Translations under genes and position numbers: made by a program
Notes under the pieces: generated by a model
The model's database searches: none
What the model was told of the DNA's origin: nothing
The model's input: the letters and a program-made list of their open reading frames with translations, nothing else
Source of the DNA: Solirubrobacterales bacterium
GTDB lineage: Bacteria; Actinomycetota; Thermoleophilia; Solirubrobacterales; Solirubrobacteraceae
DNA length: 64,000 bases
Direction of reading: 5' to 3'
NCBI GenBank assembly: GCA_019240115.1
Contig: JAFAYV010000009.1
Coordinates: 1-64,000 of the forward strand
Shown: piece after piece, positions 1-64,000 of the stretch
Layout of the letters: each line of letters starts with the position of its first letter
Numbering within the stretch: position 1 is the stretch's first letter

Positions 1-947
1 CCGCCGGCGCTCGCAACTCCGCCGGCGCTCGCAACTCCGCCGGCGCTCGCGGCTCCGCCCGCGCCCGCGCTGCCCGCGCCCGCGGCGAGCGAGCCGCCGC
101 CGGCCGCGCCGAGCCCGCCGGCGATCGCGCCGCCGTGCAGCGCCGAGTGCAGGACGGTGGCCTTCAGCGCGCCGGTGAGCGGCACGGGGAGGACGAGGGC
201 GAGCGCGGCCCGCTGGCGGCGGACCTCCTTCTCGTAGGCGGCGCAGCCGGGGCAGCGCTCGATGTGCGCGCGGGTCAGGCTGCGCGCGCGGATCGCGTCG
301 CGCGTCGTGGCCAGGCGGGTGCGGACATCGGCGCAGGAGTGGCCGCGCGCGGAGCGCCCGCGCGACAGTCCCTCGCGGGCTTGGAAGATGAGCGCCTTGA
401 CCTTGCCGGGCCGGACGCCGAGGACCGAGGCGATCTCGCGGTGCGACTGGTCGCCGAGCTCGAAGAGCACGAGCGCGGCGCGCTGATCCTCGGGGAGCCG
501 GCCCATGTCCTCGAGCATCTCGGCGAGCTGCTCGCGGCGCTCGACGACATCGGTGAGCCCGTCGGACGCGGCCCGCTCGGAGGCGATCTCGTCCGCGTCG
601 GCGTCGACCGTCTCGTGGCCGGAGCGCAGCTCCGAGAGGCATCGGTTACGCGCGATCGTGTACAGCCACGGACGGAGCATGATCTCGTTGTCGTTATCGC
701 GCAGGGCCCGATAGGCCGAGACGAAGGTCAACTGCAGCGCGTCCTCGGCTCCCTCGGGGCTGCGCAGCATGTGCGTGCAGAAGGAGAACAGCCCCCGGGC
801 GTAGCGGTCGTAGATCTCCTCGAAGGCGGTGTCGTCCCCGGCGCGCACCCGAGAGACGAGGTCGGCGTCCGTCCGCCCGATGACCGATCGGGTCTCCAGC
901 GTCCGGCGGAACCCCACGGCTGGCGCAGTCGCCCCCATTCGGCCCAT
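1..947 (-). CDS. ECF-type sigma-70 factor with cysteine-bearing C-terminal tail (3' end off window)
   Basis: RNA polymerase sigma factor, running off the left edge, so the C-terminus is missing. Reading from ATG at 947 gives 315 codons without a stop. Residues 40-100 look like sigma region 2 (DRYARGLFSF, then LQLTFVSAYRALR and RPWLYTIARNRCLSELR). Residues 150-194 look like region 4 (LPEDQRAALVLFELG, then a HREIASVLGVRPGKVKALIFQAREGL-type helix-turn-helix). Residues 203-240 carry SCADVR and an HIERCPGC motif resembling a zinc-finger (zf-HC2-type) anti-sigma segment fused to the sigma factor. From about residue 270 the protein is almost only Ala, Gly and Ser, and the last visible 57 bp are an 18-bp in-frame repeat (SAGGVA). 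A membrane-proximal or sensory role for the tail is inference. ATG at 938 is an alternative start. Confidence 0.85.
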   Translation of the reverse strand, partial: MGRMGATAPAVGFRRTLETRSVIGRTDADLVSRVRAGDDTAFEEIYDRYARGLFSFCTHMLRSPEGAEDALQLTFVSAYRALRDNDNEIMLRPWLYTIARNRCLSELRSGHETVDADADEIASERAASDGLTDVVERREQLAEMLEDMGRLPEDQRAALVLFELGDQSHREIASVLGVRPGKVKALIFQAREGLSRGRSARGHSCADVRTRLATTRDAIRARSLTRAHIERCPGCAAYEKEVRRQRAALALVLPVPLTGALKATVLHSALHGGAIAGGLGAAGGGSLAAGAGSAGAGGAASAGGVASAGGVASAG

Positions 948-1057
948 AGTGTCCGCGATCTTCACGCAAGAGTCCAGCGCGGTAGCGAGAAAATCATCCC
1001 CGACCAGGGGCGCCGCACCGGGGGCGCGCCCCCCCATGGCGCGTCCCCGGAGACTGG

Positions 1058-1087
1058 CGCCCAGGGGGCCTGCTTGCCCCCTGGGCG
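1058..1087 (-). terminator. Strong hairpin, possible terminator
   Basis: A perfect 12-bp inverted repeat (arms 1058-1069 and 1076-1087, 6-nt loop) of almost pure G/C. It lies in the 294-bp gap downstream of the comA-ended left-pointing operon and upstream of the sigma-factor gene. There is no U-tract on either side, so a classic intrinsic terminator is not proven; it may only pause polymerase or stabilise the mRNA 3' end. The rest of the gap (948-1241) shows no gene. Confidence 0.5.
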
Positions 1088-1241
1088 ATATGCGCCCCCG
1101 CCGAGCGCCCCGGCGCGATCGAACGAGCCAGCTCGGTCGACTCAGTCAGACTCACGCCAACCTGGTCCCCACACGTACTGGAACGCGGGCCGGTGGCGAA
1201 GGTTGGTCAAGCCGGCGGGAAAGTTCGCCCGACCGCTGCGA

Positions 1242-2012
1242 TCACGAGCAGGACAGCGACACCGTGTCGGCGCGCAGGCCGACGCGGAGCGTCTCGAGCG
1301 AGATCACCTGATCGGTCGCGACGTTGCCGAGGTTGACGTCGGGACCGAGGCGGCCGATGAGGACCGCCTGCTGCTCGCGACGGGGCGCCTCGAAGATGAC
1401 CCGCTCACCCCCGACGGCGGCGAGGATCTCCGCGAGCAGCGGCTGCCGGATCGTTCCCGCCTCGTCGTAGAGGCCGACGCTGCCGCTCTCGCGCCCCTCG
1501 GCGACGACCCAGCTTGCGCCGGCGTCGAGGTCGGCGGTCATCTCGGCGATCCACTCCGAAGCGCTCGGGGTCACCGGTCGCTTGGAGCCGACCTCGGCGA
1601 GCACCGTGAAGTCGGCGCTCAGCTGCGCGACGAGCTCGAGCTTGCGCTGCGCCGGCATGCCGAGGGCACCGTTGGAGATCTCCACGCAGTCGACGCCGAG
1701 CTCGCGGACCCAGGCCACGAGCTGCCGCGTCCGGCCCTGCGCCTCGGCGATCTCGAGCAGGGTGCCGCCGAGGCACACGCGCACCCGGTGGCGGCGGCAG
1801 CAGGCGACCTTCTCAGCGATCGTCGGGCTGACGTAGGCGGTGCCCCAGCCGAACTTGACGATGTCGACGAACGGGCCCGCCTGTCCGAGCATCGATTCGA
1901 GCTCGCCGACGCCGAGCCCGCGATCGAGCGCGTGGGTGATGCCGACCCGACGGGGCTTGGCCGCGCGCGCCGGGAGATCGAGGAAGTCGGCGCCGGCGGG
2001 TCCGGCGGTCAC
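1242..2012 (-). CDS. comA: Phosphosulfolactate synthase (ComA/XcbB family)
   Basis: Catalyses addition of sulfite to phosphoenolpyruvate to give phosphosulfolactate, the first committed step of coenzyme M synthesis in PEP-dependent archaea and in Xanthobacter. The 256-residue length is normal for the family. Family motifs are visible in order: DFLDLP (9-14), THALDRGLG (26-34), DIVKFGWGTAYV (50-61), GGTLLEIA (82-89), CVEISNGALGMP (109-120), EGRESGSVGLYDEAG (172-186), and FEAPRREQQ followed by GPDVNLGN and ISLETLRVGLR (207-247). The start overlaps the stop of the upstream disulfide-reductase-like gene by 4 bp, so the two are probably translationally coupled. It is the last gene of the operon. 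A role in making CoM for the epoxide pathway next door is the natural reading; sulfolactate production alone is the alternative. Confidence 0.92.
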   Translation of the reverse strand: MTAGPAGADFLDLPARAAKPRRVGITHALDRGLGVGELESMLGQAGPFVDIVKFGWGTAYVSPTIAEKVACCRRHRVRVCLGGTLLEIAEAQGRTRQLVAWVRELGVDCVEISNGALGMPAQRKLELVAQLSADFTVLAEVGSKRPVTPSASEWIAEMTADLDAGASWVVAEGRESGSVGLYDEAGTIRQPLLAEILAAVGGERVIFEAPRREQQAVLIGRLGPDVNLGNVATDQVISLETLRVGLRADTVSLSCS

Positions 2013-3352
2013 AGGGCTTTCTCCGCCTGGCGGGCGGCGAGCAGCAGCGGATCCCAGACGGGGGCGAAGGGGGGCGCGTAGCTGAGATCGAAGCCGGCCA
2101 CGTCGTCAACGGTAGCCGCACCGTGCAGCGCGGCGGCGATCACGTCGAGGCGCTTGGCCACCCCCTCGCCGCCGGCCAGCTGCGCTCCGAGGAGCCGGCC
2201 GGTCCCGCGCTCGGCAACGATCTTGACCGTGATCGGCCGCCCGCCGGGGTAGTAGGCCGCGCGGCTCTTGTGCTCGACGGTGCCGGCGGCGGCGTCGAGC
2301 CCGGCCGCCTGCGCCTGGCGCAGGGTCAGCCCGGTGCGGCCGACCTCGAGGTCGCAGACCTTCAGCACGCTCGTGCCGACGACGCCGCCGAACTCCTCGT
2401 GCAGCCCGCCGATGTTCGCGCCGGCGATCCGGCCCTGCTTGTTGGCGGTCGTCCCGAGCGGGATGTAGGCCGGCCCGTCGTGCAGGAGGTGGCGCGTCTG
2501 GACGCAGTCGCCCGCCGCCCAGACGCCGTCGACGCCCGTGCGCATCCGCGGGTCGACGCTGATCGCGCCGAGCGGGCCGATCGGGATCCCGGCCGCCCGC
2601 GGGACGGCGACGTCGGGCCGGACGCCGATCCCCATGATCACGATCTCCGCGGCCCACGCCTGGCCGCCGGCGCGCACCGCCGTGACGCGGCCGTCGCCCT
2701 CGACCTCCTCGACGGCGGCGCCGGTCACGACCTCGACCCCGTGGCGCCGCAGCTCGGCGACGACCTCGGCCGCCACGTCGGGATCGACGAGCGGGAGGAT
2801 GTCGGCCTCGCGCTCGAGGATCGTGGTGGCGATCCCGCGCGCCCCGAGCGCCTCGGCCATCTCCAGGCCGATGTATCCGCCGCCGACGATCACGCCCCGC
2901 CGCGGTCGCCGCGAGGCGATCCAGGCGTCGATCGCCAGGGCGTCCTCGATCGTGCGCACGGTGAACGATCCGTCGCGCCCGGTGCCGGGGACCGGCGCGA
3001 TCGGCGATGCGCCGGTGGCGATCACGAGCTCGTCGTAGCCGACCGTCGACTCGGATCCCGACTCGAGGTCCGAGACGCGGATCCGGCGGTTGGCGGTGTC
3101 GATCTCTGAGACCTCGTGCCGGACGCGGACGTCGACGCCCTCGCGGGCCAGCTCCTGGGGCGTGCGCATGACCAGGTCGGCGTGATCGCCGATGACGTGC
3201 GAGATGTAGTACGGCAGGCCGCACGCGGTGTAGGAGCAGAAGCCGGTCCGTTCGAAGACCGTCACCTCGAGGTCGCGCTGCAGCCGGCGCGCGCGACCGG
3301 CCGCGCTGAGCCCGGCGGCGACGCCCCCGACGACGACGAGTCGGCGAGCCAC
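2009..3352 (-). CDS. CoA-disulfide-reductase-like FAD/NAD(P)H oxidoreductase
   Basis: Single-cysteine flavoprotein disulfide reductase, 447 residues. The N-terminal FAD-binding segment is VVVGGVAAGLSAAGRARR (6-23). The redox cysteine sits in YTACGLPYYI (Cys44), the hallmark of CoA-disulfide reductase and its relatives; Cys39 lies just before it. The second nucleotide site is VGGGYIGLEMAEALG (about 155-169), and the FAD-contacting GVWAAGDCVQTRH follows. The C-terminal dimerisation domain ends with SYAPPFAPVWDP, which supplies the tyrosines of the family active site. In this operon, between an aldehyde dehydrogenase (10 bp upstream) and comA (4-bp overlap), a job reducing CoM disulfide or a mixed CoM disulfide, or the final reduction in CoM synthesis, is plausible. 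That substrate is inference; NADH oxidase or persulfide reductase are alternatives. Confidence 0.85.
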   Translation of the reverse strand: MARRLVVVGGVAAGLSAAGRARRLQRDLEVTVFERTGFCSYTACGLPYYISHVIGDHADLVMRTPQELAREGVDVRVRHEVSEIDTANRRIRVSDLESGSESTVGYDELVIATGASPIAPVPGTGRDGSFTVRTIEDALAIDAWIASRRPRRGVIVGGGYIGLEMAEALGARGIATTILEREADILPLVDPDVAAEVVAELRRHGVEVVTGAAVEEVEGDGRVTAVRAGGQAWAAEIVIMGIGVRPDVAVPRAAGIPIGPLGAISVDPRMRTGVDGVWAAGDCVQTRHLLHDGPAYIPLGTTANKQGRIAGANIGGLHEEFGGVVGTSVLKVCDLEVGRTGLTLRQAQAAGLDAAAGTVEHKSRAAYYPGGRPITVKIVAERGTGRLLGAQLAGGEGVAKRLDVIAAALHGAATVDDVAGFDLSYAPPFAPVWDPLLLAARQAEKAL

Positions 3353-3362
3353 GGGGGCGCGC

Positions 3363-4766
3363 TCAGCGGCCGGGCAGGGGGATGACGAGCAGGCGCGGCT
3401 CGGTCATCTCGCGGATCGCCGCCGTCACGCCCTCGCGTCCGTGGCCCGAGTCCCCGAGCCCGCCGTAGGGCATCTGGACGGCGCGGTAGAAGGGCGCGTC
3501 GTTGACGATGATGCCGCCGGCGCGGATCGTCTCGTGCGCGCGCATCGCCTTGTCCAGCGACTGCGTGAACACCGCCGCCTGAAGGCCGTAGCGCGTGCCG
3601 TTGGCGAGCGCCAGCGCCTCGTCGAAGTCGCCGTAGCGGCTGATCGAGACCACCGGGCCGAAGATCTCCTCCCCCCAGCAGCGCGCGCCGTGGGGCAGCT
3701 CGGTGAGGACGGTGGGGCTGAACAGGGCCTCGGTGCGGCTGCCGCCGCACTGGACGGTGGCGCCCATGTCGCGCGCCTCGTCGACCCACTCCTGTACGCG
3801 GCCGGCCGCATCGGCGGTGATCATCGGTCCGACGTCGGTGCTCTCGTCGAGGGGGTCGCCGACGACCAGGGCCTGCACGCCGGCCACGTAACGCGCCACG
3901 AACTCGTCGTAGATCTCGTCGGCGACGAGGATGCGCTGGGTGGAGAGGCAGACCTGGCCGGCGTAGGCGAATGCCCCGAACACGAGCCGGGCGAGCGCGA
4001 ACTCCAGATCGGCGTCGGGCTCGACGATGACCGCCGAGTTGCCGCCGAGCTCGAGCGTGATCTTCTTCTTCGGGTTGGCGGCCTTCAGCTCCCAGCCGAC
4101 GCGGTCAGAGCCCGTGAAGCTGATCGCTGCGATCCGCGGGTCGCCGGCGACGCGCGACGTGATCTCGCCGCCGACCGCCAGCACCGTGATCGCGCCCTCC
4201 GGCCAGTCGCCGCCGGCGGACACCGCTTCGGCGAGACCGACCGCCGACAGCGGGGTGCGGGTCGACGGCTTGACGATCACCGGGTTGCCGGCGGCGAGCG
4301 CGGGGGCCAGCTTGTGCGCCACCAGGTTGAGCGGGAAGTTGAACGGCGCCACCGCCAGCAGCGGCCCGACCGGGAAGCGGCGGACGAGGCCGCCCCGGCG
4401 CCCGAGCCCCGCCTCGGTGTCGAGCGGCAGCCACTCGCCGGCGATCCGCTTGGTCTCCTCGGCCGCCCAGCGGAAGACGTACTTGGCCCGGGAGGCCTCG
4501 GCGCGCGCCTCGCGGATCGGCTTGCCGGCCTCGCGGGCGATTGTCACCGCGAGCTCGTCGGTGCGCTCGGCGATCCGCTGGGAGGCGGCGTAGAGCAGCT
4601 CCGAGCGCTCGTCGGCGGTCAGCGCCGCCATCGCCGGGGCGGCCGCGGCGGCGCCCGCGACGGCCCGCTGCACCGCGTCGGCGTCGGGGGCCTCGAGCGT
4701 GGAGATGAGCGCTCCGTCGTAAGGGCTGCGGACCTCGAGCCCGGCGGCGGATGCGGTGGTGCTCAT
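3363..4766 (-). CDS. NAD(P)-dependent aldehyde dehydrogenase
   Basis: ALDH-superfamily enzyme that oxidises an aldehyde to an acid. The 467-residue length is slightly short but complete. Catalytic residues are visible: the general base Glu239 in TLELGGNSA and the nucleophile Cys273 in AGQVCLSTQ. The oxyanion-hole Asn is in PFNFPLN (141-147), the cofactor region in VIVKPSTRTPLSA and FTGSDRVGWEL, and EEIFGPVVSI lies near the C-terminus. It sits 22 bp after the epoxyalkane:CoM-transferase-like gene and 10 bp before the disulfide-reductase-like gene in one operon. The substrate cannot be read from sequence: a semialdehyde of epoxide catabolism, sulfoacetaldehyde or sulfolactaldehyde are candidates suggested only by the neighbours. 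Confidence 0.88.
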   Translation of the reverse strand: MSTTASAAGLEVRSPYDGALISTLEAPDADAVQRAVAGAAAAAPAMAALTADERSELLYAASQRIAERTDELAVTIAREAGKPIREARAEASRAKYVFRWAAEETKRIAGEWLPLDTEAGLGRRGGLVRRFPVGPLLAVAPFNFPLNLVAHKLAPALAAGNPVIVKPSTRTPLSAVGLAEAVSAGGDWPEGAITVLAVGGEITSRVAGDPRIAAISFTGSDRVGWELKAANPKKKITLELGGNSAVIVEPDADLEFALARLVFGAFAYAGQVCLSTQRILVADEIYDEFVARYVAGVQALVVGDPLDESTDVGPMITADAAGRVQEWVDEARDMGATVQCGGSRTEALFSPTVLTELPHGARCWGEEIFGPVVSISRYGDFDEALALANGTRYGLQAAVFTQSLDKAMRAHETIRAGGIIVNDAPFYRAVQMPYGGLGDSGHGREGVTAAIREMTEPRLLVIPLPGR

Positions 4767-4788
4767 GCGCGTTCTCTCCTTGTGGTTG

Positions 4789-5922
4789 TCAGGCCAGCGC
4801 CGCCGTCGGCAGCTGACCCTGGGAGACCTCTTCGCGGACGATCGCCACCCCGTCGACCAGCGCGCGCAGCTTGCCGAGGCAGATCATCCTCGGCAGGTTG
4901 ATCATCCCGCAGTCGGTGGTCAGCCCCAGGCGCTCGGCGGGGACGACCTTCAGGTACTCGCGCACCCGGCCGGCCACCTCCGCGGCGGTTTCGGTGATCG
5001 TCGACTTGACGTCGATGACGCCGGCGACGAACGGGCGGTCCCAGTGGTTGTCGAGCAACGGGCGCAGGTCGTCGGTGCCGGTGCGGCCGAGCTCGTAGTT
5101 GAGCACGTGCATGTGCGCGTCCGAGGCCTTGGGGAAGATCCCGTGGGCACGCTCGGGGGCGGGCGCGTCGGGGGGCCGGCGGTCCAGCAGCCAGGCGCCG
5201 TTCTCCTTGTCGCCGTCGTCGGGGAAGTAGCCGGGCGTTCCGGAGTAGTTGCCCCAGCAGGTGTGGGTCCAGAACTGCACGCCGGGCACGCCGTCGACGG
5301 CCAGGTTGTAGACCTCGACCTCCCAGTCCGACATCCCGTATGGCCAGACGAACTCGTCGAGCTGGATGATGTCGACCCCCTCCTCGGCGAGGCGCAGAAA
5401 GTCCTCGTGGTAGGCCGTGGCGATCTGCCGGGCGAGCGCGGCGGTGTCCTTGTAGTACTCGTCGTTGGCGGCCAGCGCCAGGACCTGGATGCCGGTGTAG
5501 GAGATCTTGATCGGCTTGCGCGTGGCCTTGCGCATCGCCCGCAGGTGCGCGAGGTGGAACGGCGCGATCCGCTGCACCTCGCCGACGATCGTCGGCGCGA
5601 ACAGCGTCGAGTAGATCGGCAGGCCGATCGGTGGCCCGGTCAGCCGGTTGCCGCTCATCCGCTTCCAGTAGTAATAGACGATCTCGCCGTAGGGGCTGTC
5701 GCCCCCGTACACCTTGCCGTCGGCGATGATGTCCAGCCCGGCTTCCTCCTGGTCTTTGACGATCGCGCCCACTGCGTCGTCGAAGGCCTCCTTGTGCGTG
5801 CCATCGTACGAGAACTCGCCGATCGGCATCTCCGAGAAGTCGCGACCGTCGTACCAGCGCGGGTTGGGATAGTTGCCCACCATCGTCGTGGGGAGCAGGA
5901 TCTCCTGGTCTGCGACGAGCAT
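4789..5922 (-). CDS. Epoxyalkane:coenzyme M transferase / MetE-family zinc alkyltransferase (paralog 2)
   Basis: Member of the cobalamin-independent methionine-synthase C-terminal family, in which zinc activates a thiol for alkyl transfer. From ATG 5922 the protein has 377 residues, the length I recall for Xanthobacter epoxyalkane:CoM transferase. This start has a strong GGAGGTG ribosome site 8 bp upstream, preferred over ATG 5988. Zinc ligands are visible as His220 and Cys222 (WTHTCWG), Glu277 (NYELGR) and Cys338 (TTDCGM). The N-terminus has the barrel motif LLPTTMVGNYPNPRW and later GLDIIADGK. It lies within the left-pointing operon holding CoA-transferase, acyl-CoA synthetase, aldehyde dehydrogenase and comA. 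It would add CoM thiolate to an epoxide, but a methyl- or other thiol-transfer role cannot be excluded. A second paralog is at 15577-16656. Confidence 0.8.
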   Translation of the reverse strand: MLVADQEILLPTTMVGNYPNPRWYDGRDFSEMPIGEFSYDGTHKEAFDDAVGAIVKDQEEAGLDIIADGKVYGGDSPYGEIVYYYWKRMSGNRLTGPPIGLPIYSTLFAPTIVGEVQRIAPFHLAHLRAMRKATRKPIKISYTGIQVLALAANDEYYKDTAALARQIATAYHEDFLRLAEEGVDIIQLDEFVWPYGMSDWEVEVYNLAVDGVPGVQFWTHTCWGNYSGTPGYFPDDGDKENGAWLLDRRPPDAPAPERAHGIFPKASDAHMHVLNYELGRTGTDDLRPLLDNHWDRPFVAGVIDVKSTITETAAEVAGRVREYLKVVPAERLGLTTDCGMINLPRMICLGKLRALVDGVAIVREEVSQGQLPTAALA

Positions 5923-5987
5923 GCCTTCACCTCCGGGTACGGCGGGATTGAATGCGGCGACCGTACGGCCACCGTCCGGCGCGCGCA

Positions 5988-8090
5988 TTAGCTCCGAGCG
6001 AGCAAATCCGTTTCGGCATTGCGCCGTGTCGCGCCGGCGCCGATGACCCGCAGATCGACGGCCACGGCGCCGTCGGGACGGGCGATGATCGGGTTGAGGT
6101 CGAGCTCTGAGATCTCGGGCACGGCGGCCAGCAGCCGCGACGCCGCGGCGACGGTCTCGGCGAGCGCGTCGAGGTCGACGCCCGCGGCGCCGCGAACCCC
6201 CTCGAGCACGGCGAAGCCGCGCAGCGACCGCAGCGCCGCCTGGGCCTGCGGCGGGGTCAGCGGCGCGAGGCGGAAGGCGACGTCGGCGAGCACCTCGACG
6301 AGGATGCCGCCGAGCCCGACGGCAACCACCGGCCCGAACTGGGGGTCGCGGAAGCCGCCGATGATCACCTCGGTGCCCGACACCATCGGCTGGACCATCA
6401 CCGCGGCGTCGTCGGCGAGGCCGAGCAGCTGCGCGGCGGCGTCGCGGACCGCGTCGGCGCCGGCGAGGTCGACGTGCACCCCGCCGACCTCGGACTTGTG
6501 GATCTGGGTCCGGCTGACGAGCTTGGCCACGACCGGGAAGCCAATCCGTTCGGCGGCCCGCGCCGCCGCCTCGGCGTCGCTCGCGATCGCCTGCGGCGCG
6601 ACGTCAATGCCGAACGCCCGCGCGAGCTCGGCCGCCGCCGCCCCGTCAAGCGGCCCCTCGCCGACCTCGGGCAGTCCCTCGGGCGCCGGGGCGGCCTGGG
6701 CCCGCTCGTCGCGCGAGTGGCGCACGCGACCGTAGCGATGCGCGAGCGAGGCGGCCCGGGCGGCCCGCACCGGCCACTCATAGCAGGGCACGCCCGCGGC
6801 CTGCAGCAGCTCCAGGTTGGGTCGCGCGTCGGCGGGCGCGACCCAGCAGATGTAGAGCGGCACCTCGATCCCGTCGGTGGCGAGCCGCCGCGAGACCTCG
6901 CGCATGCCCTCGGCGACCGCCCGGTCCTGGGCCGAGCGCGCGAGCAGGACGGTGACGACGATGTCGACCTCGCCCGACCGCGCGAGTCGATCGCTTGCGT
7001 ACGGATACAGCTCGGCGAACTTCGCCCACGCGGTCGTCACGTCGACGGGGTTGCGCGGGCTGCCGACCGCCGGCAGCCGGTCGGCGAGGTCGGCCTGCAG
7101 CTCGGAGGAGAGCTCGGGCACCGTCAGGCCGCCCTCGGTGAGCAGGTCGGTCAGCTCGACCCCGACGCCGCCGGAGTTCGTCACGACGCCGACCCGGCCG
7201 CCGCGGGGCACCGGCTGCCAGTCGAGCGCCCGGGCGAGGTCGAGCATCTCGAGGCCGCTGTCGGCGACGATCGCGCCTGACTGCTCGAGCGCGGCGCGCC
7301 AGAGCTCGGCGTTGCCGGCGAGCGCCGCGGTGTGCGACGCCGCCGCACGCAGGCCGGCGGCGGTGCGCCCCGTCTTGGTGACGATGACCGGCTTGCGGGG
7401 CGCGATCTCGCGGACCGCCTCGCAGAAGTCGCGGCCGTCGGGCATCGACTCGATGAGGAAGCACAGGACCTCGGACTCCGCGTCGCCGCCGAGGTACTCG
7501 AGCACCTCGGCGTCGCGGATATCGCAGCGGTTGCCCGCGGCGTAGAGCTTGGCGAAGTTCATCTGCTGCTCCTGGCCGAGCATGTAGATCGCCATCCCGT
7601 AGGCGCCCGATTGGGTCGCGAGCGTGATCGCGCCCGCGGTCGCGCCGGTCCCCAGCGCCATCGTGGCGTTGAGACCGAGGTGGGCGTTCTGGACCCCGAG
7701 ACAGTTGGGGCCGACGATCCGCACCCCGCCCGCGCGGCCGGCCTGCACCACCCGGCGCTGCAGCTCGGCCCCGGCGTCGCCGGTCTCGGCGAAGCCGCCG
7801 GAGACGACGACCAGCGCCCCGACGTCGGCCGCCGCGGCGTCGGCGACGACTTCGAGGATCGCCTTGGCGGGCACGATCGCGACCGCGAGGTCGATCCGAT
7901 CCGGCGCATCGGCGAGCCGGGCGTAGGCGCGATGGCCGAGGACCTCGTCGCGCGACGGGTTGATCGGTACGACCTCGCCGGTGAAGCCCTCGAGGTTGCG
8001 CATGAACGACGTGCCGACCTTGCCATCCTGGTCCGAGGCCCCGACGACCGCGACGCGCCGGGGCGCGAAGACCCGCTCCAGACCGCTCAC
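5988..8090 (-). CDS. ADP-forming acyl-CoA synthetase (acetate-CoA ligase family)
   Basis: Single-chain NDP-forming acyl-CoA ligase of 700 residues, related to succinyl-CoA synthetase. The N-terminal CoA-binding domain (1-130) has VFAPRRVAVVGASDQDGKVG, and the ligase domains follow. The phosphorylated histidine is His253 in SHTAALAGN. The C-terminal ATP-grasp domain (about 470-700) shows FPVVAKLVS, HKSEVGGVHVDL, MVSGTEVIIGGFRDPQFGPVV and ELDLNPI. Its start overlaps the stop of the CoA-transferase beta subunit by 4 bp. With the CoA-transferase next door the window has two ways to activate a carboxylate such as acetoacetate or acetate produced from epoxide breakdown; the true acid is unknown. 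Confidence 0.88.
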   Translation of the reverse strand: MSGLERVFAPRRVAVVGASDQDGKVGTSFMRNLEGFTGEVVPINPSRDEVLGHRAYARLADAPDRIDLAVAIVPAKAILEVVADAAAADVGALVVVSGGFAETGDAGAELQRRVVQAGRAGGVRIVGPNCLGVQNAHLGLNATMALGTGATAGAITLATQSGAYGMAIYMLGQEQQMNFAKLYAAGNRCDIRDAEVLEYLGGDAESEVLCFLIESMPDGRDFCEAVREIAPRKPVIVTKTGRTAAGLRAAASHTAALAGNAELWRAALEQSGAIVADSGLEMLDLARALDWQPVPRGGRVGVVTNSGGVGVELTDLLTEGGLTVPELSSELQADLADRLPAVGSPRNPVDVTTAWAKFAELYPYASDRLARSGEVDIVVTVLLARSAQDRAVAEGMREVSRRLATDGIEVPLYICWVAPADARPNLELLQAAGVPCYEWPVRAARAASLAHRYGRVRHSRDERAQAAPAPEGLPEVGEGPLDGAAAAELARAFGIDVAPQAIASDAEAAARAAERIGFPVVAKLVSRTQIHKSEVGGVHVDLAGADAVRDAAAQLLGLADDAAVMVQPMVSGTEVIIGGFRDPQFGPVVAVGLGGILVEVLADVAFRLAPLTPPQAQAALRSLRGFAVLEGVRGAAGVDLDALAETVAAASRLLAAVPEISELDLNPIIARPDGAVAVDLRVIGAGATRRNAETDLLARS

Positions 8091-8917
8091 GCGACCGCGA
8101 CCTCGCCGTGCAGGGTGTAGGCGCGCGCGAGGTCGGCGGAGCCGAACTCCGATCGCCGGACGCCCGTCGGGTCGACCTCGCGGACCGTCCGCAGCTCGGC
8201 CTCGGTCGGCGGCGTCATCGTCTGCACCCGATCGGCGACCTCGAGCTCGAAGCCGGTGGCGCCGCGCACCGCCTCGACGTCGACGTCGGGATACAGGCGG
8301 GTCAGCCGGGCGCGGCCCTCGGGGAAGTCGAAGGCGCCAAGGTCGGTGATCATCGCCTCGGGCCCGCCGCCGGGAAAGCCGAGCTCGGTGCGCGATCCCG
8401 CGGGGGTGCGATGACCCATGTCGGTGATGAAGTCACAGCGCTGCACGAGGGTCCGCCCCGAGCCGTGGCGGGTCGTCCAGATCGTCAGCGCGCCCACGGT
8501 GGCCGACAGGTTGCAGCCGCCGCCCCCGCCCCCGAGCTTGACCTTGGGCCGGTCCCGGGGCCCGATCATCGACACGTTCGTGTTGCCATAGGGGTCGATC
8601 TGGCCACCGGAGAGGAACATCCGATCGAGATCCCCGCGCGCGCCAAGGTCGAAGAGCTCCTCGAAGCGAAGGACGTGGGGCGCGCCGGTCAGCAGCGACC
8701 AGTCGTTGGAGGTCGGCGGGAGAAACGCCGGCACCGGGTCCAGCGCGTAGGTGGCGCCCTCGATCAGGACCATGTGCGGCGCATGGGTGCGCTTGGCGAC
8801 GTGCATCGCCACCTGCGCGCACGGACTGCCGAAGCCGTGAAAGACGATCTCGCCGTCGCCGATCGTGCGCGCGAGCTCGACGCACATCCACTCGTCGAGG
8901 GTGAAACGTGGATTCAT
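8087..8917 (-). CDS. CoA-transferase family I, beta subunit
   Basis: Glutaconate/3-oxoacid CoA-transferase-type beta subunit, 276 residues from ATG 8917. That start makes an ATGA overlap with the alpha subunit's stop. FHGFGSPCAQVAMHVAKRT gives the N-terminal fold, and Glu53 in MVLIEGATYA fits the catalytic glutamate position of glutaconate CoA-transferase beta. GGQIDPYGNTNVSMIG and a glycine-rich GGGGGG stretch follow, as in the family. A longer reading frame upstream to 9118 lies entirely over the alpha-subunit gene and is rejected. It pairs with 8914-9831. In the CoM setting it could move CoA onto a beta-keto acid; that assignment is inference. Confidence 0.87.
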   Translation of the reverse strand: MNPRFTLDEWMCVELARTIGDGEIVFHGFGSPCAQVAMHVAKRTHAPHMVLIEGATYALDPVPAFLPPTSNDWSLLTGAPHVLRFEELFDLGARGDLDRMFLSGGQIDPYGNTNVSMIGPRDRPKVKLGGGGGGCNLSATVGALTIWTTRHGSGRTLVQRCDFITDMGHRTPAGSRTELGFPGGGPEAMITDLGAFDFPEGRARLTRLYPDVDVEAVRGATGFELEVADRVQTMTPPTEAELRTVREVDPTGVRRSEFGSADLARAYTLHGEVAVA

Positions 8918-9831
8918 GCCATCAGCTCCTGCCAGCGCTCGGGGGACTCGTCGAAGGTCCGCAGGCGCGCGAGCGCCGCCTCGCCGATCTGGTCGCGGTA
9001 GTGGCACTCGTCGGGTGCCAGGTAGGTCTCGAAGTACTCGCGGATCCCCTCGTCGCCGGCGGCGGCCGCGATCCAGGCGGCGATGTGCTCGCGGTCGTAG
9101 GTGTAGTGCGGGTAGCACGAGGTCGGGTGTGCCCCGTAGGGGGCCTCGACGACCGCGTCGACGAGGAAATAGGGGATCGTCACCCCGGCGGCCGAGACCT
9201 CCTGCGAGCTCGCCAGCCGCTCGACGGTGACCACGACCCGCCGCGACGCGAACGCGAAGCGCTCGTCGAGCACGAGCGGGCGGCGCACGTGGACGTTGCC
9301 GTGCTGGTCGGCGAGCAGGCCGTGGATGAGGGCGACGTCGGGGGCGAGCGGGGGGACCGCGATCAGCCGCTGGCCGGTGAACGGGCAGGTGATCTCGGAG
9401 TACTCGGGGTGCAGATGCAGGACGTCGGAGCCGATGATCCCGCGCACCGGGATGAACGGCAGCCCGTACTCCGCCGCCCGCAGCTGCTGCAGAATCGTGT
9501 AGCAGCAGCTCTCGCGCAGCTGGACGGCGCCCTGCCCGGCGGCGCGCCGGTACGCCGGGGCGAGCCCGAAGTCCTGCTCGAACCCGACGTAGCTCTGCTC
9601 GACGACGCCGATCGCCTCGGCTCCGATCAGCTGGTCGACATCGATGCCGTGGGCGGAGCCGACGACGTGCAGGTCGCGGCGACCCTGTCGGATGAGCTCG
9701 CGCACGAGCGCCATCGGCTCGCGGTGCGACAGCCCGCCGCCGATCGCCACCACGTCGCCGTCGGCGACGAGGCCGGCGGCCTCGGGCAGTCCGCAGCGCT
9801 TGTCGTCGGCGGTCCGGCGGCGCACGGTCAT
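8914..9831 (-). CDS. CoA-transferase family I, alpha subunit
   Basis: Glutaconate-type CoA-transferase alpha subunit, 305 residues from ATG 9831, which overlaps the stop of the upstream SDR gene by 4 bp (ATGA). Visible features are GLVADGDVVAIGGGLSHREP near the N-terminus, VGSAHGIDVDQLIGAEAIG, PPLAPDVALIHGLLADQHGNV in the centre and a long C-terminal part (YDREHIAAWI). The chain of 4-bp overlaps from SDR through alpha and beta subunits to the acyl-CoA ligase indicates strict co-translation and shared function. The carboxylic substrate is not readable; acetoacetate or a larger beta-keto acid is suggested by the carboxylase at 10735-12291. Confidence 0.87.
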   Translation of the reverse strand: MTVRRRTADDKRCGLPEAAGLVADGDVVAIGGGLSHREPMALVRELIRQGRRDLHVVGSAHGIDVDQLIGAEAIGVVEQSYVGFEQDFGLAPAYRRAAGQGAVQLRESCCYTILQQLRAAEYGLPFIPVRGIIGSDVLHLHPEYSEITCPFTGQRLIAVPPLAPDVALIHGLLADQHGNVHVRRPLVLDERFAFASRRVVVTVERLASSQEVSAAGVTIPYFLVDAVVEAPYGAHPTSCYPHYTYDREHIAAWIAAAAGDEGIREYFETYLAPDECHYRDQIGEAALARLRTFDESPERWQELMA

Positions 9832-10616
9832 TGCGCGGTCATCCCTCCATCGACGGGGTGGACGGAGCCGGTCACGAACGCCGCCTCGTCGGAGAGCAGG
9901 AACAGGGCCGCGGCGGCGATGTCCTCGGGCTCGCCGAGGCGCCCGATCGGGTACTTCTCGATCGTCAGGTCCAGCCCGCGCTGCATGTCGCCCTCGCCGC
10001 GCTCGCGCAGCATCGGCTCCATCAACGGCGTGTACACGGTCCCCGGGCACAGGCAGTTGACGCGGATGCCCCTGGGCGCGAGGTCCACCGCCATCGACCG
10101 GGTCAGCGCCACGACCGCGCCCTTGGCCGCGCAGTAGGCGGCGAAGTTCCGGATCCCGACGAGCGCGGCCACCGACCCCTGGTTGAGGATCGCCCCGCCG
10201 CCGCCCGCCTCCAGGTGCGCGATGACCGCGCGCGAGCACAGGAACGTCCCCGTCACGTTGACCGCGAAGCAGCGCTCCCAGTCCTCGAGCGTGGCCCGGT
10301 CGACGGCGCCATCCGAGTTGACCCCGGCGTTGTTGTAGAGCAGGTGGATCGCCCCGAAGCGCTCGGCCGCCGCGTCGACCATCGCCGTCACGGACCCCTG
10401 ATCGGCGACGTCGACGGCCGCCGCGAGCGCGCGCTCGCTCCCGATCTCCCGGGCAACCTCCGCGGCCCGACCGGCGTCGAGGTCGGCGACGACGACGCGG
10501 GCACCGTGGGCGGCGAACAGCGTCGCGGAGGCCCGGCCGATGCCCCGTCCGGCGCCGGTGACGATCGCGACCTTGCCCTCGAGCCGGCCGCCGCCCTGGA
10601 CAGCGTCAACTGACAC
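9828..10616 (-). CDS. xecE: SDR similar to 2-(S)-hydroxypropyl-CoM dehydrogenase
   Basis: Short-chain dehydrogenase of 262 residues. The NAD site is TGAGRGIG (20-27); the catalytic residues are Ser148, Tyr161 and Lys165 (GSVAALVGI then AAYCAAKGA). The C-terminal half, with CPGTVYTPL, EKYPIGRLGEPEDIA and LLSDEAAFVTG ending in VDGGMTAQ, closely follows my memory of Xanthobacter S-HPCDH, which oxidises 2-(S)-hydroxypropyl-CoM to 2-ketopropyl-CoM. In that enzyme an Arg and a Lys hold the CoM sulfonate; here the Lys is kept (Lys221) but the Arg position appears to be Thr218, so the substrate may differ. First gene of the left-pointing operon, divergent from the 2-ketopropyl-CoM carboxylase gene 118 bp away. 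A generic alcohol dehydrogenase is the alternative. Confidence 0.78.
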   Translation of the reverse strand: MSVDAVQGGGRLEGKVAIVTGAGRGIGRASATLFAAHGARVVVADLDAGRAAEVAREIGSERALAAAVDVADQGSVTAMVDAAAERFGAIHLLYNNAGVNSDGAVDRATLEDWERCFAVNVTGTFLCSRAVIAHLEAGGGGAILNQGSVAALVGIRNFAAYCAAKGAVVALTRSMAVDLAPRGIRVNCLCPGTVYTPLMEPMLRERGEGDMQRGLDLTIEKYPIGRLGEPEDIAAAALFLLSDEAAFVTGSVHPVDGGMTAQ

Positions 10617-10734
10617 GGCGGCAAGCTAACCGCAGGGGAGCGCGCTTGTGACCTGCGCGCGGGGCCAAGGCGAGACGCCGATTTGTGCGCCGTCCGACAA
10701 TGACGCCCGCCGCCGCCGGGACTACCGTGCTCCC
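10617..10734. promoter_or_regulatory. Divergent intergenic region of the CoM operons
   Basis: These 118 bp separate the left-pointing eight-gene operon from the right-pointing 2-ketopropyl-CoM carboxylase gene, so promoters for both must lie here or nearby. I see no confident -35/-10 pair. The placement implies shared regulation of CoM synthesis, epoxide opening and carboxylation, possibly by the PucR-type protein encoded at 19519-21420. Confidence 0.4.
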
Positions 10735-12291
10735 ATGACCGATCACTATCTCGACAACGCGGAGTGGCAAGCGGCGATCGCCGACGCCCTCGAGCGTCCC
10801 GACTCCGAGCCGATGTTCAATCTCCGGGACGACGGCGACGTCGTCTACGACGCGATCTGGGTCGGCGGCGGGGCCGCCGGTCGCTTCGGGAGCGCGTACC
10901 TGCGCGCGATGGGCAAGCGCCCGCTGGTGATCGATCGCTGGCCGTTCTTGGGAGGCAGCTGCCCCCACCAGGCGTGCGTGCCCCATCACCTCTTCTCCGA
11001 GGCGGCGGCGCTGCTCGATCGGTCGCGCTGGTTCTCGGGGGAGCTGTTCTTCCCCGAGTTCGACGAGTCCAGGGCGAGCATCCTCGACCTCGTCAAGCTC
11101 TTCCGGGCCGGACGCGGCTCCGCCCACGCGTTCATGAACTGGCAGACTCAGTCTCAGCTTGAGGTTGAGTTCATCCTGAACGCCACCGCCGAGGTCGTCG
11201 ATCGCAACACCGTGCGCGCCGCCGGGCGGACGTTCACCGCGGAGAACCTCGTGCTCGGGATCGGCGCCTATCAGAAGCCGTTGACCTGCCCAGGCGCCGA
11301 GCTGCCCGGGGTCCTCGACTGGGCCACGCTCGTCGAGGACCTCGACGAGGAGCCGACGCGGTGCGTGATCATCGGCGGCGGCAAGGTCGCGGTCGAGTAC
11401 GGCTCGTTCTTCCAGGCCACCGGGTGCCACACGACGATCGTCTCCCGCTCGCCGATCCTGCGCACGCCGAGCCTGCACCACGTCGACGAGGGGATCCGCC
11501 GGTACCTGCTCGAGGGGATGCGTCTGCGCGGGATGACGCTGATGGAGGGCACGTCGCTGATCGCGGTCGAGGGCGACGATCGGGTGACCGGCGCCCGGGT
11601 TCGCGATCCGGACGGCCGTGAGATCACGCTCGAGTGCGATCTCGTGTTCAACGCGACGGGCGAGCGCGCCAACAGCGACGCTGTCGTCGCCGCGCTGGGC
11701 CTTCAGACCGGCTCGGCCGGCGAGATCCTCGTCGACTCGCGGATGCGCACCAACGTCGAGGGCGTGTACGCGGTCGGCGACCTCATCGGCCCGCCGATGG
11801 AGATGTTCAAGGCGCGCAAGTGCGGCATGGCCGCCGCGCGCAACATCGCCGGGGAGCCGTGGGAGTTTGACTTCTCCGAGTATCCGGACTTCCTGCATTC
11901 GACCTACGAGGTGACCTGGGTCGGCCTCAGCGAGGAGGAGGCGCGCGAGCGCTACGACGACGTGACCGTCATCCAGATGCCGCCGAAGGGCATCGAGCAC
12001 GAGATCCCGCTGCCGTGCGCGGAGGGGACGATGCTCTACGCCTTCGCCCGCCCCGAGCTGACCGGCCTGCTCAAGTGCGTCATCGACGGCGAGTCGCGTC
12101 GGGTGCTCGGCTTCCACCACATCGGCTACGGCGCCAAGGACGCCTTCCAGTACCTCGACTACCTGCTGCGGCGGCCCGAGGGCCTGACCATCGACGAGCT
12201 CGGCGAGATGAACGAGCTGTTCCTCAACCCCGAGCACTTCATCCAGCTGTCCCGGCTGCGCGCCGGACGGCGCGAGCTGGTCGACCTCTGA
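10735..12291 (+). CDS. xecC: 2-oxopropyl-CoM reductase, carboxylating (2-KPCC)
   Basis: NADPH-dependent FAD disulfide oxidoreductase that cleaves 2-ketopropyl-CoM and carboxylates the product to acetoacetate, releasing CoM. 518 residues, against 523 recalled for Xanthobacter. Motifs: FAD site VGGGAAGRFGSAYLRAMG (43-60); redox cysteines Cys76 and Cys81 in GGSCPHQACVPHH; second nucleotide site IIGGGKVAVEYG; FAD contact YAVGDLIGPPMEMFKARK; C-terminal interface HHIGYGAKDAFQYL and LFLNPEHFIQLSRLRAG. Decisively, the usual His-Glu dyad of the disulfide reductases is replaced by Phe496 and His501 (FLNPEH), matching the Phe501/His506 pair that defines 2-KPCC. ATG 10735 is chosen over an upstream ATG at 10648 because the conserved N-terminus begins there. 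The next gene is an alpha/beta hydrolase 11 bp on. Confidence 0.95.
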   Translation: MTDHYLDNAEWQAAIADALERPDSEPMFNLRDDGDVVYDAIWVGGGAAGRFGSAYLRAMGKRPLVIDRWPFLGGSCPHQACVPHHLFSEAAALLDRSRWFSGELFFPEFDESRASILDLVKLFRAGRGSAHAFMNWQTQSQLEVEFILNATAEVVDRNTVRAAGRTFTAENLVLGIGAYQKPLTCPGAELPGVLDWATLVEDLDEEPTRCVIIGGGKVAVEYGSFFQATGCHTTIVSRSPILRTPSLHHVDEGIRRYLLEGMRLRGMTLMEGTSLIAVEGDDRVTGARVRDPDGREITLECDLVFNATGERANSDAVVAALGLQTGSAGEILVDSRMRTNVEGVYAVGDLIGPPMEMFKARKCGMAAARNIAGEPWEFDFSEYPDFLHSTYEVTWVGLSEEEARERYDDVTVIQMPPKGIEHEIPLPCAEGTMLYAFARPELTGLLKCVIDGESRRVLGFHHIGYGAKDAFQYLDYLLRRPEGLTIDELGEMNELFLNPEHFIQLSRLRAGRRELVDL

Positions 12292-12302
12292 GCCGGGGCC
12301 GG

Positions 12303-13157
12303 CTGGGACGGGAGGACGTCGAGTTTGCGTCGCGCGGCGCGACGCTGCGCGGCTGGCTGTACCGGCCGGCTGCGGGCGGCGCCGCGCCGGCGGTCGTGCT
12401 CGCGCATGGTCTCAGCGCGGTGCGCGAGATGTTCCTCGACGAGTACGCGCGGGCGTTCGCCGACGCGGGCTTCGCGGCGCTCGCCTACGACCACTTCGGG
12501 TTCGGGGCCTCGGACGGCGAGCCGCGCCAGTGGCCCGAACCGGGCCTGCAGCTGCAGGGTTACCGCGACGCGATCGCGTGGCTCGCCGACCGGCCGGGGA
12601 TCGAGCCCGGCCGGATCGGCGTCTGGGGGTCGAGCTGGTCGGGAGGACAGGCGATCGTCCTCGCCGCCCAAGCGGTGCCGATCCGCTGCGCGGTCGCCCA
12701 GGTGCCGACGTTCGGCGCCGGAGCGCCGGCGCGCTCGCGGGCGACGATCGCGACGATGGAGCGCGCGGTCGCCGAGGGTCGCACCGCGGACACGATCCCC
12801 GTCGTTCGCGACAGCGCCGAGGGCCTCGGGCTCCTGTTCAACGACCAGGCGGCCGCGTGGTTTGCCCGCGTCAGCGCGCAGCGCGCCCCGAGCTGGCGCA
12901 ACGAGGTCGGGATCGGCGCGCTGCTCGAGCCGTTCGCCCCGATCGATCATCTGCCCGACGCGCGGGTTCCGCTGCTGTTGATCGTCGCGTCAGACGACCG
13001 GCTGACGCCGCCGGCGCAGGGCGTCGCGGTCGCGCGGACCGTGGCGGGGGTCGAGGTGGTGCAGCTCGCCGGCGACCACTTCGCGGCCTACGAGGCCGGC
13101 TTCGCGGCGAGCTCCGGGGCGGCGGTCGACTTCTTCCGCCGCCACCTCGCGGGCTGA
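12303..13157 (+). CDS. Alpha/beta hydrolase (start uncertain)
   Basis: Serine hydrolase of about 284 residues. Features in order: VEFASRGATLRGWLYRP at the N-terminus, LAHGLSAVREMFLDEYA (oxyanion region), YDHFGFGASDG, the nucleophile elbow GVWGSSWSGGQ, and a C-terminal VPLLLIVASDDRLTPP with a late catalytic His (LAGDHFAAYE). It starts within a few bases of the 2-KPCC stop. No ATG, GTG or TTG lies in frame between that stop and the conserved N-terminus; CTG at 12303 is the nearest candidate, so either a rare CTG start or a sequence error is involved. The last codons (HLAG-stop) seed a downstream tandem repeat. The substrate is unknown; a role in releasing or trimming an ester or lactone in the pathway is inference. 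Confidence 0.72.
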   Translation: MGREDVEFASRGATLRGWLYRPAAGGAAPAVVLAHGLSAVREMFLDEYARAFADAGFAALAYDHFGFGASDGEPRQWPEPGLQLQGYRDAIAWLADRPGIEPGRIGVWGSSWSGGQAIVLAAQAVPIRCAVAQVPTFGAGAPARSRATIATMERAVAEGRTADTIPVVRDSAEGLGLLFNDQAAAWFARVSAQRAPSWRNEVGIGALLEPFAPIDHLPDARVPLLLIVASDDRLTPPAQGVAVARTVAGVEVVQLAGDHFAAYEAGFAASSGAAVDFFRRHLAG

Positions 13158-13228
13158 TCGCCCCCACCTCGCGGGCTGGTCACGCCACCTTGCGGGCTGG
13201 TCGCCGCCACCTCGCGGGCTGATCGCCG
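13139..13228. repeat. Tandem array of ~22 bp seeded by the hydrolase stop codon
   Basis: Four imperfect copies of a 21-22 bp unit (core CCACCTCGCGGGCTGATCG). The first copy is the end of the hydrolase gene (codons His-Leu-Ala-Gly and TGA), the other three fill the gap to the converging dioxygenase gene. Two copies carry TGG in place of TGA. Confidence 0.9.
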
Positions 13229-13241
13229 ACGCCCGCCGGGC

Positions 13242-14165
13242 TCAGTGGGTGCGGCCGCGGTCGACGATCTCGCCGTCGGGCTCGCCGTCGGGGTCGCCGG
13301 GAGCGAGCACGAGCTCGAGCTCAAGCGACACCCACGGCTCCTGGACGCCCGCCGGACGATCGGGATCGTCGGCGGCTCGCGGCTGAAACGTCCGCACGAG
13401 CCCGGGCTTGACCGCGAACACGGTGTCGCGCTCGAGGTAGTCGCTGTCGGCGTCGAAGATGTGCGTGGTCAGGTTGCGATGGCCCGGGGCGCGCGCGACG
13501 ATGTGGATGTGCGCCGGGCGCCACGGATGCCGGCCGGTGGCCTGCAGCATGCGTCCGACCGGCCCGTCATCGGGGATCGGGTAGGGGACCGGGCGGACCG
13601 CCCGGAACGCGAAGCGCCCGTCGGCGTCAGTGGCAAAGCGCCCGCGGAGGTGGTCGTCGGGCGCGTCGGGGTCCTGCACCGCGTAGAGGCGGTTGTCGCC
13701 GTTCTGCCACACGTCGAGCTCGGCGCCGGCGATCGGCGCGCCGTCGAGGCTCAGCACCCGGCCGTGCACCCAGGCCGGCGTGCCCGCGGCCTGTTCGGCG
13801 ATGCTCTCGCCGGACTCGCGCAGCGGCGAGTTCGCGACGTAGAACGGGCCCAGCACCGTCGATTCGGTGGCGTTCGAGGGGACCGGATGGGCGAGCGCGT
13901 CGACGAGCATCGAGACGCCGAGGCTGTCGGACCAGAGGATGAACTCCTGGCGCCGATCGTCGGTGATGTGCCCGGTGGCGGTGAGCGCCTCGATGGCGCC
14001 CGACCACTCGGCCTCGGTCAGCTCGACGTCGCGGACGAACGCATGCAGGTGGGAGACGAGCGAGTGCATGATCTCGCGCAGCCGGTCCTGGGGCGCGTCG
14101 TCGAAGCTGGCCAGGACCTGGGCGGTGATCTGCTCGGGCGTCACATTCTCGGGCACGGATCGCAT
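13242..14165 (-). CDS. Intradiol ring-cleavage dioxygenase (catechol/hydroxyquinol 1,2-dioxygenase family)
   Basis: Non-heme Fe(III) dioxygenase cleaving a vicinal aromatic diol between its hydroxyls. 307 residues from ATG 14165, preceded by tandem repeats. The N-terminal helical linker domain (LREIMHSLVSHLHAFVRDVELTEAEW) is characteristic of catechol and hydroxyquinol 1,2-dioxygenases. Then VLGPFYV and the beta-sandwich VHGRVLSLDGAPIAGAELDVWQ follow. Iron ligands appear as Tyr in NRLYAVQD, Tyr in PVPYPIP and two His in RPAHIHIVA. It lies between the CoM operons; whether it belongs to the same pathway or is a neighbour is unclear. Hydroxyquinol is somewhat favoured by the DVWQNGDNRLYAVQ pattern, but this is a weak call. 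Confidence 0.88.
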   Translation of the reverse strand: MRSVPENVTPEQITAQVLASFDDAPQDRLREIMHSLVSHLHAFVRDVELTEAEWSGAIEALTATGHITDDRRQEFILWSDSLGVSMLVDALAHPVPSNATESTVLGPFYVANSPLRESGESIAEQAAGTPAWVHGRVLSLDGAPIAGAELDVWQNGDNRLYAVQDPDAPDDHLRGRFATDADGRFAFRAVRPVPYPIPDDGPVGRMLQATGRHPWRPAHIHIVARAPGHRNLTTHIFDADSDYLERDTVFAVKPGLVRTFQPRAADDPDRPAGVQEPWVSLELELVLAPGDPDGEPDGEIVDRGRTH

Positions 14166-14169
14166 TATC

Positions 14170-14220
14170 GCCGCGCGCCCACGCGGGAACCGCCGCGCGC
14201 CCACGCGGGAACCGTCGCGC
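14170..14220. repeat. 22-bp direct repeat between two left-pointing genes
   Basis: Two perfect 22-bp copies (14170-14191 and 14192-14213, core CGCGCGCCCACGCGGGAACC) plus the first bases of a third. They fill the entire gap between the E2 stop and the dioxygenase start. Confidence 0.85.
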
Positions 14221-15566
14221 TAGCCGAGGAGGAGGCGCGTCGGGCGTTGCAGGCCGTCGCGGATCGCGGCCAGGAACTGCGCGGCGTCCGCGCCGTAGAG
14301 GATGCGATGGTCACAGGAGAGCGTCATCTCCATTCGCGGGCGGATCGCCGGCGCGCCCTCGTGGGCGACGACGCGGTCGCCGACGGCTCCGACGGCGAGG
14401 ATCGCCGCCTGCGGCGCGTTGACGATCGCCACGAAGCGATCGATGCCGAACATCCCGAGGTTCGAGACGGTGAACGTCGCGCCGTCGAGCTCGGCCGGGG
14501 TCAGCCTGCCGTCGCGCGCCCGCCGCGCGAGCTCGCGCGTGCGCCGTGCGATCTCCCCGAGCGAGAGCCGGTCGGCGTCGCGGACCGCCGGCACGAGCAG
14601 GCTCTCCTGCGCGGCGACCGCGAGCCCGACGCTGACGGGGTCGTGCAGCTGCCAGGCGCCGTCGCGATAGCTGCCGTTGGCGCGCGGCGTCCTGCGCAGG
14701 GCGAGCGCTGAGGCCTTGACCACGAAGTCGGTGACGCTCGGGATCGGCTGCTCGTCGGCTTCGGCGCGCATCCGCGCCCGGAGCTCGAGCAGCGCGGCCA
14801 TGTCGACCTCGACGGTCAGCGAGAAGTCGGGCACGACCTCGTGGGACTCCGACATCCGCCGCGCGATGACCTGCTGGACGCGCGTCAGCTTCTGCACCTC
14901 GCCGCCGTCACCGACGCGGTCGGCGGGGGGCTCCGGGGCGGACGGCTCACGGGCGGCGGACGCCTCGGGGGCGGCGGACGGCTCGGGGGCGGCGGCCTGG
15001 GCGGCCTGCACGTCGCGCTTGACGATCCGCCCGCGCGGGCCGGTGCCCCGCAGCGTGCCGAGGTCGACGCCCGCCTGCGCGGCGAGCCGACGGGCGACGG
15101 GAGAGGCGATGATGCGCTCGCGCGTGCCCGCTCCGTTGGAACCGGAGGCCGTCGCCGGCTCGGAAGTCGACTTCGGATCCGGATCGGCCGAGCCGCCCTC
15201 GGTCGTGGCGCCCTCGGCGACCTGCACCGGCTTCTCGCCGCCGCCTCCGTCGCTTGCCGAGCCTCGGTCGCTTGCCGAGCCTCGGTCGCTTGCCGAGCCT
15301 CCGTCGCTCGCCGAGCCCGCGTCGGAGCCCGAGGCGTCGCCGTGCAGCGTCGCCAGTTGGGCTCCGACATCGGCCGTCTCTCCCTCCTGCACCTCGATGC
15401 GCAGCACGCCGGCGGCCGGTGCCTCGTAGACCATCGTGGCCTTGTCGGTCTCGATCTCGACCAGGGGCGCGCCCGACTCCACGGACTCGCCGTCGGAGAC
15501 CAGCCAGGAGACGATCACCCCGGACTCCATCGAGTCCGAGAGGCGCGGCATGTTGACCGCCGGCAT
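14220..15566 (-). CDS. 2-oxoacid dehydrogenase E2 (dihydrolipoyl acyltransferase)
   Basis: Acyltransferase core of a pyruvate/acetoin/2-oxoacid dehydrogenase complex, 448 residues. One N-terminal lipoyl domain (1-80) has the lipoyl lysine in ETDKATM. A flexible linker (about 80-145) contains an 18-bp-period repeat encoding SASDRG units. The E3/E1-binding domain follows (ASPVARRLAAQAGVDLGTLRGTGPRGRI, about 150-180). The catalytic domain ends with the active-site histidine in SCDHRILYGADAAQ. In most E2 proteins the motif is HxxxDG; here the Asp is Tyr, although the His remains. Start ATG 15566 has a GGAGGG site. It is the last gene of the operon E1alpha, E1beta, CoM transferase, E2; no E3 gene is present nearby. 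Confidence 0.92.
   Translation of the reverse strand: MPAVNMPRLSDSMESGVIVSWLVSDGESVESGAPLVEIETDKATMVYEAPAAGVLRIEVQEGETADVGAQLATLHGDASGSDAGSASDGGSASDRGSASDRGSASDGGGGEKPVQVAEGATTEGGSADPDPKSTSEPATASGSNGAGTRERIIASPVARRLAAQAGVDLGTLRGTGPRGRIVKRDVQAAQAAAPEPSAAPEASAAREPSAPEPPADRVGDGGEVQKLTRVQQVIARRMSESHEVVPDFSLTVEVDMAALLELRARMRAEADEQPIPSVTDFVVKASALALRRTPRANGSYRDGAWQLHDPVSVGLAVAAQESLLVPAVRDADRLSLGEIARRTRELARRARDGRLTPAELDGATFTVSNLGMFGIDRFVAIVNAPQAAILAVGAVGDRVVAHEGAPAIRPRMEMTLSCDHRILYGADAAQFLAAIRDGLQRPTRLLLG
15250..15321 (-). repeat. In-frame 18-bp repeat in the E2 linker
   Basis: Four tandem 18-bp units (starts at 15250, 15268, 15286, 15304) encode Ser/Ala/Asp/Gly hexapeptides between the lipoyl and E3-binding domains. 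Such a linker is normally flexible, so length variation should be tolerated. Confidence 0.85.
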
Positions 15567-15576
15567 CGGCCCTCCG

Positions 15577-16656
15577 TCAGGCGGCGCCGACCGGCTCGGG
15601 CGCGGAGCTGCCGCTGATCTCCTTGACCACTTGGTCGCGGCCGTCGCACATGGCCTTCAGCTTCGCGTAGGCCATCGTGCGGCTGAAGTAGCCGAGGCCG
15701 CAGTCGGTCATCACGATCATCCGCTCGGCCGGGACGACGTCGATCGCCTTGTGGATGCGATCGGCGACGACCTCGGGGCTCTCGACCTGGGTGTCCTTGG
15801 AGTCGATCACGCCGATCCCCAGCACCTTGTCGGTCGGGAACTCGCGAAACGCGCCTATCTCGGCGAAGTCGCGGTGGGTGAACTCGAGGTGGATGACGTC
15901 GGCGGAGCTCTGGTGAAACAGCGGCATCATGTCGACCGCCTTGTTCTCCCAGACGTCGATCTGACCGTCGACGCTGCCGTAGCAGACGTGCCAGATCTTC
16001 GTCATCGTGATGCCCTCGAACATCGCGTTCTGGACGTCGATCTGCCACGTGTCCTGGGTGTAGGGCGGCAGCACGTCGATCAGCTGCACGGCCTCCAGGC
16101 CCATGTCCTGCAGGTAACGCAGCTCCTGGTTGAGCGCCTTGGCGATGTCGGTCGCCATCGCGACCTGGTCGCCGCCGTAGTGCTCGTCGTGCACGATCAC
16201 GCTCTGCTGGGCGGGGCCGAGCAGGCTGAACTTGAACGGCTTCTCGGTCGCGTTCTGCAGCGCGTAGACGACGCCCTCGAACATCGGGCGGACCCAGTGG
16301 ATCGGGCCCGAGACGACCGGCTTGTAGAACGGCCGGTACTTCTGACCGTCGCCGGGAGGACCGTAGAGCTCGAAGCCGCCGAGGTTCTCGGGCACGAAGT
16401 GGAAGATCGGCTCGAGCTGGAACCCCGGCGCCTCCCACTCGTAGTACTGGTGGCCGTCGGTGAGGATGTCCAGGCCGGCCTTCTCCTGCTCGTAGCAGCA
16501 GAGCTTGATCGCGTCCTCGTAGGTGACGCGGAGATCGTGGCTGCGGTAGACGGGCTCGTTCAGCGTCCCGAACACGCGGCCGCGGAGCCACTGGGGTCTG
16601 GGCAGCGCCCCGACGGTCGACGTGGGCAGCAGAACTTCTTCACCGCGTATCTGCAT
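15577..16656 (-). CDS. xecA: Epoxyalkane:coenzyme M transferase (EaCoMT) candidate
   Basis: Zinc-dependent thiol alkyltransferase of the MetE C-terminal family, 359 residues. The N-terminus LLPTSTVGALPRPQWLRGR resembles EaCoMT, as do YEDAIKLC, GLDILTDGHQYYEW and AVQLIDVLPPYTQ. Zinc ligands are visible: His223 and Cys225 in WHVCYG, Glu258 in HLEFTHRD and Cys319 in TDCGLGY. It would attack an epoxide with CoM thiolate to give a 2-hydroxyalkyl-CoM thioether, the first step after alkene epoxidation. ATG 16656 has an AAGGAGGAG site 6 bp upstream. It sits between E1beta (21-bp gap) and E2 (10-bp gap) of a 2-oxoacid dehydrogenase operon, an unusual arrangement. A methionine-synthase-like methyltransferase is the main alternative; the 2-KPCC and HPCDH genes nearby argue against that. 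Confidence 0.83.
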   Translation of the reverse strand: MQIRGEEVLLPTSTVGALPRPQWLRGRVFGTLNEPVYRSHDLRVTYEDAIKLCCYEQEKAGLDILTDGHQYYEWEAPGFQLEPIFHFVPENLGGFELYGPPGDGQKYRPFYKPVVSGPIHWVRPMFEGVVYALQNATEKPFKFSLLGPAQQSVIVHDEHYGGDQVAMATDIAKALNQELRYLQDMGLEAVQLIDVLPPYTQDTWQIDVQNAMFEGITMTKIWHVCYGSVDGQIDVWENKAVDMMPLFHQSSADVIHLEFTHRDFAEIGAFREFPTDKVLGIGVIDSKDTQVESPEVVADRIHKAIDVVPAERMIVMTDCGLGYFSRTMAYAKLKAMCDGRDQVVKEISGSSAPEPVGAA

Positions 16657-16677
16657 GTGTCTCTCCTCCTTCTCGGG

Positions 16678-17649
16678 TTAGCTCATCCGTCGCACGGCGG
16701 CGATGACGCGTTGCGCATTGGGGTTGACCTCCTCCTCGAGCACGCCGGCCGCGGGCAGCGGCACCGACGCCCCGCAGACGCGCAGGACCGGGGCGTCCAG
16801 GTCGTCGAATCCCTCGTCGGAGACGATCGCCGCCAGCGACGCGCTCCACCCGAGCTGCCCGGGACCCTCCTCGACGATGACCAGCCGGTTGGTCGTGGCC
16901 ACCGACCGCAGCACCGCGGCCACGTCGAGCGGCACGAGCGTGCGCAGGTCGATGACCTCGGCGCTGATTCCCTCGTCGGCGAGCTGGTCGGCCGCCGCCT
17001 CACAGATCCCGACCGTGAAGGCGAGCCCGACGAGCGTCACGTCGGAGCCCTCGCGCAGCGTGTGGGACTCGCCGAGCGCCACCACGTGGTCGCCGTCGGG
17101 GACCTCGCCGGTCCTGCCGTACAACCCCTTGTGCTCGAACACGAGCACCGGATCCTCCTCGCGGATCGCGCCCGCCAGCAGGCCCTTGAAGTCCGACGGC
17201 GTGGACGGGCAGGCGATCTTCAGCCCGGGCACGCACATCGCCCAGCTCTCGGCGGACTGGCTGTGCTGGGCGCCGAAGCCCAGCCCGCCGCCGCCGTTGG
17301 AGCCGCGCACGACGAGCGGCAGGCGGACCTGGCCGCCGGTCATGTAGCGCGTCTTGGCGATCTCGTTGGCGACCAGGTCCCAGCAGGTGGCGTAGAAGTC
17401 GGCGAACATGATCTCGGCCACCGGCCGCAGGCCTCCCATCGCGGCTCCCATCGCCGAGCCGACGATCGCCTGCTCGGAGATCGGCGTGTCCCACACCCGC
17501 TCGGCGCCGAAGCGGTCGACCAGGCCCGGCGTGGTCTTGAACACGCCGCCGGGCGCGACGTCCTCGCCGAGCAGCACCACCCGCTCGTCGCGAGCCATCT
17601 CCTGCTCGAGCGCGGCGCGGATCGCGTCCCGGCCGGTCAGCTCCGCCAC
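16678..17649 (-). CDS. 2-oxoacid dehydrogenase E1 beta subunit
   Basis: Thiamine-diphosphate-dependent E1 beta subunit, 323 residues from GTG 17649, which overlaps the 3' end of E1alpha by 13 bp. Recognisable stretches are RDAIRAALEQEMARDERVVLLGEDV (N-terminus, with the TPP-contacting Glu), GVFKTTPGLVDRFG, DTPISEQAIVGSAMGAAMGG, RPVAEIMFADF, GGGLGFGAQHSQSAE with the active-site His, and a transketolase C-terminal domain (VIDLRTLVPLDVAAVL). Forms the alpha2-beta2 decarboxylase with 17637-18659. Pyruvate, acetoin or another 2-oxo compound could be the substrate; the sequence seen here does not decide. Confidence 0.92.
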   Translation of the reverse strand: MAELTGRDAIRAALEQEMARDERVVLLGEDVAPGGVFKTTPGLVDRFGAERVWDTPISEQAIVGSAMGAAMGGLRPVAEIMFADFYATCWDLVANEIAKTRYMTGGQVRLPLVVRGSNGGGGLGFGAQHSQSAESWAMCVPGLKIACPSTPSDFKGLLAGAIREEDPVLVFEHKGLYGRTGEVPDGDHVVALGESHTLREGSDVTLVGLAFTVGICEAAADQLADEGISAEVIDLRTLVPLDVAAVLRSVATTNRLVIVEEGPGQLGWSASLAAIVSDEGFDDLDAPVLRVCGASVPLPAAGVLEEEVNPNAQRVIAAVRRMS

Positions 17650-18659
17650 GCGCTGCCCCCGTCGGCCCACACGTCGGTCATCGCCGTCTCGCCCTGGGGG
17701 GACGGCGCGGCCAGCGCACGCTCGGCGACCTCGTCGACGAGCTCTGAGACCTCGCGCTCGACGCCGTCGAGCTCCTCGGCGGGCACATCGCGCTCGGAGA
17801 GCACCGTGCGATAGCGGCCGACCGGCTCCTTGCGCGCCCACTCCTGCACCTCGGCCTCGGGCCGGTAGGCGGCCGGGTCGGCGAGCGAGTGGCCGCGCAG
17901 GCGGTAGGTCATCGCCTCGACGATCGACGGTCCGTCGCCCTTGCGGGCGCGCTGCACGCGCTCGGCGATGACGTCGCGCACCGCCTCGACGTCGTTGCCG
18001 TCGACGACGACCCGGTCCAGGCCGTAGGCGGACGCGCGGTCCGCGGCCGGGTGGCGCACCGGGGTGACCGCGGTGATCGGGGTGTACTCCATGTACAGGT
18101 TGTTCTCGCAGCAGAAGATCAGCGGCAGCTGCCACACCGCCGCGAGGTTGACCGCCTCGTGGAACGCGCCGATGTTCGTCGCGCCGTCGCCGAAGAAGCA
18201 GACGGTGACGTTGCCCTCGCCCTTGAGGCGTTGGGCCCAGGCCAGGCCGCAGGCGATCGGCAGGTGCGCGCCGACGATCGCGTAGGAGCCGAAGTAGCCG
18301 TGCTCGACGCTCGTGATGTGCATCGAGCCGCCCTTGGCGTCGCAAACGCCGCCCTCGCGGCCCAGGAGCTCGCGCAGGACCGCCTCGGGATCGGCGCCGC
18401 GGGCGAGCGCGTGCGCGTGGCCGCGGTAGGTGCCGATCGTCGCGTCGCCCTCGCGCAGGCAGGCGGCGACGCCGACCGAGATCGCCTCGTGGCCGTCGGA
18501 GAGATGGCCGGGGCCGTGGACGCCGCCGTCGGTCCACAGCTGGCGGGTCTTCTCGGCCATCCGGCGCGCCAGGAGCATCGAGCGATACAGCTCGAGATCC
18601 GCGGCGTCGGGGGGTGGCGAGAGTGTCCCGGCTCGGTCTGGAGAGGAGTCGTCGGCCAT
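17637..18659 (-). CDS. 2-oxoacid/acetoin dehydrogenase E1 alpha subunit
   Basis: E1 alpha subunit, 340 residues. The TPP/Mg motif GDG...NN is visible as FFGDGATNIGAFHEAVNL...CENN (about 165-198). GGVCDAKGGSMHI, HLSDGHEAISVG and YRLRGHSLADPAAYR (phosphorylation-loop region) are typical of acetoin and pyruvate dehydrogenases. It is the first gene of a left-pointing operon with E1beta, an EaCoMT-type gene and E2, and it diverges from the R-hydroxypropyl-CoM dehydrogenase gene across 113 bp. The operon lacks an E3. Linkage with CoM-pathway genes suggests that it oxidises a product of that pathway, or that an acetoin-type system became co-regulated with it; both are inference. Confidence 0.92.
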   Translation of the reverse strand: MADDSSPDRAGTLSPPPDAADLELYRSMLLARRMAEKTRQLWTDGGVHGPGHLSDGHEAISVGVAACLREGDATIGTYRGHAHALARGADPEAVLRELLGREGGVCDAKGGSMHITSVEHGYFGSYAIVGAHLPIACGLAWAQRLKGEGNVTVCFFGDGATNIGAFHEAVNLAAVWQLPLIFCCENNLYMEYTPITAVTPVRHPAADRASAYGLDRVVVDGNDVEAVRDVIAERVQRARKGDGPSIVEAMTYRLRGHSLADPAAYRPEAEVQEWARKEPVGRYRTVLSERDVPAEELDGVEREVSELVDEVAERALAAPSPQGETAMTDVWADGGSAWRS

Positions 18660-18772
18660 CGGTGCGGTGCGAGTTCGACGCTAACAGCGGGCCGCGCGAG
18701 CAGCTTTGGCCACGGGAGACAAAATCGCTTCACCGCGTTTCATTCCGGCGATCGCGGAGGTAGGTTTGGCGC
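18660..18772. promoter_or_regulatory. Divergent intergenic region, E1alpha / hydroxypropyl-CoM dehydrogenase
   Basis: 113 bp between divergent starts, relatively A-rich around 18718-18726 (GACAAAATCG). It must hold promoters for the dehydrogenase-complex/EaCoMT operon and for xecD. No clear consensus promoter or palindrome was identified. Confidence 0.35.
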
Positions 18773-19522
18773 GTGACCGCCGAGTCCGCGCAGCGCTGGA
18801 CCGCCACGCGCGCGATCGTGACGGGCGCCGCCTCGGGGATCGGCGCCGCGACCGCGCGGCGGCTCGGGGCCGCGGGGGTTGCGCTCGCCCTGCTCGATCG
18901 CGAGCCCGACGCGCTCGCCGCGATCGCCTCCGAGCTGGGCGCGGCCGCCTACGAGGTCGACGTCACGAGCCCGATCGCGGTCGACGACGCGGTGGCCCGG
19001 GTCGGGCCGATCGACCTGCTCGTCAACGCCGCCGGCATCACCGGCTCGCACGCTGCGGGCACCTGCCACGAGACGCCCGACCTCGAGTGGGAGCGGGTGA
19101 TCGCGGTCAACCTCACCGGGACCTTCCTCCTCTGCCACGCGGTGCTCCCGGCGATGATCGCCGCGGGCGGCGGCCTGATCGTCAACCTCGCCTCGATCGC
19201 CGGGATCGTCGCCTTCCCCGGCCGCTGCGCCTACAGCGCGAGCAAGGGCGGGGTGCTCATGCTGACCCGCTCGATCGCGGTCGACTACGGCGGTTCGGGG
19301 ATCCGCGCGGTCGCCATCTGTCCGGGGATGATCCACACCCCGATGACCGACTGGCGGCTGAGCGATCCCGCCATGCACGAGGAGATCGTGGCCCGCATCC
19401 CCCAGGGCCGGGTCGGCCAGCCCGACGACATCGCCGAGACGATCGCGCTGCTGGGCAGCGGCGCGATGGCCTACATGAACGGCGCGCCGCTCATCCTCGA
19501 CGGCGGCTGGACCGCGATCTAG
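18773..19522 (+). CDS. xecD: 2-(R)-hydroxypropyl-CoM dehydrogenase-like SDR
   Basis: NAD-dependent SDR, 249 residues, oxidising an R-2-hydroxyalkyl-CoM thioether to the 2-keto form. Cofactor site TGAASGIG (17-24); catalytic Ser141, Tyr154, Lys158. The CoM-sulfonate-binding arginines of the Xanthobacter enzyme (recalled as Arg152 and Arg196) align with Arg151 in AFPGRCAY and Arg195 in TDWRLSDP. The stretches AVDYGGSGIRAVAICPGMIHTPMTDWRL and the C-terminal LDGGWTAI follow that enzyme closely when read piecewise. GTG 18773 is preceded by GGAGGT. The stop overlaps the converging PucR gene by 4 bp. Presence of both sulfonate arginines makes this the best substrate-level call among the SDRs here. 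Confidence 0.9.
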   Translation: MTAESAQRWTATRAIVTGAASGIGAATARRLGAAGVALALLDREPDALAAIASELGAAAYEVDVTSPIAVDDAVARVGPIDLLVNAAGITGSHAAGTCHETPDLEWERVIAVNLTGTFLLCHAVLPAMIAAGGGLIVNLASIAGIVAFPGRCAYSASKGGVLMLTRSIAVDYGGSGIRAVAICPGMIHTPMTDWRLSDPAMHEEIVARIPQGRVGQPDDIAETIALLGSGAMAYMNGAPLILDGGWTAI

Positions 19523-21420
19523 TGAGCCCAGCCGCGTTCCAGCTCGGCGACGCGGCGGCGCGGCTCCTCGCCCCGGGCAGTGAGCGAGCGCAGGATGCTG
19601 AGCGCGAGCTGGACCTCGAAGCGCGTCGACTGGCTGGCGAGGTCGATGCCGGCGAGCTCCTGGACGCGGTCGAGCCGATAGCGAACGGTCTTGGCGTGCA
19701 TGAACATGCTCTCGGCGGTCCGCTTGAGGTTGCAGTCGGCGGCGAGATAGGCATCGAGGGTGTGGACGAGGTCGATGCTGTGCTCGTCGTCGTAATCGAT
19801 CACGGGCCCGAGGACGTTGCGGGCGAACTCGAGCAGCTCGCCGCGGTCGCCGGGCGCCAGTAGGAAGCGCAGGACGCCGAGATCGTCGAACAGCGCGACG
19901 CGGTGGGCGTCGTCGATCGCCGCGATCGCCGACAGGGCGCTGTCGGCCTGGGAGCGCATGGCGCTGAGGTCGGGGGACCAGGCGGCGCAGGCGCTGACGC
20001 CGATCTTCACGTGCAGGCCCGGGCAGGTGCGGTCGATCGCGCGCTGGATGGCCTGGGCCAGGCGCCGGGTGGTGGCCGCGTCGGGCGTGCCCGAGATGAG
20101 CAGGCCGATGTGCGAGCCCCGCCAGGCCGCCACCGCGCAGCGGCAGCCGTGGTCGCGGGCGGCGCGCTCGACCGTCCGCGCGAGCTGGGTGCGGCCGCGG
20201 TCCATCAGGGCGACGTCGAGCGGGCGGTCGCCGGCGTGGTCGACCTCGAGGAGCAGCACGCGGGCGTTGGTCGGCAGCGTCTTGCCGAGCGCGTGGGCGC
20301 GCATCATCGCCTCGGCGTCAGAGCGGACGTTGCCCTCGAGCAGGTCCCAGAGCAGGTCGGTGTTCAGCCGCGTGTGCACTTCCCAGACCTCGCGCTCCTT
20401 GGTCAGCTGCAGCGCGCAGACGATCGCGGCCTGCTCGACGATCACGTCGGTCAGCTGCGGCGGCTCGTCGTCGAGGCCGACGATCAGATAGCCGATCGGC
20501 TCGCCGCCGGCGATCGCGGGCGTGGTGAGCATCCGCGACTGCTGATCGCCGCCGAGCCGTAGCTTCTTGCGCGGGGCGCAGTCCAGCCACTCGCGCAGCT
20601 GCGCGACCGCCTCGCCGACGTGGTCGCCGGCGCCATCGGAGGCGGCGAGCTCGTTGAGCTCGTCGTCGACGATCGCGGCCCAGCCGCCGGTCAGCTCGGC
20701 CACCACCGAGCTGAGCTCGGCGAGGCCGCTGCCGTCGAGCACGATCCGCGTCAGCTGCTCGTGAACCTCGGTCGAGCGCCGCAGGAGCGCGTTCTGGGCC
20801 TCGAGCTGCCGGTTGGCCTGCTCGAGGCGATCGACCGCCTTGCGCTCGGTCTCGTAGAGGTCGGCGTTGAGGATCGCCACCGCGGCCATCGACGCGAGGC
20901 TGCACAGCGTGCGGACGTCCTCGTCCTCGAACACCGACGGCCGCCGCCGCCACGCCATCAGCGTGCCGACCGCGCGGCCCCGGACGAACATCGGCGCGCC
21001 CATCGCCGAGCGCTTGCCCTCGGCGCGCGCGACCTCGACGAAGTGCCGCGAGATGACGCCGTCGGTCTCGTAGTCGGCGACGCGGAACGGCTGCCCGGTC
21101 GCGTACACGCGACCGGCGACGCCCTGCCCGGCCGGCACGTACAGCCGCTGGGTCTCGATCTGGCGATGGCCCGCGCACGCGCGCATCCGCACGCCGGCCT
21201 CGTCGGGATCGGCGAGCAGGATCCCCGCGATGTCGGCGTCGGTCAGCTGCTGGACGGCGTTGAGGATCGCCAGCAGCGTCGGCTCGGACTCGAGCTGGCC
21301 GAGCACGTCGGCCACGAGCGCGTTCAGCGCCTGCAGCTCGGCGCCGATCCGCGCCGCGGGATCGCCGGACGGGGCGCCCGGATCGGCGCCGTTGGCATCA
21401 CGCACTGCCGCGAGACTCAA
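19519..21420 (-). CDS. GAF-PucR transcriptional regulator
   Basis: Activator-type regulator with an N-terminal GAF sensory domain (about residues 35-190: LLAILNAVQQLTDADIAGILL, YVPAGQGVAGRVYATGQPFRV). A coiled-coil linker follows (AVDRLEQANRQLEAQNALLRR), then a central GGDEF-like/PucR region, and a PucR C-terminal helix-turn-helix (VHTLDAYLAADCNLKRTAESMFMHAKTVRYRL read in parts). I place the start at TTG 21420, preceded by AGGAGAGG, giving about 633 residues; GTG 21405 is possible, and a longer frame to 21573 would run into the divergent gene. It lies between the xecD-like gene and the putative CoM-biosynthesis lyases, so it probably senses a pathway intermediate or substrate and activates these operons. 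The ligand is unknown. Confidence 0.85.
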   Translation of the reverse strand: MSLAAVRDANGADPGAPSGDPAARIGAELQALNALVADVLGQLESEPTLLAILNAVQQLTDADIAGILLADPDEAGVRMRACAGHRQIETQRLYVPAGQGVAGRVYATGQPFRVADYETDGVISRHFVEVARAEGKRSAMGAPMFVRGRAVGTLMAWRRRPSVFEDEDVRTLCSLASMAAVAILNADLYETERKAVDRLEQANRQLEAQNALLRRSTEVHEQLTRIVLDGSGLAELSSVVAELTGGWAAIVDDELNELAASDGAGDHVGEAVAQLREWLDCAPRKKLRLGGDQQSRMLTTPAIAGGEPIGYLIVGLDDEPPQLTDVIVEQAAIVCALQLTKEREVWEVHTRLNTDLLWDLLEGNVRSDAEAMMRAHALGKTLPTNARVLLLEVDHAGDRPLDVALMDRGRTQLARTVERAARDHGCRCAVAAWRGSHIGLLISGTPDAATTRRLAQAIQRAIDRTCPGLHVKIGVSACAAWSPDLSAMRSQADSALSAIAAIDDAHRVALFDDLGVLRFLLAPGDRGELLEFARNVLGPVIDYDDEHSIDLVHTLDAYLAADCNLKRTAESMFMHAKTVRYRLDRVQELAGIDLASQSTRFEVQLALSILRSLTARGEEPRRRVAELERGWAH

Positions 21421-21554
21421 CCTTGTCCTCTCCTCTGGACCCAGGAAAATGGTACGCCATGCCCGGCTCCTCTGCGTCGGAGTAGGGGGCCGACGGAGGA
21501 TTATCCGGGCGAGACCATGGCCCCCCTTCCGTCGCTTGACACGATCTAGTCCTC

Positions 21555-22457
21555 GTGCGCGATCTCGTGGCAAACGACATGGCGCGTCCCTACCGGGCGC
21601 TGAGCGTGCAGGAGACCGACGTCCCGCTCGCCGAGCCCGAGCTCAGCGAGCTGATGATCGACCGTCTCGTCTACCGGCGCACCGAGTTCATCGCGCTGGC
21701 CAACGGCGACGAGCGCGCGCTCATCCAGGTCGACCACGCCGAGGACGAGCTGTTTGAGCCGGTCACCGACATGCGCCTCGTGGCCGGTCCCGATGAGGTG
21801 CAGTTCGTCCACGCGCCGACGGTCAACACCGCCAACGCGACGCACATGGCGCGGGCGGCGCTCGAGCATCCGCGGCCCGCGCGGGTCTACCTCGTGGAGG
21901 GCCTCTTCCAGCACATCAACTTCATCGTCGAGCCCGCCCCGGTGCCCATCGTCGTGCTCGAGGTCGTCCCGCCCGAGCCGCCGAAGCTGCTCGAGATGGC
22001 CCGGCGGGTGATTGACTTCGACGAGGACCTGCCGCCGATCGAGCTGCGCGCCGAGCGGGTCGACATGGAGGCGATCGCGCGCTCGGCGCCCGCCCCGCGC
22101 TTCCTGTTCCCGTGCCGCTGCAGCGGCCTTGCGCTGAGAACCGAGGTCGACTTCCTCGACGCCGGCCCGCCGACGCGCGGGGACTGGACACTCGTCGGCT
22201 GCGAGCGCTCGCGCCAGATCCACGCCGCGCTGTACGAGGACGAGCTGGCGGCGCTGCGCACGATGTGCCCGCGCGAGCACGCCGACGCTCACGCGGACGG
22301 CCCGCCGCTGCTGCTCAAGTGCTGCCTGCGCGAGCGCGAGATCGAGCTCGAGGGCGAGCGGCGCGCGATCGTCCCCTGGGGCGCCTCGCTCGACGAGGTC
22401 CGCGAGGCGCTGCACGCGCTCGCCGGGGCGGGGGTGCAGGCCCCCGCGGCCGGATGA
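21555..22457 (+). CDS. Unknown protein with six C-terminal cysteines, next to CoM-type lyases
   Basis: I do not recognise this family with confidence. Starts at GTG 21555 or, more likely, ATG 21579 (292 residues). No signal peptide or membrane segment. The N-terminal two thirds are soluble alpha/beta in character (ALIQVDHAEDELFEPVTD, HAPTVNTANATHMARAAL, PVPIVVLEVVPPEPPKLLEM). The last third holds six cysteines: 179 and 181 (PCRC), 208 (VGCERS), 230 (MCPRE), 248 and 249 (KCCLRE), which could bind zinc or an Fe-S cluster. It is co-oriented with and 31 bp upstream of the XcbC-like lyase gene, divergent from the PucR gene. Position makes it a candidate for a CoM-synthesis step (decarboxylation or thiolation) not otherwise covered here; that is inference only. 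Confidence 0.8.
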   Translation: MRDLVANDMARPYRALSVQETDVPLAEPELSELMIDRLVYRRTEFIALANGDERALIQVDHAEDELFEPVTDMRLVAGPDEVQFVHAPTVNTANATHMARAALEHPRPARVYLVEGLFQHINFIVEPAPVPIVVLEVVPPEPPKLLEMARRVIDFDEDLPPIELRAERVDMEAIARSAPAPRFLFPCRCSGLALRTEVDFLDAGPPTRGDWTLVGCERSRQIHAALYEDELAALRTMCPREHADAHADGPPLLLKCCLREREIELEGERRAIVPWGASLDEVREALHALAGAGVQAPAAG

Positions 22458-22488
22458 CCCGCCGCGCCGGCCGGACGCGGAGGGGCGC

Positions 22489-23838
22489 GTGAGCTCGCAC
22501 ATCATCGACTCCGAGCAGTACGGCCACCTGTGGTCGACCGAGGCCACGCGCGAGCTGTTCTCCGACCGCGGGCGCCTGCGCGGGTGGCTGGAGATCCTCG
22601 TCGCCCTCGCCGAGGCCCAGGCCGAGTGCGGACTCGTTCCCGGCGAGGCGGCCGAGGCGATCGCGCGGACGCTGCCCGACCTCGAGCTCGATCCCGCCGC
22701 TGTCGGGCGGGCGACCCAGGAGGCCGGTCACTCGACGCTCGGGCTCATTCGCTGCCTGCAGGCCGAGCTTCCGCTTCAGGCGCGCGAATGGATCTACTAC
22801 GGCGCCACCGTCCAGGATCTGACCGACACCTGGCTGGGGATCGTCATGCGCCGGATGTGCGGGATGCTCGGCGAGGGGGTGAACGAGATCGAGGCGGCCG
22901 CCGTGGCGCTCGCCCGGCGCCACCGCGACACGGTTACCCTCGGCCGCACCCACGCTCAGCCGGGGCTGCCGATCACCTTCGGGTTCAAGGCGGCGGTGTG
23001 GGTCGCCGAGCTGCGCCGCCACTCCGAGCGCGTCACCGAGGCGACGCCGCGGCTGGCCGTCGGACAGCTCGCCGGGGCGGTCGGCTCCGGCGCGTTCTTC
23101 GGCGAGCGCACGATCGAGCTTCAGGAGCGCTTCCTGGGTCGCCTCGGCCTGCGGGTTCCCGAGATCGCGTGGCTGACGGCGCGCGACCGGGTCACCGAGC
23201 TGATGGTCCTGTGCGCGATGGTGACGGGAACGCTGGCCAAGGTCGGCAACGAGATCAAGCAGCTGCAGCGGGCCGAGATCGGCGAGGTCCGCGAACCGAC
23301 CCGCGACGGCCTCGTCGGCAGCATCACCATGCCCCACAAGCGCAACCCCGAGCTCTCCGAGCACCTCGGGACGCTCGCCCGGGTCGTGCGCGGCGGGGCG
23401 TCGCTGGCGCTCGAGGGCGGCGCCCACGAGCACGAGCGCGACGGCACGGCGTGGAAGACCGAGTGGGCGTTCGTCCCCGAGGGCTGCTCGGCGACGGCGG
23501 TCGCGCTCGGGCTGGCGGCCGAGCTGCTCTCGGGCCTCGAGGTCGACGCCGAGCGGATGCGCGCCAACCTCGAGGCCCAGCGGGGCTACGTGCTCTCCGA
23601 GCCGGTCATGGCGGTCATCGCCGACAAGGTCGGCAAGCACGAGGCCCACCGGCTCGTCTACGAGGCGAGCATCGCCGCGGTTCGGCGCGGCGACACGTTC
23701 GCCGAGGCGATCCGCGGCTCCGACGCCTCCGCCCACCTCGACGAGGACGAGCTCGCCGCGGCGCTGGATCCCGAGCGGACCGCCGCGCACGCGGCGAGCT
23801 TCGTCGATCGCGTCCTGGGCGTCTCGGTGACCGGCTGA
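22489..23838 (+). CDS. Aspartase/fumarase-superfamily lyase, XcbC-like (sulfoacrylate-forming) candidate
   Basis: 449 residues from GTG 22489 with a GGAGGGG site. The three superfamily regions are present: GATVQDLTDT (105-114), GRTHAQPGLPITFGFK (152-167) and GSITMPHKRNP (277-287), which carries the catalytic-loop Ser278 and Lys284/Asn286. Overall it resembles adenylosuccinate lyase and 3-carboxymuconate cycloisomerase. In Xanthobacter, XcbC1 of this superfamily eliminates phosphate from phosphosulfolactate to give sulfoacrylate, and XcbD1 is a second member. Here two such genes are fused head to tail (TGATG overlap) in a window that also has comA and 2-KPCC. That context is why I prefer a CoM role over purine or protocatechuate metabolism; no pur or pca genes are nearby. 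Confidence 0.8.
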   Translation: MSSHIIDSEQYGHLWSTEATRELFSDRGRLRGWLEILVALAEAQAECGLVPGEAAEAIARTLPDLELDPAAVGRATQEAGHSTLGLIRCLQAELPLQAREWIYYGATVQDLTDTWLGIVMRRMCGMLGEGVNEIEAAAVALARRHRDTVTLGRTHAQPGLPITFGFKAAVWVAELRRHSERVTEATPRLAVGQLAGAVGSGAFFGERTIELQERFLGRLGLRVPEIAWLTARDRVTELMVLCAMVTGTLAKVGNEIKQLQRAEIGEVREPTRDGLVGSITMPHKRNPELSEHLGTLARVVRGGASLALEGGAHEHERDGTAWKTEWAFVPEGCSATAVALGLAAELLSGLEVDAERMRANLEAQRGYVLSEPVMAVIADKVGKHEAHRLVYEASIAAVRRGDTFAEAIRGSDASAHLDEDELAAALDPERTAAHAASFVDRVLGVSVTG

Positions 23839-25349
23839 TGGAGCCGGTCCGCACCGCCCCGCCCGCCGGGTACCTCGGCGCCGAGGGTCGGATCACCTCG
23901 GGACCCGCGCCGGCGATGGAGATCGCCGGCTACGGCTACGAGATCGCCGACGCCGAGTTCCTGCACGAGGCGCTGGGCATCGCGCACCTCGCCCACGTGA
24001 CGATGCTCGCCGAGCAGGGCGTGATCCCCGCGGCCGACCGCGGCCCGCTCGTGCGCGGCGTGCTGCGGATGATCGAGATCCCGGTCGACGAGTTCCCCTA
24101 CGAGCGTCAGCTCGGCGACGCCTATAACTCCCAGGAGAAGTGGCTCGAGGCCGAGATCGGCGCCGCCGCGGGCTGGCTGAGCGCGGGTCGCACCCGCCGC
24201 GAGGCGGGACGGCTCGCCTTCCGGCTCGTGCTCCGCGACGCGCTCGTCGGCCTCGGGCGGGCGACGGCCGCGTTCGCGGACTCGCTGACCGCCGTCGCCC
24301 AGCGTCACGCGCAGACCCTGGCGCCGGACTACACCTACCTGCAGATCGCCCAGGCGACGACGTTCGGCCACTACCTGCTGTCGTTCTCGTATCCGGCGCT
24401 GCGCGACTGCGACCGCATCCGGGCGGCCCTGTCCTGGGTCGATCGCAGTCCCGGCGGGGTCGGCGGCGTCGCCGGGTCGCGCCTCCCGCTCGACCGCCGG
24501 CGGATCGCCGAGCTGCTCGCCTTCGCCGGGGTGATCGAGCATGCGCGCGACGCGATGTGGCAGACCGACGGCCTCGTCGACACCTGCGGCGCGGCCGTCA
24601 ACGCGACGACGAACTGCGCCCGGCTCGCCCAGGACCTCGAGATCTACGCGAGCTCCGAGTTCGGCATCGTCCAACTGGCGAGCGATGTCTCGCGCGCGAG
24701 CGCGCTCATGCCCCAGAAGCGCAACCCCTACTCGCTCCCGGTCATCCGCGGCGCCGCGGGGCTCGTGCTCGGGCGGCTGACCGGCGTCGCCGCGATGCAG
24801 CAGACCCCGTCGGCGCGGACCGACAACCTGCTCTACGCGTATCGCGAGGTCCTCGGCGCGGTCCGCACCGCGGGCGAGGTCGTCGACCTCGCCGCCACCG
24901 TCGTGCGGGGGCTGACGATCTCGCAGGCGCGCCTGCGCGAGCTCGCCCACACCGGGTTCGCCCAGGCCACCGACGTCACCGAGGCCCTCTGCCGCAACGG
25001 CGCGATGGACTATCGCTCCGCGTATCGCGTGGTCGCCCGGGCGGCGGCGATCGCGGTCGACGAGGGCTTGGCCGATCTCACCCACGATGCCCTGCGCCAG
25101 GCCTCGGAGGAGGTTCTCGGCGAGCCGTGCGCGCTGCTCGCGGGCGAGCTCGACGAGCTGCTGGATCCCCGGGCGGCGGTCGACAGCCGGACGATCGAGG
25201 GGGGCGCGGCGGCGGGACCGCTGCGCGACATGGTGCGCGCCTGCGGCGAGCGCTGCGCCGAGGCGACGGCGGGGTTCGCGGCCGACGCCCGGCGCTACGA
25301 GGCGATGCCCGCAGCGCTGCGGGCGGCGGCCGCCGCGGTCTGCGGGTGA
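23838..25349 (+). CDS. Aspartase/fumarase-superfamily lyase, argininosuccinate-lyase-like (XcbD-like) candidate
   Basis: 503 residues, starting inside the stop of the preceding lyase (TGATG). Resembles argininosuccinate lyase: GDAYNSQEKWLEAEIGAAAGWL near the N-terminus, PDYTYLQIAQATTFGHYLLSF, VAGSRLPLDRRRIAELLAF and the signature loop ASALMPQKRNPYSLPV, in which the catalytic-loop serine, Lys and Asn remain. No argG or other arginine gene is near, so ordinary arginine synthesis is unlikely. Bacterial CoM synthesis in Xanthobacter uses a pair of superfamily members, XcbC1 and XcbD1; this gene would be the second. Which residue changes adapt it to sulfonated substrates cannot be told from the sequence alone. 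The stop codon seeds a 17-bp tandem repeat. Confidence 0.78.
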   Translation: MEPVRTAPPAGYLGAEGRITSGPAPAMEIAGYGYEIADAEFLHEALGIAHLAHVTMLAEQGVIPAADRGPLVRGVLRMIEIPVDEFPYERQLGDAYNSQEKWLEAEIGAAAGWLSAGRTRREAGRLAFRLVLRDALVGLGRATAAFADSLTAVAQRHAQTLAPDYTYLQIAQATTFGHYLLSFSYPALRDCDRIRAALSWVDRSPGGVGGVAGSRLPLDRRRIAELLAFAGVIEHARDAMWQTDGLVDTCGAAVNATTNCARLAQDLEIYASSEFGIVQLASDVSRASALMPQKRNPYSLPVIRGAAGLVLGRLTGVAAMQQTPSARTDNLLYAYREVLGAVRTAGEVVDLAATVVRGLTISQARLRELAHTGFAQATDVTEALCRNGAMDYRSAYRVVARAAAIAVDEGLADLTHDALRQASEEVLGEPCALLAGELDELLDPRAAVDSRTIEGGAAAGPLRDMVRACGERCAEATAGFAADARRYEAMPAALRAAAAAVCG

Positions 25350-25383
25350 TCGCGGCCTACGGGTGACCGCGGTCTGCGGCCGG
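25333..25383. repeat. 17-bp tandem repeat at the lyase stop codon
   Basis: Three 17-bp units (25333-25349, 25350-25366, 25367-25383) of the form YCGCGGYCTRCGGGTGA. The first unit is the lyase 3' end with its TGA, the second repeats the TGA. The array fills the gap to the converging cupin gene. Confidence 0.85.
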
Positions 25384-25390
25384 GGGCGGT

Positions 25391-25861
25391 TCAGCGAGCG
25401 AGCTCGGCGATCCGCCGGTCGAGCTCGGGGACGTGGGCGCGGAGGCTCGGGAGGTTGACGACGATGCCCTCCTGGGTGCTGCGAGCGAGCACGACGACCG
25501 CGGGCTCGTCGGGCGACGGGTTCTCCTCGCGGTGGGGCACGTAGGGCGGCACGTAGATGTAGTCGCCGGGCTGGGTCTCGACGCGCTCCTCGACGTCGTC
25601 GCGCAGGAACACGAACACGGGGTGTCCGCTGACGACGTAGATGCCGGTCTCGGCCTCGCCGTGATGATGGTCGCCCGAGACCATGCCGGGGGCGACGTGG
25701 TTCTCGCCCATCCAGATCTTCTGCGAGCCGTTGCGCGCGCCCGAGATCGCCTCGTAGCGTTGCATCCCGGGCGTCTGCGCGGTCTCGGCGCTCAGCGTCC
25801 CGCCCGCCGTGTGGTGCAGCTGGCGATGCCAGGCCGCCGTGCCGGGGTCGATCGAGGTCAT
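25391..25861 (-). CDS. Small cupin-domain protein
   Basis: 156-residue single cupin barrel. Metal-binding motif 1 is visible as GDHHHGEAETGIYVVSG (His-His-His and Glu) and motif 2 as PGDYIYVPPYVPHREENP with a His. No signal peptide. It converges on the lyase pair. Small cupins of this kind bind Fe, Mn or Zn and act as isomerases, dioxygenases or sensors; no substrate can be named. Its closeness to the CoM genes may be coincidental. Confidence 0.8.
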   Translation of the reverse strand: MTSIDPGTAAWHRQLHHTAGGTLSAETAQTPGMQRYEAISGARNGSQKIWMGENHVAPGMVSGDHHHGEAETGIYVVSGHPVFVFLRDDVEERVETQPGDYIYVPPYVPHREENPSPDEPAVVVLARSTQEGIVVNLPSLRAHVPELDRRIAELAR

Positions 25862-25896
25862 CGACGGCGACGATACCGCGCGATAGCCTGGCGCAC

Positions 25897-26310
25897 ATGT
25901 CAGCGCTCACCGGCAGCTGTGGCTGCGGCGCCGTCACCTTCGAGTGCTCGGAGGCTCCGACCGCGGCCGCGTACTGCCACTGCACGCGATGCCAGAAGCG
26001 GACCGGGACCGCGGCGCAGGCCTCGGCGCTCATCGTCCCGGGATCGCTGAGGATCACCGCCGGCGAGGACGACCTGCGCGACTGGCGTCCCGAAGGTGGC
26101 CTGGCCAAGACGTTCTGCGGCCAGTGCGGGTCGCACCTGTTCGGTCGCGATCCGCAGACCGGCGAGATCCAGATCGTGCGGATGTCGGCGTTCGATGCCG
26201 ACCCGGGCGTGCGCCCCCGCCTGCGACAGTTCGTCGCCTATGCGGCGGCGTGGGAGCCGATCCCCGAGGACGGCCTGCCGCGCTACGACGAGGCCCGTCC
26301 CAGCGAGTAG
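25897..26310 (+). CDS. GFA (glutathione-dependent formaldehyde-activating)/CENP-V family protein
   Basis: 137-residue zinc protein of the Mss4-like GFA fold. Cysteines occur as GSCGCGAVTFEC (N-terminus), YCHCTRCQKRTG (structural/catalytic zinc) and TFCGQCGSHLFG. Actinobacteria usually lack glutathione, so the name is a family label rather than a function. It starts 35 bp from the divergent cupin gene and is followed within a few bases by the glycosylase gene, with which it is probably co-transcribed. Confidence 0.88.
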   Translation: MSALTGSCGCGAVTFECSEAPTAAAYCHCTRCQKRTGTAAQASALIVPGSLRITAGEDDLRDWRPEGGLAKTFCGQCGSHLFGRDPQTGEIQIVRMSAFDADPGVRPRLRQFVAYAAAWEPIPEDGLPRYDEARPSE

Positions 26311-26313
26311 GTC

Positions 26314-26925
26314 GTGGACGGCGTGACCGTCGGCGGCGACGGCGTCGCGCGCTGCTCCTGGGCGACCACGGCGTCTGACTACTGCGCCTACCACGACCGC
26401 GAGTGGGGCCGGCCGGAGGCCGACGACGTGCGGCTGTTCGAGAAGCTGTGCCTCGAGGGGTTCCAATCCGGGCTGTCGTGGCTGACGATCCTGCGCAAGC
26501 GCGAGGCGTTTCGCCGCGCGTTCGCCGAGTTCGACTTCCATCGCGTCGCCCGCTTCGGTGACCGCGACGTGGCTCGGCTGCTCGCCGACGCGGGGATCAT
26601 CCGCCACCGCGGCAAGATCGAGGCTGCGATCAACAACGCGCGCCGGGCGGTCGAGCTCGTCGCGGACGAGGGCTCGCTGGCCGGCTACGTCTGGCGCTAC
26701 GAGCCCGTCGGGCGCGGCGAGGCCAACGCCCGGGCGCGGCTGACCACGAGCGCCGAGTCCACCGCGCTGGCGCGCGACCTCAAGCGGCGCGGGTGGCGGT
26801 TCGTCGGGCCGACGACGATCTACGCCTTCATGCAGGCGATGGGCCTCGTCGACGATCACCTGCCGGGCTGTGCCGCCCGCCCCGAGGTCGAGGGTGAGCG
26901 GGCGCGCTTCGTTAGGCCCGGTTAG
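26314..26925 (+). CDS. tag: DNA-3-methyladenine glycosylase I
   Basis: Base-excision enzyme removing 3-methyladenine from alkylated DNA, about 203 residues from GTG 26314. Zinc-binding residues at both ends are visible (RCSWATTASDYCAYHDREWG and DDHLPGCAARP). The substrate-pocket stretch is EGFQSGLSWLTILRKREAFR, and RRGWRFVGPTTIYAFMQAMGLV is the typical C-terminal segment. It follows the GFA gene by 3 bp. Confidence 0.92.
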   Translation: MDGVTVGGDGVARCSWATTASDYCAYHDREWGRPEADDVRLFEKLCLEGFQSGLSWLTILRKREAFRRAFAEFDFHRVARFGDRDVARLLADAGIIRHRGKIEAAINNARRAVELVADEGSLAGYVWRYEPVGRGEANARARLTTSAESTALARDLKRRGWRFVGPTTIYAFMQAMGLVDDHLPGCAARPEVEGERARFVRPG

Positions 26926-27055
26926 ATGATCGGCCGAGGCAGCGGGCCAGAGCTACGAGATCCAAGCTGGGCGGAAAAGCGTCGCTCAGCGTCGGTTAGA
27001 CGTCCCGCCTCGCGGGCGCAGGCCCCTCCTGCCCAGACAGTTTCAATCGCGACCG

Positions 27056-27343
27056 CTAGGCCGCCCGCAGGCGCGCGGCCTCCTCGGGGCCGCAGCCGCG
27101 CAGGTCGGAGGCGAGCCGCGCCGCGGTCGCTCGCTCCCAGCGGCCGCTCTGGACGAGGGTGTCGCACAACCGGTGTGCGTCCTCGAGCGCCGACTCGGCG
27201 GAGCCGGTCAGCTCGGAGCTGAACAGCAGGGTGTCGGCCGCCGCGCGGATGCGCTCCTGCTCGGAGTGCAGCAGCTTGCTCGGTCCCATGTCGGCGAGGG
27301 TCTGCATGACGCGGCGATAGGCATGTGAACGCTCTGGACTCAT
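27056..27343 (-). CDS. Small conserved-looking hypothetical protein
   Basis: 95-residue, mostly helical protein (HAYRRVMQTLADMGPSKLLHSEQERIRAAADTLLFS, then SALEDAHRLCDTLVQSGRW). No cysteine motif or membrane segment. Codon use and third-position GC match neighbouring genes. Function unknown. The 130-bp gap between the tag stop and this gene's end contains nothing I recognise. Confidence 0.65.
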   Translation of the reverse strand: MSPERSHAYRRVMQTLADMGPSKLLHSEQERIRAAADTLLFSSELTGSAESALEDAHRLCDTLVQSGRWERATAARLASDLRGCGPEEAARLRAA

Positions 27344-27364
27344 GACAGGCGATGCTAGGAAGGG

Positions 27365-27814
27365 TCACGGCGGAGTGATCGCAGGCGCGTCGGCGACGAG
27401 TCGCAGGTCGGTGCCGGTGAGGACGGCCAGCATCCCGGTCTCGACCTGCTCGGCGACCTCGGGAGCGTCGTTGGTGGCGCAGATCAATACTCGAGCCCGC
27501 CCGGCGGAGCGGTTGACGATCTGATGGGTGCCCGCGGGGCCGACCGGGAACGCCACCACCTCGCCGAGCTCGAGCGTCCGCTCGTCGCCCTCGCCGCGGC
27601 GCAGCGTCGGCGTTCCGGAGAGCACGAACAACAGCTCCTCGTTGGCGTGGTGGAAGTGCAGGGGCGACACCGTCGTGTCCGGCTCGAGCTCGTACAGGTT
27701 GGCCGCCAGGCGCGAGCCGCCGGCGTTGCGGGCGAGGCGCGCGGCGCGCAGGACGCCGGCCTCGGTGGGAATCTCGGCGTCCCAGGTGGGATGCAGAACG
27801 TTCACGTCACTCAT
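27365..27814 (-). CDS. Cupin-domain protein
   Basis: 149 residues from ATG 27814 (an upstream ATG at 27832 lies in the operator-like palindrome and is less likely). Cupin motif 1 is FHHANEELLFVLSGTPTL and motif 2 is VAFPVGPAGTHQIVN. The ligand-binding barrel is probably cytosolic. It diverges from the RHH/helix-turn-helix gene across 35 bp with an AT-rich palindrome, so its expression is probably controlled by that protein. Confidence 0.83.
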   Translation of the reverse strand: MSDVNVLHPTWDAEIPTEAGVLRAARLARNAGGSRLAANLYELEPDTTVSPLHFHHANEELLFVLSGTPTLRRGEGDERTLELGEVVAFPVGPAGTHQIVNRSAGRARVLICATNDAPEVAEQVETGMLAVLTGTDLRLVADAPAITPP

Positions 27815-27824
27815 GGTCGACGAC

Positions 27825-27840
27825 GATATCAAATGATATC
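27825..27840. promoter_or_regulatory. AT-rich palindrome, probable operator
   Basis: GATATC-AAAT-GATATC, two GATATC half-sites spaced by 4 bp, with a further GATAT at 27847-27851. It is strikingly AT-rich in this genome and lies between the divergent cupin and RHH/HTH genes. Likely an operator bound by the neighbouring DNA-binding protein; the TATC/GATA elements may also serve as overlapping -10 regions. Confidence 0.6.
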
Positions 27841-27849
27841 CTCAGCGAT

Positions 27850-28188
27850 ATGGCAGAGATCCAGACCCCCCTGTACGTCCGCCTGTCCGCCGACCCCCAC
27901 CGCCGCCTCGAGGCCGCCGTGTCCGCGTCGGGCCGGAGCAAGCGCCAGATCGTCGAGGATGCGGTCCGCGAGCATCTGACCGATGACGGCGTCGTCGTCG
28001 GACGGATCGCCCTGCGCGAGGACGCCCCCGAGGTGATGACGTTGTCCGAAGCCGCCCACCTGCTCCGCGTCGAGGAGGCGCAGCTGCGCGCGGCGGCCGA
28101 TGGCGGAGACCTTCCGGGCCGCCGCATCGGCGACGAGTGGAGGTTCTCGCGCGCCGCTGTGCTGCGATGGCTTGACCGTGGCGGCTGA
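27850..28188 (+). CDS. Ribbon-helix-helix plus excisionase-type helix-turn-helix protein
   Basis: 112-residue DNA-binding protein. Residues 1-45 (TPLYVRLSADPHRRLEAAVSASGRSKRQIVEDAVREHL, read in two parts) look like an RHH (MetJ/Arc type) domain. Residues 60-110 (VMTLSEAAHLLRVEEAQLRAAADGGDLPGRRIGDEWRFSRAAVLRWL, in parts) form a MerR/excisionase-type winged helix. ATG 27850 overlaps the last GATAT element. It probably autoregulates through the palindrome. The stop overlaps the next gene by 11 bp. Confidence 0.85.
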   Translation: MAEIQTPLYVRLSADPHRRLEAAVSASGRSKRQIVEDAVREHLTDDGVVVGRIALREDAPEVMTLSEAAHLLRVEEAQLRAAADGGDLPGRRIGDEWRFSRAAVLRWLDRGG

Positions 28189-28867
28189 GCTGACGACGAA
28201 CCTCGCGGTGCTCGAGCGCCTCGTGGCGCTCGAGGGCCGCGACGTCCTGGACATCGGCTGCGGCGGAGGCGGGCTCGTGCGCGCCCTCGCGGCGCGCGGC
28301 GCCCGGGCAGTCGGCCTGGAGACCTCCGAGCGGCAGCTGCGCGACGCCCGCGAGCGTCGGGTTGACGGCCGCGCCCGCTACGTCGTCGGCCGCGCCGAGG
28401 CGCTGCCCTTCGCCGACGGCTCGCTCGATGCGGTGCTCTTCGTGCTGTCGTTGCACCACGTGCCGACCGCGCGCATGGCGACCGCGCTGCGGGAGGCGGC
28501 GCGAGTGCTGCGCTCCGGCGGCGTGATCCACGTCGCCGAGCCGCTGACCGACGGCGACTACTACCAGCTGGTCCGGATCGTCGACGACGAGGACGAGGTC
28601 CGCGCCGCGGCCCAGGCGGCCATCGCCGAGGCGGTCGCCGACGGCCTGCGCCGCCTGACCTGCGTCGAGTACGACATCGGTACGACGATCGCCGACCTGC
28701 ACGAGCTGCGCCAGAGGATCGTCAACGTCGACCCGGAGCGGGCGGCGACCTTCGACGCGCACCTCGACGAGCTGGCGGCGAGCTTCGAGCGCCTCGGCGA
28801 GGCCCACGCCGACGGCCGCTGGCTCAGCCAGCCGATGCGCGCCGACCTTCTCGCCCCGGCCTCCTAA
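28178..28867 (+). CDS. SAM-dependent methyltransferase
   Basis: Class I methyltransferase, about 229 residues from GTG 28178 inside the end of the RHH/HTH gene. SAM motif I is VLDIGCGGGGLVRALAARG; motif II/III stretches are GRAEALPFADGSLDAVLFVLSLHHV and EAARVLRSGGVIHVAEPL. These are typical of the UbiE/Methyltransf_11 group. Translational coupling to the regulator suggests a joint function, but the methyl acceptor is unknown. Confidence 0.85.
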   Translation: MAAELTTNLAVLERLVALEGRDVLDIGCGGGGLVRALAARGARAVGLETSERQLRDARERRVDGRARYVVGRAEALPFADGSLDAVLFVLSLHHVPTARMATALREAARVLRSGGVIHVAEPLTDGDYYQLVRIVDDEDEVRAAAQAAIAEAVADGLRRLTCVEYDIGTTIADLHELRQRIVNVDPERAATFDAHLDELAASFERLGEAHADGRWLSQPMRADLLAPAS

Positions 28868-28922
28868 GCTCGCACGGGGGCCGCGGGCTCGCGGCCCGGC
28901 GAACTGCGACCAGGAGAAGCGA

Positions 28923-29894
28923 ATGGAATACGTCAACCTCGGCGCCACGGGCCTGCGCGTATCTCGCCTCTGCCTGGGCATGATGAGCTACGGCGAGCAC
29001 GAAAGCCGGCCGTGGGCGCTGCGCGAGACCGACGCTGAGCCGATCGTCCGCGCCGCCGTCGAGGGCGGCATCACCTTCTACGACACTGCCGACGTCTACA
29101 ACGGCGGCCAGAGCGAGGTGGTCACCGGCCGGTTGCTGCGCGCGCTGTTTCGCACCCGCGAGGAGTACGTGCTCGCCACCAAGGTCCACGGCCCGACGAT
29201 GCCCGGCGAGAACGGCAAGGGGCTGTCGCGCAAGCACATCATGGCCTCGATCGACGCCTCGCTGCAGCGCCTCGGGGTCGACTATGTCGACCTCTACCAG
29301 ATCCACCGCTTCGACTACGGCACCCCGGTGGCCGAGACGATGGGCGCGCTCCATGACGTCGTGACGGCGGGCAAGGCCCGCTACATCGGCGCCAGCAGCA
29401 TGTTCGCCTGGCAGTTCGCCAAGGCCCAGGCCGCCGCTCGGACGCCCTTCATCTCGATGCAGAACCACTACAACCTCGTTTATCGCGAGGAGGAGCGGGA
29501 GATGATCCCGCAGTGCATCGACCAGGGAGTGGGGGTGATCCCCTGGAGCCCGCTCGCCCGCGGGATGCTCGCCGGCAACCGCAGCCGCGGCGGCGAGAAG
29601 CTGACCACGCGCGCCCAGACCGACGCGTTCGGAGACTCCTTCTACGATCCCGACGTCGACTTCGACGTCGTCGATCGCGCCGACGAGCTCGCTGGCCGGC
29701 GGGGCGTCCCGACCGCTCAGCTGGCGCTCGCGTGGCTGCTGCATCGCCCAGGCGTCACCGCGCCGATCATCGGCGCCACGAAGATCGATCATCTCGCCGA
29801 CGCGCTCGCCGCCGAGCAGCTGTCGCTGAGCCAGGACGAGGTCGAGCGGCTCAACGAGCCCTATGTGCCCCACGCGATCGCCGGGCACCAGTGA
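28923..29894 (+). CDS. Aldo/keto reductase
   Basis: NADPH-dependent TIM-barrel oxidoreductase, 323 residues. N-terminal signature LGATGLRVSRLCLGMMSYG; catalytic Asp and Tyr in FYDTADVYNGGQSE; Lys in LATKVHGP; His in YQIHRFDYGTPV. C-terminal NADP-binding segment APIIGATKIDHLADAL. A GGAGAAGCGA-type ribosome site precedes ATG 28923. Similar to the AKR11/12-like group acting on small carbonyls; substrate unknown. Confidence 0.92.
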   Translation: MEYVNLGATGLRVSRLCLGMMSYGEHESRPWALRETDAEPIVRAAVEGGITFYDTADVYNGGQSEVVTGRLLRALFRTREEYVLATKVHGPTMPGENGKGLSRKHIMASIDASLQRLGVDYVDLYQIHRFDYGTPVAETMGALHDVVTAGKARYIGASSMFAWQFAKAQAAARTPFISMQNHYNLVYREEEREMIPQCIDQGVGVIPWSPLARGMLAGNRSRGGEKLTTRAQTDAFGDSFYDPDVDFDVVDRADELAGRRGVPTAQLALAWLLHRPGVTAPIIGATKIDHLADALAAEQLSLSQDEVERLNEPYVPHAIAGHQ

Positions 29895-29925
29895 CGCCGC
29901 GCAGACGAGGGTGTACGTTGGGCTC

Positions 29926-31374
29926 GTGAGCTCCGCCACGACGCCGCCTCGCCCGTCCAACCGGGTGCTCGTGCTCTTCGGGGCCACCGGCGACCTCGCG
30001 GCACGCAAGCTGTTCCCCGGCTTCTTCCACCTCTTTCGCGAGGAGATGATGCCCGAGGATTTCCGGATCATCGGCTCCGGGCGCCACTCGCCGGGCTCCG
30101 ACGACGCCTTCCGCCAGCTGATCAGGGAGGCGGTGCGCAACCACGGACGCGGCGAGCCCGACGAGGACTGGGAGGCGTTCGCGTCGCGGTTGAGCTTCGT
30201 CGCGTCGACCGCCGACGACGGTTCAGAGCTCGCCGCCGCGATCACGGCCGCCGAGTCGGAGATCGGCGCCGAGGGCGAGCGGCTCGTCTACCTCTCGGTG
30301 CCGCCCGGGGCGATGCGCGACATGGTGCGGATGCTCGGGGCCACCGGGATCGCCGACAACTGCTCGCTCGTCGTCGAGAAGCCGTTCGGCCACGACCTCG
30401 ACTCCGCCCGCGAGCTGAACGCCACGCTGCACGAGGTGCTCGACGAGGAGTCGATCTATCGCATCGACCACTTCCTCGGCAAGGAGGCGGCGCAGAACAT
30501 CCTCGCACTGCGCTTCGCCAACGGCATGTTCGAGCCCATCTGGAACCGCGACCACGTCGCCTACGTCCAGATCGATGTCCCCGAGGCGCTCGACATCCAG
30601 GGCCGCTCCGGGTTCTACGAGCAGACCGGCGCCTTTCGCGACATGATCGTCACCCACCTGCTGCAGATCCTCGGGATCGTCGCGCTCGAGCCGCCGTCCC
30701 GGATCGACGCCGAGTCGCTGCAGCTCGAGCGGACGAAGCTGTTCGATGCGGTCCGTCCGATCGACCCGGGGCGGGCGGTCTTCGGCCAGTATGACGGCTA
30801 CCGCGACGAGGACGACATCGCCGAGGACTCGACGGTCGAGACCTTCGCCGCCCTGGAGATCTACGTCGACGCCTGGCGCTGGAGCGGGGTGCCGTTCTAC
30901 CTGCGCACCGGCAAGGCGATGGCCGAGGGCCGGCGCACGGTCACGATCGGCTTCACCGAGGCGCCGCTGCGCCTGTTCCCGCACTTCGCCCCCGGCGAGG
31001 TGACGCGGCCGTCGGAGCTCATCTTCGAGCTCTCCGACGACCCACAGGTCCGGATCGAGGTCCAGGCGAAGATCCCCGGGCCGGTGATCGACCTCGGGCG
31101 CGCCGCGCTGACGCTCGACATCGATCAGGCGTTCGGCGACCACGACGGGCTCGAGGCCTACGAGAAGCTGCTCCACGACGTCATGCTGTGCGAGCGCCTG
31201 CTGTTCACGCGTTCGGAGCAGATCGAGCGGCTGTGGGAGGTGTGCGCGCCGGTGCTCGACGATCCGCCCGCCGCCGAGGCGTATGCGAAGGGCAGCTGGG
31301 GCCCGGAGCGGGCGCGCGGGCTGCCCGGCGCCCTCGGCTGGCGCCTTCCCGACCACGACGTGGTCACCGACTGA
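29926..31374 (+). CDS. zwf: Glucose-6-phosphate dehydrogenase
   Basis: NADP-linked first enzyme of the oxidative pentose phosphate pathway, 482 residues from GTG 29926. Cofactor motif LFGATGDLAARKLFPGFF; catalytic signature RIDHFLGKEAAQN with the substrate-binding His and Lys; RSGFYEQTGAFRDMIVTHLLQ; and GVPFYLRTGKAMAEGR. It stands alone without gnd or opcA nearby. The final codons (VVTD-stop) are the first unit of a long tandem array. Confidence 0.95.
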   Translation: MSSATTPPRPSNRVLVLFGATGDLAARKLFPGFFHLFREEMMPEDFRIIGSGRHSPGSDDAFRQLIREAVRNHGRGEPDEDWEAFASRLSFVASTADDGSELAAAITAAESEIGAEGERLVYLSVPPGAMRDMVRMLGATGIADNCSLVVEKPFGHDLDSARELNATLHEVLDEESIYRIDHFLGKEAAQNILALRFANGMFEPIWNRDHVAYVQIDVPEALDIQGRSGFYEQTGAFRDMIVTHLLQILGIVALEPPSRIDAESLQLERTKLFDAVRPIDPGRAVFGQYDGYRDEDDIAEDSTVETFAALEIYVDAWRWSGVPFYLRTGKAMAEGRRTVTIGFTEAPLRLFPHFAPGEVTRPSELIFELSDDPQVRIEVQAKIPGPVIDLGRAALTLDIDQAFGDHDGLEAYEKLLHDVMLCERLLFTRSEQIERLWEVCAPVLDDPPAAEAYAKGSWGPERARGLPGALGWRLPDHDVVTD

Positions 31375-31567
31375 TCCGCGTGGTCACCGGCTGATCCGCG
31401 TGGTCACCGGCTGATCCGGCGTGGTCACCGGCTGATCCGGCGTGGTCACCGGCTGATCCGGCGCGGTCACCGGCTGATCCGGCGCGGTCACCGGCTGATC
31501 CGGCGCGGTCACCGGCTGATCCGGCGCGGTCACCGGCTGATCCGGCGCCGTCACCGACTGATCCGCG
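31361..31567. repeat. Ten-copy 20-21 bp tandem array at the zwf stop codon
   Basis: About ten units of TGGTCACCGGCTGATCCGGC type, 20 bp for the first two and last, 21 bp for the seven in between, each containing CTGATCC. The first unit is the coding end of zwf with TGA; the rest lie between zwf and the converging cupin gene. Units contain a small CCGG-CTGAT-CCGG symmetry. There are no unique spacers, so it is not a CRISPR array. Confidence 0.95.
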
Positions 31568-31599
31568 CCGGCGCCGGCCGAATCCGCGCCGGCGTCGGG

Positions 31600-32130
31600 T
31601 CAGCGGTCGGGCAGCCAGCCCTCGCGATAGGGGGCGTCGACGTCGGGCGGCAGGTCGGCGTAGGCGAGGTTCGCGTCGCGGGTCTCCTCGGTGACCGAGG
31701 CGCGGTGGCGCCGCGCGAGCTCGGACGCCGGGTAGACGACCTCGCGGCCGATTCGCGAGCCGAGACCGAGCAGGACGCACTGCCCATCGCCGGCTCCGAC
31801 GAACACGTGCTCGGTCCAGGGCGGGCAGTGGACGAAGTCCCAGGCCGCCAGCAGCCGTTCGCCGCCCTCGATCAGCAGCCGGCACTCGCCGGCGAGCACG
31901 AGGAAGTCCTCCTGCTCGTTCTCGGCGTGGTAGTAGCAGGACGGCTGCCCGGGTTCGAGCACCGCGATGTTGACCCCGATGAAGTCGAACGGCGGGTCGC
32001 CCTCGAAGCGCGTGAACGAACCGAACACGCCGGTCACCCAGCGCGCGTCGCGGGCGTTGAGCACGAACCACCCCTGCCCGGACGGAGCCTGGCCGTGGCC
32101 GGCTCGCTGCAGCGGCGCCTCCCGTGGCAT
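31600..32130 (-). CDS. Cupin-domain protein
   Basis: 176-residue protein with a central cupin: YYHAENEQEDFLVLAGECRLLI (motif 1) and FVHCPPWTEHVFVGAG (motif 2). No signal peptide. The C-terminal part (EVVYPASELARRHRASV) resembles cupins annotated near sugar or polyketide enzymes, but no function can be assigned. It converges on zwf across the tandem array and diverges from the CocE-like gene. Confidence 0.82.
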   Translation of the reverse strand: MPREAPLQRAGHGQAPSGQGWFVLNARDARWVTGVFGSFTRFEGDPPFDFIGVNIAVLEPGQPSCYYHAENEQEDFLVLAGECRLLIEGGERLLAAWDFVHCPPWTEHVFVGAGDGQCVLLGLGSRIGREVVYPASELARRHRASVTEETRDANLAYADLPPDVDAPYREGWLPDR

Positions 32131-32191
32131 CGGCGCAGTATGCCGCGATCGTTAACGTCACTGCGGTGCCGTCCGTGCCGGGCGATCGAGC

Positions 32192-33862
32192 GTGACGCTG
32201 GCCAGCGAGATCCTGGCGCGCCGGATGCGCCTCCCGCGAGCCCAGACCCACGACATCGTCCGCGAGACGAACCTGGCGGTGGCCATGGACGACGGGGAGG
32301 TGCTGCTCGCCGATCGCTGGGTGGCGGCGGCGTCGCGGGACCGACCGCAGCCGACGGTGCTCGTGCGTTCCCCCTACGGCCGCGGCCACGTGGTGGGAAT
32401 GCTCTACGGGCGGCTGCTCGCCGAGCGCGGGCTGCAGACGGTGGTCCAGAGCGTCCGCGGGACCTTCGGCTCGGGCGGCGAGTTCAGCCCCTTCGACGAG
32501 CGCGCCGACGGGCTGGCGACGCTGCGCTGGATCCGCGCCCAGCCCTGGAGCGCGGGCCCGGTCGCGACGTTCGGCGCCAGCTATCTCGGGCTCGTCCAAT
32601 GGGCGATGGCGACCGCGCCGGAGTCCGAGCTGGCCGCGCTCGCGGTCCAGGTCTCAGCATCGCAGTTCCACGACCAGACGTTCCCGGGAGGCAGCCTGTC
32701 GCTGCAGACGGTCGCCTCGTGGATGGTGATCATCGCCACCCAGGAGCGCCGGCTCGGCGGGGTCGCGACCGGCCGCGGGCTCCGCGGGCTGCCCGACCAG
32801 CTGGCCCGACTGCCGCTCGCCGACCTCGACGAGCGAGCGACCGGCCGAGCGGTCGGGTGGTTCCGCGAGGGGTTCGGCGAGACGGGGCGGGAGAGCGCGT
32901 ACTGGTCGGCGCGCGACTTCTCGCCCGCGGTCGCCGAGGTCAGCGCGCCGGTGTCGTTCGTCGGCGGTTGGTACGACATCTTCCTGCCCTGGATGCTCGC
33001 CGACTTCGAGCGCCTGCAGGACGCCGGACGCGCGCCGCGGCTGCTGATCGGGCCGTGGAGCCACACCTCACCGGGGCTGACCGCCGCCGCCGAGCGCGAA
33101 GGGCTCGCGTGGCTGCGCCGCCACCTGCTCGGCGACGGTCGCTCCGCGGTCAGCGGTCCGGTACGGGTGGTGGTCACCGGCGAGGGCGGAGGCTGGCGCG
33201 ACCTGTCGCGCTGGCCGCCGTCGGGGACCGGTGAGCGCCGGCTGTACGTCGCCGGCGATGGGCGGCTGAGCGACCGGGCCCCGGCGCGGGCGGGGGAGGC
33301 GGGGGCGGGCGCGACGAGCGCGAGTCAGGGCTACCGCTACGACCCGCGCGACCCGACGCCGTCGCTCGGGGGACCGGTGTTGCTCGACCGGAACCCGGTC
33401 GTCGACAACGCCGCGCTGGAGGCGCGCGCCGACGTCCTGGTGTTCACCGGCCCGTCGCTGACCGTCGCCGCCGAGGCGATCGGCCACGTCGGGGTCGAGA
33501 TCCACGCGCGCACGAGCCGGCCCTGGTTCGACCTGTTCGCGCGCGTCTGCGACGTCGACCGCGCAGGCGTGTCGCGCAATGTCTGCGACGCGCTGGTCAG
33601 CGTCGCTCCCGGCCGCTTCGGGCAGGATGCCGACGGCGCCTGGCGCGTCACCTGGTCGCTGTGGCCGCTCGCGCACCGCTTCGCCGCCGGTCACCGCATC
33701 CGTCTGCTCGTCGGCTCGGGCGCGCACCCCCGCTACGCGCGCAACCCCGGCACCGGTGCCGATCCCCTCCGGGCCGGGGTCGACGAGATGCGGGCGGTCG
33801 ACGTCGAGATCCTGCACGGCGCCGAGCATCCGTCGGCGCTCGTCCTGCCCGCGTCAGGCTGA
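32192..33862 (+). CDS. CocE/NonD family hydrolase (X-Pro dipeptidyl-peptidase S15 type)
   Basis: 556-residue serine esterase/peptidase. N-terminal alpha/beta hydrolase with LVRSPYGRGHV and VRGTFGSGGEFSPF; nucleophile elbow TFGASYLGLVQW; catalytic Asp region SFVGGWYDIFLPWM; His in IGPWSHTSP. The C-terminal jelly-roll domain (about 350-556) includes DPTPSLGGP and a RVTWSLWPLAHRF segment. GTG 32192 start. Its stop overlaps the converging helicase gene by 9 bp. Acts on an ester or amide; substrate unknown. Confidence 0.9.
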   Translation: MTLASEILARRMRLPRAQTHDIVRETNLAVAMDDGEVLLADRWVAAASRDRPQPTVLVRSPYGRGHVVGMLYGRLLAERGLQTVVQSVRGTFGSGGEFSPFDERADGLATLRWIRAQPWSAGPVATFGASYLGLVQWAMATAPESELAALAVQVSASQFHDQTFPGGSLSLQTVASWMVIIATQERRLGGVATGRGLRGLPDQLARLPLADLDERATGRAVGWFREGFGETGRESAYWSARDFSPAVAEVSAPVSFVGGWYDIFLPWMLADFERLQDAGRAPRLLIGPWSHTSPGLTAAAEREGLAWLRRHLLGDGRSAVSGPVRVVVTGEGGGWRDLSRWPPSGTGERRLYVAGDGRLSDRAPARAGEAGAGATSASQGYRYDPRDPTPSLGGPVLLDRNPVVDNAALEARADVLVFTGPSLTVAAEAIGHVGVEIHARTSRPWFDLFARVCDVDRAGVSRNVCDALVSVAPGRFGQDADGAWRVTWSLWPLAHRFAAGHRIRLLVGSGAHPRYARNPGTGADPLRAGVDEMRAVDVEILHGAEHPSALVLPASG

Positions 33863-35071
33863 GGATCCCTCGCGGGAGCGATGGCGACGCGACCGGCGCG
33901 GCCGCCGGCCGTCGGGGCGCGCCGGACGATGCGCGGGCGGGGCCTGCCCGGCGTGGGGGCGGCGACGCCCGGGCTCGTGCACCGAAGCCAGGCCGAGCTC
34001 GTCGGCGAGCCGCGCCGTCTCGGCGCGCTGTCCGGCGTCGAGCAGCGTGATCGCCACCCCCGTGCGGCCGGCACGCCCGGTGCGCCCGACGCGGTGGACG
34101 TAGCTGTCGCGGTCGTGCGGGGGATCGAAGTTGATGACGTGCGAGATGCCGCTGACGTCGATCCCGCGCGCGGCCACGTCGGTGGCGACGAGCACGTCCG
34201 TTGCACCGGTGGCAAACGCGGCCAGGGCTCGCTCGCGCTGTCCCTGGGTCTTGTCGCCGTGGAGCGCGACCGCGCCAACGCCGTGGCTCCCCAGGCGCTT
34301 GACGAGCCGGTCGGCCCCTCGCTTGGTGCGCACGAAGACGAGCGCCAGGTCCCGGCGCGCCGACAGCTCGTCGACCAGCCCGCGCAGCCGGTCGGCGCCC
34401 GGGCCCACGGTCACGAACCGATGCTCGATCTCGGCGGCCGCGCGGTGCGTCGGAGGACCCGTCTCGCGGCTGACCGGATCGACCGTGTAGCGCCGGGCGA
34501 GCCGGCCGGCCTCGCCGTCCAGCGTCGCCGAGAAGAACAGGGTCTGGCGCGACCGCGGGCAGGCGCCGACGATCCGCTCCACGGCGGGCGCGAAGCCCAT
34601 GTCGAGCATCCGGTCGGCCTCGTCGAGCACGAGCATCTGGATCGCGTCGAGTCCGAAGGCCTCGCGCGCGAGCAGGTCCTCCAGGCGCCCGGGAGTGGCC
34701 ACGAGGATGTGCGCGTTCGCGGCGCGCTTGGCCTGGGCAATGAGCCCGACGCCGCCGTAGACGGTGGCGACGCGCAGGGCTCGGGCGTGGGCGACCGGAC
34801 GTAGGTCGTCGGCGATCTGACTCGCGAGCTCGCGCGTCGGGGCGAGGATGAGCCCCGCGGGGCGTGGGCCGTCGGAGGCGAGGCGGTCGACGAGGGGGAC
34901 GCCGAAGGCGAGCGTCTTGCCCGAGCCGGTGGGCGAGCGGACGAGCAGGTCGCGCCCGGCCAGGACGTCGGCGATGACCAGGCGCTGAACCGCAAACGGC
35001 TCGGTGATCGCGTCGCGCGCGAGTGCCTGCACGACCGCGCGCGAGACTCCGAGATCGGAGAAGGACTGCAT
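33854..35071 (-). CDS. DEAD-box RNA helicase
   Basis: 405-residue ATP-dependent RNA helicase. Motifs: Q motif FAVQRLVIADVLAGRD, I SPTGSGKT, Ia APTRELASQ, Ib TPGRLED, II LDEADRMLDMGF, III FSATL, IV LVFVRTK, V ATDVAARGIDV, VI HRVGRTGRAGRTG. The last 50 residues are Arg/His/Pro-rich and basic, as in RhlE/CsdA relatives that bind rRNA or cold-shock mRNA. Not linked to the neighbouring metabolic genes. Confidence 0.95.
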   Translation of the reverse strand: MQSFSDLGVSRAVVQALARDAITEPFAVQRLVIADVLAGRDLLVRSPTGSGKTLAFGVPLVDRLASDGPRPAGLILAPTRELASQIADDLRPVAHARALRVATVYGGVGLIAQAKRAANAHILVATPGRLEDLLAREAFGLDAIQMLVLDEADRMLDMGFAPAVERIVGACPRSRQTLFFSATLDGEAGRLARRYTVDPVSRETGPPTHRAAAEIEHRFVTVGPGADRLRGLVDELSARRDLALVFVRTKRGADRLVKRLGSHGVGAVALHGDKTQGQRERALAAFATGATDVLVATDVAARGIDVSGISHVINFDPPHDRDSYVHRVGRTGRAGRTGVAITLLDAGQRAETARLADELGLASVHEPGRRRPHAGQAPPAHRPARPDGRRPRRSRRHRSREGSSA

Positions 35072-35240
35072 GAAATGTCAACTCCTTGGGGCGGCTGATC
35101 GAGCCGCGGACGGTGTCGGGAGGCTGTGGCTGACCCGAACCGCCGATCGCGGGACCCAGAGCGAGCTGCCTCGCGGCCGCCGGGCGACCGCCGCTGCGAC
35201 GCTAGCAGGCGCCGCAGGGCGGATAACCTGACCGCCCGCG

Positions 35241-36782
35241 ATGCCGAGCCCTGCCTCCGCCGCCCCCGAGGTCGTCCTGAACGGAGCCGTGACCTGCGAT
35301 CAGGTCGCGGCGATCGCCGCCGGGAGCCCGATCGGACTCGACGCCGAGGCGCTGCAGCGCGTCCGCGCCAACCGCGAGACGCTCGAGCGCATCCTCTCCA
35401 CCGGGACCTCCGTCTATGGGATCAGCACCGGCTTCGGGGCGCTCGTGGTACACGCGGTCACGCCCGAGATGCAGCGTCACCTGCAGGTCAACCTCCTGCG
35501 CAGCCACGCCGCCGGGACCGGGGACGACCTGCCCGGCGAGATCGTGCGCGCCGCGATGGCGGTGCGGTGCAACGGCCTGCTGCTCGGCCACTCGGGCGTG
35601 CGGCCGCTCGTGCTGCAGCGCGTCGCCGCCCTGCTGAACGCCGGCTATGTCCCGCGCGTGCCGCGGACCGGTTCGCTCGGAGCCAGCGGCGACCTCGCGC
35701 CGAGCGCGCACGCCTTCCTGCCGCTGCTCGGCGAGGGCGAAGCCTTCGCCCCCAACGGCGCGCCGATCGGCGGCGGCGAGGTCCTGCGCCGGCTCGGCAT
35801 GGCGCCGCTGCAGCTCGAGAGCAAGGAGGGGCTCGCGCTCATCAACGGCACCCACTTCATGAGCGCGATCGGCGCGATCGTCGCCCGGCGCATGCGGCGG
35901 CTGCTGGCCACGATCGACGCGGTCACCGCGGCCACGATCGACGCGCTGCGGGGCGCGCTGCCCGCCTTTGACCCGCGCGTGCATCGCCTGCGGCCGCTGC
36001 ACGGCCAGAGCGCGAGCGCCGCCAACATCGTCACCGCGCTGCGGGGCTCGGCGCGCGTCGCCGGGCCCGCCGCGCTGCGCCTCCAGGACGCCTACTCGCT
36101 GCGCTGCGCCGCTCCGGTCCACGGGGCCGCGCGCGAGGGGCTGCGCTTCTTCTCCGAGCTCGTCCACGCCGACCTCAACGCCGTGACCGACAACCCGATC
36201 GTCTTCGAGGATCCCGACGAGGTCATCTCCGCGGGCAACTTCCACGGCCAGAGCCTCGCGCTCGCCTTCGACACCCTGCGCTTGACGATCGCCGATCTCG
36301 CCGCGATCTCCGAGCGACGCACGTTCCGTCTCGTCTCGCCAACGCTCAACGGCCGGCTGCCCGCGTTCCTGACCGCCGACGCGGGCGCCTCGAGCGGCTA
36401 CATGGTCATCCAGTACACCGCCGCCGCGCTCGTCGCCGAGCTGCGCGCGCTCGCCCACCCGGTCAGCGTCGACACGATCCCGACCTCGGACAACCAGGAG
36501 GATCACGTCTCAATGGGCATGACCGCGGCGCTGATGACCTGGGAGGCGCTGCCCCGGCTCGAGCGCGTGGTGGCGATCGAGCTGCTCTGTGCCTGCCAGG
36601 CGCTCGATGCCGACCCCGGCGCCGCCGGCGCGGTCGTCGAGGCGCTTCACGCCGCGGTGCGCGGCCGGGTCCCGACGCTGACCGATGACCGGCCCCCGGC
36701 GGGCGACCTCGACGCCGCGCTCGCGCTGATCACCGACGGGACTCCGGCCGAGCTGCTCGCCGCGGCGGGTGGCCGCCGATAG
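35241..36782 (+). CDS. hutH: Histidine ammonia-lyase (aromatic amino acid lyase family)
   Basis: Forms urocanate from histidine using an autocatalytic MIO cofactor. 513 residues. The MIO tripeptide Ala-Ser-Gly is at 148-150 in GSLGASGDLAPSAH. His89 in LLRSHAAGTG matches the selectivity histidine typical of HAL, arguing against PAL/TAL. The active-site region SVDTIPTSDNQEDHVSMG is retained; AGNFHGQSLALAFD differs slightly from the FHAEP form common in HutH. No hutU, hutI or hutG gene is adjacent. The last 60 bp are duplicated immediately downstream. Confidence 0.88.
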   Translation: MPSPASAAPEVVLNGAVTCDQVAAIAAGSPIGLDAEALQRVRANRETLERILSTGTSVYGISTGFGALVVHAVTPEMQRHLQVNLLRSHAAGTGDDLPGEIVRAAMAVRCNGLLLGHSGVRPLVLQRVAALLNAGYVPRVPRTGSLGASGDLAPSAHAFLPLLGEGEAFAPNGAPIGGGEVLRRLGMAPLQLESKEGLALINGTHFMSAIGAIVARRMRRLLATIDAVTAATIDALRGALPAFDPRVHRLRPLHGQSASAANIVTALRGSARVAGPAALRLQDAYSLRCAAPVHGAAREGLRFFSELVHADLNAVTDNPIVFEDPDEVISAGNFHGQSLALAFDTLRLTIADLAAISERRTFRLVSPTLNGRLPAFLTADAGASSGYMVIQYTAAALVAELRALAHPVSVDTIPTSDNQEDHVSMGMTAALMTWEALPRLERVVAIELLCACQALDADPGAAGAVVEALHAAVRGRVPTLTDDRPPAGDLDAALALITDGTPAELLAAAGGRR

Positions 36783-36844
36783 GCGCGCTGATCACCGACG
36801 GGACTCCGGCCGAGCTGCTCGCCGCGGGGGGTGGCCGCCAATAA
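36723..36844. repeat. 62-bp tandem duplication of the hutH 3' end
   Basis: Copy 1 (36723-36782) encodes the last hutH codons and TAG; copy 2 (36785-36844) repeats them 62 bp later with a few changes and a TAA instead of TAG. Copy 2 is out of hutH reading because the gene has already stopped. Confidence 0.92.
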
Positions 36845-36894
36845 GCCGGTCCCGCGGGACGTTCCGGCGGCCACCGGCCCCGGAGCTCGCACGA

Positions 36895-37012
36895 GCCGGG
36901 CGAGGAGAGCTCCGGCGGGCCGGGCGAGGAGAGCTCGGCGGGCCGGGCGAGGAGAGCTCGGGCGGGCCGGGCGAGGAGTGCTCGGGCGGGCCGGGCGAGG
37001 AGAGCTCGGGCG
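36895..37012. repeat. Five-copy 23-24 bp tandem array
   Basis: Five units beginning GCCGGGCGAGGAGAGCTC at 36895, 36919, 36942, 36966 and 36990. The array lies in the roughly 390-bp stretch between hutH and the next membrane-protein remnant. The remainder of that stretch (37013-37171) shows no convincing gene. Confidence 0.9.
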
Positions 37013-37171
37013 AACCTTCTCGTGTCCGCGGTTCCGGCGCCGAGCGTGGTCTGGTTGACGTCGCCCGTCGACGCAGATCCAGGCCACTGCCGCTGAGGTC
37101 GGGGGTGTGGGCGAGGATGGTCTCGCGCGAGGTGGCCGTCGAAGAGCGGGGATGGCGGCCTGGCACGCCCA

Positions 37172-37705
37172 GTGCGATCGGGTGTCAATCCGGGGGCAAC
37201 GGCTCCTGCGGGCTCAGGCCAGCCCGCGTTCCTGCACGGCTGGTTTCACTTCTGGATCAACCTCCAGTCAGGCGCGCCGTCGTTGTTTGCGACGCTGACC
37301 GGCATCGCGGAGAGCGGCCTCGCGCTCGTGCTCCTGCTGGGCGTGGCGCGGCGGGTCGGCTACACCGCCGGCACGATCTATGCCCTGTTGGTGTGGGCGG
37401 TCGGCGAGGGGTTCGGCGGGCCCTACCTGTCAGGATCGACCGACATTGGCACCGGCATCATCTACACGATGCTGTTCCTCTCCCTGCTCGCGTTCGCGTC
37501 GCCGGCGCGGCGGGAGCGGTTCAGTCTGGACCGTGCGCTTGAGCGCCGGCTGGGGTGGTGGCGGTTCGTGGCCGAGCCCTCACGCGGTCGACCGCGTCTG
37601 CGGCGGGGTCCGAGTGGAACCGGTCGTCGTCGGGGAGACGTGAGCTTCGCTTTGCCAAGCGCGCCCAGAGTGGCCCCGGATGACGCAGCCGTGGTGAATG
37701 CCTGA
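37172..37705 (+). pseudogene. Truncated DoxX/DoxD-like membrane protein
   Basis: The recognisable part (about residues 18-110) resembles the C-terminal two thirds of a small membrane protein: QPAFLHGWFHFWINLQSG, then hydrophobic LTGIAESGLALVLLLGVARR and YALLVWAVGEGFGGPYLSGSTDIGTGIIY in parts, then TMLFLSLLAF. The expected first membrane helix is absent; upstream in frame there is only repeat-rich sequence and a stop at 37094. The last 50 residues are arginine-rich and unlike a membrane protein, suggesting an altered 3' end. Could still be expressed from GTG 37172, but a decayed gene is more likely. Confidence 0.55.
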
Positions 37706-37843
37706 CGAGCATGTCGGCGCCGGCGTTACCGGCACGGAGCTAGAGCGCGGCGCCGTCGGTGTCGTGACCGGCGTGATCAGGCGATCGAAGCGAGGGGAGA
37801 GGCCCCAATGGGGATTGAACAACTCTTTTTGGAAGGTGACGAA

Positions 37844-37900
37844 GTGTCTGACTCGAGTTTGAATCCGATCACCCGGCGTCGCGCGCTCACGCTCGGGGGG
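37844..37900 (+). other. Twin-arginine leader separated by a +1 frameshift from the next gene
   Basis: GTG 37844 has a GGAAGGTG ribosome site. It encodes SDSSLNPITRRRALTLGG, a Tat-type signal start. At a run of six G (37895-37900) the frame breaks; with five G the frame continues AAAGLVSAGALAGGAQA and joins the membrane protein beginning at ATG 37989. Either a recent mutation or a homopolymer sequencing error. Confidence 0.6.
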
Positions 37901-37988
37901 CGCGGCCGCTGGCCTGGTCTCCGCCGGGGCGCTGGCCGGGGGCGCGCAGGCGGCGCAGCCCGCCGACGGCGGGCGGTGGAGCGGACCG

Positions 37989-38516
37989 ATGCTCAAGCAG
38001 AGCGGCACCCTCCTGTTCCTCGGGCTGGCGCTGATCGGCCCGATCGCGCTCAAGCTGGCGAGCACCGGATATCGGTTTGCGCGCTACTACATGGCCGATT
38101 CGGCCTACCGCGCCAAGGGTCCGCCCGCGCCGGCGCTCCGCGGTCTCGCGCCGCTGGTCGTGCTGCTCACCTTTGCCGTGTTCGGCACGGGGGTCGCGCT
38201 GCTCGTGCTCGGTCCGAGCTCACGCCAGCCGCTGGTCGAGCTGCACAAGCTCAGCTTTATCGCGTGGATCGCGATCACCGCCATCCACGTCCTCGGCCAC
38301 CTTCCGGAGATCATGCGACTGCTGTCACGCGCGTCTCGCACGCGACGCGCGATCTCCGAATCGCCTGCGGGCGCGTTGATGGCCGGACGCGAAGCGGGCC
38401 TCCCGCTCGCGCTGCCCGGCCGGCAGGGTCGGGGAGCGGCGCTCACCGTCGCACTGCTGGGCGGTCTCGTCCTCGCGGTCGCGCTCACCGGCCAGTTCGC
38501 CGTCTGGACCCATTGA
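37989..38516 (+). CDS. DUF4405-like membrane protein with conserved histidines
   Basis: 175 residues from ATG 37989 as the frame stands; the natural protein may begin at 37844. Membrane segments: LLFLGLALIGPIALKLAST (about 8-26), LAPLVVLLTFAVFGTGVALLVL (about 52-73), FIAWIAITAIHVLGHL (about 88-103) and a C-terminal VALLGGLVLAVALTGQFAV. Histidines in VELHKLSF and AIHVLGHLPE could bind heme. The lysine/tyrosine stretch STGYRFARYYMAD follows the first helix. The neighbouring genes encode a flavin-transfer and ferredoxin electron-transfer module, so a role as quinone- or heme-linked membrane partner is plausible. The 3' end overlaps the converging ferredoxin gene by 32 bp. Confidence 0.72.
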   Translation: MLKQSGTLLFLGLALIGPIALKLASTGYRFARYYMADSAYRAKGPPAPALRGLAPLVVLLTFAVFGTGVALLVLGPSSRQPLVELHKLSFIAWIAITAIHVLGHLPEIMRLLSRASRTRRAISESPAGALMAGREAGLPLALPGRQGRGAALTVALLGGLVLAVALTGQFAVWTH

Positions 38517-38718
38517 CCGCCGGCGTGTCCGCTTTCAGGCGCAGCGCGAGCGTCGGGCACGCGCTCACCGCTCGGCGGGCGAGGCCCTCGAGCCGCGCGG
38601 GGAGCTTGGCGTCGGCGATCACCGGATAGCCCCACTCATCAAGGACGATGACCTCGGGCAGGAGTTCGGCGCACAGGCCGTGGGCGTCGCAGGCGATCGG
38701 GTCGACGGCGATCCGCAT
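38485..38718 (-). CDS. Small ferredoxin (3Fe-4S/4Fe-4S single-cluster type)
   Basis: 77-residue ferredoxin. Cluster ligands appear in IACDAHGLCAELLPE and, near the C-terminus, SACPTLALRL, giving Cys-x5-Cys...Cys-Pro as in single-cluster ferredoxins paired with cytochromes P450 or flavoproteins. ATG 38718 lies 5 bp after the NuoF-like stop, so it is the last gene of the electron-transfer operon. It probably carries electrons to or from the NuoF-like protein. Confidence 0.88.
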   Translation of the reverse strand: MRIAVDPIACDAHGLCAELLPEVIVLDEWGYPVIADAKLPARLEGLARRAVSACPTLALRLKADTPAVNGSRRRTGR

Positions 38719-38723
38719 TGCGC

Positions 38724-39980
38724 TCAGCCTCTCAGCGCGAACGCCGGGACGGTCAGCTGCGGCGGACGCTCGCAGGCATCGCACGGGCCGTGGCGGGCGT
38801 GATCGAGCAGGTCGACGGAGAACAGGTCGAGCGCGCTTGTCACGAGCTGAGCGACCCCGTCGGGATGGGCACAGGCCCCCCGGCCGCGCGACAGCCGGCA
38901 CCACCGAGTGAGATCGTCGAGCACTGACGGCCGGGCACCACCGGCGGCGATCGACTCGAACGCGTCGGCGATCGCGCCCAGGCCGCGGACGCACGGGCCG
39001 CACTGGCCTGAGCTCTCGCTGGCGAGCCAGCGCGTGACTCGCGCCATCTCGGCGACCGGGCACGCGCTTGTCGGCAGCGCGAGGATGACGCCGCTGCCGA
39101 GCCGTGCCCCGACCGCGCGCAGGCCCGCCTCACAGAGGACGAGCGCACCGGCGCGGGGGGCGGGGACCCACGTTCCCGCATAACCACCAACGAGATAGGC
39201 ATCGATTTCTTGCACCGCGCCCCCGGCGGTGTCGAGCAGTGCTCCGAGCCGGGTGCCGAGGGCGATCTCATAGACGCCGGGCCGCGCGACCGCGCCGGCG
39301 AGCGTGACAAGCGCCGTCCCGGGCTCCTCGGCGGTGCCGAGCTGCGCAAACCATTCGGCGCCGTGGCGGGCGATGAGCGCGACATGGGCGACCGTCTCGA
39401 CGTTGGAGACGAGCGTCGGCCGCCGGCCGATGCCGCGCTCGGTCACGCGCGGCGGGACCGAGGTCGGCGCCGCCACGCCCTCGTTGTGCCAGCGCACGAG
39501 CCCGGTCTCCTGACCGCTCACGTAGCCCGACGGCACGGCCGCTACCGTCGCCGCGATCCGTCCGCCACGCAGCTCAGGTCGGGCGTCGAGCGCCCAGTTC
39601 AGCATGTCGTCGCCGACGAGATCGCCCTCGTCGAGGGCGAAGCGGATGTCCGCGGCGCCGGCGGCGCGCGCGAGCGCCAGCGCGCCGTCGATGACGAGGT
39701 GCGGCAGGCGGGTGAGGAGCAGGTGGTCCTTGATGCTCAGCGGTTCCCCCTCGCAGCCGTTGACGACGAGCACTGCCGGCCTGCGCCCCCGGCGGACCGC
39801 CTTGAGCTTGATCGCGAGCGGAAAGCCGCCCCCGCCGCGGCCGCGCAGCCGGGCGCGGCGCAGCTCGGCGACGAGCGCGCGGCCATCGGTGTCCGCCGGC
39901 AGCTCGCCGTGGACGCGGCCATGGCCGTCGCGGTCGAGCGGGACGTCTTCGAGGCCGCGCAGCAGACGCGGCAGGCTCAT
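38724..39980 (-). CDS. NuoF-like flavoprotein with SLBB and Fe-S domains
   Basis: 418 residues from ATG 39980. FMN/NADH region LRGRGGGGFPLAIKLKAV (46-62) and VVNGCEGEPLSIKDHLLL (72-89), then SGQETGLVRWHNEG and PTLVSNVETVAHV; an SLBB-type segment (VTLAGAVARPGVYEI); and a C-terminal Fe-S domain. In NuoF the N3 cluster uses ESCGxCxxC plus a distant Cys; here it reads ESSGQCGPC, so the first cysteine is Ser324, with Cys327, Cys330 and Cys370 left. An extra CDAC pair is at 400-403. It probably moves electrons between NAD(P)H and the ferredoxin or the cytochrome encoded alongside. Its start overlaps the cytochrome gene's stop. Confidence 0.87.
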   Translation of the reverse strand: MSLPRLLRGLEDVPLDRDGHGRVHGELPADTDGRALVAELRRARLRGRGGGGFPLAIKLKAVRRGRRPAVLVVNGCEGEPLSIKDHLLLTRLPHLVIDGALALARAAGAADIRFALDEGDLVGDDMLNWALDARPELRGGRIAATVAAVPSGYVSGQETGLVRWHNEGVAAPTSVPPRVTERGIGRRPTLVSNVETVAHVALIARHGAEWFAQLGTAEEPGTALVTLAGAVARPGVYEIALGTRLGALLDTAGGAVQEIDAYLVGGYAGTWVPAPRAGALVLCEAGLRAVGARLGSGVILALPTSACPVAEMARVTRWLASESSGQCGPCVRGLGAIADAFESIAAGGARPSVLDDLTRWCRLSRGRGACAHPDGVAQLVTSALDLFSVDLLDHARHGPCDACERPPQLTVPAFALRG

Positions 39981-40702
39981 GTGCGGCCGCCCCCGTGCCG
40001 GTGCCCAGTGGTGAGCAGGCGCCGATCGGGAATGAGCGCTCCCGCCGGCGCCAACAGGCGAGCCGGGGTCCCGGACCGGCGTGCCCACCCGCCCCCGAGC
40101 GGCCCGCTCGGCAGCCACACCACGACGCCGAGCACGAAGACGCCCGCGACGCCGAGCGCGAGCATCCGGCGCGCGGCGTGCGAGGGCCAGCCGAGGGCCG
40201 CGCGGGCGACGATCCCGAGCGTCATCGACGCCGCGCCTCCGACGTAGACGACGGTCATCCACGTCTGCCGCACGTCACTGCCGGTCCCGAGCCCGTGCAG
40301 CACGGCGACCGGCCACGAGCCGTAGGCGAGCCAGTGCACCGCGCGCCACGCCCGGTGCCCGAGCCGGTGGCGGACGACGCTTGTGAGCACGACCGCGAGC
40401 AGGAGGTCGCAGGCGACGGCCCCGAGCCCGAGCCACAGCGGCCGGTAGGCGCCAACGAACGGGACGACGGCGTCGAGCAGCGAGATCGGCGCGAACCCGT
40501 CCAGGACGGCGGTGAGAACGTGGACGGCGAGAAACACGACGGCGAGCAGCGAGGTCGACCGGTGCAGCCCGTCGACCGCGAACCGTGGCCAGCGCCGGGA
40601 GGCGAGGCGGCCGACCCCGGCGATGCCGATGACGACGCTCGCGCTCAGCAGGATGAGCACGACGGCGCCGCTTGCGCGGGTCAGATACCACTCGGCCTTC
40701 AC
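39977..40702 (-). CDS. Ferric-reductase-like transmembrane cytochrome
   Basis: 241 residues from GTG 40702, in a GTGA overlap with apbE. About six membrane helices. Two histidine pairs with heme spacing are visible: His47 and His61 (GLHRSTSLLAVVFLAVH) and His123 and His136 (AVHWLAYGSWPVAVLH), as expected for a bis-heme b-type ferric reductase domain. No C-terminal FAD/NADPH domain is fused, so the flavin partner must be another protein, presumably one made by the neighbouring apbE and nuoF-like genes. Probably carries electrons across the membrane. Confidence 0.88.
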   Translation of the reverse strand: MKAEWYLTRASGAVVLILLSASVVIGIAGVGRLASRRWPRFAVDGLHRSTSLLAVVFLAVHVLTAVLDGFAPISLLDAVVPFVGAYRPLWLGLGAVACDLLLAVVLTSVVRHRLGHRAWRAVHWLAYGSWPVAVLHGLGTGSDVRQTWMTVVYVGGAASMTLGIVARAALGWPSHAARRMLALGVAGVFVLGVVVWLPSGPLGGGWARRSGTPARLLAPAGALIPDRRLLTTGHRHGGGRT

Positions 40703-41640
40703 GCCGGCCACCCGCCGAGCACCCGCACCGCGCCATCGACGGCGACCAGGCGTGCCGCCAGCGCGTGCTCGTGCAGCCAGCCGGCCGCTTGCTCGCCGAG
40801 CACCAGGGCCGCTGTCGCGGCGATGTTCGCGCCCGTACAGCTGTCGGCGGCGACCGACGCCGTCCGCCACCAGGGCGCGACCGGCTCGCCGGTGAGCGGG
40901 TCAAGCACATGGTGACGCGCCCGGCCGGTGTGGCACCAGCGGCGCGTGAGCAGGCTCGACGTCGCCAGACCCCCAGAGGCGATCGTCACCACCTGTCCGG
41001 CGTCGGAGAGATCGCGGTGATCGTCGGTCACCCGCACCGCCCACCCGCCGACGGGCGCTGCTCCGGCGGTGGCGATGTCCCCGCCAAGCGAGACCAGGAC
41101 GCTGGCGCCGGTCGCTCGATGCGCCGACCGGGCGGCCCGGTCGGCGGCGAGCGCCTTGGCGGTGGCGCCGAGATCGAGGCGGACGTGCGCGGGGACGCGG
41201 ACCGCGGGCGGCTGGTCCCACAGCTCGATCCCGCGCCACGCCGGGACGCGCAGCGCAAGTGAGCCGTCCTCGTGCTTGTTGACCGCTTCGGCAGTGAGCA
41301 GCGGCGTCCCGGCGGGGACCGGCTGTAAGGCGGCCTGGTCGCGGTCGTAGCCGAGCTCGACGAGGCTGTCGCCGAGCGTCGGGTCAACCGCGCCGTTGGT
41401 GACCCGGGCGGCATCGACGGCGACTCGCAGCGCCTGGAGCAGGAGCGGCGAGACGTTGATCCGGGCGCCGTGGGCGCGGTTGAGCGCCGAAAGCTCGGAG
41501 TCGGCACGAAAGCGGCTCGCCGCGGCGTCGACGGCCGCGATCTCGCGTTCGGCGGCCGCCCGGGCGCGGGCGGCGGCGGCGTCGTCGGTGCGCAGCACCG
41601 CGGTGGTGCCGAGCGCCGACCATGTGTGCGTCGCGATCAC
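40699..41640 (-). CDS. apbE: FAD:protein FMN transferase (ApbE)
   Basis: Attaches FMN covalently to a Ser/Thr of a target protein using FAD. 313 residues. Signature stretches: TWSALGTTAVL at the N-terminus, SRFRADSELSALNRA, NGAVDPTLGDSLVELGYD, LDLGATAKALAADRAA, SLGGDIATAG and the Mg/FAD loop HHVLDPLTGEP. No lipoprotein signal is seen. It lies 26 bp after a small membrane-anchored protein ending in VVSGGS, a possible flavinylation acceptor, and overlaps the ferric-reductase-like gene by 4 bp. Confidence 0.92.
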   Translation of the reverse strand: MIATHTWSALGTTAVLRTDDAAAARARAAAEREIAAVDAAASRFRADSELSALNRAHGARINVSPLLLQALRVAVDAARVTNGAVDPTLGDSLVELGYDRDQAALQPVPAGTPLLTAEAVNKHEDGSLALRVPAWRGIELWDQPPAVRVPAHVRLDLGATAKALAADRAARSAHRATGASVLVSLGGDIATAGAAPVGGWAVRVTDDHRDLSDAGQVVTIASGGLATSSLLTRRWCHTGRARHHVLDPLTGEPVAPWWRTASVAADSCTGANIAATAALVLGEQAAGWLHEHALAARLVAVDGAVRVLGGWPA

Positions 41641-41666
41641 GAGGGGCGTCTCCGGCGGCGCCGCGG

Positions 41667-42122
41667 TCAGGAGCCGCCCGAGACGACTGGTGCCGGAGCG
41701 GAGGAGGGCGCGGAGGCTGCGGGAGCGGGAGGCGTCGACGGCGGAGCGACGACCGCTCCGTCGTGGGTGCCATCGGTGAAGCGGTGCGCCGAGCGGTTGC
41801 TCCGACGCACGGCGCGGTGCCGGCGGGGGCCGGCACGGCGCACGGCGCGGTGCCGCCGGGGGCCGGCCGCGGCCTGCCGCCGGCCTGCCGCGTCTCGGCG
41901 GTGTCGCGCGCCGATGGTCGTCGGGTGCCTTGCTGTCCTAGCGGTCGTCGGAGCGCGTGACGTCGAGGCCCGAGAGTGCCCCGGGAACGACCGGGCCGCG
42001 AAGGCCGCGAACAGTCCGGAGAGCGCAAGCGCGCCGACGGCGAGCAGCCGCCGGGCGTGGCGCAGCCTGCGCAGTGCTGCGTCACGCGCCGCCGACCGGG
42101 CGCTGATCGTCGACGAGCTCAT
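41667..42122 (-). CDS. Small membrane-anchored protein with low-complexity tail ending VVSGGS
   Basis: 151 residues. A basic N-terminus (ARDAALRRLRHARR) is followed by one hydrophobic segment LLAVGALALSGLFAAFAARSF (about 26-46). The tail is Arg/His/Pro/Ala-rich and includes a near-direct repeat (RRHRAVRRAGPRRHRAVRRS, from a roughly 30-bp DNA repeat near 41812-41870). It ends APSSAPAPVVSGGS. It is the first gene of the left-pointing apbE operon. The tail would face the cell exterior. The SGGS end recalls the S/T-G-A-S/T flavinylation motif, so it could be the ApbE substrate; this is inference. Part of the arginine-rich tail could reflect a frame problem. Confidence 0.6.
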   Translation of the reverse strand: MSSSTISARSAARDAALRRLRHARRLLAVGALALSGLFAAFAARSFPGHSRASTSRAPTTARTARHPTTIGARHRRDAAGRRQAAAGPRRHRAVRRAGPRRHRAVRRSNRSAHRFTDGTHDGAVVAPPSTPPAPAASAPSSAPAPVVSGGS

Positions 42123-42221
42123 GGGTTGCGAGGCTAAGGCCCACCCTAATCGGTCGGTGATCTCTCGATGAGAATCCTCTTCCCCTCACCTTGCGGGGCA
42201 GACGGGCCGTAGGATGGCGGC

Positions 42222-42902
42222 GTGGCGCGGGTCGTGCTCATCGAGGACGAGCCGGGCATCGTCGACTTCGTCACCCGGGGTCTCGCCGCTGCGGGCCACG
42301 AGGTCGCCTCCGCCAGCGACGGACAGACCGGCCAAGAGCTCGCCCTCGGCGAGCGGGTTGACCTCGTGGTGCTCGATCTCATGCTGCCGCGTCGCAGCGG
42401 CGATGAGGTGCTGCGCACGCTCGCCGACGCGCGGCCGGGATTGCCGGTGATCGTGCTCACCGCCCGGGGAGAGGTCCGCGACCGGGTGCAGGGCCTGCGC
42501 GCCGGCGCGGTCGATTACCTGGTCAAGCCGTTCGCGCTCGCCGAGCTCGAGGCGCGGGTCGGCACCCACCTGCGGGTGGCTCGCCAGACCCCGGCGACGG
42601 TCCTGCGCTCGGGACCGCTGCGGCTTGACCTGCTCACCCGCCAAGCGAGCCACGACGGCCACCCGGTCCGGCTGACCATCAAGGAGTTCGACCTGCTCGC
42701 ACACTTCATGCACAACCCCGGTGAGCTCCTCACCCGATCACAGATCCTGCGCGCCGTCTGGGGCTATCAGCACGATCCACAGACCAACGTCGTCGACGTC
42801 TACGTTGGCTATCTGCGCCGCAAGCTCGCCGGCGAGGGCCGCGCTCCGGTGCGCTTCACCGCCGTGCGCTCGCGCGGCTACCGCCTGGAGGCGTGCCCGT
42901 GA
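42222..42902 (+). CDS. OmpR-family response regulator
   Basis: 226 residues. Receiver domain with the acidic pair in IEDEP (8-12), phosphoacceptor Asp in LVVLDLMLP, Thr in VLTARGE and Lys in YLVKPF. Winged-helix output domain from about 125 with LTIKEFDLLAHFMHNPGELLTRSQILRAVWG and RFTAVRSRGYRL. Overlaps the kinase gene (GTGA), so the two form a pair. It diverges from the apbE operon across 100 bp and may regulate that operon. Confidence 0.95.
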   Translation: MARVVLIEDEPGIVDFVTRGLAAAGHEVASASDGQTGQELALGERVDLVVLDLMLPRRSGDEVLRTLADARPGLPVIVLTARGEVRDRVQGLRAGAVDYLVKPFALAELEARVGTHLRVARQTPATVLRSGPLRLDLLTRQASHDGHPVRLTIKEFDLLAHFMHNPGELLTRSQILRAVWGYQHDPQTNVVDVYVGYLRRKLAGEGRAPVRFTAVRSRGYRLEACP

Positions 42903-44392
42903 CCCGCGGCGCCAGCCTCCGTTGGCGGCTGGTCGTATGGGTGACCGGCGTCTTGCTGCTCGTGTGCGCGGTGACGTTCGTCGTCGTCTATGAGCAGACC
43001 GGCAGCGAGGCGAGAGCTCAGGTCGACTCAGACGTGCGCGACGATCTGAGCCAGCTGAGCGAGACGGCGCGCTCGCTGCCTGCCGCATCGCCGGTCGAGC
43101 TCGCCCGCCGCCTGCGCACGTACGTTCTCGCTCAGCCGTTCACCGGCTCCGCAGCCCTGCTGTTCGCCGTCGTTGTCGGCCACGGGACGGTGAGCAACCA
43201 CCCCGAGCTGTTCGGCGGTCGCCGGTCCGACGACGGCGAAACGGCCGTCGTGCAGAACCGCGAGAACGCCCAGGGGCGAGCGCTGCTCACCACTCCCACG
43301 GGCCTGCGCACCGACCCGGCGCCCGACATCGGACCGATCCGCCTGGACGCGCGCGTGATGAGCCTCGACGGTACCCAGGTCCGCCTTGGCGCCGCCGAGC
43401 CGCTGCTCAGCGTCACCCGGGCGCAGCGCTCGGTCGCCCGGGCTTTCCTCATCGCCGGAGCGCTCGCGCTCGCGCTCGTGCTCGTCGCCTCCTACCTCGC
43501 CGGCGCGGCCGTGTCGCGGCCGCTGCGCCGCCTGAGCCGGGTCGCGCGCCGCGTCGATGAGGGCGACCTGCACCCCCGGATGCACCTGCCGCCGTCGGCC
43601 GGCCGCGAGATCCGGGTGCTCGCCGAGTCGTTCAACCACATGCTCGACCGCCTCGCCGCCGCCTTTGAGCACCAGCGCGAGTTCGTCGCCGACGCCTCCC
43701 ACGAGCTGCGCACCCCGCTCACCGTGATCGGCGGCCAGCTGGAGGTGCTCGCCGCCCAGGACGCCCCCGCCCGCGAGGACGTCCAGCGGGTCGCCCGGAT
43801 CGTCGCCGCCGAGGTCGCGCGGACCTCGCGGCTGGTTGACGACCTGCTCGTCCTCGCCCGCTCCGAGCAGGCCGACTTCCTGCGCCTGGAGTCGATCAAC
43901 CTGCCCGACTACGTCACCGAGCTGTGGAGCGCGACGATCGTCGGGCACGAGCGGCGCTTCACGCTTAAGGGCGTCGCCGACGTCGAGGTCGTCGCCGACC
44001 CCGACCGGCTCGCCCAGGCACTGCGCAACCTGATCGTCAACGCGATCGCCCACACGACGGCGCCCGACGGGCTCGTCGCGCTCGAGGTGGAGTCGGCCGG
44101 CAGCGATGCACGCTTCACCGTCTGCGATGACGGCCCCGGGATCCCCGCCGCCGAGCGCGACCGGGTGTTCGAGCGCTTCCACCGAACCGACGCGGCGCGT
44201 GACCGCGCGACTGGCGGCGCGGGACTGGGACTCGCAATCGTCCGCGCGATCGCCGTCGCCCACGGTGGGTCCGCCCGCGCGCTCGCACCGCCGGCGGATA
44301 AGACCGGCGCCCGGCTGCGACTCGTCATCCCGGGCGTCGTGAGCCGGGCGCCGATGCGGACACTGGCCGGGGCGAGATCGATCGAAGGCTGA
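42899..44392 (+). CDS. Membrane sensor histidine kinase
   Basis: About 497 residues from GTG 42899 (GTG 42893 possible). First membrane helix LVVWVTGVLLLVCAVTFVVVY, an extracytoplasmic domain (about 35-180), a second helix AFLIAGALALALVLVASYLAGA, a HAMP linker (SRPLRRLSRVARRVDEGDL) and a HisKA box EFVADASHELRTPLTVI with the phosphorylated His. The ATPase domain has the N box LRNLIVNAIAHT, G1 DDGPGIP and G2 GAGLGLAIVRAIA. Paired with the upstream response regulator. Ligand unknown. Confidence 0.95.
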   Translation: MTRGASLRWRLVVWVTGVLLLVCAVTFVVVYEQTGSEARAQVDSDVRDDLSQLSETARSLPAASPVELARRLRTYVLAQPFTGSAALLFAVVVGHGTVSNHPELFGGRRSDDGETAVVQNRENAQGRALLTTPTGLRTDPAPDIGPIRLDARVMSLDGTQVRLGAAEPLLSVTRAQRSVARAFLIAGALALALVLVASYLAGAAVSRPLRRLSRVARRVDEGDLHPRMHLPPSAGREIRVLAESFNHMLDRLAAAFEHQREFVADASHELRTPLTVIGGQLEVLAAQDAPAREDVQRVARIVAAEVARTSRLVDDLLVLARSEQADFLRLESINLPDYVTELWSATIVGHERRFTLKGVADVEVVADPDRLAQALRNLIVNAIAHTTAPDGLVALEVESAGSDARFTVCDDGPGIPAAERDRVFERFHRTDAARDRATGGAGLGLAIVRAIAVAHGGSARALAPPADKTGARLRLVIPGVVSRAPMRTLAGARSIEG

Positions 44393-44570
44393 CTGTCCTG
44401 AGCGCCGCCAGGGAGCTCTCGGGTGCCGCGGGACTCGCGGACGGGGGCACCGCGGCCCGCGCGAGCATCCTCCGCGCTCCGCGCGTCCGAACCGGCGCCC
44501 GCGAACAGCTCGCGGAACACCGGCACGCAGGAGCCCGCCGCCTGGTGTTGAACCCGTCGCCAACGCCGAT

Positions 44571-45836
44571 ATGCAATCACCGAACCCGCGCCCAGCCGAT
44601 ACTCGAGGGCCTGAGCGAATCGGCCCACGGCCGCCGCTCGCCGTCGTGCAGCGCCCGATCGAGCACCCGCGGCATCGCACGCGCCGCCGGGCGCGCCAGC
44701 GCGCTCGAAGCCGCCTGCGCTTCCGCGTTCGCCGGATCGTCGCGCTGGTGGTGCTGCTGCTGAGCGCCGATGTGATTCTGTCGCTGGCCGGCGCCCTGGC
44801 TGCCCCGTCGAACACGCCCGCCGGGGTGCAGTTCGTGGAATGGCTTCGCAACAACGGGGCTGCCGGACTCGTCTCGAGCATCGAGGGCATCTACTACAGC
44901 CTCGACGCGCCCGCCACCGGCGGACCGGCGCTGACGCGGCTCCCGCACCTGGGCACCGCAGCGGTCCGCGGCGCCGGCGCCGCCACCGGCGGCTCGACTT
45001 CGCAGCAGTCGAGTCACCGGCCGCCGCCGATCGCGCCCGTGATCTCGCCGGCGCTGCCCGGGGAGGGCATCTGGCAGGGCACCGGCCTGACCGTCGGCGG
45101 AGCGCCCCCTGTCCTGGTGACGGCGTTCCGTCCCGACCCGGAGTACCCGCGGACGGTGGCCGGCGTGGCCTGGATCGACCGCAGCCGCACCGACGTGCAG
45201 CTCTATCCCGGCCGCTATGAGCCGCCGGACTCGGGAGCCGTGCAGGCACAGGTGCCGCCCTCGCTTCGCGGCCAGCTGGTCGCGACCTTCAACAGCGGCT
45301 TCAAGCTCGAGGACGGCCACGGCGGGTTCGTCGCCGCCGGCCACGAATACGCGCCGCTGCGCGAGGGCCAGGCCACCCTCGTCCGCTATCGCGACGGCAG
45401 CCTCAACGTTCGCACCTGGACGGGCAGCCCCCACCCCGGACCGGATGTCGAGTTCGCTCGCCAGAACCTCCCGCTGATCCTCGAAGGCGGCCGGCTCAAC
45501 CCGAGCCTGTCCAACGACTCAGTCTGGGGGCTGACGCTCGGCAACGCCGTGCGCGTCTGGCGCTCGGCCGTGGGCGTCGATGCCCGCGGGAACCTGATCT
45601 ACGCCGCCGCCGCCCTTCAGACCGCCCAGAGCCTGGCTCGCATCATGCAGCGGGCCGGCGCCGTCCGCGCGATGGAGCTCGACATCAACTACGAGTGGAC
45701 GACGTTCAACTTCTACGGGACCTGGGACGCCGGACAGGGACAGAAGCTGCTGCCCGGCATGAGCCGTTCCGCTGACCGCTATCTCTCGCCCGACGATCGG
45801 GACTTCTTCGCCGTCTACGCCCGGAGCGGGGGCTGA
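44571..45836 (+). CDS. Phosphodiester glycosidase (NAGPA-like) family membrane-anchored protein
   Basis: 421 residues. The long basic N-terminus (RHRTRRRARQRARSRLRF) is followed by one membrane helix (VRRIVALVVLLLSADVILSLAG, about 53-74), leaving a large extracytoplasmic part. From about 175 the NAGPA/DUF2233 fold is visible: LVATFNSGFKLEDGHGGFV, LPLILEGGRLNP, WRSAVGVDARGNLIYAAAAL and AVRAMELDINYEWTTF with the conserved acidic and Asn residues. Expected to act on a surface phosphodiester-linked sugar or glycan. ATG 44571 gives the complete membrane anchor. The 178-bp gap upstream shows no gene. Confidence 0.85.
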   Translation: MQSPNPRPADTRGPERIGPRPPLAVVQRPIEHPRHRTRRRARQRARSRLRFRVRRIVALVVLLLSADVILSLAGALAAPSNTPAGVQFVEWLRNNGAAGLVSSIEGIYYSLDAPATGGPALTRLPHLGTAAVRGAGAATGGSTSQQSSHRPPPIAPVISPALPGEGIWQGTGLTVGGAPPVLVTAFRPDPEYPRTVAGVAWIDRSRTDVQLYPGRYEPPDSGAVQAQVPPSLRGQLVATFNSGFKLEDGHGGFVAAGHEYAPLREGQATLVRYRDGSLNVRTWTGSPHPGPDVEFARQNLPLILEGGRLNPSLSNDSVWGLTLGNAVRVWRSAVGVDARGNLIYAAAALQTAQSLARIMQRAGAVRAMELDINYEWTTFNFYGTWDAGQGQKLLPGMSRSADRYLSPDDRDFFAVYARSGG

Positions 45837-45842
45837 TCGCCG

Positions 45843-46127
45843 ATGCCGGCGCTGGCCAAACGGAGATCTTCGGGCCAATCAGCGCTGGTCACGGTGCGAA
45901 ACCACCCGGTGCTCACCGATCTCGCGGTCGCCGCCGTGGTGACGGTCATCCTGTTGTCGCTGGCGTCGGGCCCGGCGATGGTCGGGATCGCATTGGTCGC
46001 GTTGGCGCTCGGCCGCGCCGGTACGCAGCTGCTGCGCCGGTACGTCGCGCACCGGCGCGCAGCACGGCGCACGGCGCTCGCGCGCTCGCGAGCGAACGGC
46101 ACGCGCGGGTCAGGCCTGCATCGGTGA
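45843..46127 (+). CDS. Small membrane protein of unknown function
   Basis: 94 residues, 6 bp after the NAGPA-like gene and so probably co-transcribed. One or two hydrophobic segments (LAVAAVVTVILLSLASGPAMVGIALVALAL in parts, about 27-56) flanked by basic ends (RRYVAHRRAARR). No recognised family. Confidence 0.6.
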   Translation: MPALAKRRSSGQSALVTVRNHPVLTDLAVAAVVTVILLSLASGPAMVGIALVALALGRAGTQLLRRYVAHRRAARRTALARSRANGTRGSGLHR

Positions 46128-46321
46128 GTCGGCGGCGCTCAGGCTGATCCGTGCTCAGCGTCGGAGCGGTCGGTCTGCGAGCGCGTTCCGACCCTTGACG
46201 ATCCGCAGCCGGACCCGTGGGCGCGGGACATGGGGTCATGACCCGTGTGTTCCGCTGCTCAGTCGCTTTCGTCGTGTCCGTTGGCATGCTTGCGGCGCTG
46301 AGGGGTCTTTACACTGGTTGG

Positions 46322-46795
46322 GTGAGTGTGGAGGCGGCGGGTGAGGCGCAGTTGCTCGCGCGGCTGCGGGCCGGTGATGAGCAGGCGTTTCGGGGCTTGG
46401 TGGGCCGTCATGATCGGGCGATGCGCCGGCTCGCGCGGTCGTTTGTGGCAAGCGCGGCGGTGGCTGACGAGGTGGTGCAGGAAACGTGGCTGGCGGTCAT
46501 TCAGGGGCTTGATGGCTTTGAGGGGCGCTCGTCGCTGAAGAGCTGGATGTTTCGGATCCTGGTCAACCGGGCGCAGACGCGGGGCGCGCGTGAGCAGCGC
46601 AGCACTCCGTTCTCTTCGCTTGCGCGGGAGGAGCCCGAGGAGGGGCCGACGGTCGATCCCGACCGGTTCTTGCCGTCCGGTCATCCGGTGGCCGGCTATT
46701 GGCCGTTGACCCCGAGCCGGTTCTTTGAGCTGCCCGAGGAGCGGTTGCTGGCCGCGGAGACCTCGCGCGTGGTGGCCGGGGCGATCGATCGTTGA
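46322..46795 (+). pseudogene. Truncated ECF sigma factor (region 2 only)
   Basis: From GTG 46322 the protein begins EAQLLARLRAGDEQAFRGLVGRHDRAMRRLAR (in parts), then VADEVVQETWLAVIQGLDGFEGRSSLKSWMFRILVNRA, clear sigma region 2. After the acidic linker (REEPEEGPTVDPDRF) it reaches ETSRVVAGAIDR and stops at 46793. Exactly there region 4 normally starts (AIDALP...). Region 4 is missing, and nothing like it follows in any frame. Probably inactivated by a deletion or frameshift; it might still bind core polymerase as a partial protein. Confidence 0.8.
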
Positions 46796-47189
46796 TTGAC
46801 GCGCGCCCCGGAGCAGCCCCGGGCGTGCCGCACGACGACGTTCCCGACCGCGCACGCCGACGACCGTGATCGAGAGCCCGCCCTGGTGATCGTCACCGGG
46901 GACGGGGCGGTATATCAACGCCTGCGACGCCGGAGATCCGGGCGGCCATAGTCACGTAAGGGCTCAAAACGTGATCCACTGCCGGACCGCCCGGATCGGG
47001 AGCCCAACGCGAAAGAAAGAATGCGTGGCCACTTGGATTCGCAAGACGACCCGCAGCCCTGCGAACCGGGCGAGCGCTCCTGCGACAGATGCCGAGGGCG
47101 TGGCGACATCCGTCCACCTGGGACTCGGGCAGAAAGCAGGCCTGTCCGCGGTGTCACGGAACTTCACAGCCATCGCGCTGGCGGCCCGC
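46796..47189. other. Non-coding stretch, no gene seen
   Basis: About 390 bp between the sigma-factor fragment and the antitoxin-like gene. Reading both strands I found only short frames without recognisable domains. Base composition near 47000-47060 is less GC-skewed (GAAAGAAAGAATGCG), consistent with decayed or intergenic DNA. Confidence 0.5.
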
Positions 47190-47390
47190 CTACGCCGCGC
47201 GCTGCTCGAGCTGGCTGTAGCGCTCGACGCTGACCAGCACGGCGCGCATCTGGTTTCTCTGGGTGAGCACGATCTTGTCGAGCTGGCCGTCGTCGAGCTG
47301 GTCGAGGAGGCGGTGCAGCTCGCGCATCGCCTCGCGGACGGTGGCCAGCTCGTGGTTTGAGACGCGCAGGCTGTCGGCCGGTAGGGGCAT
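47190..47390 (-). CDS. Phd/YefM-like antitoxin-type protein, no toxin partner
   Basis: 66 residues. VSNHELATVREAMRELHRLLDQLDDGQLDKIVLTQRNQMRAVLVSVERYSQLEQ, read in parts, matches the Phd/YefM pattern of an N-terminal dimer/DNA-binding half followed by a PRAVLVSVEDY-like strand-helix. No toxin gene follows on the same strand; the next 400 bp are empty. It diverges from the GHKL ATPase gene across 86 bp and might act as that gene's regulator. Confidence 0.65.
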   Translation of the reverse strand: MPLPADSLRVSNHELATVREAMRELHRLLDQLDDGQLDKIVLTQRNQMRAVLVSVERYSQLEQRAA

Positions 47391-47476
47391 CGTGGTTGGG
47401 AGGCTAGGGCCGGGATCGGACGGAACCGTCGCGAGCGTGTCGGTGTTCTGTCCGCGCGGTCGGCGACACTCAACGG

Positions 47477-49626
47477 GTGAGCGCGGTGGCGTTTGACAGC
47501 TCGGGGGTGCGCGTCGGCCGGGCGCGCGGTCGGTATTTCCGGGAGAACTTCGCGCAGGGCGGGGTGGATCTGGTGCAGATCATTCCCGAGCTGGTCACCA
47601 ACGCCGACGCGGCGATCGCTGCCTCGGGCCGCCCGAGCGGGCGGATCGTGCTCGCGTTCGCCGCGCCGGACCCCGAGCTGGTTCAGACGTGGCGGGCGCG
47701 GATGCGCGAGCTGCGCTCCCCGGCGCTGAGCGCGTGGCGGCATGAGCTGTCGTGCACCGACACGGCGAGGGCGTCGACGCCGACCTGGTCGACCAGCGCC
47801 TCGGCGCGCTGGGAGTGGCGCCGCCCAGCGCGGGGCAGCGCGGCCTGTTCGGCCGCGGGCTCAGAGACGTGTGGCTGGCCCAGGGCGCGGGGCGGATCGA
47901 GGGCATCCGCGACCGTCAGACGGTGGAGTCGTGGTTCTTTCCCGCGCCGGGCGATGACCCCTACGCGTTCTGTCATGTGATCGACCGACCGGCCAGCGCG
48001 CAGGACCGCGAGGCGCTCGGGGTGGCGGTGTCGGGCACACGGGTGACGGTGCCGCTGATCGCGGGACGGCTGCCGGCGCCGGGGCGGCTGCGCACGATCG
48101 TCGCGGGGCTGGTGCAGCTGCGCCCGATCCTCCGCGATCCCGCGCGGGAGGTCGTGCTCGAGCTCGAGGGCCGCACCCCCGAACTCGTCACCTACGCCGC
48201 CCCCGACCCCGATCCCGAACGGCCCGTGCTGTTTGACGATGAGGTCAAGGTGATGGCCGGGGTCACCGCCCGGATGGTGGTGCGCCGCTCGGTGGAGGCG
48301 CTGTCGCAGGGGTTCTCGCGCGCGACGCGCCGTGGGGGGCTGGTCGTCTGCTCGGGCCGCGCCGCGCACGAGACGACGCTGGCCTCGTGTGAGGGGCGCC
48401 CGGGCGCGCGGCACCTGTACGGCGAGGTGGTCTGCGAGGCGATCGAGGACCTGCAGCGCGCGGCGCTGGAAAAGCCCCGTCCCGAGCTGGTGGTGCGCGT
48501 GGATCGCTCGGGGCTCAACGAGCACCACCCGCTGGTCACCGCCCTCTACCAGGCGGTCGACCGGGTGCTGCGGCCGATCGTGGCCGCCGAGGAGCGCCGC
48601 GCCGGCGCGCACCTGATCGGCGCCCCCAAGGCGATCTCCGCCCGCGACCAGGTCGGCCTGCGAGCGCTCAATGAGCTGTTGCGCTCGGCGTTTGACCAGC
48701 CGGGCAGCACGGGCACTGAGCCCGGCGATCAGCCCGCGGCCACGCCGGCGGCCGAGGGGGCCGCCGACGATGTCGACGAGACCCCGGACCCGGAGGTCGA
48801 CGAGGTGGTCGACGGGCGTGAGCCGACGGTCGGCGAGGCCGCCGAGCCCGAGCCGCCCACGCCGCCGGCACGGGCGCTGTGGTTCAAGCAGTCCCCGGTG
48901 CGCCTGCACCCCGGGGAGCGGCGCACCGTCACCCTGCTGGCCGACCCCGCCCAGGTGCCGCCGGGCACGATGGTCGAGGCCGACTCAGACGCGGGCCTGA
49001 ACGTCACCCTGCGCACCGACACGATCCCGATGCCCGCCCGCCACGGCGCGTGCGCGATCGGGGTGACGGTCCGCGCGCGGGTGAGCGTCGAGCCCGGCAG
49101 CCGCCTGACGGTGGTCGCGGCCGCGGGCGCGCATGCCGCCGAGCTCGAGGTGCTGATCGTCCGCCACCGCGCCTCGGGCTGGGTGCGCGAGATCGCTCGC
49201 AAGGACCAGGACCAGCTCATCGAGGCCGAGTTTGACGCCGAGACCGGCATGGTCACCGTGTATGAGGGCCGCCGCGAGTTCCGCGCCCTGGAGCGCGCCG
49301 CGCGGCGCGCGGGCTACACCAAGAAGCGCGCGCCCGAGTACGTGCCGTTTCGGATGCTCGAGGTCGAGGCCGCCGCCAACGCCGTCTACGCGTGGGCCGC
49401 CGAGCAGGTGCTCGCCCGCCGGCTGCCCGAGGAGCGCCCCGCCGACCCCGCCGAGTACGCCGCCGCGGTCCGCGCCGAGCACCAGGCCCTGCGCCACACC
49501 GCCCACCACAAGCTCATGCACGCCTTCCTGGAAGACGAGATCTTCGACGGCCAGGTCCACCTGGCCAAGCCCGCCCGCCAATCCCGCGGCCGACAGCTGC
49601 GCCTCGTCGACGACGCCGACCGCTGA
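47477..49626 (+). pseudogene. GHKL (Hsp90/histidine-kinase-like) ATPase, interrupted by a frameshift
   Basis: Two frames make one protein of about 716 residues. Frame 1 (from GTG 47477) has the ATPase N box VQIIPELVTNADAAI and reaches ELSCTD. There a single missing base near 47761 throws it out of frame. Frame 2 (open from 47752 to 49626) continues GEGVDADLVDQRLGALG, the DxGxG box, then GLFGRGLRDVWLAQG (G2/lid), VESWFFPAPGDD and a central domain with RVDRSGLNEHHPLVTALY. An acidic linker (DVDETPDPEVDEVVDG) follows, then a beta-rich Ig-like domain (PVRLHPGERRTVTLLA), and a helical C-terminus with HKLMHAFLEDEIFDG. Resembles MORC/MutL-type ATPases found in prokaryotic conflict systems, but no nuclease is fused. 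Sequencing error or real pseudogene are both possible. Confidence 0.75.
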
Positions 49627-49913
49627 CCTGCGCTGCGCCGGTTGGCCGCGGGCGATCAAGCGGCCGGGAGGACGCGCCGTGTGATCTGGATGATCGAGGC
49701 CAGGACTCGCCCGCAGGGCACCTGAGACGCCGAGCTGATCACGGGCCGGGGGCGCCAGACGCGGTCACTCGTCGACGAGACACGCCGAGTCGGCGCCAGG
49801 CCCGGCCGGACGACCGGGTTGTCCTCGCCGCGGCGTGCTTGACGGTGATGCCGGCGTGGCTGGGCTCGAACGGCCAGTTCGAGGTCGCAGCTGCGGCGGC
49901 GTACGCTTCGCAC

Positions 49914-50378
49914 GTGGAGAGCGTCTGGGACTACCCGCGGCCGCCGGCGGTGCGGCCGGTCGCCGCGACGGTGCGGGTGCGGCTCGCGGGCGAGCTGCTC
50001 GCCCAGTCCGGTCGGGCGCTGCGGGTGCTCGAGACCAGCCACCCGCCGACGATCTACGTGCCCGGTGCCGACATCCACCACGAGTGGCTGGTGCCGAGCG
50101 CCGCGCGCGGCTCGTGGTGCGAGTTCAAGGGCCGGGCCCGCTACGTCGATGCGGTGATCGGCAACCGGCGGACGCCCGAGGTCGGCTGGATGTACCCCGA
50201 CCCGATGCCCGACTACGCCGGGCTGGGCGATCACATCGCCTTCTATCCGGACCGTGTCGACGAGGCCTGGATCGGCAACGAGCGTGTGCAGGCGCAGGCG
50301 GGCGACTTCTACGGCGGCTGGATCACGCGCGAGCTCACCGGCCCGTTCAAGGGCGCGCCCGGGACTCAGGGGTGGTGA
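49914..50378 (+). CDS. DUF427 domain protein
   Basis: 154 residues from GTG 49914. Starts ESVWDYPRPPAVRP; typical DUF427 stretches are VRVRLAGELLAQSGRALRVLETSHPPTIYVP (in parts), CEFKGRARYVDAVIGN and HIAFYPDRVDEAWIG. Small beta-rich cytosolic protein common in actinobacteria and often encoded near SDR or nucleotidyltransferase genes; function unknown. The 287 bp upstream (49627-49913) show no gene. Confidence 0.85.
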   Translation: MESVWDYPRPPAVRPVAATVRVRLAGELLAQSGRALRVLETSHPPTIYVPGADIHHEWLVPSAARGSWCEFKGRARYVDAVIGNRRTPEVGWMYPDPMPDYAGLGDHIAFYPDRVDEAWIGNERVQAQAGDFYGGWITRELTGPFKGAPGTQGW

Positions 50379-50385
50379 GCCCGCG

Positions 50386-51165
50386 ATGGACCTGAAGCTC
50401 GCCGGCAAGCGGGCGGTCGTCACCGGCGCGAGCCGCGGCATCGGTCTCGCGATCGCCCGCGGGCTCGTCGCCGAGGGCGCCCACGTCGTCCTCGTGGCGC
50501 GGGACGCGCAGCGACTGACGCGCGTCCAGGACGAGCTCGCCGCGACGTCGAACGGCCAGGTGATCGCGGTCCCGTGCGACACCGGCGACGCGGCGTCGAT
50601 CGAGGAGATGGCCGCCGCCGCGCACGCGCGCTTGCGCGGCGTCGACATCCTCGTCAACTGCGCGGCCAAGGTCAACACGGGGCCGATGCGTGATGATGAC
50701 CTCGACGAGCATCTCGCGGTCAAGCTTCAGGGCTATCTCCGCTGCGCCCGCGCGTTCGCTCCGGGGATGGCCGAGCGCGGCTGGGGCCGGATCATCAGCA
50801 TCAGCGGTCTCGCCGCGCGGCAGACGGGCTCGGTCGTGGGCTCGGTGCGCAACGTTGCCGTCGCCGCGATGACCAAGAACCTCGCCGACGAGTACGGCGA
50901 GCGAGGGGTCAACGTGACCGTCGTGCATCCTGGGTTCACCCGCACCGAGCGCACCCCGGACACGCTCGCCGCGATGGCCGACGCGCAGGGCCGCGATCCC
51001 GAGGCGGTGCAGGAGTCGATCGCCGGCGCCATCAGCATCGGCCGGATCGTCACCGCGGAGGAGGTCGCCGCGGTCGTCGTCTTCCTCGCCAGCCCGCTCA
51101 GCGTCGCCATCACCGGGGACGCGGTCGCCGTCGGCGGCGGGACCCGCGGCGTGATCGTGTACTGA
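50386..51165 (+). CDS. SDR-fold protein lacking the Tyr-x3-Lys catalytic pair
   Basis: 259 residues from ATG 50386, 7 bp after the DUF427 gene. The cofactor site TGASRGIG (16-23) and ILVNCAAKVN are intact, and ISISGLAA supplies the catalytic Ser. Where YxxxK is expected the sequence reads VVGSVRNVAVAAMTK, so the usual Tyr and Lys appear to be Gly and Asn. The C-terminus GDAVAVGGGTRGVIVY is also unusual. It may be a divergent reductase, a binding protein or a non-functional copy. Confidence 0.85.
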   Translation: MDLKLAGKRAVVTGASRGIGLAIARGLVAEGAHVVLVARDAQRLTRVQDELAATSNGQVIAVPCDTGDAASIEEMAAAAHARLRGVDILVNCAAKVNTGPMRDDDLDEHLAVKLQGYLRCARAFAPGMAERGWGRIISISGLAARQTGSVVGSVRNVAVAAMTKNLADEYGERGVNVTVVHPGFTRTERTPDTLAAMADAQGRDPEAVQESIAGAISIGRIVTAEEVAAVVVFLASPLSVAITGDAVAVGGGTRGVIVY

Positions 51166-51174
51166 GCCCGGCCG

Positions 51175-51765
51175 ATGACGCCCCTGCCCTATGGCGACCC
51201 GGGCGCAAAGATCGCCTTCTACGTGCTGATCGGGATCTTCGTGGTCGCGGAGCAGCGGATCCGGCTGCGCAGCCTGGTGCGCGGAGAGGGATCGGCGACC
51301 GAGCGCACGCTGCTCGTCGTCATCGCCTGCCTGGCCGGCGGCGTCGCGGTGGCGTTCGTGCTCGCGGGGGGCGAGACGTGGGCGGCGATCGGATTCGCGC
51401 GCTGGCCGCTGTTCATCATCGGACTCGTGCTCATGGCCGCCGGAATCGCGCTGCGGGGGTGGGCGATCGTGGTGCTCGGGCGCTTCTTCACCGTCGATGT
51501 GCGGGTGACGGCCGATCAGACGGTCGTGGACACCGGTCCCTACCGCTGGGTGCGCCATCCGTCCTACACGGGCCTGCTGGCGGTGTGCGCCGGGATCGGG
51601 CTGGGGCTGGGCAACTGGCTGTCGCTCCTGGCGGCGCTCGTCCTGCCCGCCGTCGGCGTGATCGTGCGGATCCGCCACGAGGAGCGAGCGCTCATCGACG
51701 GCCTGGGGGAGCCGTACCGGCGGTTCGCTGCCTCGCGCGCCCGGCTGATCCCCGGTCTCTGGTGA
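51175..51765 (+). CDS. Isoprenylcysteine carboxyl methyltransferase-like membrane protein
   Basis: 196 residues, about five membrane helices (FYVLIGIFVVAEQ; LLVVIACLAGGVAVAFVLAG; LFIIGLVLMAAGIALRG; LLAVCAGIGLGL; WLSLLAALVLPAVGVIVRI). The ICMT/PEMT motif GPYRWVRHPSYTGLL and a C-terminal EERALIDGLGEPYRRFA are characteristic. Likely SAM-dependent methylation of a membrane lipid or thiol. Follows the SDR gene by 9 bp. Confidence 0.9.
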   Translation: MTPLPYGDPGAKIAFYVLIGIFVVAEQRIRLRSLVRGEGSATERTLLVVIACLAGGVAVAFVLAGGETWAAIGFARWPLFIIGLVLMAAGIALRGWAIVVLGRFFTVDVRVTADQTVVDTGPYRWVRHPSYTGLLAVCAGIGLGLGNWLSLLAALVLPAVGVIVRIRHEERALIDGLGEPYRRFAASRARLIPGLW

Positions 51766-51846
51766 TCGCCCGCCGTCGGAGCCAGCGCATCTGGATCTCG
51801 AGGTGATATCGGACCGTCATCGACGTCGTGCTTCTCGTCTGCGGGC

Positions 51847-54267
51847 TCAGGAGTCGGCGGCGAGCCGGGCGGCCGCGATCGCCGCCTGTCCGTAGGAGAT
51901 GCCGCCGTCGTTGGGCGGCAGCTGCTCGGGGACGAGCACACGGAGGCCGGCCGCGCGCGCGCCGGTCGCGACCGTCTCGAGGAGGAGGCGGTTTTGGAAC
52001 ACCCCGCCGCTGAGGACGACCGTGTCGAGCCCGCGCGCCCCCGCGACCCGGGCGAGCGCCGCGACCGTCGCCGCGGCCAGGCCGGCATGAAAGCGCGCCG
52101 CCACGGCCGGAACCTCGATGCCTCTGGCGAGGTCGTCCGCGAGCGCGCGCACCGCGGGGCGCGGGTCGAGAATGAGTCCGTCGGAGCCCGCGACGAGCTC
52201 GATCGCGTAGCCCGCGCCGCTCATGCCGTCCGTGTCGCACACACGGCCCGCGCCAGCAGCGCCGCTCATGCCGTCCGCGTCGCACACATGGCCGGCGCCC
52301 GCGCCGCCGACCCGCCGCGCCGCCGCCTCGAGCTCGACCGCGGCCTGCCCCTCGTAGCTCACCTCGGCGCGTAGCCCGCAGAGCGCCCCGACGGCGTCGA
52401 ACAGGCGCCCGATGCTCGAGGTCTCGGGCGACACGGCGGCGCGCGTGCCGACCTGGGCCATCGCGGCCCACCGCGCCTCGGTCACCCCGGCGGCGGCGAG
52501 CGCCGTCGGCAGCGGACGGAGCTCGCCGAACGCCGCGGCCAGCCATGCCCACGCCATCCGCCACGGCTGGCGGATCGCCGCCGCGGCACCCGGCATCCGC
52601 ACCGGCCACAGCCGGCCGGCGCGCTCGGAGCCGGTCAGGCCGCCGACGAGCAGCTCGCCACCCCAGACGGTGGCGTCGGTGCCGTACCCGGTGCCGTCGA
52701 AGATTGCGCCGACCGCGCGCGCGTGGGCGCCGAGCCCGTGCTCGGCGAGGGCGGCGGCGAGATGGGCGTGGTGGTGCTGGACGCCGATGAGCCGCACCCC
52801 GTGGCGATCGAGCGCGTACTGGGTCGACAGGTAAGCGGGGTGCAGGTCGTGGACGACGACCGCGGGGGCGACCGCGAACAGTCGCTCGAAGTGGGCGATC
52901 CCCTCGGTGTAGGCGCGCAGCGTCGTGACGTGCTCGAGGTCGCCGATGTGGTGGCCGACCCAGGCCCGCTCGCCACGCGCCACGCAGAAGGTGCTCTTCT
53001 GCTCGGCTCCACAGGCCAGCAGCGGCGCCGGCGCGGGCACCGGCAGCGTCAGCCGTGCCGGGACGTAGCCGCGCGAGCGGCGGAGCATGAGCGGCCGCGC
53101 ACGCCCGCCGAGCGACACCGTGCGCGCGACCGAGTCATCGGTCCGGGTCTCGATCTCGCGGTCGTGGACGAGGAACACATCGGCGATGCAGGACAGCCGC
53201 TCCACGGCATCGTCGTCGCGATACGCGATCGGCTCGTCGGAGACGTTGCCGCTGGTCATCACCAGCGCGCCGCGACCACCGCACGCCGCGAAGTCTCCGA
53301 GCAGCAGATGGTGCAGCGGGGTGTAGGGCAGCATGACCCCGAGCTCGGGCGCGCCCGGGGCCACGGCGTGCGCGACCGCGGCGTCCGGACGGCGCAGCGC
53401 GAGCACGATCGGGCGCGCCGGGGACTCCAGCAGCTCGATCGCCGCCGCGTCGAGCTCGACCAGCGCCCGCGCCGCGTCGACGTCGGCGACCATCAGCGCG
53501 AACGGCTTGTCCTCGCGGTGCTTGCGCGAGCGCAGCGCGGCGACCGCCATCGTACGAGCGGCATCGCAGACGAGGTGATAGCCGCCGAGCCCCTTGACCG
53601 CGGCGATCGCGCCGGCGGCCAGCCGCGCGGCGAGCGCCGCGACGGCGTCGGCGGCGTTCTCGAGCGCGACCGCGGAACCGTCCGCCCCGATGAGCGACAC
53701 GCGCGGTCCACACGCCGGGCACGCGTTCGGCTGGGCGTGAAAGCGCCGGTCGCCGGGATCCTCGTACTCGCCCCGGCAGGCCTCGCACATGGAAAAGCCG
53801 GCCATCGTCGTCAGTGGCCGGTCGTAGGGGACGTCGCGGACGATCGTGAACCGGGGCCCGCAGTTCGTGCAGTTCGTGAACGGATAGCGGAAGCGGCGGT
53901 CTCCGGGATCGTGCAGCTCGGCGAGGCACTCCGGACAGGTGGCCGCGTCGGCGGCGACGAGCGCATCCGGCGTCCCAGCGGATGCGCTGCCGCGGATCGC
54001 GAACGTGCGCTCGCCGGTCGGCGGCAGGCGATCGGCGGCGACGGCGTCGATCGCCGCCAGGGGCGGCGCCTCGGCGGTCAGGCGACCCAGGAACCGATCG
54101 ACGGCGCCGGGATCCCCCTCGACCTCGAGCAGGACCCCGTGCTCGTCGTTGAGCACCCAGCCGCCGAGCGTCTCCTCGTGGGCCAGGCGGTAGACGAACG
54201 GGCGGAAGCCGACCCCCTGCACGGTGCCGGTCACCCGCGCGCGGGCGCGCACCGCGAGCGCGCTCAT
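51847..54267 (-). CDS. hypF: Carbamoyltransferase HypF (hydrogenase maturation)
   Basis: Makes the thiocarbamate on HypE that becomes the CN ligands of the NiFe site. 806 residues. Acylphosphatase domain (1-95, GTVQGVGFRPFVYRLA); two zinc fingers (CPECLAELHDPGDRRF with CTNCGPRF, and CEACRGEYEDPGDRRF with CPACGPRV); a YrdC-like domain (AAVKGLGGYHLVCDA, KHREDKPFALM); and a Kae1-like domain with GVQHHHAHLAA. A 45-bp in-frame duplication (52216-52305) inserts two 15-residue units with VCDxDGMSG in the Kae1-like part. The start lies in the last unit of a 20-bp tandem array. It is the most downstream gene of the hydrogenase operon in this window. Confidence 0.95.
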   Translation of the reverse strand: MSALAVRARARVTGTVQGVGFRPFVYRLAHEETLGGWVLNDEHGVLLEVEGDPGAVDRFLGRLTAEAPPLAAIDAVAADRLPPTGERTFAIRGSASAGTPDALVAADAATCPECLAELHDPGDRRFRYPFTNCTNCGPRFTIVRDVPYDRPLTTMAGFSMCEACRGEYEDPGDRRFHAQPNACPACGPRVSLIGADGSAVALENAADAVAALAARLAAGAIAAVKGLGGYHLVCDAARTMAVAALRSRKHREDKPFALMVADVDAARALVELDAAAIELLESPARPIVLALRRPDAAVAHAVAPGAPELGVMLPYTPLHHLLLGDFAACGGRGALVMTSGNVSDEPIAYRDDDAVERLSCIADVFLVHDREIETRTDDSVARTVSLGGRARPLMLRRSRGYVPARLTLPVPAPAPLLACGAEQKSTFCVARGERAWVGHHIGDLEHVTTLRAYTEGIAHFERLFAVAPAVVVHDLHPAYLSTQYALDRHGVRLIGVQHHHAHLAAALAEHGLGAHARAVGAIFDGTGYGTDATVWGGELLVGGLTGSERAGRLWPVRMPGAAAAIRQPWRMAWAWLAAAFGELRPLPTALAAAGVTEARWAAMAQVGTRAAVSPETSSIGRLFDAVGALCGLRAEVSYEGQAAVELEAAARRVGGAGAGHVCDADGMSGAAGAGRVCDTDGMSGAGYAIELVAGSDGLILDPRPAVRALADDLARGIEVPAVAARFHAGLAAATVAALARVAGARGLDTVVLSGGVFQNRLLLETVATGARAAGLRVLVPEQLPPNDGGISYGQAAIAAARLAADS
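52216..52305 (-). repeat. 45-bp in-frame tandem duplication inside hypF
   Basis: Two 45-bp units (52216-52260 and 52261-52305) each encode 15 residues including VCDxDGMSG. The duplicated cysteines could be neutral or bind metal. Confidence 0.8.
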
Positions 54268-54407
54268 CGCGCCGTGACCGCGCTCATCGCGCCGTGACTG
54301 GGCTCATCGCGCCGTGACTGGGCTCATCGCGCCGCGAGCGGGCTCATCGCGCCGTAACCGGGCTCATCGCGCCGTGACCGGGCTCATCGCGCCGTGACCG
54401 CGCTCAT
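54261..54407. repeat. Seven-copy 20-bp array between SIS gene stop and hypF start
   Basis: Exactly 20-bp units from 54261 to 54400 plus a partial copy reaching the SIS stop. On the coding (minus) strand each unit reads like CGGTCACGGCGCGATGAGCC and contains an ATGA. The last unit supplies the hypF ATG (54267) and the partial unit overlaps the SIS stop (54404-54406). The array therefore looks like repeated copies of an original stop-start junction. Spacing of 20 bp puts successive ATGs in different frames. Confidence 0.95.
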
Positions 54408-55735
54408 GCCAGCTCGACCAGCTCGCGCAGCAGGTGATAGCCGGTCGCCTGCGCCTCCTGGATGCGCGGAATGTGCTGGGACGGCGCGACGATCACGTGG
54501 TCGGCGAGCCCCTCGGCGGCGACCCGGCCGCCGTCGTAGCCGACGAACGCGATCGTCCCCAGGCCGTCGCGCCGGGCTTGGCCCAGCGCGTCGAGCACGC
54601 TCAGCGAGTTGCCGCTCGTCGACAGCGCGATCACCACGTCGCCCGGGCGGCCGTAGGCGATCACCTGCCGCGCGAAGATCGCCTCGACGCCGATGTCGTT
54701 GGCGATCGCGGTCAGGATCGCGCTGTCGGCGGTCAGGTCGAGCGCCGGCCGGGGCTCCCAGCCGGCCCGGCCCGACGCCCCCTCGGGCCCGCCCGACGCC
54801 CCCTCGGGCCCGCCCGACGACCCCTCGGCCTCGCCCGACGACCCCTCGGCCCCGCCCGACGACCCCTCGGCCCCGCCCCGCGACTCGCCGCTGGTCGCGA
54901 AGTCGGCGACGACGTCCATCGCGTCGGTCGCCGAACCGCCGTTGCCGAGCGCGAGCAGACGGCCGCCCTGCCCGAGCGATTCGCGCAGCGCGCCCGCCGC
55001 CTCGACGAGCGCCGGCTCGGAGCTCTCGATCATGGCCGCGCGCAGCTCGGCGACCTCGCGCCACTTCAGCAGCACCGATTCGCGCACGTCGGCGAGGACG
55101 GCGTCGAGGTCGTCCTCGCGCTCGGCGAGGAAGGGATACAGGAAGCTCGAGGCGCCGGCGTCATGAGAGCGGCGCTCGGTGCGGCCCGCGAGCAGCCCCC
55201 GATGCTCGAAGAAGACGTGCACGAGCTCCCAGAGCACGTGGTAGGCGGTCTCGACGAGCTCCTGGCGGACGAACGGGTCCCGCGCCGGGGGATCGAGCTC
55301 GAACGCGGCGCCGAGCGCCGCGAATGCGATCGTCTCGCACCCGCGCTCGCGCGCGACGCGCAGCGCGCCCGGCAGCGCCGAGCCCTCGTCGGGCTCGCCG
55401 AAGGCGATCACGATGTCCTGCGCGGTCGCCTCGAGCGCGAGTTCGCGCTCGAGGCGGGCGCTCTCGCCGGTCAGCCCGAACGCGGGGAGCGCCCGCTTGC
55501 CGACGATCACCGGATGCACGAACTCGACGGCCACGTGGCGGACGTCGGAGCGTGCGGCGGGGGAGACCCCGATCGCGATCAGCCGGCCGCCGCGGGCGAA
55601 CCGCTCGGCCATGCGATGGCACAGGCGCGCCAGCTCGTCGGCGCGCTGCGCGAAATACCGCTCGCCGGCCTGCCGACGCTGCTCGAGCCCGAGCGCCACC
55701 AGCTCCCGCGCCGACGCCGGACGCAGCGCGCTCAC
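54404..55735 (-). CDS. Double-SIS-domain protein of the hydrogenase operon
   Basis: 443 residues from GTG 55735 (GTGTGA overlap with hypB). The first SIS-like half (1-170) has GRLIAIGVSPAARSDVRH and ATAQDIVIAFGE; the second half (about 225-443) has GGRLLALGNGGSATDAMDVVADFATS, a canonical GmhA-type phosphosugar-binding loop, and VIALSTSGNSLSVL. A linker between contains a 21-bp-period repeat (GGPEGAS and GGAEGSS units, DNA 54771-54893). SIS proteins are often found beside hyp genes in actinobacterial hydrogenase loci; their exact job is not established. It may isomerise or bind a phosphosugar, or have been recruited to maturation. Confidence 0.85.
   Translation of the reverse strand: MSALRPASARELVALGLEQRRQAGERYFAQRADELARLCHRMAERFARGGRLIAIGVSPAARSDVRHVAVEFVHPVIVGKRALPAFGLTGESARLERELALEATAQDIVIAFGEPDEGSALPGALRVARERGCETIAFAALGAAFELDPPARDPFVRQELVETAYHVLWELVHVFFEHRGLLAGRTERRSHDAGASSFLYPFLAEREDDLDAVLADVRESVLLKWREVAELRAAMIESSEPALVEAAGALRESLGQGGRLLALGNGGSATDAMDVVADFATSGESRGGAEGSSGGAEGSSGEAEGSSGGPEGASGGPEGASGRAGWEPRPALDLTADSAILTAIANDIGVEAIFARQVIAYGRPGDVVIALSTSGNSLSVLDALGQARRDGLGTIAFVGYDGGRVAAEGLADHVIVAPSQHIPRIQEAQATGYHLLRELVELA
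54771..54893 (-). repeat. 21-bp in-frame repeat in the SIS linker
   Basis: Units starting at 54771, 54792, 54813, 54834 and 54855 and a partial one after, encoding Gly/Ser/Glu-rich heptads between the loop GNGGSATDAMD and the rest of the second SIS domain. The insertion falls within a domain that is usually uninterrupted. Confidence 0.85.
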
Positions 55736-56421
55736 ACCGCGGCCGGGACCTCGCGCGCCGCCAGCTCGCCGAGCCAGCCCCGCAGCTCCGGCACGCCGTC
55801 GCCGGCGCGGGCGCTCGTCACGATCGTCCGCACGCCGGGGTTGACCGCATCGATGTTGTGCAGCAGCTTGTCGAGGTCGAACTCGAGGTGGGGCAGCAGG
55901 TCTGACTTGTTGACGAGCACGAGCTCGCAGGCGCGGAACATGAGCGGGTACTTCAGCGGCTTGTCCTCGCCCTCGGTGACCGAGCAGACCATCGCCCGAG
56001 CGTCCTCGCCGACGCGGAACTCGGCGGGGCAGACGAGGTTGCCGACGTTCTCGATCACGAGCAGGTCGATCTCTGAGAGCGGCAGGTCGTCGAGGGCCGA
56101 GCGGACCATGTTGGCGTCGAGGTGGCACTCGCCGCCGAAGCCGCTATCGGTGTTCAGCTGCACGACCGGCACGTGGAGCGCGGCGAGGCGATCGGCGTCC
56201 ATCGAACCCTGCACATCGCCCTCGAGCACGCCGACGCGCGCGCCCCCCGGCAGCGGGTCGCCGAGCGCGCGCTCGAGCAGCGAGGTCTTGCCCGCGCCGG
56301 GGGCGGACATCAGGTTGAGCACCGTGACCCGCTGGCGATCGAAGTCGTCGCGGTTGGCGCGCGCGATCGTGTTGTTGGCGTCGAGGGCGTCCTCGACCAC
56401 CTTCACCCTGGTGCGGTGCAT
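55732..56421 (-). CDS. hypB: Hydrogenase nickel incorporation GTPase HypB
   Basis: 229 residues. P-loop LMSAPGAGKTSLLERAL; metal-site residues GGECHLDANMV (Cys and His at the dimer interface); IENVGNLVCPAEF; base-recognition NKSD in LVLVNKSDLLPH. The N-terminus lacks the His-rich nickel-storage segment seen in some HypB. It inserts nickel with HypA into the large subunit. Overlaps the SIS gene start. Confidence 0.95.
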   Translation of the reverse strand: MHRTRVKVVEDALDANNTIARANRDDFDRQRVTVLNLMSAPGAGKTSLLERALGDPLPGGARVGVLEGDVQGSMDADRLAALHVPVVQLNTDSGFGGECHLDANMVRSALDDLPLSEIDLLVIENVGNLVCPAEFRVGEDARAMVCSVTEGEDKPLKYPLMFRACELVLVNKSDLLPHLEFDLDKLLHNIDAVNPGVRTIVTSARAGDGVPELRGWLGELAAREVPAAV

Positions 56422-56525
56422 CGGTCTCCTGTTCCTCGGTCCCGGTCACCCGCGACGCGTTCGACGCTACGGGCTGGACGACTTGACGGGAGTCGTGCCG
56501 GGCTGGCCTTCTCCTTGGGAAACGT

Positions 56526-56654
56526 CTACATCCCCTTGATCTTCAGGTAGCGTTGCAGCTCTGGCAGCTGCGCACCCACGGCCGCGAGGAGCGCCGCGAT
56601 CAGCGTGAGCAGGCCGATGACCTGGGCCGCCGGGGTTATCCGGATGTCGTTCAT
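56526..56654 (-). CDS. 42-residue membrane peptide of the hydrogenase operon (DUF6893-like)
   Basis: Encodes MNDIRITPAAQ, then one hydrophobic helix VIGLLTLIAALLAAVGAQL, then PELQRYLKIKGM and TAG. Start ATG 56654 overlaps the protease stop (ATGA), with hypB about 100 bp downstream. The short length, single helix and basic YLKIKGM end resemble tiny proteins annotated DUF6893 in actinobacterial hydrogenase loci, as I recall. Could anchor the otherwise soluble hydrogenase or a maturation complex to the membrane; that is inference. Confidence 0.72.
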   Translation of the reverse strand: MNDIRITPAAQVIGLLTLIAALLAAVGAQLPELQRYLKIKGM

Positions 56655-57481
56655 GGTTCGGAGACCTCCTGTGTTTGGGTTTGTCCGGCGATGTCGGCCA
56701 GCAAGGACTCAACGAGGCCTACGGCCGGCTCCAGTGCGGCCAGCACCGGCTCCGAGAGCGTGGCCACGACGTCCTCGTCGGCAGGACCCGGCGCCGTCTG
56801 CGGCTCGCAGCCGACGACGAAGGTACGCGGCGGGCGCCCGCCCAGCGAGCGCACCAGCCCCAGGACCTTGACCGGGTCCATGCCGTGCGCGTCGATGGCC
56901 ACGTCGGCCTCGTCGTCGTCGTCCGTGACCTCGATGACGTAGAGCGTGCCCGGCGGTTGGCCGCGGGGCGTCGCGTCGAGCAATACCACGGCGGCATAGC
57001 CCTCCTGCATCGCGAAGGCCAGGTCCATCCCGCGGATGCCGTAGTCGACCGCCTGCACTCCCGCGGGAAGGTCGCGGCGAGCGAGCCGGTCGACGAGAGC
57101 CACCCCGAAGCCGTCGTCGCCCAGGAACACGTTGCCGATTCCCGCCACCAGGATCCGGGGAGCGCCCGCGGCGCTCGCGGCATGGTCGTCCTCGAGGGAC
57201 TCCACCTCGGCGGGCGTGAAGAAGAAGCGGTGCCCCGGCTGACGGGCGAAGCCGAGGTCGCGCCCGGGATCGTCCTCGACCACGACGGCGAGCTTGACGT
57301 TGCCCTCCATGTCCTGCTCGATCCCCTCGACCACCGCCGTGCGACCGGTCAGCACCAGGTCGAAGACGTCGCCCCCGGGGCGCGGACGCAGCCGCACCCG
57401 GCTGCCCGCCCGCAGCAGGCGGCCGGGAACCTCGACGGAGTCCGGCGCGGGTCGCTCAAGCTCCTCCCAATACCCGCTCAT
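56651..57481 (-). CDS. Hydrogenase maturation protease with N-terminal extension
   Basis: 276 residues. The C-terminal 160 residues are a HybD/HyaD-type endopeptidase that trims the large-subunit C-terminus after nickel insertion: ILVAGIGNVFLGDDGFGVALVDRL, AVDYGIRGMDLAF and DAHGMDPVKVL supply the nickel-sensing acidic residues and His. The N-terminal about 105 residues (GYWEELERPAPDSVEVPGRLL, VVVEDDPGRDLGFARQPGHRFFF) form an extra domain not part of typical HybD. ATG 57481 overlaps the preceding stop by 4 bp. The target would be the large subunit at 60983-62770, cut after His574. Confidence 0.9.
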   Translation of the reverse strand: MSGYWEELERPAPDSVEVPGRLLRAGSRVRLRPRPGGDVFDLVLTGRTAVVEGIEQDMEGNVKLAVVVEDDPGRDLGFARQPGHRFFFTPAEVESLEDDHAASAAGAPRILVAGIGNVFLGDDGFGVALVDRLARRDLPAGVQAVDYGIRGMDLAFAMQEGYAAVVLLDATPRGQPPGTLYVIEVTDDDDEADVAIDAHGMDPVKVLGLVRSLGGRPPRTFVVGCEPQTAPGPADEDVVATLSEPVLAALEPAVGLVESLLADIAGQTQTQEVSEP

Positions 57482-58491
57482 CGTCGCTCCAGCCCGACTT
57501 CTCGGATCGTGCCGTGCAGCGCCATCAGCTGCTCGGGCGTCAGGGCCTCGGTCCGTCTCAGGATCTCCTGCGCCCGCGGATCGGACGCCGCCATCTCGGC
57601 CTTCTCCTCGTCGGTCAGGGTGAGGATGTTGAGGATCAGCAACTGATCGATCTCTCCGCCGTCGAACAGGTCTCCGGGGCTCTCGGGGGCGATCCTGGGA
57701 TAGTCCTCGAGGATGATCGGCGAGGACAGCATCGTCTGGACATCCCCCGGCTCGCCGACCAGAACCGGCCAGGTGCCGATGTTGCGGCACGCCGCCGCGT
57801 GCCGGGCCACGGCGACCGGAGGATCGGTCAGCGAGACCAGCTCGCCGCCCCGGGTGCGCAGGATCGTGTGCGTCGAGCAGAAGGCGTGCTCCAGCGCCTT
57901 CTGCCGCGAGCCCGGGCGCGCGGACGTGCGGTTCTCGATCGTCGCCGTCACCCGCCACAGCCCGTCCGCAAGCGGCACGGCGGTCAGCTGCAGCTCGCCG
58001 GTCAGCGCCTGCCAGCTGCGGTGAAGCGCGGCCTCGGGCGTGCCGTCCGCGCCGTCGGTCAGGGCCTCCCGAGCCGATCCGGCCGCGATCTCGATCGCTT
58101 GGCGCCAGGAGCTGCGCAGCTCCTCGAGGCTCAGCGACGGAGTCCGGACCTCGCGCTCGGTGGCCTCGCTCCAGGTCAGGTGGCGCCGGCCACCGATCGT
58201 CAGCTCGTCGACCGCCACCAGCGCGTCGCCCTCGCGGCGCATGGCCTGTCGGGCCACCACGTGCAGGAAGCGCACCGTGACCTGCAGCTGCGCTACGGGG
58301 TCGCCGCGCACGAGGACCTCGGTCTGCTGGCGGCAGGGATCGTCGGGATGCGAGGCGCTGTGGGCGGGCGCGAACACGCCGCCGAACGTGAAGCGTTGCT
58401 GGTTCTTCAACGCCGAGCGGCGGTAGGGCCACAGGAGGTAGCCCTCGTACAGCACCGCGTCTGCGATCGCGCGCACCGGATCGGGTCTCAC
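57478..58491 (-). CDS. Conserved-looking hydrogenase-operon protein, unknown function
   Basis: 337 residues. Begins MRPDPVRAIADAVLYEGYLLWPYRRSALKNQQR; then GGVFAPAHS, a beta-rich middle (LQVTVRFLHVVARQ; LWRVTATIENRTS), and STHTILRTRGGELVSL and SSPIILEDYPRIAPESPGDLFDGGEIDQLLILNIL near the C-terminus. No membrane helix or metal motif stands out. Linked by 4-bp overlaps to the DUF6084-like gene and the protease gene, so almost surely needed for the hydrogenase. Assembly or scaffolding is a guess. Confidence 0.78.
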   Translation of the reverse strand: MRPDPVRAIADAVLYEGYLLWPYRRSALKNQQRFTFGGVFAPAHSASHPDDPCRQQTEVLVRGDPVAQLQVTVRFLHVVARQAMRREGDALVAVDELTIGGRRHLTWSEATEREVRTPSLSLEELRSSWRQAIEIAAGSAREALTDGADGTPEAALHRSWQALTGELQLTAVPLADGLWRVTATIENRTSARPGSRQKALEHAFCSTHTILRTRGGELVSLTDPPVAVARHAAACRNIGTWPVLVGEPGDVQTMLSSPIILEDYPRIAPESPGDLFDGGEIDQLLILNILTLTDEEKAEMAASDPRAQEILRRTEALTPEQLMALHGTIREVGLERR

Positions 58492-59168
58492 GGCGCGTCC
58501 CCTTGCGCAAGGAGCGCATCGATCGCGGCATCCCAGCTGGTGAAGGCGTGCCGGGCCTTATAGGCGCACAGCCGGCCGAAGCTCTCCTCGCCCAGGCGCA
58601 GCCAGGCGCTGTCGGGGAAGTGGCGGCCCATCGTCTGCTTCCACACCGCCACCGGCATCCGGTAGTCGACCTCGCGGTCCCAGGCGATGCGCGCGGCCCG
58701 AAGCTCACCAGCCGGACCGGCGAAGAACACCGACCCGCTGAACATCAGCTCGAGCGGCACCATGCCGTCCTGCAGCGCCGCGAAGTAGCGCGAGGCCGTC
58801 ACCTCGAGATCGTAGGTGCAGGGGACCGCCAGCTGCACCACCGTGGCGTCGACGAACGCCGGCACCACGGCCGTCGTCCGCAGCCACGGGAGGGTCCGCA
58901 GAGTCGTGCTCCAGTCCGACACCGGTCCGAACAGCTCCAGCAGTCGCGCCTGGACCTCGGGCGGATATCCCCGCTGGCGCGCGGCGATCTGGATCTGGAC
59001 GTCGAGCAGGACCGAGCGAATCGGCCGGTCGTCCAGCGACTGCACCCGCAGGTCGAAGGTCAGGGTGGGGACGGCGGCGTGGGCCAGGCTGCCGGACCCC
59101 TCCACGGCGAACTGCAGCTCGGGAGCCGAGCCCGGGAAGTCGGCGGCGGCGTGGGTCAGCGCCGACAA
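58488..59168 (-). CDS. DUF6084-like hydrogenase-operon protein
   Basis: 226 residues. Beta-rich beginning (LTFDLRVQSLDDRPIRSVLLDVQIQIAARQ in parts), LFGPVSDWSTTLRTLPWLRT, VVQLAVPCTYDLEVTASRYFAAL and MPVAVWKQTMGRHFPDSAWLRL at the C-terminus. This pattern fits what I recall as the DUF6084 family in actinobacterial group 1h hydrogenase loci. No catalytic motif is visible. Overlaps the next gene by 4 bp. Confidence 0.78.
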   Translation of the reverse strand: MSALTHAAADFPGSAPELQFAVEGSGSLAHAAVPTLTFDLRVQSLDDRPIRSVLLDVQIQIAARQRGYPPEVQARLLELFGPVSDWSTTLRTLPWLRTTAVVPAFVDATVVQLAVPCTYDLEVTASRYFAALQDGMVPLELMFSGSVFFAGPAGELRAARIAWDREVDYRMPVAVWKQTMGRHFPDSAWLRLGEESFGRLCAYKARHAFTSWDAAIDALLAQGDAP

Positions 59169-59171
59169 GCG

Positions 59172-59381
59172 TCAGGCCGGGGAGAGGTTGGGCATGCTGG
59201 GGTCGATCGGCTCGTGGGCCTTGGGGTTGACGCCGGTGGAGCGGGTCGCCGACGAGGTGCCGTCCGCATGGTGGCCGGACATCTTCTCGTAGTTGCCCGT
59301 GGCGTTGCCCTGGTTGATCCCGGGGGTGTGGGCCGGCTCATCCTGCGAGACCTGGGCCTTGCCGAGCTTGATGTTGGGCAT
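59172..59381 (-). CDS. 69-residue hydrogenase-operon protein
   Basis: ATG 59381 with a GAGAGGAG ribosome site. Hydrophilic, probably disordered: MPNIKLGKAQVSQDEPAHTP, INQGNATGNYEKMSGHH and NPKAHEPIDPSMPNLSPA. No cysteine or membrane segment. It lies 13 bp after the DUF5947-like gene and 3 bp before the DUF6084-like gene. Similar short proteins accompany this hydrogenase type, as I recall; role unknown. Confidence 0.75.
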   Translation of the reverse strand: MPNIKLGKAQVSQDEPAHTPGINQGNATGNYEKMSGHHADGTSSATRSTGVNPKAHEPIDPSMPNLSPA

Positions 59382-59394
59382 GTCGGACTCCTCT

Positions 59395-60060
59395 CTAGGT
59401 GGGGGGTTGCGCGGTGGCCGGCGCGAGCAGGCGCGCCTGCCGGTCGAGGCTGTCGAAGAAGCGATCGATCTCGGTCCACACCTCTCGGCCGCCGGTGAAG
59501 CCGCGCCAGCGCGTCCGGATGAGCGCCACCAGGCGGTAGCAGTCCTCGACCGGCACCAGCCAGTGCCGGCGGGCGCCGCGGGCGCGGTTGACGAGCAGCG
59601 CCTCGACGTCGGGCGCCAGCCCGGCGAGGACGGGGTTGGCCCGCTCGACCTCGCGCCAGGTCTCGAGCTCGAGCCGTGACTCGGTCGCGCCCATCGGGCT
59701 CGGATAGAAGGCCACCACCCGATCGGCGCTGGAGTTGTAAAAGAAGTAGGCCATGTCGACCGGGATGCGCAGCTGCTCCCAGGTCTGATCCTCCAGCGCG
59801 AAGTCCTCCAGGCGCAGACGGCGATCGGGCACCAGGCGGAAGTGGCCGCCCCCGGCCGCGGCACGATCGAACAGCAGCGAACAGGGACGGCAGGCGCACA
59901 GCAGCTCGCGGCTGCGCAGGTCGATCAGGTGACGGTGCCCGGCCGGGACGGGGGCGCCGCACAGCTCGCAGTGCTCCTGCTCGGCGGCGGAGGCCTGCGC
60001 ACTCCGCTGGGCGAGCTGGCGCAGGCGGGGCGAGCTGATCGGCGCGCCGCCGTCCATCAC
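59395..60060 (-). CDS. DUF5947-like zinc-finger protein of the hydrogenase operon
   Basis: 221 residues. N-terminal cysteine/histidine cluster CELCGAPVPAGHRHLIDL and LLCACRPCSLLFD (about 31-65), likely a zinc or Fe-S site; then FRLVPDRRLRLEDFAL, IPVDMAYFFYNSSADRVVAFYPSPMGATES (in parts) and RGARRHWLVPVEDCYRLVALIR. Matches the DUF5947 pattern seen beside actinobacterial hydrogenases. Overlaps the NifU-like gene by 4 bp. Could help electron transfer or subunit assembly. Confidence 0.82.
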   Translation of the reverse strand: MMDGGAPISSPRLRQLAQRSAQASAAEQEHCELCGAPVPAGHRHLIDLRSRELLCACRPCSLLFDRAAAGGGHFRLVPDRRLRLEDFALEDQTWEQLRIPVDMAYFFYNSSADRVVAFYPSPMGATESRLELETWREVERANPVLAGLAPDVEALLVNRARGARRHWLVPVEDCYRLVALIRTRWRGFTGGREVWTEIDRFFDSLDRQARLLAPATAQPPT

Positions 60061-60980
60061 GCGCCCATCGGCAGCGCGACCTTGACCAGCCCGTCGTCTC
60101 CCACCAACAGCGGGACGGGCTGGAGGTGCAGCGCCGGGGAGTCCAGGCCCCGCCCGGCGCGCAGCACGTCGAAGCGCTCACCGCAGGCGGGACAGGTGAG
60201 CTCTGCGGCCCGCACCACGGCTTGCTCCAAGGAGGCCTGGCAGGCCGGGCAGAAGGGCCGGTAGCCGTAGAAGCTGCCCTCCAGGCGCAGGAACAGGATC
60301 GGCTGGCCCCCGACGGTCTTGACCGCCGATCCTGCGCTCGACAGCTCCGCGAGCGTCCCGGCCATCGACCAGGACCCGTTGCGCTGCGCCGGCGCCGCCG
60401 CCGCCGGTGTGACCTCGATCGCAAGCAGCGGCAAGGCCGCCGGCAGCGCGTCCTCGATCTGAAGGAGCGGCGAGCCCATCGGCGGCGCGCCCTCCTCGGC
60501 GGCGATCACCTCCTCGATCTCCGGGGCGGCGGCGTGGATCGCGTCCTCGATCGCCAGCTTGAGCGTCATCGCCGAGGAGGGGCAGCCGCTGCAGCTGCCC
60601 CGCAGGCGCAGGCGCACCGCGGAGCCCTCGATCCCGAGCAGCTCGACGTCGCCGCCATGGGACTCCAGGTACGGGCGCACCCCCTGCAGGGCCTCGCGGA
60701 CGCGGGACTCCAGCGCGACGGGGTGCAGCCCGTGCAACAGCAGCAGATGCGACACGAGCTCGTCGTCGGCCAGCGCCCGGGCGGTCTGCCCGTCGTCGTC
60801 GCGGGCCGCCACCACCTCGACGATCCGCTCGAGCCCGGTCCCGTAGAGCTCGAGCAGCCCCTGCACCGCCTCGGTGGCGACCTCCCGCGCCTGCCCGTCG
60901 GGCAGGCCTTCGAGCGCCTCCAGGCGGCGCTCGATCTCCCCGACCAGCTCGCGGGGCTCGCTGGGACCGGCGGCGCTCAT
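60057..60980 (-). CDS. NifU-domain protein with C-terminal zinc ribbon
   Basis: 307 residues from ATG 60980, 2 bp after the large-subunit stop. The central NifU C-terminal domain (about 95-155) has YLESHGGDVELLGIEGSAV and the cluster site GSCSGCPSSAMTL (Cys130, Cys133). The C-terminal part has FCPACQASLEQ and LTCPACGERFDVLRAG, a four-cysteine ribbon or rubredoxin-like site. Probably assembles or carries the Fe-S clusters of the hydrogenase, or acts as its electron-transfer partner. Confidence 0.88.
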   Translation of the reverse strand: MSAAGPSEPRELVGEIERRLEALEGLPDGQAREVATEAVQGLLELYGTGLERIVEVVAARDDDGQTARALADDELVSHLLLLHGLHPVALESRVREALQGVRPYLESHGGDVELLGIEGSAVRLRLRGSCSGCPSSAMTLKLAIEDAIHAAAPEIEEVIAAEEGAPPMGSPLLQIEDALPAALPLLAIEVTPAAAAPAQRNGSWSMAGTLAELSSAGSAVKTVGGQPILFLRLEGSFYGYRPFCPACQASLEQAVVRAAELTCPACGERFDVLRAGRGLDSPALHLQPVPLLVGDDGLVKVALPMGA

Positions 60981-60982
60981 GG

Positions 60983-62770
60983 TCAGCTGTGCTCTCCGAA
61001 CATCGGCTGGTGCACGGTGCGCAGCGTCTTGCCCTGACCGAGGTACATGTGCACCCCACACGGCAGGCAGGGGTCAAAGGAGCGGACCGCGCGCATGATG
61101 TCGATGCCGCGGAAGCTGTCCTGGTCGTTCTCCTCGAATATGGGCTGTCCCATCACGGCGTCCTCGTAGGGACCGGGGGTGCCGTAGGAGTCGGTCGGAC
61201 TTCCGTTCCAGGGCGTCGGGGGGTAGGGGTGGTAGTTGGCGATCTTGCCCTCGCGAATCACCAGGTGGTGGGAGAGCACGCCGCGGACCGCCTCGTGGAA
61301 GCCGCAGCCGATCGCCTCCTCGGGGACGTCGAAGTCCTCGAAGACCTTGGTGCGACCCGCCCGCACCTCGTTGAGCGCCTTGTCGACGAAGTGCAGCGCC
61401 ATCCCGGCCGCATAGGCCACGAAGTAGATCCGGGCGCGGTCACGCTCGATCGCGTTGGACCACTGGGGCACGTTCCACTCCAGCGTCTGCTCGGGAGTGT
61501 TGGGGGTCTTGGGCAGGTTGATCTGCACGCTGTGGCCGGTGGCCTTGACAAACGGCGTGTCGACCTTGCCGGCGAGCGCGGTCGCCCACAGCCGGGCCAG
61601 CGCTCCGCCGCCGGTGTCCAGCGCCAGGTTGTCGCCGGTGCGCTTGTCATACCAGCGCGGGCTCATCACCCACGAGTAGTTGCCGCCCTCCAGATCGCGC
61701 TTCTGGGGCTTGGGGATCGTCGTCTGGTTCCACGGGTGGCGCCGGTCAACGGGGTTGCCCAGCGGGTCGCGGGACACGAAGGTCTCCTCGTTGACCCAGT
61801 CCTCGTAGTAGGAGGAGCCCAGCATGATCCGGATCCCCAGGTTGATGTCCACGAGGTTGGTGGTGACCAGCTCGCCGTCGACGACGACGCCCGGGGTGAC
61901 GAACATCTCGTTGCCCCAGCTGTCCATGTTGCGGTAGTCGTAGTCGACGTGATCGGGGTTGTTGAACGCCCCCCAGCAGCCCAGCAGGACCCGCCGGCGG
62001 CCGACCTCCTCATAGCCGGGCAGCGCCTCATAGAAGAAGTCGAACACGTCGTCGTTCATCGCCACGGCCTTCTTGATGAAGTCCAGGCAGCGCAGCAGCC
62101 GGCTGAGGTAGTCGGTGAACAGCGTCGGTGTCGGGATCGTCCCGACCCCACCCGGATACACCGTCGAGGGATGCACGTGGCGTCCCTCCATCAGGCAGAT
62201 CATCTCCCGTCCGATCCGGCTCATCAGCAGCGCTTCCTTATAGGTCTCGCCGGTGAACGGGTTGTAGGAGCGCATGATGTCAGCGACCGTGCGGTAGCCG
62301 TGCAGCTCCGCGTGCGGAGCGTCGGCGCTCTGGGCCTTGGCCCACACCTTGGGGTTGGTCTCCTTGACCATCTGCTCGCAGAAATCCACGAACACCAGGT
62401 TGTCCTGGAAGATGATGTGGTCGAAGATGTACTCCGCCGCCTCGCCCAGGTTGACGATCCACTCGCCCAGCGGCGGGGGCTTGACGCCGTAGGCCATCTG
62501 CTGGGCGTAACAGGAGCAGACCGCGTGGTTGTCGCCGCAGATCCCGCAGATGCGGCTGGTGATGAAGTGCGCGTCGCGCGGATCCTTGCCCTTCATGAAC
62601 ACGCTGTAGCCGCGAAACAGCGACGAGGTGCTCTTGCAGGAGACGACCTCGCGATTGTCGAAGTCGATCTTGGTGTAGATGCCCAGGTTGCCGACGATCC
62701 GGGTGATCGGGTCCCAGGCCATGTCCACGAGCTTGCCGGCCTCCGGCTGGACTCTCTCCCTCACTGCCAT
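60983..62770 (-). CDS. hhyL: [NiFe] hydrogenase large subunit, group 1h (actinobacterial type)
   Basis: 595 residues holding the NiFe site that oxidises H2. Nickel ligands: Cys75 and Cys78 in RICGICGDNHAVC and Cys568 and Cys571 in DPCLPCGVH. The maturation protease should cut after His574, removing MYLGQGKTLRTVHQPMFGEH plus the final Ser. The sequence around EGRHVHPSTVYPGGVGT and SFDPCLPCGVHMY fits the high-affinity, oxygen-tolerant group used to scavenge atmospheric H2. The small-subunit gene is 37 bp upstream. Confidence 0.95.
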   Translation of the reverse strand: MAVRERVQPEAGKLVDMAWDPITRIVGNLGIYTKIDFDNREVVSCKSTSSLFRGYSVFMKGKDPRDAHFITSRICGICGDNHAVCSCYAQQMAYGVKPPPLGEWIVNLGEAAEYIFDHIIFQDNLVFVDFCEQMVKETNPKVWAKAQSADAPHAELHGYRTVADIMRSYNPFTGETYKEALLMSRIGREMICLMEGRHVHPSTVYPGGVGTIPTPTLFTDYLSRLLRCLDFIKKAVAMNDDVFDFFYEALPGYEEVGRRRVLLGCWGAFNNPDHVDYDYRNMDSWGNEMFVTPGVVVDGELVTTNLVDINLGIRIMLGSSYYEDWVNEETFVSRDPLGNPVDRRHPWNQTTIPKPQKRDLEGGNYSWVMSPRWYDKRTGDNLALDTGGGALARLWATALAGKVDTPFVKATGHSVQINLPKTPNTPEQTLEWNVPQWSNAIERDRARIYFVAYAAGMALHFVDKALNEVRAGRTKVFEDFDVPEEAIGCGFHEAVRGVLSHHLVIREGKIANYHPYPPTPWNGSPTDSYGTPGPYEDAVMGQPIFEENDQDSFRGIDIMRAVRSFDPCLPCGVHMYLGQGKTLRTVHQPMFGEHS

Positions 62771-62807
62771 ATCGGTCTCCTCTCGGTGCCTGACGTCTGC
62801 CTATGGG

Positions 62808-63860
62808 TCACTGGTTGCCCCAGCGGGGCGTGTAACCGGTGGTCAGCTCGGCCCGGTTGTGGCGCCACTTGGTCTCTTTGTTCATCGTGGTGTTGGTGAT
62901 GCCGCGCAGCTTGCGGATCATCGGGCCATAGACGCCGGTCACCGCCGAGGAGATGCCACCCCCCGGAGGCGCGTCCATGAACGGCATGAACTTGTCGGGG
63001 AAGCCCGGCATCGTGCACCCGATGCAGATTCCGCCGACGTTCGGGCAGCCGCCGATTCCCGCCATCCACCCGCGCTTGGGCACGTTGCAGTTGACCACCG
63101 GGCCCCAGCAGCCGATCTTGACCTGGCACTTGGGGGAGTTGTAGTCCTTGGCAAAGTCGCCCTGCTCGTAATAGCCGGCGCGGTCACAGCCCTCATGGAC
63201 GGTCTTGCCGAAGATCCACTGCGGTCGCAGAGCCTCGTCGAGCGGGATCGTCGGCGCCAGCCCCGCCGCCTGGTAGAGCAGCCAGGTCAGCGTCTCCATG
63301 AAGTTCTCCGGCTGCACCGGGCAGCCCGGCACGTTGACGATCGGCAGCCCTCCGGCCGAGCGAAAGTCCCAGCCCAGGTAGTCGGCCAGGCCCATGCAGC
63401 CGGTGGGGTTGCCGGCCATGGCATGGATCCCGCCGTAGGTCGCGCAGGTCCCGATCGCCACCACGCCCCACGCCTTGGGCGCCAGCCGGTCGATCCACCA
63501 GTTCAGCGTCAGCGGCTCCCCGGTGGTCTCGTCGTTGCCAAACGAGGTCCAGTAGCCCTCGCCGTTGATCTTCTCGTTGGGGATCGAGCCCTCGATCACC
63601 AGCACGAACGGCTTGTCCAGCTCGTCGCGGACCGCCTGGCGAAACGGCGCCAGGAACTCCTCTCCACCCAGCGTGGGCGACAGCACCTTGTTGTGGAGGT
63701 TGACCTTCGGCAGCCCCGGAATCGCGCCCAGCAGCACATCCTCGATCCCCGGCTGGCCGGCCGCGGTGATCGACACCGAGTCTCCGTCGCAGCTCATGCC
63801 CTCCGAGATCCAGAGGATGTGCACCTCGTCGACGCCCACCGGCTTGTCTTCAACGGCCAT
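62808..63860 (-). CDS. hhyS: [NiFe] hydrogenase small subunit, group 1h
   Basis: 350 residues carrying three Fe-S clusters. No Tat leader, so the enzyme stays on the cytoplasmic side, as expected for group 1h. The proximal-cluster motif is ISEGMSCDGDSV, with one Cys plus Asp residues where other groups have CxxC; an Asp ligand is known from the Ralstonia actinobacterial-type enzyme. GTCATYGGIHA and NVPGCPVQPEN supply more proximal ligands. HEGCDRAGYYEQGDF, KIGCWGPVVNC and GGCPNVGGICIGC supply the medial and distal clusters. The start overlaps the hypA stop by 11 bp. Confidence 0.95.
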   Translation of the reverse strand: MAVEDKPVGVDEVHILWISEGMSCDGDSVSITAAGQPGIEDVLLGAIPGLPKVNLHNKVLSPTLGGEEFLAPFRQAVRDELDKPFVLVIEGSIPNEKINGEGYWTSFGNDETTGEPLTLNWWIDRLAPKAWGVVAIGTCATYGGIHAMAGNPTGCMGLADYLGWDFRSAGGLPIVNVPGCPVQPENFMETLTWLLYQAAGLAPTIPLDEALRPQWIFGKTVHEGCDRAGYYEQGDFAKDYNSPKCQVKIGCWGPVVNCNVPKRGWMAGIGGCPNVGGICIGCTMPGFPDKFMPFMDAPPGGGISSAVTGVYGPMIRKLRGITNTTMNKETKWRHNRAELTTGYTPRWGNQ

Positions 63861-64000
63861 GGCATATCCCTTCGGTCGTCATCTGTTCCTCGAGCTCGAG
63901 CGCGTCGACCAGGAGCTCCTGCCCGGCCGCGATCTCCACATCCAGCCCGCCGCAGCCTTCGCACTGCAACGGAAACGCCGTCATCAACGTCTCGCTCCCG
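63850..64000 (-). CDS. hypA: HypA C-terminus (5' end off window)
   Basis: Partial frame of 49 codons: SETLMTAFPLQCEGCGGLDV, then EIAAGQELLVDALELEEQ, then MTTEGICHGR and TGA. The CEGCG pair and the GQELLVDALELE end match the zinc-ribbon C-terminus of HypA/HybF, the nickel chaperone that works with HypB. Overlaps the small-subunit start by 11 bp. Confidence 0.82.
   Translation of the reverse strand, partial: GSETLMTAFPLQCEGCGGLDVEIAAGQELLVDALELEEQMTTEGICHGR

Follow-up and report, generated by a model that had tools for sequence, protein, structure and literature searches.

The window analysed here, a stretch of 64,000 nucleotides from the MAG of an uncultured actinobacterium, encodes an epoxide pathway dependent on the rare cofactor coenzyme M (CoM) in one 24-kb block (positions 1242–25349). 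The block brings together genes for handling small epoxides, for example those formed from ethene or propene, and most of the genes for CoM synthesis, and it is missing one enzyme, XcbE, that is near-universal in known versions. CoM-dependent epoxide metabolism is well supported because the 2-KPCC and R-HPCDH proteins cluster with the characterised XecC and XecD and because CoM biosynthesis genes are present. The pathway is probably chromosomal, of the EtnE type, and suited to short-chain epoxides. Counted against this reading are the lack of a group 4 monooxygenase, a CuMMO, and XcbE in the searches described below, the scores of XcbC and XcbB below their curated cut-offs, and the status of expression and cellular CoM as predictions from the genes. 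A preliminary description of this DNA had proposed a complete epoxide carboxylation set; it was largely right, and the set is larger than claimed, but the second EaCoMT and the S-HPCDH that it listed are not established.

The central enzyme, NADPH:2-ketopropyl-CoM oxidoreductase/carboxylase (2-KPCC), is encoded at 10735..12291 (+). Its best PDB match is 2-KPCC itself (1mo9, 545 bits), two 2-KPCC variants score 538–542 bits, and the next protein reaches only 125 bits, which rules out an ordinary disulfide reductase. All eight active-site residues checked are kept (R50, C76, C81, M134, M357, R361, F496, and H501, equivalent to Xanthobacter R56, C82, C87, M140, M361, R365, F501, and H506), including the Phe/His pair, the CxxxxC motif, and the two sulfonate-binding arginines. 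It is nested within a 2-KPCC tree of 84, in an actinobacterial/Chloroflexota clade that includes JS614 and NBB4. Reductive cleavage and carboxylation of 2-ketopropyl-CoM is the predicted activity. An alpha/beta hydrolase gene (12300..13157, +) starts 8 bp past it.

An SDR of the R-2-hydroxypropyl-CoM dehydrogenase (R-HPCDH) type is encoded at 18773..19522 (+). It matches R-HPCDH best (2cfc, 217 bits; next 146), falls in the XecD clade, and keeps both sulfonate arginines, R151 and R195 in the numbering of the preliminary description (XecD R152 and R196). Among 117 aligned SDRs, arginine occupies these positions in 49 and 50 proteins, in line with the 49-row clade on the XecD side. The calls made earlier for both enzymes are therefore borne out, and the phylogeny then suggested groups them with XecC and XecD rather than with ordinary disulfide reductases and SDRs.

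The epoxyalkane:CoM transferase (EaCoMT), at 4789..5988 (-), is of the EtnE type. It shares 63% identity with NBB4 EtnE, 66% with JS614 EtnE, and 47% with XecA, lies within the EtnE clade, and carries the zinc ligands and the N/K/D/K residue pattern of EaCoMTs. A second EtnE-type EaCoMT was seen on another contig of the MAG (C29), in a housekeeping context. The minus-strand operon running from 10616 to 1242 matches the JS614 etn cluster in its kinds of gene: SDR, both CoA-transferase (CoAT) subunits, acyl-CoA synthetase (ACoAS), EaCoMT, CoADR, and XcbB. CoAT subunit a (8914..9831, -, start estimated) and subunit b (8087..8920, -, PF01144) are 63% and 65% identical to those of JS614, and the NDP-forming ACoAS of the acetate--CoA ligase family (5988..8090, -) is 51% identical. 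The CoA-disulfide-reductase-like flavoprotein CoADR (2009..3352, -) scores 424 bits to TIGR03385, below the cut-off, and is 43% identical to the flavoprotein in the JS614 cluster. The aldehyde dehydrogenase (ALDH; 3363..4766, -) scores below cut-off to both NF040648 (437 bits) and NF047626 (348 bits); unlike the JS614 ALDH, it resembles those in two 2-KPCC clusters from Chloroflexota, L036 and L092 (47–51%), and it is a candidate for acting on malonate semialdehyde or a related aldehyde.

The first gene of this operon, an SDR at 9828..10616 (-), had been called S-HPCDH-like. Its best PDB match is indeed S-HPCDH (4gh5, 202 versus 186 bits), but the call is weak. At the XecE sulfonate-binding positions, which we take to be those of 4gh5/4itu, the lysine is kept and the arginine is replaced by threonine, and the protein sits outside the XecE clade in a separate one with the SDRs of the JS614 and NBB4 ethene-type clusters (63–66% identity). 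It is a candidate dehydrogenase for hydroxyethyl-CoM or S-hydroxypropyl-CoM, and an S-HPCDH-like function may still hold.

These parts suggest a route in which EaCoMT would use CoM to open the epoxide and the hydroxyalkyl-CoM would then be oxidised, the R form by 18773–19522 and the S form or hydroxyethyl-CoM by 9828–10616. Reductive thioether cleavage and carboxylation by 2-KPCC would turn the epoxypropane-derived intermediate into acetoacetate, or the epoxyethane-derived one into malonate semialdehyde, and CoA esters may then be formed from this product by ALDH, CoAT, ACoAS, and CoADR, in line with proposals for ethene degraders. The published ethene scheme runs via malonate semialdehyde with a CoM reductase/carboxylase, an aldehyde dehydrogenase, and a CoA transferase (PMC8727900, PMC6440738). 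Because the EaCoMT and its operon are of the ethene/vinyl chloride type and not of the xec type known from Xanthobacter, epoxypropane is no likelier to be the substrate than ethene oxide.

The classic propene pathway, with conversion of epoxypropane to acetoacetate as the only physiological role, is rather unlikely. An R-HPCDH with both sulfonate arginines and a 2-KPCC with the Phe/His pair would fit it, but the ethene/vinyl chloride strains JS614, NBB4, and JS60 also own 2-KPCC and an R-HPCDH-like SDR, so the presence of those two genes is not specific to propene. The EaCoMT groups with EtnE, not XecA, and CoAT and the synthetase are stated to be uninvolved in propene metabolism (PMC6440738). 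The set of the preliminary description stands as one of CoM epoxide genes, but it is closer to actinobacterial EtnE-type ethene clusters than to xec.

Comparison with known systems places the block more exactly. The plasmid-borne ethene/vinyl chloride cluster of Nocardioides sp. JS614 (pNOCA01) has the same gene kinds (EtnE, CoAT, ACoAS, CoADR, SDR, 2-KPCC, and Xcb), with identities of 66% for EaCoMT, 63–65% for CoAT, 65% for 2-KPCC, and 48–54% for the Xcb genes. Unlike the window, JS614 has monooxygenase genes adjoining etnE, an XcbE gene flanked by those for XcbD and XcbC, MEDS regulators, and an ALDH of another kind; the window alone of the two has the E1-E2-MetE2 genes and a GAF-PucR regulator. 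The etn clusters of Mycolicibacterium chubuense NBB4 and M. rhodesiae JS60 are also close (2-KPCC 61–65%, EtnE 63%, SDRb 66%), but they include monooxygenase genes, MEDS/CdaR regulators, and, in NBB4, XcbE. Xanthobacter autotrophicus Py2 is more distant (2-KPCC 51%, R-HPCDH 48%, EaCoMT 47%, Xcb genes 38–45%), with the same sulfonate-binding and Phe/His residues. In Py2, unlike the window, xecA-C-D-E and xcb form a single run, and neither CoAT nor E1-E2 genes interrupt the xec genes; an alkene monooxygenase is encoded close by, and XcbE is present. The window's candidate sensor, a regulator with GAF and PucR/CdaR-type domains (19519..21573, -; PF13556, PF13185), has relatives at 34–42% near 2-KPCC in two other loci (L015 and L018).

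Four CoM biosynthesis genes, XcbB, XcbA, XcbD, and XcbC, had been overlooked. XcbB/ComA, the phosphosulfolactate synthase of the first step (1242..2012, -), is the last gene of the EaCoMT operon; it scores 267 bits to PF02679 and 239 bits to TIGR03849 (below the cut-off of 280) and is 51% identical to JS614 XcbB. The XcbA family protein (DUF7714; 21555..22457, +; NF052538, 318 bits against a cut-off of 150; 51% to JS614 XcbA) and the 3-sulfopropionylcysteine synthase XcbD (22489..23838, +; NF052536, 627 bits against 600; 54% to JS614 XcbD) exceed the curated cut-offs. XcbC, of the argininosuccinate-lyase superfamily and linked to phosphate elimination (23838..25349, +; 48% to JS614 XcbC), scores 442 bits to NF052535, below the cut-off of 575, and overlaps XcbD by 1 bp with no XcbE between them. 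A profile search of the whole MAG for XcbE, a PLP enzyme present in 25 clusters elsewhere, gave a best score of 20 bits against a cut-off of 450. The open reading frame at 1–1037 was considered as a hidden XcbE and rejected, as it encodes a sigma factor. CoM would thus be made by XcbB, XcbC, XcbD, and XcbA, with another enzyme taking the XcbE step; the chemistry of XcbE and XcbA as used here comes from NCBIfam names and secondary papers.

Two relatives (G086 and G192) have the same XcbE-less set surrounding a Nit1C-type cluster, but they lack EaCoMT, 2-KPCC, and any other known CoM-using enzyme. A literature search returned nothing relevant on the host taxon and CoM or on Nit1C and CoM.

The MAG was searched for an alkene monooxygenase, as had been suggested, and no dedicated one was found: no EtnABCD-type (group 4) enzyme, and no CuMMO, which is rejected as the epoxide source because the positive controls of that search were detected. 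The MAG is 95.6% complete, so the absence is not final. Its one SDIMO, on contig C57, is propane-monooxygenase-like (mim/prm type) by gene order. This leaves detoxification as a serious contender, at somewhat under an even chance: the CoM genes would clear epoxides formed by alkene co-oxidation through the C57 SDIMO, whose epoxidising role is putative, rather than support growth. Such a role has been proposed for methanotrophs, and this precedent does not grow on ethene alone; Methylohalobius crimeensis, like the window's host, has no dedicated alkene monooxygenase (PMC11507031). Methanotroph epoxyethane/CoM clusters share EaCoMT, CoAT, and Xcb genes with the window (PMC11507031), but they include XcbE and a sulfoacetaldehyde-dehydrogenase-type ALDH, and in many of their 2-KPCC-like proteins Tyr replaces the His506 that the window keeps. 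The complete downstream set of CoAT, ACoAS, ALDH, and CoADR points instead to assimilation, although non-growing methanotrophs own much of it, so the argument is not decisive.

A further operon encodes a 2-oxoacid dehydrogenase-like complex. Its ThDP-dependent E1 consists of E1 alpha (17637..18659, -; TIGR03182, 330 bits; best PDB match PDH E1 alpha) and E1 beta (16678..17640, -; NF006667, 346 bits against a cut-off of 321). E2 (14220..15566, -) has complete lipoyl, E3-binding, and catalytic acyltransferase domains (PF00364, PF02817, PF00198), and an intradiol dioxygenase (13242..14204, -; PF00775, PF04444) is the last gene. Between E1 and E2 lies a divergent zinc protein of the MetE-C/EaCoMT superfamily, here MetE2 (15577..16656, -). 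Of the two EaCoMT-family zinc proteins reported earlier, 4789–5988 is bona fide, but MetE2 is not supported as an EaCoMT: it is 28–30% identical to EaCoMTs, lies outside their 54-row clade, and keeps one of four EaCoMT-typical positions. It shares the lysine of EaCoMTs. Its zinc ligands (His/Cys/Glu/Cys) are kept, and the homocysteine-binding Ser/Glu/Asp have become Ala/His/Ile, which rules out a cobalamin-independent methionine synthase.

One proposal joins this operon to the pathway: E1 would split 2-ketoethyl-CoM, releasing CoM and leaving acetyl-ThDP, E2 would pass the acetyl group to CoA, and MetE2 would act on a CoM thioether. Sulfoacetaldehyde acetyltransferase offers a chemical analogy in its favour. 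Relatives stand near 2-KPCC in actinobacterial loci (58–72% overall), E1 alpha in nine, E1 beta in seven (68–72%), and MetE2 in five (65–70%), and the intact E2 domains and the retained zinc ligands and lysine of MetE2 are consistent with a role. In three actinomycete loci (L039, L043, and L080) the order is 2-KPCC-SDR-SDR-regulator-E1a-E1b-MetE2, with identities to the window of 60–62% (E1a), 69–71% (E1b), and 67–70% (MetE2). Unlike the window, those loci have MEDS and JS614-type HTH regulators, and none of the other 2-KPCC loci with E1 or MetE2 relatives was seen to have an E2. The complex might instead act on acetoin or on an oxoacid unrelated to the pathway, and the ThDP route, a prediction from gene content, is doubtful. 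More speculative still is the combined idea that the host family has an XcbE-independent branch to CoM, or to a close sulfonate thiol, partly for non-epoxide use, and that E1-E2-MetE2 converts ketoalkyl-CoM to acyl-CoA by a new ThDP-dependent route.

The host was described as lying outside the classic Xanthobacter and mycobacterial ones. The host class is new, with 2-KPCC in one of 399 sampled genomes, but 2-KPCC clusters are widespread (79 loci found) and many other hosts were already known (PMC11507031; PMC6440738). This patchy distribution and the MAG source could suggest contamination or an assembly chimera that brought in a foreign block. Such an origin is very improbable and was rejected: the GC (0.728 versus 0.726) and tetranucleotide profile of the block match those of the remaining contig and MAG sequence, the C29 EaCoMT has a housekeeping context, and another genus of the same family (G068) has the EaCoMT operon at 71% (CoADR-ACoAS-EaCoMT at 63–71%). 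In addition, the host XcbA clusters with the XcbA proteins of two other members of the family.

A group 1h hydrogenase had been placed beside the set. The [NiFe] hydrogenase at 60983–63860 is real; its best match is 5aa5 (1051 bits; next 155), which we take to be a group 1h hydrogenase, and it is closest to the actinobacterial-type HofG/HofK enzyme. The distance from the last CoM gene is 26 kb to hypF and 36 kb to the large subunit gene, too far for the hydrogenase to count as beside the set.

The findings extend the CoM epoxide pathway to an actinobacterial class in which 2-KPCC was found in none of the other 398 sampled genomes, link it to an undescribed E1-E2-MetE2 module, and reveal a CoM biosynthesis set without XcbE. 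CoM in bacteria is held to serve only alkene metabolism (PMC11507031); G086 and G192, if they make CoM, would break that rule. Ethene is both a plant hormone and a soil gas, which makes its sinks among uncultured actinobacteria ecologically interesting.

The CoM gene set spans positions 1242-25349, since four biosynthesis genes overlooked in the preliminary description, XcbB (1242-2012), XcbA (21555-22457), XcbD (22489-23838), and XcbC (23838-25349), were recognized with NCBIfam and Pfam. A minus-strand operon with intergenic gaps of -22 to +22 bp is ordered SDR-CoATa-CoATb-ACoAS-EaCoMT-ALDH-CoADR-XcbB. Beyond it lie a divergent 2-KPCC and hydrolase, then E1a-E1b-MetE2-E2-dioxygenase, R-HPCDH, a GAF-PucR regulator, and XcbA-XcbD-XcbC, with all functions in the block assigned by homology. 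Judged from its genes, this is a real, near-complete EtnE-type CoM-dependent epoxide pathway in an actinobacterial class new for it. It differs from known clusters in having no XcbE, an added E1-E2-MetE2 operon, and a different ALDH and regulator. The window takes up the opening 64 kb of contig C51 (133 kb), part of a 4.03-Mb MAG that is 95.6% complete and possibly short of about 4% of the genome. An rpoB tree that includes named genomes puts the MAG within Actinomycetota (98/96), outside the Actinomycetes and Acidimicrobiia sampled there, and its class is tentatively taken as Thermoleophilia. Close to the start of the contig, XcbB is directly followed on its strand by an ECF-type sigma factor gene (sigma-70 regions 2 and 4; 2-1037).

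The proposed 2-KPCC (10735-12291) is confirmed by a full-length match to the Xanthobacter enzyme at 545 bits, against 125 for the next protein, two 2-KPCC variants aside, and by conservation of eight active-site positions, among them F496/H501, C76/C81, and the sulfonate arginines R50/R361. Identity is 65% to JS614, 65% and 61% to NBB4 (pMYCCH.01 and pMYCCH.02), and 51% to Py2. Tyr replaces the diagnostic His506 in 16 of 81 2-KPCC relatives, nearly all from methanotrophs (L064, L067, L070-L079, L081, L083, L084, L086, and others; motif NPxYFIQL or SPSYFIQL), and these relatives may not carboxylate. Trees of 2-KPCC, EaCoMT, SDR, and Xcb proteins are quick trees with support by SH-aLRT only. The R-HPCDH (18773-19522) also holds: it scores 217 bits against 2cfc and 146 against the next match, keeps both arginines, and lies in the R-HPCDH clade. 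The SDR at 9828-10616, previously called S-HPCDH-like, instead falls outside the XecE clade, among SDRs of the JS614 and NBB4 clusters, with Thr at XecE's sulfonate Arg. Of the two EaCoMT-family proteins described earlier, the one at 4789-5988 is an EtnE-type EaCoMT (63-66% identical to NBB4/JS614 EtnE, 47% to XecA; EtnE clade, support 97), but MetE2 (15577-16656) forms its own branch, at only 28-30% to EaCoMTs. A second EtnE copy on contig C29 of the MAG (L171:2307-3455), 64-65% identical to the window EaCoMT and NBB4 EtnE, stands alone, with thiL/glyoxalase-like genes on one side and housekeeping rpsF and dnaB on the other.

In its kinds of genes the minus-strand operon corresponds to the ethene/vinyl chloride cluster of JS614. 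The scheme published for ethene takes 2-ketoethyl-CoM to malonate semialdehyde via CoM reductase/carboxylase, then to malonate (aldehyde/alcohol dehydrogenase), malonyl-CoA (CoA-transferase), and acetyl-CoA (PMC8727900). Every step of this scheme has a candidate gene in the window. The earlier reading, epoxypropane to acetoacetate, is possible but not singled out, because ethene strains also carry a 2-KPCC and an R-HPCDH-like SDR.

MetE2 retains the four zinc ligands and has Ala, His, and Ile at the homocysteine-binding Ser, Glu, and Asp of methionine synthases, which we take to be E. coli positions 433, 484, and 599. The 51 EaCoMTs mostly have Asn, Arg/Lys, and Asp, plus Lys at 694; MetE2, long-branched in trees, matches the Lys alone. 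Its best match among plasmid-borne proteins is only 31%. Relatives adjoin 2-KPCC in other loci (MetE2, at 65-70%, in five, E1a in nine, and E1b in seven), and all of these hosts are Actinomycetes or unclassified Actinomycetota. A role for the operon linked to CoM is likely; hypothetically, it would provide a ThDP route from 2-ketoethyl-CoM to acetyl-CoA. The last gene of the operon encodes a catechol-type intradiol dioxygenase (13242-14204), with no counterpart seen among the other 2-KPCC loci compared.

Scanning 84,980 species genomes, with the best 80 matches kept, turned up at least 89 2-KPCC relatives. Hosts among the matches listed include Actinomycetes, Acidimicrobiia, Ktedonobacterales/Chloroflexota, methanotrophs, and Alpha-, Beta-, and Gammaproteobacteria, and many longer loci also hold EaCoMT, HPCDH, CoAT, and Xcb genes. 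With 79 distinct loci retained, occurrence outside the classic hosts is therefore correct yet not new. Within the window's class, 2-KPCC occurs in 1 of 399 genomes. Of 232 genomes in the order, two have a bona fide EaCoMT, the second being a family member (G068) in which a 4-kb contig carries CoADR-ACoAS-EaCoMT at 63-71%.

As a possible epoxide source, a PF02332 search found one SDIMO in the MAG (contig C57, L013:1757-10604), ordered alpha, reductase, beta, then amidohydrolase and GroEL, with an IclR regulator also present. From its gene order it is presumably propane-monooxygenase-like (mim/prm); in NCBIfam, alpha has no match and the beta and reductase matches are below cut-off. No CuMMO was found in the MAG by a search that detected two methanotroph positive controls. 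The hydrogenase placed beside the CoM genes is real (large subunit 5aa5 type, 1051 bits, a label we take to mean actinobacterial group 1h), but the CoM genes are 26 kb from hypF and 36 kb from the structural genes, and the window gives no sign of a link. This [NiFe] hydrogenase region (51847-63860) also includes hypF, hypB, and a NifU-like protein.

XcbE accompanies XcbC and XcbD in 25 loci. In six others (L021, L062, L070, L071, L073, L075) the sequence compared stops at the XcbE point, and L078 has no XcbE within 1.9 kb after XcbD. The window shares with G086 and G192, both of its family, a contiguous XcbA-XcbD-XcbC that lacks XcbE, and the XcbA proteins of the three form one group (support 99). 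XcbE is also absent from the MAG as a whole, where the best hit to its profile reaches 20 bits against a cut-off of 450. Presumably either another enzyme performs the XcbE step or the product is not CoM. In G086 (L105:6882-20000, L106:906-5097) and G192 (L108-L109), XcbB, a CoADR-like gene, and XcbA-XcbD-XcbC surround a Nit1C-type cluster, accompanied by FdrA and carbamate kinase; in G086, the MSMEG_0565, 0567, 0568, and 0572 families score above cut-off. Neither genome has an EaCoMT or a 2-KPCC. These relatives thus appear, from gene content, to carry a CoM-type biosynthesis set without any enzyme known to use CoM, and this XcbE-less set is the most surprising lead of the analysis.

What the first reader, a model, noticed from the sequence alone, without database searches (positions are those of the whole stretch)
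21555..22457. Unrecognised six-cysteine protein upstream of the CoM lyase pair
A 292-300-residue protein with CxC, CC and two further cysteines in the last third, co-directional with the two lyases. It is the only uncharacterised enzyme-sized gene inside the putative CoM-synthesis operon, so it is a natural candidate for the decarboxylation, thiolation or sulfur-delivery step.
Basis: inference. Interest (0 to 1): 0.75.

Follow-up and report, generated by a model that had tools for sequence, protein, structure and literature searches.

The report
XcbA, core bacterial coenzyme M gene
The unnamed protein is XcbA, a known but poorly understood member of the bacterial coenzyme M gene set; it turns up essentially only where that cofactor is made and carries five cysteines that never change, so it is probably a metal-binding enzyme for one of the last steps.

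Summary
It is Pfam DUF7714 and NCBIfam 'XcbA family protein' (318 bits, cut-off 150). Its counterpart in Xanthobacter autotrophicus Py2 is Xaut_5051, directly upstream of xcbB1-C1-D1-E1. The 308-aa 'xcbF1' reported in mycobacterial vinyl-chloride clusters fits the same family.

Both refutation tests were passed. In 396 Actinomycetota genomes the 10 with XcbA are exactly the 10 with XcbD above 500 bits. In 301 genomes of a methanotroph order all 22 with XcbC have XcbA. Five of the six cysteines are invariant in 86/86 sequences; the second Cys of 'CxC' is not (4/86).

XcbE, the PLP enzyme, is missing from this genome and at least four others with XcbA, XcbC and XcbD, so XcbA is retained more tightly than XcbE.

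Best mechanism, inferred: a five-cysteine (Fe-S or Zn) enzyme acting after sulfoacrylate, most likely in decarboxylation; reduction is the main rival.

Side finding: 13 xcb loci sit with oxamate carbamoyltransferase genes and never with epoxide genes, hinting at a second use of bacterial CoM.

The parts
21555..22457 (+). xcbA (DUF7714 / NCBIfam CoM_XcbA_fam), 300 aa from GTG21555 or 296 aa from GTG21567; invariant Cys187, 216, 238, 256, 257 (numbered from GTG21555)
   Evidence: orthologue Xaut_5051
22489..23838 (+). xcbD (NCBIfam '3-sulfopropionylcysteine synthase XcbD')
   Evidence: 627 bits, cut-off 600; 47-55% identity to Py2 and Nocardioides XcbD
23838..25349 (+). xcbC (phosphosulfolactate phosphate-eliminating lyase); start overlaps the xcbD stop
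   Evidence: NF052535 441.6 bits, below the strict cut-off of 575 but far above ordinary argH (at most 226 bits); next to XcbA/XcbD as in relatives
1242..2009 (-). comA / xcbB (phosphosulfolactate synthase), first pathway step; a second copy lies at G000:C94:41488-42195
   Evidence: PF02679 E 1.6e-79
4789..5988 (-). epoxyalkane:CoM transferase-like gene (CoM user)
   Evidence: 47% identity to Py2 EaCoMT, 324 bits; PF01717
10648..12291 (+). 2-ketopropyl-CoM oxidoreductase/carboxylase-like flavoprotein (CoM user)
   Evidence: 51% identity to Py2 KPCC, 510 bits; PF07992
19519..21573 (-). divergent GAF/PucR-type regulator, sharing the intergenic region with xcbA; its listed TTG start overlaps xcbA, so the true start is probably further in
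   Evidence: PF13556, PF13185, PF17853

Best explanation
The gene encodes XcbA, a core protein of the bacterial CoM pathway. Known steps (established knowledge): ComA/XcbB joins sulfite to PEP; XcbC eliminates phosphate to give sulfoacrylate; XcbD is named by NCBI as a cysteine-adduct (3-sulfopropionylcysteine) synthase; XcbE is a PLP enzyme of the D-cysteine desulfhydrase family. XcbA most likely acts after sulfoacrylate as a metalloenzyme whose five invariant cysteines (C-x28/29-C-x20-C-x13-21-CC in most members) hold an Fe-S or Zn site. The likeliest reaction is loss of the C3 unit's carboxylate, the one step that addition/elimination lyases and a PLP C-S lyase would not normally perform. 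My estimates: identity as XcbA 0.97; dedicated role in CoM synthesis 0.9; metal site 0.7; decarboxylation 0.4.
For: Shown: orthology to Xaut_5051, next to xcbB1-E1. Fixed order comA-xcbA-xcbD-xcbE-xcbC in Nocardioides, Mycolicibacterium and Methylocystis, with CoM genes beside it in nearly all of 80 further loci. Co-occurrence in genome samples: Actinomycetota 10/10 with XcbD above 500 bits, Fisher p 4e-20; Methylococcales XcbC 22/22 with XcbA, p 2e-31. All eight XcbA genomes tested, six of which showed no XcbC beside XcbA or only at a distance, have a clear XcbC, 344-764 bits against at most 226 for argH. Five Cys invariant in 86/86, no CxxC in any. XcbE is absent from at least five whole genomes that keep XcbA, XcbD and XcbC: best 20-47 bits against 266-335 in true carriers. 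Inferred: carbon bookkeeping, and the idea that a housekeeping beta-lyase could replace XcbE but not a decarboxylase.
Against: No fold, cofactor or activity was shown here. PMC11507031 treats a sulfoacetaldehyde dehydrogenase as the functional analogue of Py2 XcbA, which points to a redox step. From memory, the abstract of Wu et al. 2022 (not held) lists decarboxylation, thiolation and reduction as the last three steps without naming XcbA, so another enzyme may do the decarboxylation. NCBIfam gives XcbA no activity. M. acetivorans has a DUF7714 protein although its published CoM route uses ComDE and MMP16, so the family may have another role in archaea.
Confidence: 0.6

Rival explanations
1. 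XcbA is the terminal reductase or thiol-releasing protein: its cysteine/metal centre reduces a thiolated or persulfide intermediate to CoM.
For: PMC11507031 equates XcbA functionally with a sulfoacetaldehyde dehydrogenase. Five invariant Cys, including a CC pair, could be a redox site. Reduction is a listed step in the published pathway abstract (from memory). Losing XcbE but not XcbA fits if XcbA makes the final product.
Against: No P-loop, no conserved GxGxxG/A (20/86 contain one anywhere) and no CxxC (0/86), so no recognisable NAD(P)H-binding or thioredoxin-type motif. No Pfam hit to any dehydrogenase.
Confidence: 0.25
2. XcbA is a sulfur carrier or delivery protein (persulfide on the CC pair) for the thiolation step.
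For: Invariant CC pair and three more invariant cysteines. Strict linkage to the pathway. Could explain CoM synthesis in genomes without XcbE.
Against: No resemblance to any Pfam model other than DUF7714 at meaningful E-values, so none to rhodanese, TusA or IscU. XcbD is already named as the enzyme that attaches sulfur from cysteine, which would leave no need for a carrier.
Confidence: 0.15
3. XcbA is a non-catalytic partner: scaffold, channel for unstable sulfoacrylate/thiol intermediates, or a metal-dependent regulator of the lyases.
For: No recognisable catalytic domain; nearly always beside the CoM genes.
Against: 26 residues are invariant in 81 rows, spread over the sequence, including polar ones (H120, D202, R218, S219); this looks catalytic or ligand-binding rather than scaffold-like.
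Confidence: 0.1

Closest known systems
XcbA1 (Xaut_5051), Xanthobacter autotrophicus Py2 pXAUT01
   Same: Same family (NF052538: 470 bits for Py2, 318 for the window protein), about 36-39% identity, next to the CoM lyases, all five invariant Cys present
   Different: The window operon is xcbA-xcbD-xcbC with comA 20 kb away and no xcbE in the genome; Py2 has xcbA-B-C-D-E together
'xcbF1' of mycobacterial vinyl-chloride clusters (PMC8727900)
   Same: The 308-aa unknown protein matches the length of the XcbA homologue on Mycolicibacterium chubuense NBB4 pMYCCH.02 (308 aa, directly after comA), which is 44% identical to the window protein
   Different: In the text found that paper treats it as a new gene and does not link it to Py2 XcbA
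Solirubrobacter soli DSM 22325 XcbA (L085)
   Same: Nearest relative found (54-56% identity); same xcbA-xcbD-xcbC order without xcbE in the operon
   Different: Flanked by AllG/AllH and Nit1C-type genes instead of epoxide genes
MMP16/ComF (COG1900), the archaeal CoM synthase
   Same: Also a metalloprotein that acts late in CoM synthesis (PMC12068725)
   Different: No credible Pfam match from any of 81 XcbA members to anything but DUF7714; works like it at most

Membership tests
XcbA family (NCBIfam NF052538 / Pfam PF24830) | Score above the curated cut-off over the full length | tested here: met
   317.8 bits (cut-off 150), residues 6-291, profile 6-290 of 293; 274 bits (cut-off 25)
XcbA family (NCBIfam NF052538 / Pfam PF24830) | Five invariant cysteines | tested here: met
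   86/86 sequences, window included
XcbA family (NCBIfam NF052538 / Pfam PF24830) | Linkage to ComA, XcbC and XcbD | tested here: met
   window xcbA-D-C with comA at 1242-2009; survey
Complete bacterial CoM pathway (xcbA-E) | XcbE PLP enzyme present | tested here: not met
   best NF052537 match in the genome 20 bits; protein queries gave only 30-37% identity at E 1e-5 to 3e-6. Genome 95.6% complete, so loss in assembly is unlikely but not excluded
NAD(P)H-dependent reductase or thioredoxin-like redox protein | Conserved Rossmann GxGxxG or CxxC motif | tested here: not met
   GxGxxG/A present in only 20/86, CxxC in 0/86
Metalloenzyme (Fe-S or Zn) | Cysteines converge on one metal site in the fold | not testable with these tools
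Decarboxylase of CoM synthesis | CO2 release from a sulfopropionate intermediate | not testable with these tools
   needs enzymology; the pathway paper is not held

The most novel reading that the evidence does not exclude
XcbA is a founding member of a new enzyme fold: a five-cysteine metalloenzyme that decarboxylates the cysteine-sulfopropionate adduct (or releases CoM from it). In XcbE-less bacteria such as this one it completes CoM synthesis with a housekeeping lyase. The pathway also serves a second, non-epoxide metabolism tied to oxamate carbamoyltransferase and Nit1C genes.
Probability: 0.25. Interest if true: 0.7.

Novelty: new member of a known kind. Interest (0 to 1): 0.42.

Why it matters
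XcbA is as tightly tied to bacterial CoM synthesis as the characterised lyases, yet the family databases give it no activity and it has no solved structure. Five fixed cysteines make a direct test easy: purify, look for a metal, mutate, and feed intermediates. The genomes that lack XcbE but keep XcbA show that the published five-gene set is not universal. The loci beside oxamate carbamoyltransferase and nitrilase genes suggest that bacteria use CoM for something other than alkene epoxides.

Tried and rejected
Single-sequence scan of genome contigs found nothing; an alignment query found 148 candidates. PDB searches with sequence and profile: nothing credible. Weak Pfam hits such as UbiD_C (2 of 81 members, E 0.1) were rejected as chance. 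Wu et al. 2022 and Partovi et al. 2018 are not held. The M. acetivorans DUF7714 protein could not be fetched (it appears only as a control). A viral-contig scan found no relatives. An XcbE search in the own genome gave only weak matches, rejected as orthologues. Considered and rejected: that the XcbE-less operon in this window makes something other than CoM, because epoxyalkane:CoM transferase-like and KPCC-like genes lie in the same window.

Full report
Observation. The ORF 21555-22457 (+) is present as described and is followed by two lyase genes on the same strand. It hits Pfam DUF7714 (PF24830, E 1.3e-81) and NCBIfam NF052538 'XcbA family protein' (317.8 bits, cut-off 150). The next gene is XcbD (627 bits, cut-off 600). 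The one after is XcbC-like: 442 bits against a strict cut-off of 575, although clear XcbC genes in other XcbA genomes also score 344-545, far above ordinary argininosuccinate lyases at 226 or less. ComA lies at 1242-2009 on the minus strand and a second copy on contig C94. The window also holds an EaCoMT-like gene, a KPCC-like gene, an SDR, CoA-transferase and acyl-CoA ligase genes, i.e. an epoxide/alkene cluster.

Identity. On plasmids, XcbA relatives occur in Nocardioides JS614, Mycolicibacterium chubuense NBB4 (two plasmids), Methylocystis iwaonis and Xanthobacter autotrophicus Py2. In Py2 the protein is Xaut_5051, directly before phosphosulfolactate synthase, two fumarate lyases and the PLP enzyme, i.e. 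xcbB1-C1-D1-E1. Elsewhere the order is comA-xcbA-xcbD-xcbE-xcbC. The 308-aa homologue after comA on pMYCCH.02 matches in length the 'xcbF1' that PMC8727900 described as a new unknown CoM gene, and M. rhodesiae JS60 has the same gene (L018). So xcbF1 and xcbA very probably name one family.

Conservation. An alignment-based scan found 148 candidate loci, of which 80 were kept. In 86 XcbA sequences five cysteines are invariant (187, 216, 238, 256 and 257 when numbered from GTG21555). Spacing is tight in most members: 28 or 29, 20, 13-21, 0. An Asn before ATG21579 is conserved in all 85 rows that reach it, so translation starts at GTG21555 or GTG21567. No CxxC and no P-loop occur, and GxGxxG/A is not conserved.

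Association test. In 396 Actinomycetota genomes 10 have DUF7714. Those 10 are exactly the genomes with XcbD above 500 bits; the next XcbD-like scores are 491 and 420 in genomes without XcbA. In 301 genomes of one methanotroph order, XcbC occurs in 22 and XcbA in 24, and all 22 XcbC genomes have XcbA. Of the two extras, one has XcbA close to a contig start and one is broken into pieces with stops. Fisher p is 4e-20 and 2e-31; relatedness of genomes makes these optimistic. Eight more XcbA genomes, chosen mostly because no XcbC was seen beside XcbA, all have a clear XcbC in the genome.

XcbE is dispensable, XcbA is not. The window genome and G512, G551, G483 and G571 (reached a second time as G758) keep XcbA, XcbD and XcbC but have no XcbE: best 20-47 bits against 266-335 in true carriers. 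G629, an 81%-complete genome, also shows no XcbE. S. soli has no xcbE in the operon and only an ambiguous relative elsewhere. XcbE-less rows fall in at least two branches of the XcbA tree. The genomes are 94-97% complete where completeness is told, G629 apart, so a missing contig cannot be excluded for any one of them, but is unlikely for all.

Mechanism. Shown: identity, linkage, five-Cys conservation, XcbE loss. From established knowledge: ComA and XcbC chemistry. From database naming only: XcbD as a 3-sulfopropionylcysteine synthase and XcbE as a CoM enzyme. If XcbD attaches cysteine to sulfoacrylate, two operations remain: loss of the carboxylate and C-S cleavage. A PLP enzyme such as XcbE suits C-S cleavage, and a housekeeping beta-lyase could stand in for it. 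The decarboxylation then falls to XcbA. This is inference (0.4). PMC11507031 instead pairs XcbA functionally with a sulfoacetaldehyde dehydrogenase, which favours reduction (0.25).

An archaeal echo. Methanosarcina acetivorans, one of the control genomes, has a DUF7714 match above the Pfam cut-off and below the XcbA cut-off. Its published CoM route uses cysteate synthase, ComDE and MMP16 (PMC12068725). The locus could not be fetched; whether it is related to CoM is open.

Second context. Among the loci examined, 51 have EaCoMT or KPCC genes nearby. Another 13 (12 distinct, since L084 and L127 are the same locus) have AllG and/or FdrA-like oxamate carbamoyltransferase genes, in several cases with an amino-acid-kinase (carbamate-kinase-like) gene, and 6 of these have Nit1C markers as well. 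No locus has both. These loci come from Actinomycetota, Myxococcota and Alphaproteobacteria. Two literature searches found no paper joining these gene sets, but the library is partial.

Verdict. The claim of an unrecognised gene is not: it is XcbA, a named family of still unsettled activity. Novelty is low for the gene itself; the strict retention, the five-Cys core, the XcbE-less variant and the second context are what is worth following.

Noticed in passing
L007, L031, L078, L084=L127, L085, L088, L125, L126, L128-L131: xcb operons beside AllG/AllH/FdrA-like oxamate carbamoyltransferase genes, six of them also with Nit1C markers (nitrilase, radical SAM, AIR-synthase-like, GNAT), and never beside epoxide genes (0 of 64 loci with either context have both). 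Suggests a second use of CoM or of a pathway intermediate.
   Followed up: partly
G000 (whole genome), G483, G512, G551, G571/G758, G629; L126, L127, L129, L130: CoM operons without any recognisable XcbE in the genome, while XcbA, XcbD and XcbC stay intact (G629: XcbA and XcbD seen at a contig edge).
   Followed up: partly
Methanosarcina acetivorans control genome: A DUF7714 homologue above the Pfam cut-off in a methanogen that makes CoM by another route; it could not be retrieved.
   Followed up: no
window 15577-16656 (-), with 14220-18659 (-): A second methionine-synthase-like protein, 30% identical to Py2 EaCoMT, among 2-oxoacid dehydrogenase E1alpha/E1beta/E2 genes; possibly a second CoM- or thiol-transferase pathway.
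   Followed up: no
G614:C30:11300-12622 (L134): An XcbD-like lyase (491 bits, below cut-off) with no XcbA or XcbC nearby; probably a different lyase close to XcbD.
   Followed up: partly
G000:C94:41488-42195 (L133): A second ComA-family gene (45-48% identity) with no other xcb gene in the 11 kb read around it.
   Followed up: partly
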